Source: Agelas oroides (lineage: Eukaryota > Porifera > Demospongiae > Agelasida > Agelasidae). Taken from it: a stretch of 64,000 bases of DNA. Each line of letters opens with the position of its first letter. Position 1 is the first letter of the stretch. Below are positions 1 to 64,000 of this stretch, one piece after another. Both the position numbers and the translations under genes were made by a program. The notes below the pieces were generated by a model, which was not told the origin of the DNA, made no database searches, and was given only the letters and a program-made list of their open reading frames with translations. The stretch covers positions 8,347,127 to 8,411,126 of the forward strand of contig OX422185.1 of the NCBI GenBank assembly GCA_949130485.1, in the 5' to 3' direction.

Positions 1-1158
1 TGAACCCTAGGAACACTTAAACCGTCTTCCCACAAATACATTACCAAGTATCTGGGTGTGGTCGACCTACAGATGCCAACACAAACTGCAGGATTGTAAG
101 TACTTGAAGGCATTTAGCACAATTGGATCTTGAGAACTGGCATTTTGTGCGCCGAAAGACAGACAGAGACATGCAGACAACGACAACAGAGAAACACGGC
201 CGATCACCTTACCCTTTGTGCATGTGCATGGGGTAATAATTAAGGGTACATTGTCCAAATGCAACAAAGAGTGTCCAATAAGAAGATGATACAAGTAAAT
301 AACATGAAAAATTCCAAGTCCACTTTGCCACAGTGGTAATGTATCCAAAGTTTGGTTTTTGGGAGATGTTAAGGCCATTCCACATAGCTATGCATGTGCT
401 TTTCTGTTTCTGATCCTTCACCCACATTAACTATTGTTGAACACATCAAATTTCAGCAACTTCACTGCTGTAAATGTGCAGTGCTGCAATATGTGGGCCC
501 AATAAAGTTTTAAACTGGATTTTTTGGGGGGCGACATACCACATAGCACTATATTTTTGCTGGTCTTTAATTTCGCGAATTTTGTGAATTTTCAACGTTC
601 ACGAAAATGTTTCAACAAAAATTTTTCACATGCAACACACAGTTTTCATGCTCTGACAGCAAAATCATCGATGGAAAACATTCCAGGGCTCAGCTGTTGA
701 ATCTGCAAGGAACTCTCTCCATGCAAGGAGATACCTTCAGAGTAAGCATCGCTTTGCTGACAGCTGCAAGCTCGAGCGAACAACAGTGTGACGGTGTGTA
801 TTAGATAAACATGTGGTAAACATTCTTCTGTTGCCACAAAAACAGTGAATGTCCTAATCTTGTTTGGCTGGTTTTTGGGGGTTCCATCCTACATGCACTT
901 GTTCTCATTCAGAAAACTTTTTTCTGCAATACTTTCACACCATCCCTAGCTACATCTTGTGCCCGTTTGCCAACTGTGCCTTGCGTTTGTTGTGTACATA
1001 GGAGGATTGTGGAAGGCAGTAGAGTGGGTAGTGCTGGGTATGTAGTGCATCTTGACATGCATGGAGAGTGAGTTGTGGCTGCAACAATGACATTAATTAG
1101 CTTAAAAAGATTGCTGATGGCGGTTTGGAAGATACTACATCAAGGCCGTATCAAGCAT

Positions 1159-1189
1159 AGGGGCAGGTGGGAAACTACCCCCTGCCCCT
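1159..1189. repeat. Short GC-rich hairpin
   Basis: AGGGGCAGG at 1159-1167 is the inverted complement of CCTGCCCCT at 1181-1189. The 13-nt spacer itself contains GGG and CCC and can extend the stem. It stands out in an AT-rich setting and may be the end of a small transposon-derived element. No partner end or target-site duplication was identified. Confidence 0.5.
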
Positions 1190-2455
1190 AGATAACTTGA
1201 CTTACTTGCATTCACTTGATGACGGCTTGCTGTGTTACAGCTCGCTACTCACTAGGCAGTGGCTTCCAATCCCTAATACTGCACACTGTCACATGACCAG
1301 TCAGCTAACCACAATGCGACGACCGATGGATGCTGGCAGTAGTACGCCGTAGAATACGAAATGCCTTAGCGCTATACGGCTGGATGACTGTCGTCTGCCT
1401 CGTACACCAGCCATGGCTACTATTTGAGAACATTTCGCTCTGAAGCCTTTTTTTAAATTGTGCAGCTGCTATTTGAGGGCAGTGTCTCATCCATGAACGG
1501 TCGACAGTAATAAGCATGACGTGACATTATGGTACAAGCCGGTAACGACAGTACGTACGTTATACATTACATTTTTATGAGGGGGTCACAAGTTAACATG
1601 TTACTATGGAAAAAAAGAACCAGTTTGTAGATGCCCACTTAGTCCTGGGAGACGTGTCAACTGCGAGATGAATAATATATTGACCATTACAATTCTGTAG
1701 CAGACTGCATTGTGCTAGCCAAGAACACTGTCATGTCTGTCTTGGCTCCCATTTGACTAAGCTCTGCTTACCATCTGTATATAGTGATGAGCAAAACTGT
1801 TGCCATCCATGTTTGGTGCGGCACAATACATGTAACTTTTTGGGCTGCAATATACTTTGGGGTCCGCGTCCCACAGCCTGGGATCAGAAGGCCTTTGCTT
1901 TCAGTAAAAAAAAAAACAACTTCCTGATGCTGACTGGGTACTGCTGCAGTGCATGAAAGCAATACACACCATGCACCCTCCAATGCATCTTTCAACAACC
2001 AATGCAGCTTTCATTTACATAATTATATATACACCATGCACATCCAGCAGGGCAACATGTATATGTTGTAGCTCTCATTTTTCATGTACCAAGATGTTGC
2101 AAAGCTGCAAATATAGTACATGTGTATGTGAGAAATAAGGATCTAAATACAACCTATGTAGGCAACAATTAAAAAAACTGTTGCTCATACATCTTTTCAA
2201 CAGGGCTGTTGCCTAGGTAAGGAAACCTGGCTCCGTTCTATGGGCAATGACAGCGAGTAGATTTGTTGCCATACCTCCCTGGCCTGGAGGTGAGCAGGAA
2301 AAAGCATGTGTAGTTTTGTAAGGAGTGAGTTGAGTTTTCTGGAACTGGGCTCTGTTTTAGTTTTTTTCAGTTGGGGGGAGCAGCCAGTCAACCTTGAATT
2401 TTTCCCTGCAGAAATGGTACCATGACAAATCCTTGTTTAAAGTTTTTTCTTTTTC

Positions 2456-2469
2456 TGTGTGTGTGTGTT
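2456..2469. repeat. Short TG microsatellite
   Basis: About six and a half TG dinucleotides follow a T-rich tract. A simple repeat with no further significance visible. Confidence 0.8.
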
Positions 2470-2717
2470 AACAATTAATGTGGTCAGATTATGGGTGGAG
2501 CCTTGGAATGATTTTCATTTTAGCGATTAAAAATTGAGGTTTTTGGGCAATATCAGGTAGAGAGTGCAGTTTGGTGCAAAGTTTTTGTGAATCTAGTGTG
2601 CACTTTGACTTTGCCCATTTAGCCACCCACATGATTCAGAGATTCGTGATCCACATTACCTTAAGTCAACTGTAGTGACATAAAACGCTCCCATGGGATT
2701 CTGGTGACTTAAATCAA

Positions 2718-2738
2718 TCCCATGAGACACTCATGGGA
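2718..2738. repeat. Small inverted repeat
   Basis: TCCCATGA and TCATGGGA are perfect 8-bp inverted arms around a 5-bp spacer. Related words (CCCATGGG, GGTGACTT) lie within 60 bp on either side, so the neighbourhood has local duplication. No function is inferred. Confidence 0.45.
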
Positions 2739-2802
2739 AAGGTGACTTCAGTCCATTGCTATATAACCTACAAGTACTGTACATTATAGGCCCGTAGGCA
2801 GG

Positions 2803-2832
2803 GGGGGTTCGAGGAGGTTCGCTCGAACCCCC
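2803..2832. repeat. GC-rich hairpin, possible transposon terminus
   Basis: GGGGGTTCGAG (2803-2813) and CTCGAACCCCC (2822-2832) form an 11-bp perfect stem with an 8-nt loop, preceded by CCCGTAGGCAGG. The sharp change in base composition against AT-rich flanks suggests the terminus or remnant of a dispersed element. The opposite end was not found, so the family is unknown. Confidence 0.4.
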
Positions 2833-3637
2833 TTTTTGACCTCCAAAAGATGTTATATACACCGCTTAACTGTACATTTTAAGTGTCCTACCATTTGAAT
2901 GTGGTCCACTAGCCTTGATGCTGTTGAGAATCACCGCTGTCCAAATGAGTCTGGTTGCAGCTATGCGAGTTTGTCCATGGAGGACCAGCGTGGAACGTGC
3001 GCGTAAGCTGTTTACACCACTGCGATGAAATTGTTATGCCTTTGCACATACTACTAACAACAATATTTCAAAGGTTGTAACAGTGTTGTAGGAGGTTCCA
3101 AATATTTCAGTGGGGAACAAATTTTTCATACTCTCTTTCTGAGGAATAAGTTGCATTGAGTACCTATATATCAAAGAAATTGGTTCTGGGGTAAATGTTC
3201 AGTAGTTAATGGCTTATTTGCCAGTTCTGTTGCTTTGGAAGGAGATGAATAAAAAGTTTGGCAAGGTGAAAGGAGTGGTAGAAAAACATTCAAATTCTGT
3301 TTGGTGGTATTCCCTGAGTAAGGGGCTTGGTACAGCTAACCAGTTAGTGACACATTACAGAAATAATGAGGGTGGAGCTACATGTAACAGTTACTTCAAG
3401 CATATTCACTTGGCATAAAGTTGATTCAAAATGTAGCATCAAAGGCCATGGACCCAGTTTCGTAATGGTCCTGAGTGTTAAACAGTTCCATATATAGAGA
3501 TTGTGTGGGAAGATTTCAAAAAAACTGCAGACAAGTGGTCATTGAAGCAAACAAGTGTGCATTAAGAATGCCCATGTAAAATTTTAAACATAGTACAATG
3601 ATCGAGATTAGAGTCTGTGTTCTGATAGAGAAAGAAT

Positions 3638-4139
3638 GTCAAAAAGCACCAGCAGTAGGCCTGATCCCAGTGTTTGGACACACGTCAAAAAGCACCAGCA
3701 GTAGGCCTGATCCCAGCGTTTGGACACATGTCAAAAGCACCAGCAGTAGGCCTGATCCCAGTGTTTGGACACATGTCAAAAAGCACCAGCAGTAGGCCTG
3801 ATCCCAGTTTTTGGACACATGTCAAAAGGCAGCAGTAGTAGGCCTGATCCCAGTGTTTGGACACGTGTCAAAAGGTAGCAGCAATATAGGCCTGATCCCA
3901 GTGTTTGGACACATGTCAAAAAGCGCCAGCAGTAGGCCTGATCCCAGTTTTTGGACACATGTCAAAAGGCAGCAGTAGTAGGCCTGATCCCAGTGTTTGG
4001 ACACGTGTCAAAAGGTAGCAGCAGTAGGCCTGATCCCAGTGTTTGGACACGTGTCAAAAGGCAGCAGTAGTAGGCCTGATCCCAGTGTTTGGACACGTGT
4101 CAAAAGGCAGCAGTAGTAGGCCTGATCCCAGTGTTTGGG
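3638..4139. repeat. 46-bp minisatellite, 11 units
   Basis: Eleven head-to-tail units start at 3638, 3684, 3730, 3775, 3821, 3867, 3915, 3961, 4007, 4053 and 4099. Nine of the ten full units are 46 or 45 bp, one is 48 bp, and the last is cut short at about 4139. Every unit contains GTAGGCCTGATCCCAG or a close form, followed by a GTTTGGACAC-like segment. Two subtypes are visible: an AGCACCAGCAG form, mostly in the left half, and a GGCAGCAGTAG or GGTAGCAGCAG form, mostly in the right half. A GTTTTTGG variant appears in units 4 and 7. Since 46 is not a multiple of 3, the open frames crossing it are incidental. Confidence 0.95.
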
Positions 4140-4200
4140 TACATTCTCAGGGTCAATTTCTGGACATTCTTCAGTGTGTCTGTATTTTCTGCAAGTAGAA

Positions 4201-4278
4201 GTTCCGTACTGGACTGTACCAGGAATATTAAGTATGATCCATCATACTTAATATTCCTGGTACAGTCCAGTATGGAAC
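4201..4278. repeat. Near-perfect 78-bp palindrome (hairpin)
   Basis: Two 37-bp arms (4201-4237 and 4242-4278) are inverted complements around a 4-bp spacer TCCA. The only mismatch pairs G4206 with T4273. In a plus-strand RNA this is a G-U wobble, so the transcript could fold into an unbroken 37-bp stem. It begins about 60 bp after the 46-bp minisatellite. No flanking target-site duplication is seen. It could be a foldback element, a small-RNA hairpin, a snap-back replication product or a cloning or assembly artefact. Confidence 0.9.
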
Positions 4279-5051
4279 ATATGGCTCAACATCTTTTTTT
4301 TTTGCAACCATGTTTACAACCCTTAGAATGTCTGTGAAGGGTCACTACAACTGCAGTTCAAAAAGATGGAACTTTCATGCTTGCATAAACAGCAGATGTT
4401 CAGATTTTAGTGGTTCGTAATAATATGTATAGCATCAATAAGATACAGTATGTTGAAGGTTTATGCTAAGCTATTTCACTGACCATTGCTGCATGTAGAA
4501 ATTTTGTTTTACGTCCCCTCAATAAACAAGACCAGGAAAGAAAGCACAATGTCATGCCATACCTGTTCAAGTGTACACATATGAATGACTTGTGCAACTT
4601 TGTTAGCATGCCACCAGTTCACATGTGCACAACCTGCATTCATTGGCTTCACCATTCTGCCTACTACACTTGGGCTTGTGTACATGAATGTCATCTACAT
4701 TGGCTGCTAAAAATTGTGCAAGTGGAATTATTAAGCATTTTCTTTCAGTGCAGTTACCATTTGAATAAAAAAGAAAATGTTTTTGCAAAGTGCAAGGACG
4801 CTATTATTGGGGAAGGAGGGCAACTGCCGCCTGCTAATGCCTAATGGTCAGTGGTACCATGTTTGCAAAGTAGTACACAAGTAAGGCACCACAATCTCAG
4901 CCCACTAGCGTTTCTTGTAATCAAGTATATCTGTCATCTGATTTACTGTTGGTGTTCTCAATTTGTGAGCTGAGTAAACAGGTAATGTTGGCTCTTTGCT
5001 AAAACTTCACCATGCAAAGCATCATTAAAATTTCCATAGACTGCTGGCATG
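4279..5051. other. Intergenic, 3' of the sulfotransferase gene
   Basis: No supported gene. An open plus-strand frame of 96 codons at 4554-4844 has an odd His/Cys/Met-rich composition and no recognisable domain. The 3' untranslated region of the minus-strand sulfotransferase should lie here. No canonical AATAAA was found on the minus strand in roughly the first 200 bp after its stop codon. Confidence 0.55.
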
Positions 5052-6029
5052 TTAAACACATATACATTGCTCTTTCTCTTTCTGTTCCTTACGCCATGCC
5101 TCCCGCATTTCCTGCAGATTTTGAAATCCAAGTTTTGCTGTAATAAGTTCTTGCCATTTCTGCTTGATGTATTGCCTCACTTCAGGAGGAAGATTTTGGC
5201 CATCACCAGATTTTCCACCATCTTTACGGACTCTGCCACTGAATTCAGTAGGTGGCTCCTCTCCAAACTTCTTTGCTAGCATTATAGAATGGTTACGTGT
5301 ATCAAACTTGGAATGGTGTCGAACCATTTCAGCATGAGTTGTAGTGTGCACAACACGAGCAAGGAGTGCTTCATCACAGTCTATGCCAATGAATTTAGCA
5401 ATACAGCACACACAGCCAGCATGGTCTTCCCTCAGATCATCAAAAAACAGAAACAGTACATCATTGTCATTGCGGTGCTCCCACCAGACCAACAGTCCAT
5501 TCAACACCATTACTATATCCCCGTGATCATATTGTCCACTTTTCATCATTGTGTTGGCAATAATTGGTAAAGAAACCCGACCTCGAAGTACATACAACGA
5601 ATCCAAGAACTTATAAAATGAGTACAGTGCATCCTCCTGATCCCTGAAGCAGTAAATCACTTTTCCTTCCTTTGGAAGGCGATTGTAGGGAAGATGGGAA
5701 AAGAATATACGTGGCTCAGCTGGCTGCGTCGTCGTACCGAGGTCAACACCGAACATCTGACTTCTCTCTACCCACGCAGTTACTTCAAGTTGGTCCTCAA
5801 AATCGGGCTCTGCACCGTTCATACGAAGCTGATGAACGATATGTACCAACCACGTTGTTCCGCATTTGGGAGGGACAGCCACTATCACGTCAGTAGGACG
5901 GGGGGTAAAAAAAATACTCCCTTCAGCTACGGGTGGTATTGACCTCCGCTTTAGTTCCTGTACCTGTTGTTCTGGAGTCCACACCGTTGCACGGACCAGG
6001 TCTTCTATTAAGGTGCTGTCATCGCTCAT
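5052..6029 (-). CDS. Cytosolic-type sulfotransferase (PAPS-dependent), single exon
   Basis: A 325-residue protein of the Sulfotransfer_1 family, which moves the sulfuryl group of PAPS to a hydroxyl or amine of an acceptor in the cytosol; the acceptor cannot be deduced. Seen in order: the 5'-phosphosulfate loop PPKCGTTW (about residues 53-60, family form YPKSGTTW); FFSHLP with the candidate catalytic His at about 112; CFRDQEDALYSFYKF (about 127-141), the 3'-phosphate site with Arg129 and Ser137; and near the C-terminus RKDGGKSGDG (about 268-277), matching the family's RKG..GDW PAPS-binding end. No signal peptide or membrane segment is seen. Length is slightly above the usual 290-300 because of N- and C-terminal extensions. 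The first in-frame ATG is at 6029-6027, with A at -3. The frame stays open upstream but has no ATG. No intron is needed, so it may be a retrocopy or an intronless family member. All key motifs are present and it looks functional. Confidence 0.92.
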   Translation of the reverse strand: MSDDSTLIEDLVRATVWTPEQQVQELKRRSIPPVAEGSIFFTPRPTDVIVAVPPKCGTTWLVHIVHQLRMNGAEPDFEDQLEVTAWVERSQMFGVDLGTTTQPAEPRIFFSHLPYNRLPKEGKVIYCFRDQEDALYSFYKFLDSLYVLRGRVSLPIIANTMMKSGQYDHGDIVMVLNGLLVWWEHRNDNDVLFLFFDDLREDHAGCVCCIAKFIGIDCDEALLARVVHTTTHAEMVRHHSKFDTRNHSIMLAKKFGEEPPTEFSGRVRKDGGKSGDGQNLPPEVRQYIKQKWQELITAKLGFQNLQEMREAWRKEQKEKEQCICV

Positions 6030-6070
6030 CGTCTCGTTTAGGTTAGAATGCACGCGCAAGCCACACCAAC

Positions 6071-6086
6071 AGCCTCGTTCCCAGGC
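6071..6086 (+). repeat. Dispersed 16-bp motif, copy 1 (in the sulfotransferase leader)
   Basis: AGCCTCGTTCCCAGGC, a short word found at least six times between 6 and 11 kb in either orientation. This copy lies between the TATA-like box and the start codon of the sulfotransferase, so it is probably transcribed in its 5' leader. Confidence 0.6.
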
Positions 6087-6118
6087 CTTCCCACTTGATC
6101 GCTTGCAGTATGGATTTG

Positions 6119-6126
6119 CTCTTATA
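6119..6126 (-). promoter_or_regulatory. TATA-like box of the sulfotransferase gene
   Basis: TATAAGAG reads on the minus strand 90 bp upstream of the ATG at 6029. A start site about 25-30 bp downstream would give a 5' leader of roughly 60 nt. Assignment rests on position and motif only. Confidence 0.45.
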
Positions 6127-6156
6127 CTAGCTTCATTGTACCCTTTTACCCCGCGC

Positions 6157-6166
6157 GCGCATGCGC
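6157..6166. promoter_or_regulatory. NRF-1-like palindrome GCGCATGCGC
   Basis: A perfect match to the palindromic core of the NRF-1 motif, inside the larger palindrome CGCGCATGCGCG (6156-6167). It lies about 30 bp upstream of the TATA-like box of the minus-strand sulfotransferase. It is flanked by a looser inverted repeat, TTTACCCC against GGGGTTAA. The motif suggests a proximal promoter element. The binding protein in this organism is unknown. Confidence 0.45.
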
Positions 6167-6177
6167 GAAGGGGTTAA

Positions 6178-7230
6178 GCAATCTCTATTTGCCATCCACC
6201 GTGGTGTTCGCCAAGGCTCTGTACTATCTCCTGTGCTCTTTCTCCTAGTAATGGACCCAATTCTCTTAGAACTACAGTCAAAATCATGTGGCCTTAGTAT
6301 AAACGGCCTATGCCTTGGGGCTTTGTCCCATGCCGATTATATTCGCACTCTTTCCACCAATCTAGCTGACTGTAAACAACAGATCACAGCTGTGGACCCC
6401 CTTTTCTTCAGCAAGGAGCCTTATTCTCAGCACCGATAAATGTGAAGCTGTTATCTCCCCTCCAAACCCGAGAAACTTGTCCACCTTATTGTAGTTGACA
6501 ACATTGAAATCCCAGTATCCCAATCTGCCAGATGCCTTGGTGCTTATTGGTCTACCTCTCTCTCTAGCAAGACATGGATTGAGAACAACATTAAAAAAGC
6601 CAGAGGTGCCTTCTTTGCCAGAGGAAATGGAATATTCCATGGTAGTCTGAACCCCTTGTATCACTGAATGTTGTGTGTTTCCAGTTCTACTTTATGGTGC
6701 TGAATCTTGGATTCTCAACTCGACTCTTTTGACAAAGCTTGAGTCTTTCCAAGCCAAAATTGCCAAGCAAATTCTCTGTCTACCTAAATCATCTGCCAAC
6801 AACATTGTTCACTTGGCCCTACAATGGCCCTCCATCAGAGCCCACACCTATGCATCAAGTTGGGATTTCTACTGAAGATTGCGAAAGGTGTTGACTGTTG
6901 ACTCCTTAAAGTTCCCGAGTTTTCCGTGCTCTTGCCGTGAATGCTGTAGAATCCCTTGTCAAACAATGCTGGTTTTTGGCAACGGTGTATAGTTCCAACT
7001 TCACCTCAAATGTGCTGTTCTCTCCTGATGAAGTTTCCTTTACGCAAATCAAAAAAGAAATACTAGATAAGGATTTTGCTGTTCTCCTAACAGAATCAGA
7101 ATCCCATCTTTCACAACGTCTGGTTCACAGCATCGTTGCCTCCTCTGAGTGTAGCTGGCCTAAAGTGTGGGATCATGCCCTAGAAAAGGGTGCCTTTGCG
7201 GTCAACCACTTGGATAAGTGGAGACCGGGC
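6178..7230 (+). mobile_element. Decayed, 5'-truncated LINE fragment (RT palm to C-terminus)
   Basis: Plus-strand remains of a non-LTR reverse transcriptase. In order: RGVRQGSVLSPVLFLLVMDP (RT motif B region, about 6197-6256); HADYIRTLS, where the catalytic ADD box has become ADY; LILSTDKCEAVIS (about 6420-6458); CLGAYWSTSLSSKTWIENN (about 6533-6590); PVLLYGAESW, the thumb motif (about 6681-6710); and a C-terminal segment at about 6937-7200. These pieces fall in different frames, so at least four frameshifts have accumulated, plus stop codons. The 5' end is cut inside the RT next to the sulfotransferase promoter, the usual result of incomplete target-primed reverse transcription. It differs from the LINE at 8.2-10.7 kb and appears older. 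Confidence 0.85.
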
Positions 7231-7269
7231 ATATGCCGACTCCAAGCATGTGTTCACGTTCACCAGCCT

Positions 7270-7319
7270 CCTCGTTCCCAGGATTGCGAAAAGCTGGGCG
7301 GGGGCCTGGGAACAAGGCT
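7270..7319. repeat. Inverted pair of the 16-bp motif (hairpin)
   Basis: CCTCGTTCCCAGG at 7270-7282 faces GCCTGGGAACAAGGCT at 7304-7319. The arms can form a stem of about 12 bp with a GC-rich loop of about 20 nt. The pair sits just after the decayed plus-strand LINE and resembles the two ends of a collapsed miniature element. Confidence 0.6.
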
Positions 7320-7340
7320 GCGCATTCACTTGATTGACTT

Positions 7341-7356
7341 AGCCTCATACCCAGGC
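7341..7356 (+). repeat. Dispersed 16-bp motif, diverged copy
   Basis: AGCCTCATACCCAGGC, two changes from the consensus, lies 21 bp after the inverted pair. Confidence 0.45.
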
Positions 7357-7413
7357 AGCGTAGGAGGAGGTATTGACTGCTTGCACATGCGCGATCATTC
7401 TCAGGGGACTTAA

Positions 7414-8221
7414 GGCAGTACTTTTATCATGTTTTTTGACCTGATCCTTGCTTGTTGTTGGACATAAAGATACAGGTAAAACCACAGAGTTTACTTTATA
7501 TATCAGCCCCACCCATCTACTTGTTCTTTGACCACACCCAGACCACACCCCTTGCTTCTGCATAGGAGGGGGCGTGTTCTTCCAAGCATCCCTAAGCACC
7601 CTTGGTAGTTCAAGGCGGAGGTCTTAGCGATGGTCTTAAGCTACCTGAACAGTATGCAACTGGTGTACGTGATGTATGCTGACATTCCATCGGATAGCTT
7701 CTCAATACGACCTTCCTAACCATACAAACCGGCAACTTCTGCGATAGAAGCCATGGTTAATCAACTTCAAGCGCTATAATTCGGCTTGTAGACATTATTT
7801 TGAATAGCCACCCGACAGAATAGTACAGCTGTCCAACCTCTACAATGCTACGAGAATGGGCCTTGCATACGGTGGCTTTTTGTGCTCCGCCTTTACATAT
7901 CTCTCTGAATTCCTCTTTCGTGCGGCCATTTACTGGTTCAGTCACGCCATTGTCACGCGCATTCGGCCATTAGATCACGTGCTTTATGCAGCTTGGGCTT
8001 TATAGATGCTACGTGGGTACCCAGCTGGTCTGCTTACCATTCTAGGAGCACTATCTCTCGGTGTCAGCAAATCACTACGGAAAGACTTAGCGGCGGTTTC
8101 CAGAAGTCAGCAGCATCATTTGTCATCGTTCGGTATAGGTCTGCCTTCTGTTTATACTACAGTCAACCAACGTAGGTTTCGACAATTTCGCTCTCATTAT
8201 CGCTTCACCAGCCGCTGCAAA
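7414..8221. other. Non-coding spacer between two LINE fragments
   Basis: No supported gene. It contains a short direct repeat of GACCACACCC at about 7530-7549. A CpG-bearing stretch at about 7915-7990 includes a CACGTG box and a TTTATAG sequence. A plus-strand open frame begins with a real ATG at 8006 and starts with a hydrophobic stretch resembling a signal peptide, but its 3' part runs antisense into the LINE and its start context is poor (T at -3). I do not annotate it. Confidence 0.5.
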
Positions 8222-8251
8222 GGAGCAACGAAGCAACGAAGCAACGAAGCA
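8222..8251 (-). repeat. Octamer repeat, probable LINE 3' tail
   Basis: About three and a half copies of an 8-bp unit, reading GTTGCTTC on the minus strand. It lies about 45 bp beyond the last stop codon of the minus-strand LINE, where CR1/L2-like elements carry short tandem tails instead of poly(A). Its role as the tail is inferred from position. Confidence 0.5.
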
Positions 8252-8292
8252 GAAACAACTGGCCAAAACCAGTCATCTAAGTCATGTGATTA

Positions 8293-10650
8293 TTACGTAC
8301 ACCACAAAACCTGTGGAGTGAATGCAAACGACATACCAGCGTTGTCAAATAGCTGTTTTACCTTTGTTTCCCAGGTGGTTTTACCGGTTTGATGCATCCA
8401 AGTGGATAGATGAGAGGTCTCTCTGAGGAGATCTGGAATCTCCTCTGAGCAGAGTCTATTCCAGTAACTCAATATCTTTTCTCTCCACAGGAGATGAAGG
8501 GGAAGCTGTCCGAGCTCTCCACGTATGGCCATGTTTGTTGCACTTGGTGGCAAGTTTAAAATATATTTTAGAAAATGCATTTCTGTTGCCTCCAGCTCTG
8601 GATCCACTACAGGTCCCCATAGTTCGCAACCGTAAGATAGTACTGGCAGTATCATAACATCAAATAGCTTCAGGGCAATGGTGATGGGTGGGTAAGTAAT
8701 CTTTGTAGTGCAAATATTGCTTTCTTCCCTTGGTTGGCCTGGGCTTTCTGAACTTTATTATAAACACGGTTTGTTGAGAGCCACACTCCCAAATATTTGT
8801 ATTCCTGTACCATTTCCAGGTTAATACCCTCAAATGAGAAAGGTGACAGTAATCTTGGCTTTTTCCCAAAAGCACATACTTTGGTTTTGTCTATATTTAC
8901 CTCTAATTTCCACTCTTCACAGAATTCCTCCAGTGATCTGAGATGTTTTCTCAACCCCATCCTCACTTGAAGACATCAACACGATATCATCGGCATACAT
9001 CAGTAGATCAATAGGTCTGTTCCACAGTCTGGTTCCCATTTTGTTTTTCGCGAGTTCAGCCTCTAGTCTACTGATGAACAGGCTAAAAAGAAGAGGGCTC
9101 AGATTGCAGCCTTGCCTCACTCCCACTTCTGAACGGAACTGGTCTGTGACCTCGTGATTTGACAGTTTCAGACTTGACATGGCTTTTGAGTACATTGACT
9201 GCAGGATTGTCAAAGTTTGTTGACTAATTCCCAGTTGAACCAGCTTTTTCCACAAACAGTAATGATCAACTGAGTCAAATGCTTTTCTGAAGTCAACATA
9301 GCACAAAAAGAGTGTGCTTTTCTCACAGGATGCTCTCTCTATTAGTGTGTTCACTATAAATAAACAATCTGTAGTTCTTCTATTTTTGCGGAAACCAAAC
9401 TGTGTTTCTGGTAGGAGTTGTCTTGCAGTTGCCCATTGTGTTATTCTATCACATAGGATAGCTGTGAACAGCTTGCCCATTACATTTAAGAGAGTTATCC
9501 CTCGGTAGTTGTTCGGGTCATCTCTTGGACCTGATTTATGTAATGGGCATATAATACCTGTGGACCAACAGTTTGGGTATTCTCCAGATCATTGAATAGG
9601 ATAGCCAGCATTTCAATTAGGGTGTTATCTAGGGCTTTGAATACTCCTGGTGGTATTCCATCCTCTCCAGGTGCTTTATTCACTTTTAGTTTACGTAGTA
9701 CCTCTTCCACCTCTGCCACTGATATTTCCCTATCAAGGTGTGGTACACATACCCTTGAGGCATTTGGTGGCTCATTCCCACTTCTTTTCATGTTTAAGTT
9801 TTGGAGGTGTGACAGCAGCTTTTTGGGATTTACACCTGTTTCAATATGTTTGTCTTTCTCCCTCAGGTGGTTAACAGTCTTCCAGAAGTCTCTTGGGTTT
9901 TGGTTGTGGGAAGTAAGAAGATTTTTATGGAAGTTTGTCTCCACTACACGTTTTCTGGCTTTAATTATTTTTTGGTAAACTTTCTTTTCTTTGAAGGCTG
10001 CTGGAGGAACATTTTCTTGATACCATTTACCAATCGCTTTTGAACTTTGCATTCTTCATTAAACCAATTGTTGGTGGGGAATTTTGTGCTTTTCCTTTGG
10101 TATCTCGATGGATGTTTTTTCCTTCTATTGGTATTTTCATTATGCCTGCAGTTGTCTACAGCTGTTGTCAGAAATGCTGTAAGTTCCTGTGCACTTTCAT
10201 TGGGGCTGCTCCTTTTGAGCGTTTGTCTCAAATGAGACAACTTTTCTATGGTGGAGCTTTGCTGCAGGTATAATGAGAATTTCTCCTTTACCTCTTTATC
10301 CCATTTTAATGGTCTCGACAATGTGTGTTTGTTTATGTTTGTGTCTGGGAACTGTTCCTCTAATAGCTGTCTTGCTGGTCTTACAAATACTGGTACATTG
10401 AAATCAGTGGGCAGCGGTCAGAGTGATCTGGGAGGGTACCAATACGGAAATTTACTATCTTTGGTAATAGATCTGCTGACACGATGAGATAGTCCACCAC
10501 GCTACAGCCTCTGGGTGTATAACAAGTGTAATCTCCTGCAGAGTCACCATTGGTTCTGCCGTTAACTATTCTCATTCTAGCACTAATGCACAAATCCAAC
10601 AAAACTCTTCCTTGGGGGTTTGCACTTGTATCCTTTGACTGCCGAGGTTA
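8293..10650 (-). pseudogene. LINE endonuclease-reverse transcriptase, frameshifted
   Basis: Starting near 10650: GRVLLDLCISARMRIVNGR and CSVVDYLIVS, typical of the EEP endonuclease fold, then LPDHSDRCPL, where the conserved SDH catalytic His is Arg (CAC to CGC). After a basic linker (about 9965-10321) come KVNKAPGEDGIP (RT motif 1), NNYRGITLLN (about 9490-9520), QFGFRKNRRTTD, CYVDFRKAFDSVDH (first catalytic Asp), VRQGCNLSPLLFSLF and LLMYADDIVLMSS (intact YADD). Then KLEVNIDKTKV, YKYLGVWLS, the thumb motif PVLSYGCELWG, and a C-terminus ending at 8293. The pieces occupy different frames: shifts lie near 8670, 8955, 9590, between 9965 and 10052, and near 10350. I see no internal stop codon within the individual blocks, so decay is mostly by small indels. 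Confidence 0.9.
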
Positions 10651-10659
10651 CACGTGACA

Positions 10660-10800
10660 ATCTACGTAAACGTTACGATTTTACGGAAATAAAGCGGAAA
10701 CTGCCGCGGATGCGCAAGCAGTCGATACCAGGCCGTCTTTCTCCCACGCGGCCTGGGTACGAGGCTACTGGGCACGAGACTACGGTAGTGACAGGTGAGT
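10660..10800 (+). promoter_or_regulatory. CpG-rich patch with candidate first exon and splice donor
   Basis: This stretch is richer in CpG than its surroundings and contains ETS-like GCGGAA, a GCGGATGCGCAA word and CACGTG nearby at 10652. A good donor, ACAG/GTGAGT, lies at 10791-10800. An ATG at about 10710 opens a short frame up to the donor. Together this resembles a promoter with a 5' exon facing the satellite. No downstream exon was recognised before the array begins at 12059, so it may be a relic or belong to a gene beyond the array. Confidence 0.25.
10751..10766 (-). repeat. Dispersed 16-bp motif, copy
   Basis: GCCTGGGTACGAGGCT, one change from the consensus, inside the CpG-rich patch. 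Confidence 0.55.
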
Positions 10801-10871
10801 GACCTATAGCGTGTTATTGGCTAGAGATCATGTATAGCTGCGCAGTGCTGTGCATGGATCATCGAGATACA

Positions 10872-10899
10872 CACCATTCAAGGCTAGCCTTGAATGGTG
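10872..10899. repeat. Perfect 28-bp palindrome
   Basis: CACCATTCAAGGCT followed directly by AGCCTTGAATGGTG: two 14-bp arms, no spacer, no mismatch. It ends one base before another copy of the 16-bp motif (10901-10916), whose last bases, AGGCT, repeat the inner end of the palindrome arm. Confidence 0.9.
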
Positions 10900-10900
10900 C

Positions 10901-10916
10901 GCCTGGGAACGAGGCT
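10901..10916 (-). repeat. Dispersed 16-bp motif, copy beside the palindrome
   Basis: GCCTGGGAACGAGGCT is the exact reverse complement of the copy at 6071-6086. Confidence 0.6.
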
Positions 10917-12058
10917 AATTCAAGACTATGTTACGTTGAGTTGCAAAAACTGCCATTTGGCTTCAACACATGCAGCCATGATCCAGAAAAGAATGGCTAT
11001 GGAAATTTTTTTGAAATCAGATGCTCTGAGATCACTTCTGAGGAACTTTTGGGTCAAAAATTGCAACAAGAAAATTTCTTCAGTTTTACTTTTAGTTCCA
11101 GGCAGGATTGTGGGTTCTAAACAGTAAGCTCTAATAGAAACAAGGCCTGCATGCCTAACCTGCACACTCTGACATGCTTCGTATGTAACAAATTCACAAA
11201 CACCAGCAATATACAGTTTTGCAAATTTTGGGCAAAGGGATTGCTAAGTTGAGTCAGCTCCTTTGCATGAGGTGACTTCATTCATAATCAACTACCCATA
11301 AAATATTTCTCTGGTCTCAGGTTTTTTGGAAATACAATCTAGTTTATCACTTTCCAATTTTGTTAGACTTGTAGAGCTCATATACATTGTAACACACCAA
11401 CAGGGAGTAGTTTAGAGTAAACAATACAAAACCAGTCTCAAAATAACACCCATCGGTTACTGAGGAACCACATAGACAGCAGCATTGGTATGAAACATAC
11501 CGTTGCTGCTCTTCCTTCTACCTGTCTTGATAATGTCCATGATTCTCAATATGCAGTGTCATTGGTGTACATAGTGCATGGAAATCAACAAACCTACAGC
11601 ATTCCACGGGGACTTTTGATCAGCACAATGACTTCTGTGTACAAATGAATGGTACAAGGGTCATATCTACTAGTCTAGACTGGATTCTGGACCGGATTAC
11701 TGGACTGGACTGATGGACTGGATTATTGGATCAATATTTGAATTGAATTTGCTCATATCACCTGACCTCTAGCCAATCAGAAGAGTGGACAGGTGACATG
11801 TTTGCACCAGCAAGTACAATGCCATATTTTACAGTGTCAGCTGTAGCTAACCATCATGGTTGCCCCACTAAAAAGGAGGTAGCTCAGGTGTGCTATGCAC
11901 AACATTCAGTATTGCTAAGATCTAAACACATGCTTAAACAGTCGTTGGTGAAGTTTTCTGTTTGTTTTGAAGTGGCTAAAATTGTCTACAAGTAGTGAGG
12001 CCATGGTCAGTTCAAGCAAATAAGTTGGGGGTCTAGGGCATGTCCCCCTTGCCCCCCC
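10917..12058. other. Unique-looking flank of the satellite
   Basis: No supported gene. The open frames at 10830-11120 and 11798-11995 have no recognisable domain and overlap others. It contains a GGACTGG-type quasi-repeat (about 11669-11732). It ends in a G/C-rich junction at 12027-12058, where GGGGG and CCCCC runs surround TCTAGGGCATGT and are followed by seven C residues. Confidence 0.55.
11669..11732 (+). repeat. Degenerate GGACTGGA-type short repeat
   Basis: Variants of ACTGGA recur about seven times in 64 bp with irregular 5-13 bp spacing (CTAGACTGGATT, GGACCGGATT, ACTGGACTGGAC, GGACTGGATT). Probably a small degenerate simple repeat. Confidence 0.6.
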
Positions 12059-15000
12059 ACCATGTCTCTACTACATTCTACCATGGCTCCACGTGACTCT
12101 ACTTGACTCTACTACATTCTACGATAGCTCTGCTTGACTCTGTATACCTCTAATACATTCTACTATGGCTCTGCTTGACTCTACTTGACTGTAGTACACT
12201 CTACCTTGGCTGTACTACATTCTACCATCGCTCTACTTGACTCTACTTGATTCTACATCACTCTACTACATTGTACCATGGCTCTACTTGACTCTACTTG
12301 ACTCTACTACACTCTATCATGGCTCTACTTGGCTCTACTTGAGTGCACTACACTCTACCTTGGCTCTACTTGGCTCTACTTGACTCTACTACACTCTACC
12401 ATGGCTAAACTTGGCTCTACTTGACTCTACTACACTCTACCATGGCTCTACTTCATTGTACCATAGCTCTACTTGACACTACATGATTCTACTAAAAGTT
12501 ACCGTGGCTCTTCTTGACTCTACTTAACTCTCCTACACTCTACCATTGCTCTACTTGGCTCTACTACACTCTACCATGGCTCTATTTGGCTCTACTTGAC
12601 TCTACTACACTCTACCATGGCTCTACTTGTCTCTACTTGACTGTACTACACTCTACCATGTCTCTACTACATTCTACCATGGCTCCACGTGACTCTACTT
12701 GACTCTACTACATTCTACGATAGCTCTACTTGACTCTGTATACCTCTAATACATTCTACTATAGCTCTGCTTGACTCTACTTGACTGTAGTACACTCTAC
12801 CTTGGCTATACTACATTCTACCATGGCTCCACTTGACTCTACTTGACTCTACTGCATTCTACCATGGCTCTACGTGGCTCTAGTATATTCTACCATGGCT
12901 TTACTTGGCTCTACATGACTCTACTACATGCTACCGTGGCTCTACGTGATTCTACCTGACTCTCCTACACTCTACCATGGCTCTACTTCATAGTCCCTTG
13001 TCTCTACTTGACACTACATGACTCTACTACATTCTACCATGGCTGTACTTGCCTCTACTTGACACTACTACAATCTACCATGATTCTACTTGGCTCTACG
13101 TGACTCTACCACACTCTACTGTGGCTCTATGTGGCTGTCTCTGACTCTACTACATTCTACCATGGCTCTACCCCATAGTACCATGTCACTACTTGACACT
13201 ACATGACTCTACTACATTCTACCATGGCTCTACTTGACTCTACTTGAGTCCACTACACTCTAACATGACTCTACTTGGCTCTACGTGACTGTACCACACT
13301 CTACCGTGGCTCTACTTGGCTCTACTTGACTCTACTACACTCTACCATGACTCTACCTTGCTCTACTACATTCTACCATGGCTCTACTTGACTCTACATG
13401 ACTCTAATACATTCAACCATGGCTCTACTCGACTCTACGTGACTCTACTACACTCTACCATGGTTCTACTTGACTCTACTTGAGTCCACTACACTCTACC
13501 TTGGCTCTACTTGGCTCTACTTGACTCTACTACACTCTACCATGGCTCTACTCCATTGTATATCATGGCTCTACTTCACACTACATGACTATACTACATT
13601 CTACCATGGCTCTACTTGACTCTACTACACTCTACCATGGTTCTACTTGACTCTACTTGAGTCCACTACACTCTACTATGGCTCTACTTGACTCTACTTG
13701 ACTCGACTACACTCTATCATGGCTCTACTTGAGTCCATTACACTCTACCTTGCCTCAACTTGGCTCTACTTGACTCTACTACACTCTACCATGGCTCTAC
13801 TCCATTCTACCATGGCTCTACTTGACACTACATGATTCTACAAAATGCTACCATGGCTCTTCTTGACACTACTTGACTCTCCTACACTCTACCATTGCTC
13901 TACTTGGCTCTACTGCACTCTACCATGGCTCTACGTGGCTCTACTTGACTCTACTACACTGTACTATGTCTCTACTACATTCTACCATGGCTCCACGTGA
14001 CTCTACGTGACTCTACTACATTCTCCCATAGCTCTACTTGACTCTGTATGCCTTCACTACATTCTACCATGGCTCTTCTTGACTCTACTTGACTCTCCTA
14101 AACTCTCCCATTGCTCTACTTGGCTGTACTTGGCTCTACTACACACTAACATGGCTCTACCTGGCTCTACGTGACTCTACTACACTCTACAATGGCTCTA
14201 CTTGACACTACTACACTCTACCATGGCTCTCCTCCATTGTATATCATGGCTCTACTTCACACTACATGACTCTACTACATTCTACCATGGCTCTACTTGA
14301 ATCTACTACACTCTACCATGGCTCAACGTTGGTCTACTTGACTCTACTACACTCTACCATGGCTCTACTCCATTGTACCATGGCTCTACTTGACACTACA
14401 TGATTCTACTGAATTTCACCATGGCTCTTCTTGACTCTACTTGACTCTCCTACACTCTACCATTGCTCTACCTGGCTCTACTACACTATACCATGGCTCT
14501 ACTTGGCTCTACTTGACTCTACTACATTCTACCATGGCACTACTTGGCTCTACTTGACACTAGTACACTCTACCATGTCTCTACTACATTCCACCATGGC
14601 TCCACGTCACTCTACGTGACTCTACTACATTCTACCAAAGCTCTACTTGACTCTGTATGCCTCTCCGACATTCTACCATAGCTCTTCGTGACGCTACTTG
14701 GCTCTACTTGACTCTACTTGACTGTACTACACTCTACCTTGGCTCTACTACATTCAACCATGGCTCCACGTGACTCTACTCGACTCTACTGCATTCTACC
14801 ATGGCTCTACCTTGCTCTACTACATTCTACCATGGCTCTACTTGGTACTACATGACTCTCCTACATGCTATCGTGGTTCTACTTCGCTCTACATGACTCC
14901 ACGACACTCTTCCATGGCTCTACTCCATTGTACCATGCCTGTACTTGACACTACATGACTCTCCTACATTCTAACACGGCTCTAATTGACTCTACTACAC

Positions 15001-18000
15001 TCTACGATGGCTCAACTTGGCTCTACTTGACTCTACTACACTATACCATTGCTAGTCCTGGCTCTACTTGTCTACTACATTCTACCTCGGCGCTACAACA
15101 TCGTACCATGGATCCACGTGACTCTACTTGACTCTACTACACTCTACCATGTCTCTACCTGCCTCTACTACATTCTACCATGGCTCTACTTTGCTCTACT
15201 TGAGTCCACTACACTCTACCTTGGATCTACTTGACTCTACTTGACTCTACTAAACTGTACAATGGCTCTACTTGGCTCTATGTGACTCTACTACAGTCTA
15301 CCATGGCTCTACTTGGATCTACTTCACTCTACTACATTCTACTATAGTTCTACTTGTCTCTATATGACTCTACTGCATTCAACCATAGCTCTACTTGACT
15401 CTGTATGCCTCTACTACATTCTACCATGGTTCTTCTTGACTCTACTTGACTCTCCTACACTCTCCCATTGCTTTACGTGACTCTACTTGACTCTACTACA
15501 CTCTACCATGGCTCTACTTGACGCTACTTCAGTCTACTACATTCTGCCATGGCTCTACTTGACTCTACCTGACTGTACTACACTCAACCTTGGCTCTACT
15601 ACATTCTACCATGGCTCCACGTGACTCTACTTGACTCTACTGCATTCTACCATGGCTCTACCTGGCTCTACTACATTCTACCATGGCTCTACTTGGTAAC
15701 ACATCACTCTACAACATGCTACCATGGCTCTACTTGGCTGTACATGACTCTACTACACACTACCATGGCTCTACTAAATTGTACCATGTCTGTACTACAC
15801 TATACCATTGCTAGTCCTGGCTCTACTTGTCTACTACACTCTACCTTCGCTCTACTACATCCTACCATGGATCCACGTGACTCTACTTGACTCTACTACA
15901 CTCTACCATGGCTCTACCTGGCTCTACTACATTGTACCATGGCTCTACTTTGCTCTACTTGAGTCCACTACACTCTACCTTGGCTGTACTTGGCTCTACT
16001 TGACTCTACTAAACTCTACCATAGCTCTACTTGGCTCTATGTGACTCTACTACAGTCTACCATGGCTCTTCTTGACTCTCCTTGACTATACTACACTCTA
16101 CCTTGGCTCTACTACATTCTACCATGGCTCCACGTGACTCTACTTGACTCTACTGCATTCTACCATGGCTCTACCTGGCTCTACTTCATTCTACCATGGC
16201 TCTACTTGGCTCTACATGACACTACTACATGCTACCGTGGCTCTACATGGCTCTACCTGACTCTACTACACTCTACCATAGCTGTACCCATAGTACCATG
16301 TCTCCACTTGACACTACATGACTCTACTACACTCTACCATGGTTCTACTTGCCTCTACTTGAATCTACTACACTCTAACATGACTCTACTTGACTATACG
16401 TGACTCTACCACACTCTACCGTGGCTCTACTTGGCTCTACTTGACTCTACTACACTCTACCATGGCTCTACTCCATTGTACCATGGCTCTACTTGACTCT
16501 ACTAGACTCTACGATGGCTCTACTTGCCTCTACTTGACTCTACTACACTATATCATTGCTAGACCTGGCTCTACTTCACTCTCCTACACTCTACCATGGC
16601 TCTACCTTCCTCTACTACATTCTACCATGGCTCTACTTGACTCTACATGACTCTAATACATTCAACCATGGCTCTATACGTGACTCTACTTGACTCTACT
16701 ACACTCTACCATGGCTCTACTTGTCTCAACTTGAGTCCACTACACTGTACCTTGGCTCTACTTGGCTCTACTTGACTCTACTACACTCTACCATGGCTCT
16801 ACTTCACACTACATGACTCTACTACATTCTACCATGGCTCTACTTGACTCTACTACACTATACCATTGCTAGTCCTGGCTCTACTTGTCTACTACACTCT
16901 ACCTTGGCGATACTACATCCTACCATGGATCCACGTGACTCTCCTTGACTCTACTACACTCTACCATGTCTCTACCTGGCTCTACCACATTCTACCATGG
17001 CTCTACTTTGCTCTAGTTCAGTCCACTACACTCTACCTTGGCTCTACTTGGCTCTACTTGACTCTACTACACTATATCATTGCTAGACCTGGCTCTACTT
17101 GTCTCTACAACACTCTACCTTGGCTCTACTACATCCTACCATGGATCCACGTGACTCTACTTGACTCTCCTACACTCTACCATGGCTCTACCTTGCTCTA
17201 CTACATTCTACCACGGCTCTACTTGATTCTACATGACTCTACTACATTCTACCATGGCTCTACTTGACTCTGCTTGACTCTACTACACTCTACCATGGCT
17301 CTACTTGGCTCTACTTGAGTCCACTACACTCTACCTTGGCTCTACTTGGCTCTACTTGACTCTACTACACTCTACCATGGCTCTACTTCACACTACATGA
17401 CTCTACTACATTCTACCATGGCTCTACTTGACTCTACTACACACTACCATGGCTCAACTTGGCTCTACTTGACTCAACTACATTCTACCATGGCTCTACT
17501 TGACTCTACTTGACTCTACTACACACTACCATGACTCTACTTGTCTCTACGTGATTCTACAGCACTCTACCGTGGCTCTACTTGGCTCTACTTGACTCTG
17601 CTACTCTGCCATGGCTCCACGTGACTCTACGTGACTCTACAGCATTCTACCATTGCTCTACTTGACTCTGTATGGCTCTACTACATTGTACAATCGCTCT
17701 ACTTGACTCTACATGACTCTACTACATTCTGCCATGGCTCTACTTGACTCAACTTGACTGTACTACACTCTACCTTGGCTCTACTACATTCTAACATGGC
17801 TCCACGTGATTCTACTTGACTCTACTACACACTACCATGGCTCTACCTTGCTCTACTACATTCTACCATGGCTCTACTTGACTCTTCATGACTCTACTAC
17901 ATTCTACCATGGCTCTAGTTGACTCTACTTGACTAGACTACACTCTATCATGGCTCTACTTGGCTCTACTTGGGTCCACTATACTCTACCTCAGCTCTAC

Positions 18001-18596
18001 TTGCTTCTACTTGACTCTACTACACTCTATCATGGCACTACTCCATTGTATATCATGGCTCTACTTCACACTACATGACTCTACTACATTTTACCATGGC
18101 TCTACTTGACTCTACCATGGCTCTACTTGGCTCTACTTGACTCTACTACACTCTACCATGGCTCTACTTGGCTCTATGTGACTCTACTACAGTCTACCAT
18201 GGCTCTACTTGGCTCTACTTGACTCTATTACACTCTACCTTGGCTCTACTACATTCTACCATGGCTCCATGTGACTCTACTTGAATCTGCTGCATTTTAC
18301 AATGGCTCTACCTGGCTCTACTACATTCTACCATGGCTCTACTTGGCTCTACATCACTCTACTACACTCTACCATGGCTCTACTCCATTGTACCATGGCT
18401 CTACTTGACACTACATGACTCTACTACATTCTACCATGGCTCTACTTGACTCTACTACACTCTACGATGGCTCTACTTGGCTCTACTTTACTCTACTACA
18501 CTATATCATTGTACACCTGGCTCTACTTGTCTCTACTACTCTCCACCTTGGCTCTACTACATCCTACCATGGATCCACGTGACTCTACTTGACTCT

Positions 18597-21500
18597 CCTA
18601 CACTCTACCATGGCTCTACTTGACTCTACATGACTCTACTATATTCTACCATGGCTCTACTTGGCTCTACTTGAGTCCACTTCACTCTACCTTGGCTCTA
18701 CTTGGCTCTACTTGACTCTACTACACTCTACCATGGCTCTACTCCATTGTATATCATGGCTCTACTTCACACTACATGACTCTACTACATTCTACCATGG
18801 CTCTACTTGACTCTACTTGACTCTACTACACTCTACCATGGCTCTACTTGGTTCTACTTGAGTCCACTACACCCTACCTTGGCTCTACTTGGCTCTACGT
18901 GACTCTACTACACTCTACCATGTCTCTACTACATTCTACTATGGCTCCACGTGACTTTACGTGACTCTACTGCATTCTACCATAGCTCTACTTGACTCTG
19001 TATGCCTCTACTACATTCTACCATGGCTCTACTTGACTCTACTTGACCCTACTACATTCTGCCATGGCTCTACTTGACTCTACTTGACTGTACTACACTC
19101 TACCTTTGCTCTACTACATTCTAACATGGCTCCACGTGACTCTACTTGACTCTACTACACTCTATCATGGATCTACCTTGCTCTACTACATTCTACCATG
19201 GCTCTACTTAACTCTACATGACTCTACTACATTGTACCATGGCTCTACTTGACTCTACTTGACTCTACTACACTCTATCATGGCTCTACTTGGTTCTACC
19301 TGAGTCCACTACACTCTATCTTGGCTCTACTTGGCTCTACTTGACTTTACTACACTCTACCATGGCTCTACTCCATTGTATATCATGGCTCTACTTCACA
19401 CTACATGAGTCTACTACATTCTACCATGGCTCTACTTGACTCTACTACACTCTACCATGGCTCTACTCCATTGTACCATGGCTCTACTTGACACTACATG
19501 ATCCTACTAAATGTTACCATGGCTCTTCTTGACTCTACTTGACTCTCCTACACTCTACCATTGCTCTACTTGGCTCTACTGCACTCTAGCATGGCTCTAT
19601 TTCGCTCTACTTGACTCTACTACACTCTACCATGGCTCTACTTGTCTCTACTTGACTGTACTACACTCTACCATGTCTCTACTACATTCTACCATGGCTC
19701 CACGTGACTCTACTTGACTCTACTACATTCTACGATAGCTCTACTTGACTCTGTATACCTCTAGTACATTCTACTATGGCTCTGCTTGACTCTACTTGAC
19801 TGTAGTACACTCTACCTTGGCTGTACTACATTCTACCATGGCTCAACTTGACTCTACTTGACTCTACTACATTCTACCATGGCTCTACGTGGCTCTAGTA
19901 TATTCAACCATGGCTCTACTTGGCTCTACGTGACTCTATTGCACTCTACCAGGTCTCTACTTGGCTCTACTTGAGTCCACTACACCCTACCTTGGCTCTA
20001 CTTGGCTCTACGTGACTCTACTACCCTCTATCATGGCTCTACTTGGCTCTACTTGACTCTACTACACTCTACCATGTCTCTAATACATTCTACCATGGCT
20101 CCACGTGACTCTACGTGACTCTACTTCATTCTACCATAGCTCTACTGGACTCTGTATGCCTCTACTACATTCTACCATGGCTCTACTTGACTCTACTTGA
20201 TTCTACATCACTCTAATACATTGTACCATGGCTCTACTTGACTCTACTTGACTCTACTACACTCTACCTTGGCTCTACTTGGCTCTACGTGACTCTACTA
20301 CCCTCTATCATGGCTCTACTTGGCTCTACTTGACTCTACTACACTCTACCATGTCTCTAATACATTCTACCATGGCTCCACGTGACTCTACGTGACTCTA
20401 CTTCATTCTACCATAGCTCTACTGGACTCTGTATGCCTCTACTACATTCTACCATGGCTCTACTTGACTCTACTTGATTCTACATCACTCTAATACATTG
20501 TACCATGGCTCTACTTGACTCTACTTGACTCTACTACACTCTATCATGGCTCTACTTGGCTCTACTTGAGTCCACTACACTCTACCTTGGCTCTACTTGG
20601 CTCTACTTGACTCTACTACACTCTACCATGGCTCAACTTGGCTCTACTTGACTCTACTAAACTCTACCATAGCTCTAGTTGGCTCTATGTGACTCTACTA
20701 CAGTCTACCATGGCTCTACTTGGATCTACTTGACTTTACTACATTCTACCATAGTTCTACTTGTCTCTATATGACTCTACTGCATTCTACCATAGCTCTA
20801 CTTGACTCTGTATGCCTCTACTACATTCCACCATGGCTCTTCTTGACTCTACTTGACTCTACTACACTCTACCTTGGCTCTACTACATTCTACCATGGCT
20901 GCACGTGACTCTACTTGACTCTACTGCATTCTACCATGGCTCTACTTGGCTCTACTTCATTCTACCATGGCTCTACTTCGCTCTACATGACTCTACTACA
21001 TGCTACCGTGCCTCTACATGGCTCTACCTGACTCTACTACACTCTACCATGGCTATACCCATAGTACCATGTCTCCACTTGACACTACATGACTCTACTA
21101 CACTCTACCATGGCTCTACTTGCCTCTACTTGAGTCTACTACACTCTACTTGGCTATACGTGACTCTACCACACTCTACCGTGGCTCTACTTGGCTCTAC
21201 TTGACTCTACTATACTCTACCATGGCTCTACTCCATTGTACCATGGCTCTACTTGACTCTACTAGACTCTACGATGGCTCTACTTGGCTCTACTTGACTG
21301 TACTACACTATATCATTGCTAGACCTGGCTCTACTTGACTCTCCTACACTCTACCATGGCTCTACCTTGCTCTACTACATTCTACCATGGCTCTACTTGA
21401 CTCTACATGACTCTAATACATTCAACCATGGCTCTACTTGACTCTACTTGACTCTATTACACTCTACCATGGCTCTACTTATCTCAACTTGAGTCCACTA

Positions 21501-21704
21501 CACTCTACCTTGGCTCTACTTGACTCTACTTGACTCTACTACACTCTACCATCGCTCTACTTCACACTACATGACTCTACTACATTCTACCATGGCTCTA
21601 CTTGACTCTACTACACTATACCATTGCTAGTCCTGGCTCTACTTGTCTACTACACTCTACCTTGGCGCTACTACATCCTACCATGGATCCACGTGACTCT
21701 CCTT
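18597..21704 (+). repeat. Higher-order repeat, 3114-3116-bp offset (first copy)
   Basis: This segment recurs from about 21711 at an offset of 3114 bp, then 3116 bp after a 2-bp insertion near 22083. From about 20540 the offset falls to 2839 bp because this copy carries an extra 277-bp tandem duplication. The two copies differ at scattered positions, so the event is older than the 3371-bp duplication that follows. Confidence 0.85.
19987..20540 (+). repeat. 277-bp tandem duplication inside a higher-order repeat
   Basis: About 19987-20263 is repeated at about 20264-20540, sharing rare variants (ACTACCCTCTATCATGG, TCTAATACATTG). The neighbouring higher-order copies (23.1-23.4 and 26.5-26.8 kb) have it once. 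The offset arithmetic agrees: 3116 minus 2839 is 277. The length equals six 41-bp blocks plus one 31-bp block. Confidence 0.85.
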
Positions 21705-22350
21705 GACTCTCCTACACTCTACCATGGCTCTACTTGACTCTACATGACTCTACTATATTCTACCATGGCTATACTTGGCTCTACTTGAGTCCACTTCACT
21801 CTACCTTGGCTCTACTTGGCTCTACTTGACTCTACTACACTCTACCATGGCTCTACTCCATTGTATATCATGGCTCTACTTCACACTACATGACTCTACT
21901 ACATTCTACCATGGCTCTACTTGACTCTACTTGACTCTACTACACTCTACCATGGCTCTACTTGGTTCTACTTGAGTCCACTACACCCTACCTTGGCTCT
22001 ACTTGGCTCTACGTGACTCTACTACACTCTACCATGTCTCTACTACATTCTACTATGGCTCCACGTGACTTTACGTGACTCTATACTGCATTCTACCATA
22101 GCTCTACTTGACTCTGTATGCCTCTACTACATTCTACCATGGCTCTACTTGACTCTACTTGACCCTACTACATTCTGCCATGGCTCTACTTGACTCTACT
22201 TGACTGTACTACACTCTACCTTTGCTCTACTACATTCTAACATGGCTCCACGTGACTCTACTTGACTCTACTACACTCTATCATGGATCTACCTTGCTCT
22301 ACTACATTCTACCATGGCTCTACTTGACTCTACATGACTCTACTACATTG

Positions 22351-25300
22351 TACCATGGCTCTACTTGACTCTACTTGACTCTACTACACTCTATCATGGC
22401 TCTACTTGGTTCTACCTGAGTCCACTACACTCTATCTTGGCTCTACTTGGCTCTACTTGACTTTACTACACTCTACCATGGCTCTACTCCATTGTATATC
22501 ATGGCTCTACTTCACACTACATGAGTCTACTACATTCTTCCATGGCTCTACTTGACTCTACTACACTCTACCATGGCTCTACTCCATTGTACCATGGCTC
22601 TACTTGACACTACATGATCCTACTAAATGTTACCATGGCTCTTCTTGACTCTACTTGACTCTCCTACACTCTACCATTGCTCTACTTGGCTCTACTGCAC
22701 TCTAGCATGGCTCTATTTCGCTCTACTTGACTCTACTACACTCTACCATGGCTCTACTTGTCTCTACTTGACTGTACTACACTCTACCATGTCTCTACTA
22801 CATTCTACCATGGCTCCACGTGACTCTACTTGACTCTACTACATTCTACGATAGCTCTACTTGACTCTGTATACCTCTAATACATTCTACTATGGCTCTG
22901 CTTGACTCTACTTGACTGTAGTACACTCTACCTTGGCTGTACTACATTCTACCATGGCTCAACTTGACTCTACTTGACTCTACTACATTCTACCATGGCT
23001 CTACGTGGCTCTAGTATATACAACCATGGGTCTACTTGGCTCTACTTGACTCTATTGCACTCTACCAGGTCTCTACTTGGCTCTACTTGAGTCCACTACA
23101 CCCTACCTTGGCTCTACTTGGCTCTACGTGACTCTACTACCCTCTATCATGGCTCTACTTGGCTCTACTTGACTCTACTACACTCTACCATGTCTCTAAT
23201 ACATTCTACCATGGCTCCACGTGACTCTACGTGACTCTACTTCATTCTACCATAGCTCTACTGGACTCTGTATGCCTCTACTACATTCTACCATGGCTCT
23301 ACTTGACTCTACTTGATTCTACATCACTCTACTACATTGTACCATGGCTCTACTTGACTCTACTTGACTCTACTACACTCTATCATGGTTCTACTTGGCT
23401 CTACTTGAGTCCACTACACTCTACCTTGGCTCTACTTGGCTCTACTTGACTCTACTACACTCTACCATGGCTCAAGTTGGCTCTACTTGACTCTACTAAA
23501 CTCTACCATAGCTCTACTTGGCTCTATGTGACTCTACTACAGTCTACCATGGCTCTACTTGGATCTACTTGACTTTACTACATTCTACCATAGTTCTACT
23601 TGTCTCTATATGACTCTACTGCATTCTACCATAGCTCTACTTGACTCTGTATGCCTCTACTACATTCCACCATGGCTCTTCTTGACTCTACTTGACTATA
23701 CTACACTCTACCTTGGCTCTACTACATTCTACCATGGCTGCACGTGACTCTACTTGACTCTATTGCATTCTACCATGGCTCTACTTGGCTCTACTTCATT
23801 CTACCATGGCTCTACTTCGCTCTACATGACTCTACTACATGCTACCGTGCCTCTACATGGCTCTACCTGACTCTACTACACTCTACCATGGCTATACCCA
23901 TAGTACCATGTCTCCACTTGACACTACATGACTCTACTACACTCTACCATGGCTCTACTTGCCTCTACTTGAGTCTACTACACTCTACTTGGCTATACAT
24001 GACTCTACCACACTCTACCGTGGCTCTACTTGGCTCTACTTGACTCTACTATACTCTACCATGGCTCTACTCCATTGTACCATGGCTCTACTTGACTCTA
24101 CTAGACTCTACGATGGCTCTACTTGGCTCTACTTGACTGTACTACACTATATCATTGCTAGACCTGGCTCTACTTGACTCTCCTACACTCTACCATGGCT
24201 CTACCTTGCTCTACTACATTCTACCATGGCTCTACTTGACTCTACATGACTCTAATACATTCAACCATGGCTCTACTTGACTCTACTTGACTCTATTACA
24301 CTCTACCATGGCTCTACTTATCTCAACTTGAGTCCACTACACTCTACCTTGGCTCTACTTGACTCTACTTGACTCTACTACACTCCACCATGGCTCTACT
24401 TCACACTACATGACTCTACTACATTCTACCATGGCTCTACTTGACTCTACTACACTATACCATTGCTAGTCCTGGCTCTACTTGTCTACTACACTCTACC
24501 TTGGCGCTACTACATCCTACCATGGATCCACGTGACTCTCCTTGACTCTACTACACTCTACCATGTCTCTACCTGGCTCTACTACATTCTACCATGGCTC
24601 TACTTTGCTCTAGTTCAGTCCACTGCACTCTACCTTGGCTCTACTTGGCTCTACTTGACTCTACTACACTATATCATTGCTAGACCTGGGTCTACTTGTC
24701 TCTACTAAACTCTACCTTGGCTCTACTACATACTCCCATGGATCCACGTGACTCTACTTGACTCTCCTACACTCTACCATGGCTCTACCTTGCTCTACTA
24801 CATTCTACCACGGCTCTACTTGATTCTACATGACTCTACTACATTCTACCATGCCTCTACTTGACTCTGCTTGACTCTACTACACTCTACCATGGCTCTA
24901 CTTGGCTCTACTTGAGTCCACTACACTCTACCTTGGCTCTACTTGGCTCTACTTGACTCTACTACACTCTACCATGGCTCTACTTGGCTCTACTTGAGTC
25001 CACTACACTCTACCTTGGCTCTACTTGGCTCTACTTGACTCTACTACACTCTACCATGGCTCTACTCCATTGTATATCATGGCTCTACTTCACACTACAT
25101 GACTCTACTACATTCTACCATGGCTCTACTTGACTCTACTACACACTACCATGGCTCAACTTGGCTCTACTTGACTCAACTACATTCTACCATGGCTCTA
25201 CTTGACTCTACTTGACTCTACTACACACTACCATGACTCTACTTGTCTCTACGTGATTCTACAGCACTCTACCGTGGCTCTACTTGGCTCTACTTGACTC

Positions 25301-28300
25301 TGCTACTCTGCCATGGCTCCACGTGACTCTACGTGACTCTACGGCATTCTACAATTGCTCTACTTTACTCTGTATGCCTCTACTACATTGTACAATCGCT
25401 CTACTTGACTCTACATGACTCTACTACATTCTACCATGCCTCTACTTGACTCTACTTGACTCGACTACACTCTATCATGGCTCTACTTGGCTCTACTTGA
25501 GTCCACTATACTCTACCTCGGTTCTACTTGGCTCTACTTGACTCTACTACACTCTATCATGGCTCTACTCCATTGTATATCATGGCTCTACTTCACACTA
25601 CCTGACTCTACTACATTCTACCATGGCTCTACTTGACTCTACCATGGCTCTACTTGGCTCTACTTGACTCTACTACACTCTACCATGGCTCTACTTGGCT
25701 CTATGTGACTCTACTACAGTCTACCATGGCTCTACTTGACTCTACTTGACTCTACTACACTCTATCATGGCTCTACTTGGTTCTACCTGAGTCCACTACA
25801 CTCTATCTTGGCTCTACTTGGCTCTACTTGACTTTACTACACTCTACCATGGCTCTACTCCATTGTATATCATGGCTCTACTTCACACTACATGAGTCTA
25901 CTACATTCTTCCATGGCTCTACTTGACTCTACTACACTCTACCATGGCTCTACTCCATTGTACCATGGCTCTACTTGACACTACATGATCCTACTAAATG
26001 TTACCATGGCTCTTCTTGACTCTACTTGACTCTCCTACACTCTACCATTGCTCTACTTGGCTCTACTGCACTCTAGCATGGCTCTATTTCGCTCTACTTG
26101 ACTCTACTACACTCTACCATGGCTCTACTTGTCTCTACTTGACTGTACTACACTCTACCATGTCTCTACTACATTCTACCATGGCTCCACGTGACTCTAC
26201 TTGACTCTACTACATTCTACGATAGCTCTACTTGACTCTGTATACCTCTAATACATTCTACTATGGCTCTGCTTGACTCTACTTGACTGTAGTACACTCT
26301 ACCTTGGCTGTACTACATTCTACCATGGCTCAACTTGACTCTACTTGACTCTACTACATTCTACCATGGCTCTACGTGGCTCTAGTATATACAACCATGG
26401 GTCTACTTGGCTCTACTTGACTCTATTGCACTCTACCAGGTCTCTACTTGGCTCTACTTGAGTCCACTACACCCTACCTTGGCTCTACTTGGCTCTACGT
26501 GACTCTACTACCCTCTATCATGGCTCTACTTGGCTCTACTTGACTCTACTACACTCTACCATGTCTCTAATACATTCTACCATGGCTCCACGTGACTCTA
26601 CGTGACTCTACTTCATTCTACCATAGCTCTACTGGACTCTGTATGCCTCTACTACATTCTACCATGGCTCTACTTGACTCTACTTGATTCTACATCACTC
26701 TACTACATTGTACCATGGCTCTACTTGACTCTACTTGACTCTACTACACTCTATCATGGTTCTACTTGGCTCTACTTGAGTCCACTACACTCTACCTTGG
26801 CTCTACTTGGCTCTACTTGACTCTACTACACTCTACCATGGCTCAAGTTGGCTCTACTTGACTCTACTAAACTCTACCATAGCTCTACTTGGCTCTATGT
26901 GACTCTACTACAGTCTACCATGGCTCTACTTGGATCTACTTGACTTTACTACATTCTACCATAGTTCTACTTGTCTCTATATGACTCTACTGCATTCTAC
27001 CATAGCTCTACTTGACTCTGTATGCCTCTACTACATTCCACCATGGCTCTTCTTGACTCTACTTGACTATACTACACTCTACCTTGGCTCTACTACATTC
27101 TACCATGGCTGCACGTGACTCTACTTGACTCTATTGCATTCTACCATGGCTCTACTTGGCTCTACTTCATTCTACCATGGCTCTACTTCGCTCTACATGA
27201 CTCTACTACATGCTACCGTGCCTCTACATGGCTCTACCTGACTCTACTACACTCTACCATGGCTATACCCATAGTACCATGTCTCCACTTGACACTACAT
27301 GACTCTACTACACTCTACCATGGCTCTACTTGCCTCTACTTGAGTCTACTACACTCTACTTGGCTATACATGACTCTACCACACTCTACCGTGGCTCTAC
27401 TTGGCTCTACTTGACTCTACTATACTCTACCATGGCTCTACTCCATTGTACCATGGCTCTACTTGACTCTACTAGACTCTACGATGGCTCTACTTGGCTC
27501 TACTTGACTGTACTACACTATATCATTGCTAGACCTGGCTCTACTTGACTCTCCTACACTCTACCATGGCTCTACCTTGCTCTACTACATTCTACCATGG
27601 CTCTACTTGACTCTACATGACTCTAATACATTCAACCATGGCTCTACTTGACTCTACTTGACTCTATTACACTCTACCATGGCTCTACTTATCTCAACTT
27701 GAGTCCACTACACTCTACCTTGGCTCTACTTGACTCTACTTGACTCTACTACACTCCACCATGGCTCTACTTCACACTACATGACTCTACTACATTCTAC
27801 CATGGCTCTACTTGACTCTACTACACTATACCATTGCTAGTCCTGGCTCTACTTGTCTACTACACTCTACCTTGGCGCTACTACATCCTACCATGGATCC
27901 ACGTGACTCTCCTTGACTCTACTACACTCTACCATGTCTCTACCTGGCTCTACTACATTCTACCATGGCTCTACTTTGCTCTAGTTCAGTCCACTGCACT
28001 CTACCTTGGCTCTACTTGGCTCTACTTGACTCTACTACACTATATCATTGCTAGACCTGGGTCTACTTGTCTCTACTAAACTCTACCTTGGCTCTACTAC
28101 ATACTCCCATGGATCCACGTGACTCTACTTGACTCTCCTACACTCTACCATGGCTCTACCTTGCTCTACTACATTCTACCACGGCTCTACTTGATTCTAC
28201 ATGACTCTACTACATTCTACCATGCCTCTACTTGACTCTGCTTGACTCTACTACACTCTACCATGGCTCTACTTGGCTCTACTTGAGTCCACTACACTCT

Positions 28301-29092
28301 ACCTTGGCTCTACTTGGCTCTACTTGACTCTACTACACTCTACCATGGCTCTACTTGGCTCTACTTGAGTCCACTACACTCTACCTTGGCTCTACTTGGC
28401 TCTACTTGACTCTACTACACTCTACCATGGCTCTACTCCATTGTATATCATGGCTCTACTTCACACTACATGACTCTACTACATTCTACCATGGCTCTAC
28501 TTGACTCTACTACACACTACCATGGCTCAACTTGGCTCTACTTGACTCAACTACATTCTACCATGGCTCTACTTGACTCTACTTGACTCTACTACACACT
28601 ACCATGACTCTACTTGTCTCTACGTGATTCTACAGCACTCTACCGTGGCTCTACTTGGCTCTACTTGACTCTGCTACTCTGCCATGGCTCCACGTGACTC
28701 TACGTGACTCTACGGCATTCTACAATTGCTCTACTTTACTCTGTATGCCTCTACTACATTGTACAATCGCTCTACTTGACTCTACATGACTCTACTACAT
28801 TCTACCATGCCTCTACTTGACTCTACTTGACTCGACTACACTCTATCATGGCTCTACTTGGCTCTACTTGAGTCCACTATACTCTACCTCGGTTCTACTT
28901 GGCTCTACTTGACTCTACTACACTCTATCATGGCTCTACTCCATTGTATATCATGGCTCTACTTCACACTACCTGACTCTACTACATTCTACCATGGCTC
29001 TACTTGACTCTACCATGGCTCTACTTGGCTCTACTTGACTCTACTACACTCTACCATGGCTCTACTTGGCTCTATGTGACTCTACTACAGTC
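22351..29092 (+). repeat. 3371-bp tandem duplication, two copies without visible differences
   Basis: Copy A is 22351-25721 and copy B 25722-29092. Rare private variants recur exactly 3371 bp apart, including TATATACAACCATGGG (23024/26395), CATACTCCCATGG (24729/28100), CTACGGCATTCTACAATTG (25340/28711) and CACACTACCTGACTC (25594/28965). I found no mismatch in the stretches compared. Similarity stops sharply on both sides. This implies a very recent duplication or ongoing homogenisation, or a duplicated contig segment in the assembly. Confidence 0.9.
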
Positions 29093-31296
29093 TACCATGG
29101 CTCTACTTGGCTCTACTTGACTCTACTACACTCTACCTTGGCTCTACTACATTCTACCATGGCTCCACGTGACTCTACTTGACTCTGCTGCATTCTACCA
29201 TGGCTCTACCTGGCTCTACTACATTCTACCATGGCTCTACTTGGCTCTACATCACTCTACTACACTCTACCATGGCTCTACTCCATTGTACCATGGCTCT
29301 ACTTGAGACTACATGACTCTACTACATTCTACCTTCGCTCTACTTGACTCTACTGCACACTACGATGGCTCTACTTGGTTCTACTTTACTCTACTACACT
29401 ATATCATTGTAGACCTGGCTCTACTTGTCTCTACTACTCTCCACATTGGCTCTACTACATCCTACCATGGATCCACGTGACTCTACTTGACTCTCCTACA
29501 CTCTACCATGGCTCTACCTTGCTTTACTACATTCTACCATGGCTCTACTTGACTCTACATGACTCTACTATATTCTACCATGGCTCTACTTGGCTCTACT
29601 TGAGTCCACTACACTCTACCTTGGCTCTACTTGGCTCTACTTGACTCTACTACACTCTACCATGGCTCTACTCCATATGTATATCATGGCTCTACTTCAC
29701 ACTACATGACTCTACTACATTCTACGATGGCTCTACTTGACTCTACTTGACTCTACTATACTCTACCATGGCTCTACTTGGTTCTACTTGAGTCCACTAC
29801 ACCCTACCTTGGCTCTACTTGGCTCTACGTGAGTCTACTACACTCTACCATGTCTCTACTACATTCTACTATGGCTCCACGTGACTTTACGTGACTCTAC
29901 TGCATTCTACCATAGCTCTACTTGACTCTGTATGCCTCTACTACATTTTACCATGGCTCTACTTGACTCTACTTGACCCTACTACATTCTGCCATGGCTC
30001 TACTTGACTCTACTTGACTGTACTACACTCTACCTTTGCTCTACTACATTGTAACATGGCTCCACGTGACTCTACTTGACTCTACTACACTCTATCATGG
30101 CTCTACCTTGCTCTACTACATTCTACCATGGCTCTACTTGACTCTACATGACTCTACTTCATTGTACCATGGCTCTACTTGACTCTCCTTGACTCTACTA
30201 CACTCTATCATGGCTCTACTTGGTTCTACCTGAGTCCACTACACTCTATCTTGGCTCTACTTGGCTCTACTTTACTTTACTACACTCTACCATGGCTCTA
30301 CTCCATTGTATATCATGGCTCTACTTCAAACTACATGAGTCTACTACATTCTACCATGGCTCTACTTGACTCTACTACACTCTACCATGGCTCTACTTGT
30401 CTCTACTTGACTGTACTACACTCTACCATGTCTCTACTACATTCTACCATAGCTCCACGTGACTCTACTTGACTCTACTACATTCTACGATAGCTCTAAT
30501 TGACTCTGGATACCTCTAATACATTCTACTATGGATCTGCTTGACTCTACTTGACTGTAGTACACTCTACCATGGCTGTACTACATTCTACCATAGCTCA
30601 ACTTGACTCAACATGACTCTACTGCATTCTACCATGGCTCTACGTGGCTCTAGTATATTCAACCATGGCTCTACTTGGCTCTACTTTACTCTACTGCACT
30701 CTACCATGTCTCTACTTGGCTCTACTTGAGTCCACTACACCCTACCTTGGCTCTACTTGGCTCTACGTGACTCTACTACACTCTATCATGGCTCTACTTG
30801 GCTCTACTTGACTCTACTACATTCTACCATGACTCCACGTGACTCTACGTGACTCTACTTCATTCTACCATAGCTCTACTGGACTCTGTGTGTTTCTACT
30901 ACATTCTACCATGGCTCTACTTGACTCTACTTGATTCTACATCACTCTACTACATTGTACCAATGCTCTACTTGACTCTACTTGACTCTACTACAATCTA
31001 TCATGGCTCTACTTGGCTCTACTTGAGTCCACTACACTCTACCTTGGCTCTACTTGGCTCTACTTGACTCTACTACACTCTACAATGGCTCAACTTGGCT
31101 ATACTTGACTCTACTACACTCTACCATGGCTCTACTCCATTGTACCATACCTCTACCATCGCTCCACGTGACTCTACTTGACTCTACTACATTCTACGAT
31201 AGCTCTCCTTGACTCTGTATACCTATAATACATTCTACTATAGCTCTGCTTGACTCTACTTGACTGTAGTACACTCTACCTTGGCTGTACTACATT

Positions 31297-33292
31297 CTAC
31301 CATGACTCTACTTGACTCTACTTGATTCTACATCACTCTACTACATTGTACCATGGCTCTACTTGACTCTACTTGACTCTACTACACTCTATCATGGCTC
31401 TACTTGGCTCTACTTGAGTGCACTACACTCTACATTGGCTCTACTTGGCTCTACTTGACTCTACTACACTCTACCATGGCTAAACTTGGCTCTGCTTGAC
31501 TCTACTACACTCTTCCATGGCTCTACTCCATTGTACCATAGCTCTACTTGACACTACATGATTCTACTAAAAGTTACCGTGGCTCTTCTTGACTCTACGT
31601 AACTCTCCTACACTCTACCATTGCTCTACTTGGCTCTACTACACTCTACCATGGCTCTATTTGGCTCTACTTGACTCTACTACACTCTACCATGGCTCTA
31701 CTTGTCTCTACTTGACTGTACTACACTCTACCATGTCTCTACTACATTCTACCATGGTTCCACGTGACTCTACTTGACTCTACTACATTCTATGATAGCT
31801 CTACTTGACTCTGTATACCTCTAATACATTCTACTATAGCTCTGCTTGACTCTACTTGACTGTAGTACACTCTACCTTGGCTGTACTACATTCTACCATG
31901 GCTCCACTTGACTCTACTTGACTCTACTGCATTCTACCATGGCTCTACGTGGCTCTAGTATATTGTACCATGGCTTTACTTGGCTCTACATGACTCTACT
32001 ACATGCTACCGTGGCTCTACGTGACTCTACCTGACTCTCCTACACTCTACCATGGCTCTACTTCATAGTCCCTTGTCTCTACTTGACACTACATGACTCT
32101 ACTACATTCTACCATGGCTCTACTTGCCTCTACTTGACACTACTACAATCTCCCGTGATTCTACTTGGCTCCACGTGACTCTACCACACTCTACTGTGGC
32201 TCTACGTGGCTGTCCCTGAATTTTCTACATTCTACCATGGCTCTACCCCATAGTACCATGTCTCTACTTGACACTACATGACTCTACTACATTCTACCAT
32301 GGCTCTACTTGACTCTACTTGATTCTACATCACTCTACTACATTTTACCATGGCTCTACTTGACTCTACTTGACTCTGCTACACTCTATCATGGCTCTAC
32401 TTGGCTCTACTTGAGTGCACTACACTCTACATTGGCTCTACTTGGCTCTACTTGACTCTACTACACTCTACCATGGCTAAACTTGGCTCTGCTTGACTCT
32501 ACTACACTCTGCCATGGCTCTACTCCATTGTACCATAGCTCTACTTGACACTACATGATTCTACTAAAAGTTACCGTGGCTCTTCTTGACTCTACTTAAC
32601 TCTCCTACACTCTACCATTGCTCTACTTGGCTCTACTACACTCTACCATGGCTCTATTTGGCTCTACTTGACTCTACTACACTCTACCATGGCTCTACTT
32701 GTCTCTACTTGACTGTACTACACTCTACCATGTCTCTACTACATTCTACCATGGCTCCACGTGACTCTACTTGACTCTACTACATTCTATGATAGCTCTA
32801 CTTGACTCTGTATACCTCTAATACATTCTACTATAGCTCTGCTTGACTCTACTTGACTGTAGTACACTCTACCTTGGCTGTACTACATTCTACCATGGCT
32901 CCACTTGACTCTACTTGACTCTACTGCATTCTACCATGGCTCTACGTGGCTCTAGTATATTGTACCATGGCTTTACTTGGCTCTACATGACTCTACTACA
33001 TGCTACCATGGCTCTACGTGACTCTACCTAACTCTCCTACACTCTACCATGGCTCTACTTCATAGTCCCTTGTCTCTACTTGACACTACATGACTCTACT
33101 ACATTCTACCATGGCTCTACTTGCCTCTACTTCACACTACTACAATCTCCCGTGATTCTACTTGGCTCTACGTGACTCTACCACACTCTACTGTGGCTCT
33201 ACGTGGCTATCCCTGACTCTACTACATTCTACCATGGCTCTACCCCATAGTACCATGTCTCTACTTGACACTACATGACTCTACTACATTCT
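31297..33292 (+). repeat. 997-bp tandem duplication
   Basis: Two copies, about 31297-32293 and 32294-33290, at an offset of 997 bp. They share AAAAGTTACCGTGG, CCCTTGTCTCTAC and TCTATGATAGC variants and differ by a small number of substitutions. Confidence 0.85.
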
Positions 33293-35467
33293 ACCATGGC
33301 TCTACTTGACTCTACTTGAGTCTACTACACTCTAACATGACTCTACTTGGCTTTACGTGACTGTACCACACTCTACCGTGGCTCTACTTGGCTCTACTTG
33401 ACTCTACTACACTCTACCATGGCTCTACTCCATTGTATCGTAGCTCTACTTGACTCTACATGACTCTACTACATTCTACTATGGCTCTACTTGACTCTAC
33501 TTGACTCGACTACACTCTATCATGGCTCTACTTGACTCTACTACACTCAACCATGGATCTACTCCATTGTACCATGGCTCTACTTGACACTACATGATTC
33601 TACAAAATGCTACCATTGCTCTTCTTGACTCTACTTGACTCTCCTACACTCTACCATTGCTCTACTTGGCTCTACTGCACTCTACCATGGCTCTACGTGG
33701 CTCTACTTGACTCTTCTACACTGTACTATGTCTCTACTACATTCTACCATGGTTCCACGTGACTCTACGTGACTCTACTACATTCTCCCATAGCTCTACT
33801 TCATTCTGTATGCCTCCACTACATTCTACCATGGCTCTTCTTGACTCTACTTGACTCTCCTACACTCTCCCATTGCTCTACTTGGCTGTACTTAGCTCTA
33901 CTACACACTAACATTGCTCTACCTGGCTCTACGTGACTCTACTACACTCTACCATGGCTCTTCTTGACTCTACTACACTCTACCATGGCTCTACTCCATT
34001 GTATATCATGGCTCTACTTCACACTACATGACTCTACTACACCCTACCTTGGCTCTACTACATTCAACCATGGCTCAACGTGACTCTACTCGACTCTACT
34101 GCATTCTACCATGGCTCTACCTGGCTCTACTACATTCTACCATGGCTCTATTTGGTACTACATGACTCTACTACATGCTATCGTGGTTCTACTTCGCTCC
34201 ACATGACTCCACGACACTCTTCCATGGCTCTACTCCATTGTACCATGGCTGTAGTTGACACTACATGACTCTCCTACATTCTAACATGGCTCTACTTGAC
34301 TCTACTACACTCTACGATGGCTCAACTTGGCTCTACTTGACTCTACTACACTATACCATTGCTAGTCCTGGCTCTACTTGTCTACTACAGTCTACCTTGG
34401 CGCTACAACATCGTACCATGGATCCACGTGACTCTAATTGACTCTACTACACTCTACCATGTCTCTACCTGCCTCTACTACATTCTACCATGGCTCTACT
34501 TTGCTCTACTTGAGTCCACTACACTCTACCTTGGCTCTACTTGACTCTACTTGACTCTACTAAACTGTACCATGGCTCTACTTGGCTCTATATGACTCTA
34601 CTACAGTCTACCATGGCTCTACTTGGATCTACTTGACTCTACTACATTCTACCATAGTTCTACTTGTCTCTATATGAGTCTACTGCATTCAACCATAGCT
34701 CTACTTGACTCTGTATGCCTCTACTACATTCTACCATGGTTCTTCTTGACTCTACTTGACTCTACTACACTCTACCATGGCTCTACTTGACGCTACTTGA
34801 CTCTCCTACACTCTCCCATTGCTCTACTTGACTCTACCTGACTGTACTACACTCTACCTTGGCTCTACTACATTCTACCATGGCTCCACGTGACTCTACT
34901 TGACTCTACTGCATTCTACCATGGCTCTACCTGGCTCTACTACATTCTACCATGGCTCTACTTGGTAACACATCACTCTACTACATGCTACCATGGCTCT
35001 ACTTGGCTGTACATGACTCTACTACACTCTACCATGGCTCTACTAAATTGTACCATGTCTGTACTACACTATACCATTGCTAGTCCTGGCTCTACTTGTC
35101 TACTACACTCTACCTTCGCTCTACTACATCCTACCATGGATCCACGTGACTCTACTTGACTCTACTACACTCTATCATGGCTCTACCTGGCTCCACTACA
35201 TTGTACCATGGCTCTACTTTGCTCTACTTGAGTCCACTACACTCTACCTTGGCTCTACTTGGCTCTACTTGACTCTACTAAACTCTACCATAGCTCTACT
35301 TGGCTCTATGTGACTCTACTACAGTCTACCATGGCTCTACTTGGATCTACTTGACTTTACTACATTCTACCATAGTTCTACTTGTCTCTATATGACTCTA
35401 CTGCATTCTACCATAGCTCTACTTGACTCTGTATGCCTCTACTACATTCTACCATGGCTCTTCTTGA

Positions 35468-36680
35468 CTCTACTTGACTATACTACACTCTACCTTGGCT
35501 CTACTACATTCTACCATGGCTCCACGTGACTCTACTTGACTCTACTGCATTCTACCATGGCTCTACCTGGCTCTACTTCATTCTACCATGGCTCTACTTG
35601 GCTCTACATGACTCTACTACATGCTACTGTGGCTCTACATGGCTCTACCTGACTCTACTACACTCTACCATGGCTGTACCCATAGTACCATGTCTCCACT
35701 TGACACTACATGACTCTACTACACTCTACCATGGCTCTACTTGCCTCTACTTGAGTCTACTACACTCTAACATGACTCTACTTGGCTATACGTGACTCTA
35801 CCACACTCTACCGTGGCTCTACTTGGCTCTACTTGACTCTACTACACTCTACCATGGCTCTACTCCATTGTACCATGGCTCTACTTGACTCTACTAGACT
35901 CTACGATGGCTCTACTTGGCTCTACTTGACTCTACTACACTATATCATTGCTATACCTGGCTCTACTTGACTCTCCTACACTCTACCATGGCTCTACCTT
36001 GCTCTACTACATTCTACCATGGCTCTACTTGAATCTACATGACTCTAATACATTCAACCATGGCTCTACGTGACTCTACTTGACTATACTACACTCTACC
36101 TTGGCTCTACTACATTCTACCATGGCTCCACGTGACTCTACTTGACTCTACTGCATTCTACCATGGCTCTACCTGGCTCTACTTCATTCTACCATGGCTC
36201 TACTTGGCTCTACATGACTCTACTACATGCTACCGTGGCTCTACATGGCTCTACCTGACTCTACTACACTCTACCATGGCTGTACCCATAGTACCATGTC
36301 TCCACTTGACACTACATGACTCTACTACACTCTACCATGGCTCTACTTGCCTCTACTTGAGTCTACTACACTCTAACATGACTCTACTTGGCTATACGTG
36401 ACTCTACCACACTCTATCGTGGCTCTACTTGCCTCTATTTGACTCTACTACACTCTACCATGGCTCTACTCCATTGTACCATGGCTCTACTTGAATCTAC
36501 TAGACTCTACGATGGCTCTACTTGGCTCTACTTGACTCTACTACACTATATCATTGCTATACCTGGCTCTACTTGACTCTCCTACACTCTACCATGGTTC
36601 TACCTTGCTCTACTACATTCTACCATGGCTCTACTTGACTCTACATGACTCTAATACATTCAACCATGGCTCTACTTGAC
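35468..36680 (+). repeat. 606-bp tandem duplication
   Basis: The segment from about 35468 recurs from about 36074 at an offset of 606 bp, sharing ACCCATAGTACCATGTCTCC and ATTGCTATACCTGG variants. A few substitutions separate the copies. Confidence 0.85.
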
Positions 36681-39600
36681 TCTACTTGACTCTACTACAC
36701 TCTACCATGGCTCTACTTGTCTCAACTTGAGTCCACTACACTGTACCTTGGCTCTACTTGGCTCCACTTGACTCTACTACACTCTACCATGTCTCTACCT
36801 GGCTCTACTACATTCTACCATGGCTCTACTTTGCTCTAGTTCAGTCGACTACACTCTACCTTGGCTCTACATGGCTCTACTGACTCTACTACACTATATC
36901 ATTGCTAGACCTGGCTCTACTTGTCTCTACTACACTCTACCTTGGCTCTACTACATCCTACCATGGATCCACGTGACTCTACTTGACTCTCCTACACTCT
37001 ACCATGGTTCTACCTTGCTCTACTACATTCTACCATGGCTCTACTTGATTCTACATGACTCTACTACATTCTACCATGCCTCTACTTGACTCTGCTTCAC
37101 TCTACTACACTCTACCATGGCTCTACTTGGCTCTACTTGAGTCTACTACACTCTACCTTGGCACTACTTGGCTCTACTTGACTCTACTACACTCTACCAT
37201 GGCTCTACTCCATTGTATATCATGGCTCTACTTTACACTACATGACTCTACTACATTCTACCATGGCTCTACTTGACTCTACTACACACTACCATGGCTC
37301 AACTTGGCTCTACTTGACTCAACTACATTCTACCATGGCTCTACTTGACTCTACTTGACTCTACTACATACTACCATGAATCTACTTGTCTCTACGTGAT
37401 TCTACAGCACTCTACCGTGCCTCTACTTGGCTCTACTTGACTCTGCTACTCTGCCATGGCTCCACGTGACTCTACGTGACTATACTACATTCTACCATTG
37501 CTCTACTTGACTCTGTATGCCTCTACTACATTGTACCATCGCTCTACAAGACTCTACATGACTCTACTACATTCTGCCATGGCTCTACTTGACTCAACTT
37601 GACTGTACTACACTCTACCTTGGCTCTACTACATTCTAACATTGCTCGACGTGATTCTACTTGACTCTACTACACACTACCATGGCTCTACCTTGCTCTA
37701 CTACATTCTACCATGGCTCTACTTGACTCTACATGACTCTACTACATTCTACCATGGCTCTAGTTGACTCTAATTGACTCGACTACACTCTATCATGGCT
37801 CTACTTGGCTCTACTTGAGTCCACTATACTCTACCTCGGCTCTACTTGGCTCTACTTGACTCTACTACACTCTACCATGGCTCTACTCCATTGTATATCA
37901 TGGCTCTACTTCACACTACATGACTCTACTACATTCTACCATGGCTCTACTTGACTCTACCATGGCTCTACTTGGCTTTACTTGACTCTACTACACTCTA
38001 CCATGGCTCTACTTGGCTCTATGTGACTCTACTACAGTCTACCATGGCTCTACTTGGCTCTACTTCACTCTACTACACTCTACCTTGGCTCTACTACATT
38101 CTACCATGGCTCCATGTGACTCTACTTGACTCTGCTGCATTCTACCATGGCTCTACCTGGCTCTACTATATTCTACCATGGCTCTACTTGACTCTACTAC
38201 ACTCTACGATGGCTCTACTTGGCTCTACTTTACTCTACTACACTATATCATTGTAGACCTGGCTCTACTTGTCTCTACTACTCTCCACCTTGGCTCTACT
38301 ACATCCTACCATGGATCCACGTGACTCTACTTGACTCTCCTACACTCTACCATGGCTCTACCTTGCTTTACTACATTCTACCATGGCTCTACTTGACTCT
38401 ACATGACTCTACTATACTCTACCATGGCTCTACTGTGCTCTACTTGAGTCCACTACACTCTACCTTTGCTCTACTTGGCTCTACTTGACTCTACTACCCT
38501 CTACCATGGCTCTACTCCATTGTATATCATGGCTCTACTTCACACTACATGACTCTACTACATTCTACCATGGCTCTACTTGACTCTACTTGACTCTACT
38601 ACACTCTACCATGGCTCTACTTGGTTCTACTTGAGTCCACTACACCCTACCTTGGCTCTACTTGGCTCTACGTGACTCTACTACACTCTACCATGTCTCT
38701 ACTACACTCTACTATGGCTCCACGTGACTTTACGTGACTCTACTGCATTCCACCATAGCTCTACTTGACTCTGTATGCCTCTACTACATTCTACCATGGC
38801 TCTACTTGACTCTACTTGACCCTACTACATTCTGCCATGGCTCTACTTGACTCTACTTGACTGTACTACACTCTACCTTTGCTCTACTACATTCTAACAT
38901 GGCTCCACGTGACTCTACTTGACTCTACTACACTCTATCAACGCTCTACCTTGCTCTACTACATTCTACCATGGCTCTACTTGACTCTACATGACTCTAC
39001 TACATTGTACCATGGCTCTACTTGACTCTACTTGACTCTACTATATTCTACCATGGCTCTACTTGGCTCTACTTGAGTCCACTTCACTCTACCTTGGCTC
39101 TACTTGGCTCTACTTGACTCTACTACACTCTACCATGGCTCTACTGCATTGTATATCATGGCTCTACTTCGCACTACATGACTCTACTACATTCTGCCAT
39201 GGCTCTACTTGACTCTACTTGACTCTACTACACTCTTCCATGGCTCTACTTGGTTCTACTTGAGTCCACTACACCCTACCTTGGCTCTACTTGGCTCTAC
39301 GTGACTCTACTACACTCTACCATGTCTCTACTACATTCTACTATGGCTCCACGTGACTTTACGTGACTCTACTGCATTCTACCATAGCTCTACTTAACTC
39401 TGTATGCCTCTACTACATTCTACCATGGCTCTACTTGACTCTACTTGACCCTGCTACATTCTGCCATGGCTCTACTTGATTCTACTTGACTGTACTACAC
39501 TCTACCTTTGCTCTACTACATTCTAACATGGCTCCACGTGACTCTAATTGACTCTACTACACTCTATCATGGCTCTACCTTGCTCTACTACATTCTACCA

Positions 39601-42600
39601 TGGCTCTACTTGACTCTACATGACTCTACTACATTGTACCATGGCTCTACTTGACTCTACTTGACTCTACTACACTCTATCATGGCTCTACTTGGTTCTA
39701 CCTGAGTCCACTACACTCTATCTTGGCTCTACTTGGCTCTACTTGACTTTACTACACTCTACCATGGCTCTACTTCACACTACATGAGTCTACTACATTC
39801 TTCCATGGCTCTACTTGACTCTACTACACTCTACCATGGCTCTACTCCATTGTACCATGGCTCTACTTGACACTACATGATCCTACTAAATGTTACCATG
39901 GCTCTTCTTGACTCTACTTGACTCTCGTACACTCTACCATTGCTCTACTTGGATCTACTGCACTCTAGCATGGCTCTATTTGACTCTACTTGACTCTACT
40001 ACACTCTACCATGGCTCTACTTGTCTCTACTTGACGGTACTACACTCTACCATGTCTATACTACATTCTACCATGGCTCCACGTGACTCTACTTGAGTCT
40101 ACTACATTCTACGATAGCTCTACTTGACTCTGTATACCTCTAATACATTCTACTATGGCTCTGCTTGACTCTACTTGACTGTATTACACTCTACATTGGC
40201 TGTACTACATTCTACCATGGCTCAACTTGACTCTACTTGACTCTACTGCATTCTACCATGTCTCTAATACATTCTACCATGGCTCCACGTGACTCTACGT
40301 GACTCTACTTCATTCTACCATAGCTCTACTGGACTCTGTATGCCTCTACTACATTCTACCATGGCTCTACTTGACTCTACTTGATTCTACATCACTCTAC
40401 TACATTGTACCATGGCTCTACTTGACTCTACTTGACTCTACTACACTCTATCATGGCTCTACTTGGCTCTACTTGAGTCCACTACACTCTACCTTGGTTC
40501 TACTTGGCTCTACTTGACTCTACTACACTCTACCATGGCTCAACTTGGCTCTACTTGACTCTACTACACTCTACCATGACTCTACTCCATTGTACCATAT
40601 CTCTACTTAACACTTCATGATTCTACTAAAAGTTACCGTCGCTCTTCTTGACTCTACTTGACTCTCCTACACTCTACCATTGCTCTACTTGGCTCTACTA
40701 CACTCTACCATGGCTCTATTTGGCTCTACTTGACTCTACTACAATCTACCATGGCTCTACTTGCCTCTACTTGACTGTACTACACTCTACCATGTCTCTA
40801 CTACATTCTACCATGGCTCCACGTGACTCTACTTGACTCTACTACATTCTACGATAGCTCAACTTGACTCTGTATACCTCTAATACATTCTACTATGGCT
40901 CTGCTTGACTCTACTTGAATGTAGTACACTCTACCTTGGTTGTACTACATTCTACCATGGCTCTACTTGACTCTACTTGATTCTACATCACTCTACTACA
41001 TTGTACCATGGCTCTACTTGACTCTACTTGACTCTACTACACTCTATCATGGCTCTACTTGGCTCTACTTGAGTGCACTACACTCTACCTTGGCTCTACT
41101 TGGCTCTACTTGACTCTACTACACTCTACCTTGGCTAAAATTGGCTCTACTTGACTCTACTACACTCTACCATGGCTCTACTCCATTGTACCATAGCTCT
41201 ACTTGACACTACATGATTCTACTAAAAGTTGCCGTGGCTCTTGTTGACTCTACTTAACTCTCCTACACTCTACCATTGCCCTACTTGGCTCTACTACACT
41301 CTACCATGCCTCTATTTGTCTCTACTTGACTCTACTACACTCTACCATGGCTCTACTTGTCTCTACTTGACTGTACTACACTCTACCATGTCTCTACTAC
41401 ATTCTACCATGGCTCCACGTGACTCTACTTGACTCTACTACATTCTACGATAGCTCTACTTGACTCTGTATACCTCTAATACATTCTACTATATCTCTGC
41501 TTGACTCTACTTGACTGTAGTACACTCTACCTTGGCTGTACTACATTCTACCATGGCTCCACTTTACTCTATTTGACTCTACTGCATTCTACCATGGCTC
41601 TACGTGGCTCTAGTATATTCTACCATGGCTTTACTTGGTTCTACATGACTCTACTACATGCTACCGTGGCTCTACGTGACTCTACCTGACTCTCCTACAC
41701 TCTACCATGGCTCTACTTCATAGACCCTTGTCTCTACTTGACACTACATGACTCTATTACATTCTACCATGGCTCTACTTGCCTCTACTTGACACTACTA
41801 CAATCTACCATGATTCTACTTGGCTCTATGTGACTCTACCACACTCTACTGTGGCTCTACGTGGCTGTCCCTGACTCTACTACATTCTACCATGGCTCTA
41901 CCCCAAAGTACCATGTCTCTACTTGACACTACATGACTCTACTACATTCTACCATGGCTCTACTTGACTCTACTTGAGTCTACTACACTCTAACATGACT
42001 CTACTTGGCTCTACGTGACTGTACCACACCCTACCGTGGCTCTACTTGGCTCTACTTGACTCTACTACACTCTACCATGGCTCTACTTTGCTCTACTACA
42101 CTCTACCATGGCTCTACTTGACTCTACATGACTCTAATACATTCAACCATGGCTGTACTTGACTCTACATGACTCTACTACACTCTACCATGGTTCTACT
42201 TGACTGTACTTGAGTCCACTACGCTCTACCTTGGCTCTACTTAGCTCTACTTGACTCTACTACACTCTACAATGGCTCTACTCCATTGTACCACGGCTCT
42301 ACCTGACTCTACTTCACACTACATGACTATACTACATTCTACCATGGCTCTACTTGACTCTACATGACTCTAATACATTCAACCATGGCTGTACTTGACT
42401 CTACATGACTCTACTACACTCTACCATCGTTCTACTTGACTGTACTTGAGTCCACTACGCTCTACCTTGGCTCTACTTGGCTCTACTTGATTCTACTACA
42501 CTCTACCATGGCTCTACTCCATTGTACCATGGCTCTACTTGACTCTACTTCACACTACATGACTATACTACATTCTACCATGGCTCTACTTGACTCTACA

Positions 42601-42850
42601 TGAGTCTAATACATTCAACCATGGCTGTACTTGACTCTACATGACTCTACTACACTCTACCATGGTTCTACTTGACTCTACTTGAGTCCACTACGCTCTA
42701 CCTTGGCTCTACTTGGCTCTACTTGACTCTACTACACTCTACCATGGCTCTACTCCATTGTACCATGGCTCTACTTGACTCTACTTCACACTACATGACT
42801 ATACTACATTCTACCATGGCTCTACTTGACTCTACATGACTCTACTACAT

Positions 42851-44110
42851 TCTACTATGGCTCTACTTGACTCTACTTGACTCGACTACACTCTATCATG
42901 GCTCTACTTGAGTCCACTACACTCTACCTTGGCTCAACTTGGCTCTACTTGACTCTACTACACTCTACCATGGCTCTACTCCATTGTACCATGGCTCTAC
43001 TTGACACTACATGATTCTACAAAATGCTACCATGGCTCTTCTTAACTCTACTTGACTCTCCTACACTCTACCATTGCTCTACTTGGCTCTACTGCACTCT
43101 ACCATGGCTCTACGTGGCTCTACTTGACTCTACTACACTGTACTATCTCTCTACTACATCCTACCATGGCTCCACGTGACTCTACGTGACTCTACTACAT
43201 TCTCCCATAGCTCTACTTGACTCTGTATGCCTCCACTACATTCTACCATGGCTCTTCTTGACTCTACTTGACTCTCCTACACTCTCCCATTGCTCTACTT
43301 GGCTGTACTTGGCTCTACTACACACTAACATGGCTCTACCTGGCTGTACGTGACTCTACTACACTCTACCATGGCTCTACTCCATTGTATATCATGGCTT
43401 TACTTCACACTACATGACTATACTACATTCTACCATGGCTCTACTTGACTCTACATGACTCTACTACATTCTACTATGGCTCTACTTGACTCTACTTGAC
43501 TCGACTACACTCTATCATGGCTCTACTTGAGTCCACTACACTCTACCTTGGCTCAACTTGGCTCTACTTGACTCTACTACACTCTACCATGGCTCTACTC
43601 CATTGTACCATGGCTCTACTTGACACTACATGATTCTACAAAATGCTACCATGGCTCTTCTTAACTCTACTTGACTCTCCTACACTCTACCATTGCTCTA
43701 CTTGGCTCTACTGCACTCTACCATGGCTCTACGTGGCTCTACTTGACTCTACTACACTGTACTATGTCTCTACTACATTCTACCATGGCTCCACGTGACT
43801 CTACGTGACTCTACTACATTCTCCCATAGCTCTACTTGACTCTGTATGCTTTCACTACATTCTACCATGGCTCTTCTTAACTCTACTTGACTCTCCTACA
43901 CTCTCCCATTGCTCTACTTGGCTGTACTTGGCTCTACTACACACTAACATGGCTCTACCTGGCTGTACGTGACCCTACTACACTCTACCATGGCTCTACT
44001 TGACTCTACTACACTCTACCATGGCTCTACTCCATTGTATATCATGGCTCTACTTCACACTACATGACTCTACTACATTCTACCATGGCTCTACTTGAAT
44101 CTACTACACT
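42851..44110 (+). repeat. 619-bp higher-order repeat pair
   Basis: The rare junction TCTACTATGG, followed by TTGACTCGACTACACTC, occurs at 42851 and 43470 (619 bp). The equivalent pair farther right, at 49700 and 50350, is 650 bp apart, so one copy differs by exactly one 31-bp block. Confidence 0.75.
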
Positions 44111-44807
44111 CTACCATGGCTCAACGTTGGTCTACTTGACTCTACTACACTCTACCATGGCTCTACTCCATTGTACCATGGCTCTACTTGACACTACATG
44201 ATTCTACTGAATTCTACCATGGCTCTTCTTGACTCTACTTGACTCTCCTACACTCTACCATTGCTCTACTTGGCTCTACTACACTCTACCATGGCTCTAC
44301 TTGGCTCTACTTGACTCTACTACACTCTACCATGGCACTACTTGGCTCTACTTGACACTACTACACTCTACCATGTCTCTACTACATTCTACCATGGCTC
44401 CACGTGACTCTACGTGACTCTACTACATTCTACCAAAGCTCTACTTGACTCTGTATGCCTCTACTACATTCTACCATAGCTCTTCGTGACGCTACTTGAC
44501 TCTACTACATTCTGCCATGGCTCTACTTGACTCTACTTGACTGTACTACACTCTACCTTGGCTCTACTACATTCTACCATGGCTCCACGTGACTCTACTC
44601 GACTCTACTGCATTCTACCATGGCTCTACCTGGCTCTACTACATTCTACCATGGCTCTACTTGGTACTACATGACTCTACTACATGCTATCGTGGTTCTA
44701 CTTCGCTCCACATGACTCCACGACACTCTTCCATGGCTCTACTCCATTGTACCATGGCTGTACTTGACACTACATGACTCTCCTACATTCTAACTTGGCT
44801 CTACTTG

Positions 44808-47800
44808 ACTCTACTACACTATACCATTGCTAGTCCTGGCTCTACTTGTCTACTACACTCTACCTTGGCACTACAACATCGTACCATGGATCCACGTGAC
44901 TCTACTTGACTCTACTACACTCTACCATGTCTCTACCTGCCTCTACTACATTCTACCATGGCTCTACTTTCCTCTACTTGAGTCCACTACACTCTACCTT
45001 GGCTCTACTTGACTCTACTTGAGTCTACTAAACTGTACCATGGCTCTACTTGGCTCTATGTGACTCTACTACAGTCTACCATGGCTCTACTTGGATCTAC
45101 TTGACTCTATTACATTCTACCATAGTTGTACTTGTCTCTATATGAGTCTACTGGATTCAACCATAGCTCTACTTGACTCTGTATGCCTCTACTACATTCT
45201 ACCATGGTTCTTCTTGACTCTACTTGACTCTCCTACACTCTCCCATTCCTCTACGTGGCTCTACTTGACTCTACTACACTCTACCATGGCTCTACTTGAC
45301 ACTACTTGAGTCTACTACATTCTGCCATGGCTCTACTTGACTCTACCTGACTGTACTACACTCTACCTTGGCTCTACTACATTCTACCATGGCTCCACGT
45401 GATTCTACTTGACTCTACTTCATTCTACCATGGCTCTACCTGGCTCTACTACATTCTACCATGGCTCTACTTGGTAACACATCACTCTACTACATGCTAC
45501 CATGGCTCTACTTGGCTGTACATGACTCTACTACACTCTACCATGGCTCTACTAAATTGTACCATATCTTTACTACACTATACCATTGCTAGTCCTGGCT
45601 CTACTTGTCTACTACACTCTACTTTGGCTCTACTAGATCCTACCATGGATCCACGTGACTCTACTTGACTCTACTACACTCTACCCTGGCTCTACCTGGC
45701 TCTACTACATTGTACCATGGCTCTACTTTGCTCTCCTTGAGTCCATTACACTCTACCTTGGCTCTACTTGGCTCTACTTGACTCTACTAAACTCTACCAT
45801 TCCTCTACTTGGCTCTATGTGACTCTACTACAGTCTACCATGGCTCTACTTGGATCTACTTGACTTTACTACATTCTACCATAGTTCTACTTGTCTCTAT
45901 ATGACTCTACTGCATTCTACCATACCTCTACTTGACTCTGTATGCCTCTACTACATTCTACCATGGCTCTTCTTGACTCTACTTGACTATACTACACTCT
46001 ACCTTGGCTCTACTACATTCTACCATGGCTGCACGTGACTCTACTTGACTCTACTGCATTCTACCATGGCTCTACCTGGCTCTACTTCATTCTACCATGG
46101 CTCTATTTGGCTCTACCAGACTCTACTACATGCTACCGTGGCTCTACATGGCTCTACCTGACTCTACTACACTCTACCATGGCTGTACCCATAGTACCAT
46201 GTCTCCACTTGACACTACATGACTCTACTACACTCTACCATGGCTCTACTTGCCTCTACTTGAGTCTACTACACTCTAACATGACTCTACTTGGCTATAC
46301 GTGACTCTACCACACTCTACCGTGGCTCTACTTGGCTCTACTTCACTCTACTACACTCTACCATGGCTCTACTCCATTGTACCATGGCTCTACTTGACTC
46401 TACTAGACTCTACGATGGCTCTACTTGCCTCTACTACACTATATCATTGCTAGACCTGGCTCTACTTGACTCTCCTACACTCTACCATGGCTCTACCTTG
46501 CTCTACTACATTCTACCATGGCTCTACTTGACTCTACATGACTCTAATACATTCAACCATGGCTCTACTTCACTCTACTTGACTCTACTACACTGTACCA
46601 TGGCTCTACTTGTCTCAACTTGAGTCCACTACACTGTACCTTGGCTCAACTTGGCTCTACTTGACTCTACTACACTCTACGATGGCTCAACGTGGCTCTA
46701 CTGGACTCTACTACACTATACCATTGTTAGTCCTGGCTCTACTTGTCTACTACACTCTACCTTGGCGCTACAACATCGTACCATGGATCCACGTGACTCT
46801 ACTTGACTCTACTACACTCTACCATGTCTCTACCTGCCTCTACTACATTCTACCATGGCTCTACGTTCCTCTACTTGAGTCCACTACACTCTACCTTGGC
46901 TCTACTTGACTCTAGTTGAGTCTACTAAACTGTACCATGGCTCTACTTGGCTCTATGTGACTCTACTACAGTCTACCATGGCTCTACTTGGATCTACTTG
47001 ACTCTACTACATTCTACCATAGTTGTACTTGTCTCTATATGAGTCTACTGCATTCAACCATAGCTCTACTTGACTCTGTATGCCTCTACTACATTCTACC
47101 ATGGTTCTTCTTGACTCTACTTGACTCTCCTACACTCTCCCATTGCTCTACGTGGCTCTACTTGACTCTACTACACTCTACCATGGCTCTACTTGACGCT
47201 ACTTGAGTCTACTACATTCTGCCATGGCTCTACTTGACTCTACCTGACTGTACTACACTCTACCTTGGCTCTACTACATTCTACCATGGCTCCACGTGAC
47301 TCTACTTGACTCTACTGCATTCTACCATGGCTCTACCTGGCTCTACTACATTCTACCATGGCTCTACTTGGTAACACATCACTCTACTACATGCTACCAT
47401 GGCTCTACTTGGCTGTACATGACTCTACTACACTCTACCATGGCTCTATTAAATTGTACCATGTCTGTACTACACTATACCATTGCTAGTCCTGGCTCTA
47501 CTTGTCTACTACACTCTACCGTGGCTCTACTACATCCTACCATGGATCCACGTGACTCTACTTGACTCTACTACAGTCTACCATGGCTCTACCTGGCTCT
47601 ACTACATTGTACCATGGCTCTACTTTGCTCTACTTGAGTCCATTACATTCTACCTTGTCTCTACTTGGCTCTACTTGACTCTACTAAACTCTACCATAGC
47701 TCTACTTGGCTCTATGTGACTCTACTACAGTCTATCATGGCTCTACTTGACTCTACATGACTCTACTACATTCTACTATGGCTCTACTTGACTCTACTTG

Positions 47801-49622
47801 ACTCGACTACACTCTATCATGGCTCTACTTGACTCTGTATGCCTCTACTACATTCTACCATGGCTCTTCTTGACTCTACTTGACTATACTACACTCTACC
47901 TTGGCTCTACTACATTCTACCATGGCTGCACGTGACTCTACTTGACTCTACTGCATTCTACCATGGCTCTACCTAGCTCTACTTCATTCTACCATGGCTC
48001 TATTTGGCTCTACCAGACTCTACTACATGCTACCGTGGCTCTACATGGCTCTACCTGACTCTACTACACTCTACCATGGCTGTACCCATAGTACCATGTC
48101 TCCACTTGACACTACATGACTCTACTACACTCTACCATGGCTCTACTTGCCTCTACTTGAGTCTACTACACTCTAACATGACTCTACTTGGCTATACGTG
48201 ACTCTACCACACTCTACCGTGGCTCTACTTGGCTCTACTTCACTCTACTACACTCTACCATGGCTCTACTCCATTGTACCATGGCTCTACTTGACTCTAC
48301 TAGACTCTACGATGGCTCTACTTGCCTCTACTACACTATATCATTGCTAGACCTGGCTCTACTTGACTCTCCTACACTCTACCATGGCTCTACCTTGCTC
48401 TACTACATTCTACCATGGCTCTACTTGACTCTACATGACTCTAATACATTCAACCATGGCTCTACTTGACTCTACTTGACTCTACTACACTCTACCATGG
48501 CTCTACTTGTCTCAACTTGAGTCCACTACACTGTACCTTGGCTCTACTTGGCTCTACTTGACTCTACTACACTCTACGATGGCTCAACGTGGCTCTACTG
48601 GACTCTACTACACTATACCATTGTTAGTCCTGGCTCTACTTGTCTACTACACTCTACCTTGGCGCTACAACATCGTACCATGGATCCACGTGACTCTACT
48701 TGACTCTACTACACTCTACCATGTCTCTACCTGCCTCTACTACATTCTACCATGGCTCTACGTTCCTCTACTTGAGTCCACTACACTCTACCTTGGCTCT
48801 ACTTGACTCTAGTTGAGTCTACTAAACTGTACCATGGCTCTACTTGGCTCTATGTGACTCTACTACAGTCTACCATGGCTCTACTTGGATCTACTTGACT
48901 CTACTACATTCTACCATAGTTGTACTTGTCTCTATATGAGTCTACTGCATTCAACCATAGCTCTACTTGACTCTGTATGCCTCTACTACATTCTACCATG
49001 GTTCTTCTTGACTCTACTTGACTCTCCTACACTCTCCCATTGCTCTACGTGGCTCTACTTGACTCTACTACACTCTACCATGGCTCTACTTGACGCTACT
49101 TGAGTCTACTACATTCTGCCATGGCTCTACTTGACTCTACCTGACTGTACTACACTCTACCTTGGCTCTACTACATTCTACCATGGCTCCACGTGACTCT
49201 ACTTGACTCTACTGCATTCTACCATGGCTCTACCTGGCTCTACTACATTCTACCATGGCTCTACTTGGTAACACATCACTCTACTACATGCTACCATGGC
49301 TCTACTTGGCTGTACATGACTCTACTACACTCTACCATGGCTCTATTAAATTGTACCATGTCTGTACTACACTATACCATTGCTAGTCCTGGCTCTACTT
49401 GTCTACTACACTCTACCGTGGCTCTACTACATCCTACCATGGATCCACGTGACTCTACTTGACTCTACTACAGTCTACCATGGCTCTACCTGGCTCTACT
49501 ACATTGCACCATGGCTCTACTTTGCTCTACTTGAGTCCATTACATTCTACCTTGTCTCTACTTGGCTCTACTTGACTCTACTAAACTCTACCATAGCTCT
49601 ACTTGGCTCTATGTGACTCTAC
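44808..49622 (+). repeat. 1897-bp higher-order repeat, two full copies plus a partial third
   Basis: Copies begin at about 44808, 46705 and 48602; the third stops at about 49622. Equivalent segments lie exactly 1897 bp apart along the length (for example 45091/46988/48885 and 45399/47296/49193). Copies two and three share private variants such as CCATTGTTAGTCC and CTACGTTCCTC that the first lacks. They are therefore the most recent pair. Confidence 0.9.
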
Positions 49623-52600
49623 TACATTCTACTATGGCTCTACTTGACTCTACTAAACTCTACCATAGCTCTACTTGACTCTACATGACTCTACTACATT
49701 CTACTATGGCTCTACTTGACTCTACTTGACTCGACTACACTCTATCATGGCTCTACTTGAGTCCACTACACTCTACCTTGGCTCAACTTGGCTCTACTTG
49801 ACTCTACTACACTCTACCATGGCTCTACTCCATTGTACCATGGCTCTACTTGACACTACATGATTCTACAAAATGCTACCATGGCTCTTCTTAACTCTAC
49901 TTGACTCTCCTACACTCTACCATTGCTCTACTTGGCTCTACTGCACTCTACCATGGCTCTACGTGACTCTACTTGACTCTACTACACTGTACTATGTCTC
50001 TACTACATTCTACCATGGCTCCACGTGACTCTACGTGACTCTACTACATTCTCCCATAGCTCTACTTGACTCTGTATGCTTCCAATACATTCTACCATGG
50101 CTCTTCTTAAATCTACTTGACTCTCCTACACTCTCCCATTTCTCTACTTGGCTGTACTTGGCTCTACTACACACTAACATGGCTCTACCTGGCTGTACGT
50201 GACTCTACTACACTCTACCATGGCTCTACTTGACTCTACTACACTCTACCATGGCTCTACTCCATTGTAGATCATGGCTCTACTTCACACTACATGACTA
50301 TACTACATTCTACCATGGCTCTACTTGACTCTACATGACTCTACTACATTCTACTATGGCTCTACTTGACTCTACTTGACTCGACTACACTCTATCATGG
50401 CTCTACTTGAGTCCACTACACTCTACCTTGGCTCAACTTGGCTCTACTTGACTCTACTACACTCTACCATGGCTCTACTCCATTGTACCATTGCTCTACT
50501 TGACACTACATGATTCTACAAAATGCTACCATGGCTCTTCTTAACTCTACTTGACTCTCCTACACTCTACCATTGCTCTACTTGGCTCTACTGCACTCTA
50601 CCATGGCTCTACGTGGCTCTACTTGACTCTACTACACTGTACTATGTCTCTACTACATTCTACCATGGCTCCACGTGACTCTACGTGACTCTACTACATT
50701 CTCCCATAGCTCTACTTGACTCTGTATGCTTCCACTACATTCTACCATGGCTCTTCTTAACTCTACTTGACTCTCCTACACTCTCCCATTGCTCTACTTG
50801 GCTGTACTTGGCTCTACTACACACTAACATGGCTCTACCTGGCTGTACGTGACCCTACTACACTCTACCATGGCTCTACTTGACTCTACTACACTCTACC
50901 ATGGCTCTACTCCATTGTATATCATGGCTCTACTTCACACTACATGACTCTACTACATTCTACCATGGCTCTACTTGAATCTACTACACTCTACCATGGC
51001 TCAACGTTGGTCTACTTGACTCTACTACACTCTACCATGGCTCTACTCCATTGTACCATGGCTCTACTTGACACTACATGATTCTACTGAATTCTACCAT
51101 GGCTCTTCTTGACTCTACTTGACTCTCCTACACTCTACCATTGCTCTACTTGGCTCTACTACACTCTACCATGGCTCTACTTGGCTCTACTTGACTCTAC
51201 TACACTCTACCATGGCACTACTTGGCTCTACTTGACACTACTACACTCTACCATGTCTCTACTACATTCTACCATGGCTCCACGTGACTCTACGTGACTC
51301 TACTACATTCTACCAAAGCTCTACTTGACTCTGTATGCCTCTACTACATTCTACCATAGCTCTTCGTGACGCTACTTGACTCTACTACATTCTGCCATGG
51401 CTCTACTTGACTCTACTTGACTGTACTACACTCTACCTTGGCTCTACTACATTCTACCATGGCTCCACGTGACTCTACTCGACTCTACTGCATTCTACCA
51501 TGGCTCTACCTGGCTCTACTACATTCTACCATGGCTCTACTTGGTACTACATGACTCTACTACATGCTATCGTGGTTCTACTTCGCTCCACATGACTCCA
51601 CGACACTCTTCCATGGCTCTACTCCATTGTACCATGGCTGTACTTGACACTACATGACTCTCCTACATTCTAACATGGCTCTACTTGACTCTACTACACT
51701 CTACGATGGCTCAACTTGGCTCTACTTGACTCTACTACACTATACCATTGCTAGTCCTGGCTCTACTTGTCTACTACACTCTACCTTGGCGCTACAACAT
51801 CGTACCATGGATCCACGTGACTCTACTTGACTCTACTGCACTCTACCATGTCTCTACCTGCCTCTACTACATTCTACCATGGCTCTACTTTCCTCTACTT
51901 GAGTCCACTACACTCTACCTTGGCTCTACTTGACTCTACTTGAGTCTACTAAACTGTACCATGGCTCTACTTGGCTCTATGTGACTCTACTACAGTCTAC
52001 CATGGCTCTACTTGGATCTACTTGACTCTACTACATTCTACCATAGTTGTACTTGTCTCTATATGAGTCTACTGCATTCAACCATAGCTCTACTTGACTC
52101 TGTATGCCTCTACTACATTCTACCATGGTTCCTCTTGACTCTACTTGACTCTCCTACACTCTGCCGTTGCTCTACGTGGCTCTACTTGACTCTACTACAC
52201 TCTACCATGGCTCTACTTGAGGCTACTTGAGTCTACTACATTCTGCCATGGCTCTACTTGACTCTACCTGAGTGTACTACACTCTACCTTGGCTCTACTA
52301 CATTCTACCATGGCTCCACGTGACTCTACTTGACTCTACTGCATTCTACCATGGCTCTACCTGGCTCTACTACATTCTACCATGGCTCTACTTGGTAACA
52401 CATCACTCTACTACATGCTACCATGGCTCTACTTGGCTGTACATGACTCTACTACACTCTACCATGGCTCTATTAAATTGTACCATGTCTGTACTACACT
52501 ATACCATTGCTAGTCCTGGCTCTACTTGTCTACTACACTCTAACTTGGCTCTACTACATTCTACCATGGATCCACGTGACTCTACTTGACTCTACTACAG

Positions 52601-55600
52601 TCTACCATGGCTCTACCTGGCTCTACTACATTGTACCATGGCTCTACTTTGCTCTACTTGAGTCCATTACATTCTACCTTGTCTCTACTTGGCTCTACTT
52701 GACTCTACTAAACTCTACCATAGCTCTACTTGGCTCTATGTGACTCTACTACAGTCTACCATGGCTCTACTTGGATCTACTTGACTTTACTACATTCTAC
52801 CATAGTTCTACTTGTCTCTATATGACTCTACTGCATTCTACCATACCTCTACTTGACTCTGTATGCCTCTACTACATTCTACCATGGCTCTTCTTGACTC
52901 TACTTGACTATACTACACTCTACCTTGGCTCTACTACATTCTACCATTGCTCCACGTGACTCTACTTGACTCTACTGCATTCTACCATGGCTCTACCTGG
53001 CTCTACTTCATTCTACCATGGCTCTACTTGGCTCTACAAGACTCTACTACATGCTACCGTGGCTCTACATGGCTCAACCTGACTCTACTACACTCTACCA
53101 TGGCTGTACCCATAGTACCATGTCTCCACTTGACACTACATGACTCTACTACACTCTACCATGGCTCTACTTGCCTCTACTTGAGTCTACTACACTCTAA
53201 CATGACTCTACTTGGCTATACGTGACTCTACCACACTCTACCGTGGCTCTACTTGGCTCTACTTGACTCTACTACACTCTACCATGGCTCTACTCCATTG
53301 TACCATGGCTCTACTTGACTCTACTAGACTCTACGATGGCTCTACTTGGCTCTACTTGACTCTACTACACTATATCATTGCTAGACCTGGCTCTACTTGA
53401 CTCTCCTACACTCTACCATGGCTCTACCTTGCTCTACTACATTCTACCATGGCTCTACTTGACTCTACATGACTCTAATACATTCAACCATGACTCTACT
53501 TGACTCTACTACACTCTACCATGGCTCTACTTGGCTCAACTTGAGTCCACTACACTGTACCTTGGCTCTACTTGGCTCTACTTGACTCTACTACACTCTA
53601 CCATGGCTCTACTTCACACCACATGACTCTACTACATTCTACCATGGCTCTACTTGACTCTACTACACTATACCATTGCTAGTCCTGGCTCTACTTGTCT
53701 ACTACACTCTACCTTGGCGCTACTACATCCTACCATGGATCCACGTGACTCTACTTGACTCTACTACACACTACCATGTTTCTACCTGGCTCTACTACAT
53801 TCTACCATGGCTCTACTTTGCTCTAGTTCAGTCCACTACACTCTACCTTGGCTCTACTTGGCTCTACTTGACTCTACTACACTATATCATTGCTAGACCT
53901 GGCTCTACTTGTCTCTACTACACTCTACCTTGGCTCTACTACATCCTACCATGGATCCACGTGACTCTACTTGACTCTCCTACACTCTACCATGGCTCTA
54001 CCTTGCTCTACTACATTCTACCACGGCTCTACTTGATTCTACATGACTCTACTACATTCTACCATGCCTCTACTTGACTCTGCTTGACTCTACTACACTC
54101 TACCATGGCTCTACTCCATTGTATATCATGGCTCTACTTCACACTACATGACTCTACTACATTCTACCATGGCTCTACTTGATTCTACTACACACTACCA
54201 TGGCTCAACTTGGCTCTACTTGACTCAACTACATTCTACCATGGCTCTACTTGACTCTACTTGATTCTACTACACACTACCATGACTCTACTTGTCTCTA
54301 CGTGATTCTACAGCACTCTACCGTGGCTCTACTTGGCTCTACTTGACTCTGCTACTCTGCCATGGCTCTACGTGACTCTACTGCATTCTACCATTGCTCT
54401 ACTTGACTCTGTATGCCTCTACTACATTGTACCATCGCTCTACTTGACTCTACATGACTCTACTACATTCTGCCATGGCTCTACTTCACTCAACTTGACT
54501 GTACTACACTCTACCTTGGCTCTACTACATTCTAACATGGCTCCACGTGATTCTACTTGACTCTACTACACACTACCATGGCTCTACCATGCTCTACTAC
54601 ATTCTACCATGGCTCTACTTGACTCTACATGACTCTACTACATTCTACCATGGCTCTAGTTGATTCTACTTGACTCGACTACACTCTATCATGGCTCTAC
54701 TCCATTGTACCATGGCTCTACTTGACACTACATGACTCTACTACATTCTACCATGGCTCTACTTGACTCTACTACACTCTACGATGGCTCTACTTGGCTC
54801 TACTTTCCTCTACTACACTATATCATTGTAGACCTGGCTCTACTTGACTCTACTACTCTCCACCTTGGCTCTACTACATCCTACCATGGATCCACGTGAC
54901 TCTACTTGACTCTCCTAAACTCTACCATGGCTCTACCTTGCTTTACTACATTCTACCATGGCTCTACTTGACTCTACATGACTCTACTATATTCTACCAT
55001 GGCTCTACTTGGCTCTACTTGAGTCCACTACACTCTACCTTGGCTCTACTTGGCTCTACTTGACTCTACTACACTCTACCATGGCTCTACTCCATTGTAT
55101 ATCATGGCTCTACTTCACACTACATGACTCTACTACATTCTACCATGACTCTACTTGACTCTACTTGACTCTACTACACTCTACCATGGCTCTACTTGGT
55201 TCTACTTGAGTCCACTACACCATACCTTGGCTCTACTTGGCTCTACGTGACTCTACTACACTCTACCATGTCTCTACTACATTCTACTATGGCTCCACGT
55301 GACTTTACGTGACTCTACTGCATTCTACCATAGCTCTACTTGACTCTGTATGCCTCTACTACATTCTACCATGGCTCTACTTGACTCTACTTGACCCTAC
55401 TACATTCTGCCATGGCTCTACTTGACTCTACTTGACTGTACTACACTCTACCTTTGCTCTACTACATTCTAACATGGCTCCACGTGACTCTACTTGACTC
55501 TACTACACTCTATCATGGCTCTACCTTGCTCTACTACATTCTACCATGGCTCTACTTGACTCTACATGACTCTACTACATTGTACCATGGCTCTACTTGA

Positions 55601-55669
55601 CTCTACTTGACTCTACTACACTCTATCATGGCTCTACTTGGTTCTACCTGAGTCCACTACACTCTATCT

Positions 55670-58135
55670 TGGCTCTACTTGGCTCTATTTGACTTTACTA
55701 CACTCTACCATGGCTCTACTCCATTGTATATCATGGCTCTACTTCACACTACATGAGTGTACTACATTCTACCATGGCTCTACTTGACTCTACTACACTC
55801 TACCATGGCTCTACTCCATTGTACCATAGTTGTACTTGACACTACATGATCCTACTAAATGTTACCATGGCTCTTCTTGACTCTACTTGACTCTCCTACA
55901 CTCTACCATTGCTCTACTTGGCTCTACTGCACTCTAGCATGGCTCTATTTGGTTCTACTTGACTCTACTACACTCTACCATGGCTCTACTTGTCTCTACT
56001 TGACTGTACTACACTCTACCATGTCTCTACTACATTCTACCATGGCTCCACGTGACTCTACTTGACTCTACTACACTCTATCATGGCTCTACTTGGCTCT
56101 ACCTGAGTCCACTACATTCTACCTTGGCTCTACTTGGCTCTACTTGACTATACTACACTCTACCATGGCTCAACTTGGCTCTACTTCATTCTACCATGGC
56201 TCTACTTGGCTCTACATGACACTACTACATGCTTCCGTGGCTCTACATGGCTCTACCTGACTCTACTACACTCTACCATAGCTGTGCCCATAGTACCATG
56301 TCTCCACTTGACACTACATGACTCTACTACACTCTACCATGGTTCTACTTGCCTCTACTTGAATCTACTACACTCTAACATGACTCTACTTGACTATACG
56401 TGACTCTACCACACTCTACCGTGGCTCTACTTGGCTCTACTTGACTCTACTACACTCTACCATGGCTCTACTCCATTGTACCTTGGCTCTACTTGACTCT
56501 ACTAGACTCTACGATGGCTCTACTTGCCTCTACTTGACTCTACTACACTATATCACTGCTAGACCTGGCTCTACTTCACTCTCCTACACTCTACCATGGC
56601 TCTACCTTGCTCTACTACATTCTACCATGGCTCTACTTGACTCTACATGACTCTAATACATTCAACCATGGCTCTACGTGACTCTACTTGACTCTACTAC
56701 ACTCTACCATGGCTCTACTTGTCTCAACTTGAGTCCACTACACTGTACCTTGGCTCTACTTGGCTCTACTTGACTCTACTACACTCTACCATGGCTCTAC
56801 TTCACACTACATGACTCTACTACATTCTACCATGGCTCTACTTGACTCTACTACACTATACCATTGCTAGTCCTGGCTCTACTTGTCTACTACACTCTAC
56901 CTTGGCTCTACTTGGCTCTACTTGACTTTACTACACTCTACCATGGCTCTACTCCATTGTATATCATGGCTCTACTTCACACTACATGAGTGTACTACAT
57001 TCTACCATGGCTCTACTTGACTCTACTACACTCTACCATGGCTCTACTCCATTGTACCATAGTTCTACTTGACACTACATGATCCTACTAAATGTTACCA
57101 TGGCTCTTCTTGACTCTACTTGACTCTCCTACACCCTACCATTGCTCTACTTGGCTCTACTGCACTCTAGCATGGCTCTATTTGGTTCTACTTGACTCTA
57201 CTACACTCTACCATGGCTCTACTTGTCTCTACTTGACTGTACTACACTCTACCATGTCTCTACTACATTCTACCATGGCTCCACGTGACTCTACTTGACT
57301 CTACTACACTCTATCATGGCTCTACTTGGCTCTACCTGAGTACACTACATTCTACCTTGGCTCTACTTGGCTCTACTTAACTCTACTACACTCTACCATG
57401 GCTCAACTTGGCTCTACTTCATTCTACCATGGCTCTACTTGGCTCTACATGACACTACTACATGCTACCGTGGCTCTACATGGCTCTACCTGACTCTACT
57501 ACACTCTACCATAGCTGTACCCATAGTACCATGTCTCCACTTGACACTACATGACTCTACTACACTCTACCATGGTTCTACTTGCCTCTACTTGAATCTA
57601 CTACACTCTAACATGACTCTACTTGACTATACGTGACTCTACCACACTCTACCGTGGCTCTACTTGGCTCTACTTGACTCTACTACACTCTACCATGGCT
57701 CTACTCCATTGTACCATGGCTCTACTTGACTCTACTAGACTCTACGATGGCTCTACTTGCCTCTACTTGACTCTACTACACTATATCATTGCTAGACCTG
57801 GCTCTACTTCACTCTCCTACACTCTACCATGGCTCTACCTTGCTCTACTACATTCTACCATGGCTCTACTTGACTCTACATGACTCTAATACATTCAACC
57901 ATGACTCTACGTGACTCTACTTGACTCTACTACACTCTACCATGGCTCTACTTGTCTCAACTTGAGTCCACTACACTGTACCTTGGCTCTACTTGGCTCT
58001 ACTTGACTCTACTACACTCTACCATGGCTCTACTTCACACTACATGACTCTACTACATTCTACCATGGCTCTACTTGACTCTACTACACTATACCATTGC
58101 TAGTCCTGGCTCTACTTGTCTACTACACTCTACCT
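55670..58135 (+). repeat. 1233-bp tandem duplication
   Basis: Copies at about 55670-56902 and 56903-58135, offset 1233 bp over the stretches compared. Shared variants include CTAAATGTTACC, CATGGCTCTATTTGG and TTGAATCTACTACAC. A few substitutions separate them. Confidence 0.85.
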
Positions 58136-61100
58136 TGGCGCTACTACATCCTACCATGGATCCACGTGACTTTCCTTGACTCTACTACACTCTACCATGT
58201 CTCTACCTGGCTCTACCACATTCTACCATGGCTCTACTTTGCTCTAGTTCAGTCCACTACACTCTACCTTGGCTCTACTTGGCTCTACTTGACTCTACTA
58301 CACTATATCATTGCTAGACCTGGCTCTACTTGTCTCTACTACACTCTACCTTGGCTCTACTACATCCTACCATGGATCCATGTGACTCTACTTGACTCTC
58401 CTACACTCTACCATGGCTCTACCTTGCTGTACTACATTCTACCATGGCTCTACTTGATTTTACACATTCTACCATGCCTCTACTTCACTCTGCTTGACTC
58501 TACTACACTCTACCATGGCTCTACTTGGCTGTACTTGAGTCCACTACACTCTACCTTGGCTCTACTTGGCTCTACTTGACTCTACTACACTCTACCATGG
58601 CTCTACTCCATTGTATATCATGGCTCTACTTCACACTACATGACTCTACTACATTCTACCATGGCTCTACTTGACTCTACTACACACTACTATGGCTCAA
58701 CTTGTCTCTACGTGATTCTACAGCACTCTACCATGCCTCTACTTGGCTCTACTTGACTCTGCTACTCTGCCATGGCTCCACGTGACTCTGTGTGACTCTA
58801 CTGCATTCTATCATTGCTCTACTTGACTCTGTATGCCTCTACTGCATTGTACCATCGCTCTACTTGACTCTACATGACTCTACAACATTCTGCCATGGCT
58901 CTACTTGACTCAACTTGACTGTACTACACTCTACATTGGCTCTACTACATTCTAACATGGCTCCACGTGATTCTACTTGACTCTACTACACACTACCATG
59001 GCTCTACCTTGCTCTACTACATTCTACCATGGCTCTACTTGACTCTACATGACTCTACTACATTCTACCATGGCTCTAGTTGACTCTACTTGACTCGACT
59101 ACACTCTATCTTGGCTCTACTTGGCTCTACTTGAGTCCATTATACTCTACCTTGGCTCTACTTGGCTCTACTTGACTCTACTACACTCTACCATGGCTCT
59201 ACTCCATTGTATATCATGGCTCTACTTCACACTACATGACTCTACTACATTCTACCATGGCTCTACTTGACTCTACTACACACTACCATGGCTCAACTTG
59301 TCTCTACGTGATTCTACAGCACTCTACCATGCCTCTACTTGGCTCTACTTGACTCTGCTACTCTGCCATGGCTCCACGTGACTCTGTGTGACTCTACTGC
59401 ATTCTATCATTGTTCTACTTGACTCTGTATGCCTCTACTGCATTGTACCATCGCTCTACTTGACTCTACATGACTCTACAACATTCTACCTTGGCTCTAC
59501 TTGACTCAACTTGACTGTACTACACTCTACATTGGCTCTACTACATTCTAACATGGCTCCACGTGATTCTACTTGACTCTACTACACACTACCATGGCTC
59601 TACCTTGCTCTACTACATTCTACCATGGCTCTACTTGACTCTACATGACTCTACTACATTCTACCATGGCTCTAGTTGACTCTACTTGACTCGACTACAC
59701 TCTATCATGGCTCTACTTGGCTCTACTTGAGTCCACTATAATCTACCTCGGCTCTCCTTGGCTCTACTTGACTCTACTACACTCTACCATGGCTCTACTC
59801 CATTGTATATCCTGACTCTACTTCACACTACATGACTATGCTACATTCTACCATGGCTCTACTTGACTCTACCATGGCTCTACTTGGCTCTACTTGACTC
59901 TACTACACTCTACCTTGGCTCTACTACATTCTACCATGGCTCCACGTGACTCTACTTGACTCTGCTGCATTCTACCATGGCTCTACCTGGCTCTACTACA
60001 TTCTACCATGGCTCTACTTGGCTCTACATCACTCTACTACACTCTACCATGGCTCTACTCCATTGTACCATGGCTCTACTTGACACTACATGACTCTACT
60101 ACATTCTACCATGGCTCTACTTGACTCTACTACACTCTACGATGGCTCTACTTGGCTCTACTTTACTCTACTACACTATATCATTGTAGACCTGGCTCTA
60201 CTTGTCTCTACTTCTCTCCACCTTGGCTCTACTACATCCTACCATGGATCCACGTGACTCTACTTGACTCTCCTACACTCTACCATGGCTCTACCTTGCT
60301 CTACTACATTCTACCATGGCTCTACTTGACTCTACATGACTCTAATACATTCAACCATGACTCTACGTGACTCTACTTGACTCTACTACACTCTACCATG
60401 GCTCTACTTGTCTCAACTTGAGTCCACTACACTGTACCTTGGCTCTACTTGGCTCTACTTGACTCTACTACACTCTACCATGGCTCTACTTCACACTACA
60501 TGACTCTACTACATTCTACCATGGCTCTACTTGACTCTACTACACTATACCATTGCTAGTCCTGGCTCTACTTGTCTACTACACTCTACCTTGGCGCTAC
60601 TACATCCTACCATGGATCCACGTGACTTTCCTTGACTCTACTACACTCTACCATGTCTCTACCTGGCTCTACCACATTCTACCATGGCTCTACTTTGCTC
60701 TAGTTCAGTCCACTACACTCTACCTTGGCTCTACTTGGCTCTACTTGACTCTACTACACTATATCATTGCTAGACCTGGCTCTACTTGTCTCTACTACAC
60801 TCTACCTTGGCTCTACTACATCCTACCATGGATCCATGTGACTCTACTTGACTCTCCTACACTCTACCATGGCTCTACCTTGCTGTACTACATTCTACCA
60901 TGGCTCTACTTGATTTTACACATTCTACCATGCCTCTACTTCACTCTGCTTGACTCTACTACACTCTACCATGGCTCTACTTGGCTGTACTTGAGTCCAC
61001 TACACTCTACCTTGGCTCTACTTGGCTCTACTTGACTCTACTACACTCTACCATGGCTCTACTCCATTGTATATCATGGCTCTACTTCACACTACATGAC

Positions 61101-62360
61101 TCTACTACATTCTACCATGGCTCTACTTGACTCTACTACACACTACTATGGCTCAACTTGTCTCTACGTGATTCTACAGCACTCTACCATGCCTCTACTT
61201 GGCTCTACTTGACTCTGCTACTCTGCCATGGCTCCACGTGACTCTGTGTGACTCTACTGCATTCTATCATTGCTCTACTTGACTCTGTATGCCTCTACTG
61301 CATTGTACCATCGCTCTACTTGACTCTACATGACTCTACAACATTCTGCCATGGCTCTACTTGACTCTACTACACACTACCATGGCTCAACTTGTCTCTA
61401 CGTGATTCTACAGCACTCTACCATGCCTCTACTTGGCTCTACTTGACTCTGCTACTCTGCCATGGCTCCACGTGACTCTGTGTGACTCTACTGCATTCTA
61501 TCATTGTTCTACTTGACTCTGTATGCCTCTACTGCATTGTACCATCGCTCTACTTGACTCTACATGACTCTACAACATTCTACCTTGGCTCTACTTGACT
61601 CAACTTGACTGTACTACACTCTACATTGGCTCTACTACATTCTAACATGGCTCCACGTGATTCTACTTGACTCTACTACACACTACCATGGCTCTACCTT
61701 GCTCTACTACATTCTACCATGGCTCTACTTGACTCTACATGACTCTACTACATTCTACCATGGCTCTAGTTGACTCTACTTGACTCGACTACACTCTATC
61801 ATGGCTCTACTTGGCTCTACTTGAGTCCACTATAATCTACCTCGGCTCTCCTTGGCTCTACTTGACTCTACTACACTCTACCATGGCTCTACTCCATTGT
61901 ATATCCTGACTCTACTTCACACTACATGACTATGCTACATTCTACCATGGCTCTACTTGACTCTACCATGGCTCTACTTGGCTCTACTTGACTCTACTAC
62001 ACTCTACCTTGGCTCTACTACATTCTACCATGGCTCCACGTGACTCTACTTGACTCTGCTGCATTCTACCATGGCTCTACCTGGCTCTACTACATTCTAC
62101 CATGGCTCTACTTGGCTCTACATCACTCTACTACACTCTACCATGGCTCTACTCCATTGTACCATGGCTCTACTTGACACTACATGACTCTACTACATTC
62201 TACCATGGCTCTACTTGACTCTACTACACTCTACGATGGCTCTACTTGGCTCTACTTTACTCTACTACACTATATCATTGTAGACCTGGCTCTACTTGTC
62301 TCTACTTCTCTCCACCTTGGCTCTACTACATCCTACCATGGATCCACGTGACTCTACTTG
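57811..62360 (+). repeat. 2456/2094-bp tandem duplication with internal deletion
   Basis: Copy one is about 57811-60266 (2456 bp). Copy two is about 60267-62360 (2094 bp). The offset is 2456 bp in the left part and 2094 bp in the right part, so the second copy lacks 362 bp that the first has between about 58.9 and 59.3 kb. Apart from this I saw no differences in the parts compared (for example TTGATTTTACACATTC and GACTCTGTGTGACTC recur in place). Confidence 0.88.
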
Positions 62361-64000
62361 ACTCTCCTACACTCTACCATGGCTCTACCTTGCTTTACTA
62401 CATTCTACCATGGCTCTACTTGACTCTACATGACTCTACTATATTCTACCATGGCTCTACTTGGCTCTACTTGAGTCCACTACACTCTACCTTGGCTCTA
62501 CTTGGCTCTACTTGACTTTACTACACTCTACCATGGCTCTACTCCATTGTATATCATGGTTCTACTTCACACTACATGACTCTACTACATTCTACCAAGG
62601 CTCTACTTGACTCTACTTGACTCTACTGCACTCTACCATGGCTCTACTTGGTTCTACTTGAGTCCACTACACCCTACCTTGGCTCTACTTGGCTCTACAT
62701 GACTCTACTACACTCTACCATATCTCTACTACATTCTACTATGGCTCCACGTGACTTTACGTGACTCTACTGCATTCTACCATAGCTCTACTTGACTCTG
62801 TATGCCTCTACTACATTCTACCATGGTTCTACTTGACTCTACTTGACCCTACTACATTCTGCCATGGCTCTACTTGACTCTACTTGACTGTACTACACAC
62901 TACCATGGCTCTACCTTCCTCTACTACATTCTACTATGGCTCTACTTGACTCTACATGACTCTACTACATTCTACCATGGCTCTAGTTGACTCTACATGA
63001 CTCGACTACACTCTATCATGGCTCTACTTGGCTCTACTTGAGTCCACTATAATCTACCTCGGCTCTACTTGGCTCTACTTGACTCTACTACACTCTACCA
63101 TGGCTCTACTCCATTGTATATCATGGCTCTACTTCACACTACATGACTCTACTACATTCTACCATGGCTCTACTTGACTCTACCATGGCTCTACTTGGCT
63201 CTACTTGACTCTACTACACTCTACCATGGTTCTACTTGGCTCAATGTGACTCTACTACAGTCTACCATGACTCTACTTGGCTCTACTTGACTCTACTACA
63301 CTCTACCTTGGCTCTACTACATTCTACCATGGCTCCATGTGACTCTACTTGACTCTGCTGCATTCTACCATGGCTCTACCTGGCTCTACTACATTCTACC
63401 ATGGCTCTACTTGGCTCTACATCACTCTACTACACTCTACCATGGCTCTACTCCATTGTACCATGGCTCTACTTGACACTACATGACTCTACTACATTCT
63501 ACCATGGCTCTACTTGACTCTACTACACTCTACGATGGCTCTACTTGGCTCTACTTTACTCTACTACACTATATCATTGTAGACCTGGCTCTACTTGTCT
63601 CTACTACTCTCCACCTTGGCTCTACTACATCCTACCATGAATCCACGTGACTCTACTTGACTCTCTTACACTCTACCATGGCTCTACCTTGCTTTACTAC
63701 ATTCTACCATGGCTCTACTTGACTCTACATGACTCTACTATATTCTACCATGGCTCTACTTGGCTCTACTTGAGTCCACTACACTCTACCTTGGCTCTAC
63801 TTGGCTCTACATGACTCTACTACACTCTACCTTGGCTGTACTCCATTGTATATCATGGCTCTACTTCACACTACATGACTCTACTACATTCTACCATGGC
63901 TCTACGTGACTCTACTTGACTCTACTACACTCTACCATGTCTCTACTTGGTTCTGCTTGAGTCCACTACACCCTACCTTGGCTCTACTTGACTCTACGTG

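Follow-up and report, generated by a model that had tools for sequence, protein, structure and literature searches.

What keeps a satellite repeat in step with the DNA helix over tens of kilobases? The question is raised by a 64,000-bp stretch of the sponge Agelas oroides (C3:8347127-8411126, referred to throughout as the window; genome 259.3 Mb in 141 contigs), whose positions 12059..64000 hold, on the plus strand, an array of 10- and 11-bp subunits delimited by word counts, TRF, a periodogram and a parse into subunits. A first-pass annotation had proposed that selection or the amplification mechanism preserves helical phase in this array, and had pointed out that TA steps phased at about 10.3 bp favour the rotational positioning of nucleosomes. 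We arrive at a different emphasis: with a probability of roughly 0.6, the array belongs to a satellite with short units that is clustered on the chromosomes, is most likely centromeric or pericentromeric, and has its unit length kept by in-register copying. Phase is better read as a by-product of subunit length, kept as kilobase-scale units are copied in register.

The satellite occupies a single strand throughout, from about position 12059 to the end of the window. CTCTAC occurs 2846 times on the plus strand of 12059-64000, GTAGAG three times in the whole window and never within the array, and the GC skew of the array lies between -0.43 and -0.47 in 2-kb windows. TRF reports a period of 41 bp at 12066..63842 on the plus strand (consensus CTCTACTACACTCTACCATGGCTCTACTTGACTCTACTTGA, 1251.7 copies, 71% matches), and the periods 41, 72, 31 and 103 each span nearly the whole array. 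The subunit consists of [CT]TCTAC and a tail, most frequently TACA, TTGA or TTGG in 10-mers and CATGG in 11-mers. Distances from one CCATGG to the next are chiefly 41, 31, 82, 123, 62 and 21 bp, as in an array of mixed blocks, and the best self-shifts in C3 are 41, 82, 31, 72 and 113 bp. To the right of the window the satellite persists for at least 60 kb, interrupted once by about 1 kb; the head-to-tail arrangement thus covers 52 kb inside the window and roughly another 60 kb outside.

Several other readings of the array were rejected. A unit of nucleosomal length does not fit, as 144 and 154 bp rank only sixth and ninth among the shifts in C3. The plus strand carries repeated stop-to-stop frames 95-166 aa long, but units of 10, 11, 31 and 41 bp shift the frame, which argues against coding for protein. 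No structured RNA was matched in Rfam at gathering score (window 1-16000), and the 20-mer CTCTACTTGACTCTACTACA had no exact match in prokaryote genome contigs or in viral contigs.

How strictly is subunit length held? A parse with a flat length prior divided the array into 5043 subunits, among them 3210 10-mers and 1333 11-mers. Once adjacent subunits with summed lengths of 20, 21 or 30-32 had been re-paired, 4967 of 5044 subunits (98.5%) were 10 or 11 bp long, with a mean of 10.274 bp; together with the TRF periods of 41 and 31 bp this bears out the 31- and 41-bp blocks of 10- and 11-bp subunits first described. The same lengths account for 5625 of 5717 subunits in the 60 kb to the right and for 4856 of 4978 in an array on contig C2, where part of the remainder represents jumps over inserts. 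Successive 11-mers in the window lie mostly four subunits apart (890 gaps), less often three (199) or two (182). They make up 0.273, 0.273 and 0.257 of subunits in these three long arrays (window, right-hand 60 kb and C2), and the share is 0.267 in 20 samples spread over 13 contigs, which were sited at probe matches and are biased to typical words. The extra base was said to fall always in CCATGG; this holds as a tendency, the CATGG end being exact in 772 of the 1333 11-mers and within one mismatch in 1236.

Under a prior favouring 10 and 11 bp, odd lengths amount to 1.58% of subunits in the window (80/5051), 1.17% in the right-hand 60 kb (67/5731), 2.11% in C2 (105/4984) and 2.94% in the 20 probe-sited samples, each 1.5 kb long, taken from 13 contigs (81/2758). 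The 80 in the window comprise 36 of 13 bp, 29 of 8 bp, 14 of 9 bp and one of 12 bp. No odd lengths in the three long arrays pair to a sum fitting tens and elevens, and they are therefore true length changes; mis-parsing of neighbours was accordingly rejected for the window's subunits of 8 and 13 bp (0 of 80 pair up). A minor array on C1 (26.35-26.39 Mb), with core divergence similar to that of the window, has 69 odd lengths in 1700 subunits (4.06%), as expected if large arrays are filtered. Among other small arrays odd lengths number 3 of 100 subunits in L016 and 1 of 43 in L022, and reach 14.3% in the minor array L015. The cluster samples, L016 and L022 fall between the window and the minor C1 array in this respect. 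The length discipline is real but not uniform.

The pitch of nucleosomal DNA is about 10.2 bp. In the array the TA periodogram peaks at 10.27 bp with a height of 60.9 (mean of 2-kb windows); on a coarser grid it stands at 46.9, while none of 30 mononucleotide shuffles exceeds 1.34 and the flank 1-12000 gives 1.64, so the predicted sharp TA peak near 10.3 bp is present. TG/CA is equally periodic (64.0), as would be expected for any 10-11-bp repeat. The strongest WW period is 3.42 bp, the third harmonic, and the strongest SS period 5.13 bp, the second; we attribute this to tails like TTGA and TACA, whose weak steps are offset from the core TA by about one third of a helical turn.

With one 11-mer per three or four subunits the mean becomes 10.27 bp, and TA steps therefore come to lie on one face. 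Measured at 10.27 bp across 15 subunits, phase coherence reaches 0.951 in the window, 0.945 in the right-hand 60 kb and 0.888 in C2, against maxima of 0.883, 0.868 and 0.838 when subunit order is shuffled (200 shuffles per array; window mean 0.872), an excess that arises because each block has a single 11-mer. When TAs of the three long arrays are placed on a 10.2-bp circle in windows of 147 bp, 89%, 88% and 84% of them lie no more than a quarter turn away from the local mode, versus 65-66% in mononucleotide shuffles, and TA coherence R is 0.59-0.67 versus about 0.25. The period is thus near 10 bp and stays coherent across a nucleosome length. That TA steps lie on one helical face is correct for this majority; 1009 TA-TA pairs only 3 bp apart among the 5957 TAs do not conform. 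The minor array L015 holds TA on one face despite its odd lengths (0.82 at 10.2 bp, 0.90 at 10.5 bp), and minor arrays are therefore not all out of phase.

Does the word itself look tuned to nucleosome rotation? We permuted the columns of the subunits 400 times, keeping lengths, order and composition and restricting the test to subunits of 10 and 11 bp (4543 of 5043 from the window, 4668 of 4971 from C2); in each permutation the additional base of 11-mers was put back at a random fixed position. The observed TA amplitude was reached by 0.150 of permutations in the window and 0.115 in C2, WW by 0.843 and 0.850, SS by 0.917 and 0.910, and WW-SS by 0.882 and 0.885. Since WW, SS and WW-SS lie below most permutations, the rotational signal of the word is weaker than in the majority of repeats with identical bases and lengths. 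WW and SS differ in phase by about 134 degrees rather than 180, so the strong AA/TT (WW) periodicity with SS out of phase is not seen. Homopolymer runs of four or more number 23 in the 52-kb array and AAAA/TTTT 19, and intrinsic bending by A-tracts was rejected, these tracts being nearly absent.

These results bear directly on selection for rotational positioning, by which phased TAs would ease bending round (CENP-A) nucleosomes and arrays that lose phase would be selected against. We consider this unlikely, although it and the other alternatives below are not mutually exclusive. The closeness of 10.27 bp to the nucleosomal pitch, the TA coherence, the more regular order of 11-mers than in shuffles and the depletion of small indels described below are all as it would predict. 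Talbert and colleagues reportedly proposed rotational phasing for 10-bp periodic centromeric satellites. The proposal that such satellites favour it is in print for the 5- and 10-bp centromeric satellites of Drosophila (PMC5844345). The permutation result, the offset of 134 degrees and the scarcity of A-tracts speak against it, and with TG/CA peaks like those of TA the suggestion that phasing serves rotational nucleosome setting finds no support here.

Further evidence against such selection comes from variants that break phase. The C2 array contains 48 subunits of 16 bp in 60 kb (about 1% of its subunits), chiefly CTCTACCATGGCATGG (16 copies) and CTCTACCAAGGCATGG (15). The median phase shift from one side of such a subunit to the other is 177 degrees, and the shift exceeds 120 degrees in 41 of 48. 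In 35 of 48 copies five normal subunits stand on each side, so that nothing nearby restores phase in these. At C1:29.61 Mb a 33-bp repeat (10+10+13) is amplified, with 17 of the 18 exact genome-wide matches of one 22-mer; there TA coherence is lost (0.62 vs 0.65 shuffled at 10.2 bp; 0.73 at 10.5 bp). This evidence is tempered by the low share of 16-mers in C2, by the persistence of TA phase in L015, and by the fact that only one of the 18 exact matches of this 13-bp CATATGG form sits in a large cluster. Recurrent 13- and 8-mers are found in the window and 13-mers in L021. The amplification of the half-turn 16-bp and the 33-bp forms indicates that amplification proceeds without a requirement for helical phase, and the spread of 16-, 13- and 8-mers by the same copying counts for phase as a by-product of length. 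That selection or amplification preserves phase is upheld in part, by the sharp 10.27-bp peak, by coherence beyond the order shuffle and by few small indels; the amplified half-turn and 33-bp forms speak against it. Selection for phase as the main reading is set aside as unproven, given WW and SS below most permutations and the spread of the half-turn variant. Its most specific form is improbable in our view: in a satellite at or near the centromere, drift would be corrected by an 11-mer following every third or fourth decamer, so that one face of hundreds of kilobases could be read by nucleosomes or by a one-faced protein via TA/TG steps, not A-tracts.

A protein might also do the reading on its own account. 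A putative factor recognizing [CT]TCTAC or CCATGG could bind cooperatively on one face and keep a spacing of about one turn, by analogy with Prod in Drosophila, which binds a 10-bp satellite there (PMC5844345). The spacing, the 11-mer every three to four subunits and a core that varies less than the tail would suit such a factor: the six-base core mismatches at 7.0-7.3% per base in the long arrays, and the commonest base in tail columns of the window's 10-mers reaches 55-81%. The core anchors the parse, however, and may seem conserved for that reason, and half-turn and 13-bp variants are tolerated; we hold this explanation to be doubtful.

The preference for in-register copying rests on the structure of copies within the arrays. 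When 500-bp chunks are aligned to the copy sharing most 20-mers, copies less than 10% diverged occur at many distances, mostly about 1-24 kb, as in higher-order repeats. In C3, a copy with only 0.05-3% divergence exists for 146 of 222 such chunks, whereas shifting 40 kb of sequence by 41 bp, the best short shift, yields an identity of 0.688; kilobase copies are thus far more alike than adjoining units. Among downstream copies less than 10% diverged, the 121 pairs from C3 differ by 1140 substitutions, 20 indels of 1-9 bp and 66 indels of 10 bp or more, the commonest indel size being 10 bp, and the 46 from C2 by 723 substitutions and 43 indels of 1-9 bp.

As a yardstick we used a dispersed, probably SINE- or MITE-like repeat of about 243 bp (window 2788..3030), of which 40 of 657 candidate copies were scored and 27 used together with the window's own, a set that may not represent the family. 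These 28 copies show 306 substitutions and 51 indels against their consensus, 35 of the indels outside homopolymer context. Substitutions per small indel are 57 in C3 and 17 in C2, against 6.0 in the yardstick (8.7 outside homopolymer context). Small indels per substitution are hence about two to nine times rarer in the satellite than in the dispersed element, with Fisher odds ratios of 0.11 (C3) and 0.36 (C2), or 0.15 and 0.52 against the non-homopolymer count, although the p-values of these tests overstate, since pairs share ancestry. If copies need not lie downstream, the number of substitutions per small indel drops as copies diverge (C3: 86, then 33 and 27; C2: 24-27, then 11.6, 8.6 and 4.0), and alignment is less sure at the higher divergences. 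The depletion of small indels could also come from selection on length.

A simpler account would dispense with any constraint: an array with few homopolymers suffers few slippage indels, and its period is whatever the founding decamer gave. The 23 runs of four or more in 52 kb, against seven in the yardstick consensus of about 243 bp, agree with this. Nevertheless, the depletion among copies less than 10% diverged persists once homopolymer-context indels are removed from the yardstick, and the minor C1 array, made of the same words, has more odd lengths; such an origin therefore seems rather unlikely.

We prefer, without certainty, in-register copying to selection on phase. The unit is a decamer with an 11-bp variant ending in CATGG, arranged in blocks of 21, 31 and 41 bp and in larger duplications of kilobase size. 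If units pair, exchange unequally and are copied in register, gains and losses of whole subunits would spread; most off-register changes would be lost, and a few off-register units copied along. Histone octamers may use the resulting phase without its having been selected.

Where this satellite lies in the genome suggests what it may be. Contigs C1-C23 hold 256.6 of the 259.3 Mb (C24 has 89 kb). The 20-mer CTCTACTTGACTCTACTACA occurs 13109 times forward and 7410 times reverse genome-wide; from its densities in C3 (429 in 112 kb) and C2 (92 in 60 kb) the satellite total extrapolates to 5.4 or 13.4 Mb. Clusters, defined as at least three matches with gaps below 1 Mb, were mapped by rare-variant searches. 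Four complete sets gave 175 matches on 18 of the 23 large contigs, and 17 clusters, which together take up 4.52 Mb of the genome's 259.3 Mb, account for 165 of these matches; further matches listed added C5 and C10, so that at least 20 of 23 are matched. At least 24 clusters were tabulated (together 7.05 Mb, not all satellite), and at least 22 clusters, on at least 17 of the 23 large contigs, span 30 kb or more. All 24 tabulated clusters are internal, centred at 0.18-0.78 of the contig span. The main clusters keep to one strand over long distances, with strand flips in C3, C8, C9, C14, C16 and C19.

Among the matches listed, C3, C6, C14, C16 and C19 carry two clusters each, about 2.7-3.5 Mb apart, C1 has small arrays only, matches on C15 and C20 are confined within 1 kb, and C4, C17 and C22, in lists that are samples, show none; C13 has one cluster spread over 0.7 Mb. 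One block per chromosome therefore does not fit everywhere. Outside the clusters lie at least two matches at 1.18-1.27 Mb of C3, one at 4.03 Mb of C11 and at least one at 0.43 Mb of C2, besides the small C1 arrays. An assembly artefact, with the array collapsed or polished to regular length, is very improbable: long arrays are hard to assemble and some clusters contain strand flips, but the contigs are of chromosome scale with telomere repeats (at 11 of 20 contig starts, two of three further starts on C21-C23 and three of ten ends), copies differ by many substitutions at varied distances, and subunit lengths are similar in 20 separate samples.

From this distribution we infer a centromeric role, and the repeat may mark centromeres. 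Most satellite units are of nucleosomal length or of 5-10 bp according to a review (PMC8122249). The 5- and 10-bp satellites of D. melanogaster (Prodsat and kin) likewise have units near one helical turn and form centromeric blocks, but they show a 10-bp AA periodicity, whereas here A/T tracts are nearly absent and 10 and 11 bp alternate; cenH3 binding has been shown for the Drosophila satellites (PMC5844345). No described centromeric satellite of a sponge was found in the open-licence literature. The CentO unit of rice is about as long as a nucleosome, unlike the sponge array with its strongest shifts of 41, 82, 31 and 72 bp. CentO is centromeric and its cenH3 nucleosomes are rotationally phased (as cited in PMC5844345), and the sponge array may resemble it in both respects. 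The idea of helical phasing is thus known in kind, and new here are the repeat itself and its clustered distribution. Human satellites 2 and 3 are built on a different word. They too are short-word repeats and lie in pericentromeric blocks; neither 10/11-bp alternation nor helical coherence is mentioned for them in the portion of PMC8122249 at hand. Sponges are an early animal branch, and a candidate centromere repeat would permit direct tests of their centromeres. Because this genome contains both arrays that keep phase and amplified variants that break it, it also offers a natural experiment on the importance of helical phase to satellites with short units.

The first 12058 positions of the window (1..12058, G+C 0.42-0.47) form a non-satellite island inside the C3 cluster at 8.17-8.81 Mb: in fetched flanking sequence C3:8342127-8347126 is still non-satellite and C3:8332001-8337000 is satellite again. 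Pieces of a probably LINE-like retroelement lie on the minus strand in several frames at 8293..10417, with a reverse transcriptase match at 8917-9588 (RVT_1, PF00078, E 1.8e-30); the other three minus-strand frames tested there had no Pfam match. The island also contains, at 5052..6173 on the minus strand, an open frame for a sulfotransferase (Sulfotransfer_1, PF00685, E 1.1e-28 in Pfam).

Two satellite clusters lie on each of five chromosomes (C3, C6, C14, C16 and C19), separated by approximately 2.7-3.5 Mb. On C14 a minus-strand cluster at 2.75-3.19 Mb is accompanied by a second, mostly plus-strand one at 5.82-6.01 Mb, and on C16 a minus-strand cluster at 1.65-2.02 Mb by a mostly plus-strand one at 4.31-4.80 Mb, so that in both of these pairs the two clusters are mostly opposite in orientation. 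The pairs look as if they were brackets round a domain or the marks of an inversion.

On a smaller scale, the satellite to the left of the window (L115, C3:8332001-8337000) switches strand at intervals of ~0.5-1 kb and so forms a stack of inverted segments, whereas the array in the window is one-stranded. A small array on C1 (L016:3361-4550, at 25.26 Mb) is mostly plus-strand in its left part and minus-strand in its right part, and this layout is a large inverted arrangement. Another small array on C1 (L022:2850-3420, at 32.557 Mb) begins immediately past a putative coding sequence (FIDDLHNTKVKG), called by eye, and may perhaps be an array at a gene.

Within the window, stop-to-stop frames of 95-166 aa recur on the plus strand throughout the satellite (15573-62515; e.g., LYYTLPWLYYILPW...) and are likely a by-product of the repeat. 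Other repeats in the window include a minisatellite of 46-bp units (3636-4138; 10.9 copies, 92% matches) and a dispersed repeat of ~243 bp (2788-3030), for which a first look gave 657 candidates genome-wide; the 39 other copies scored among these showed identities of 87-92%.
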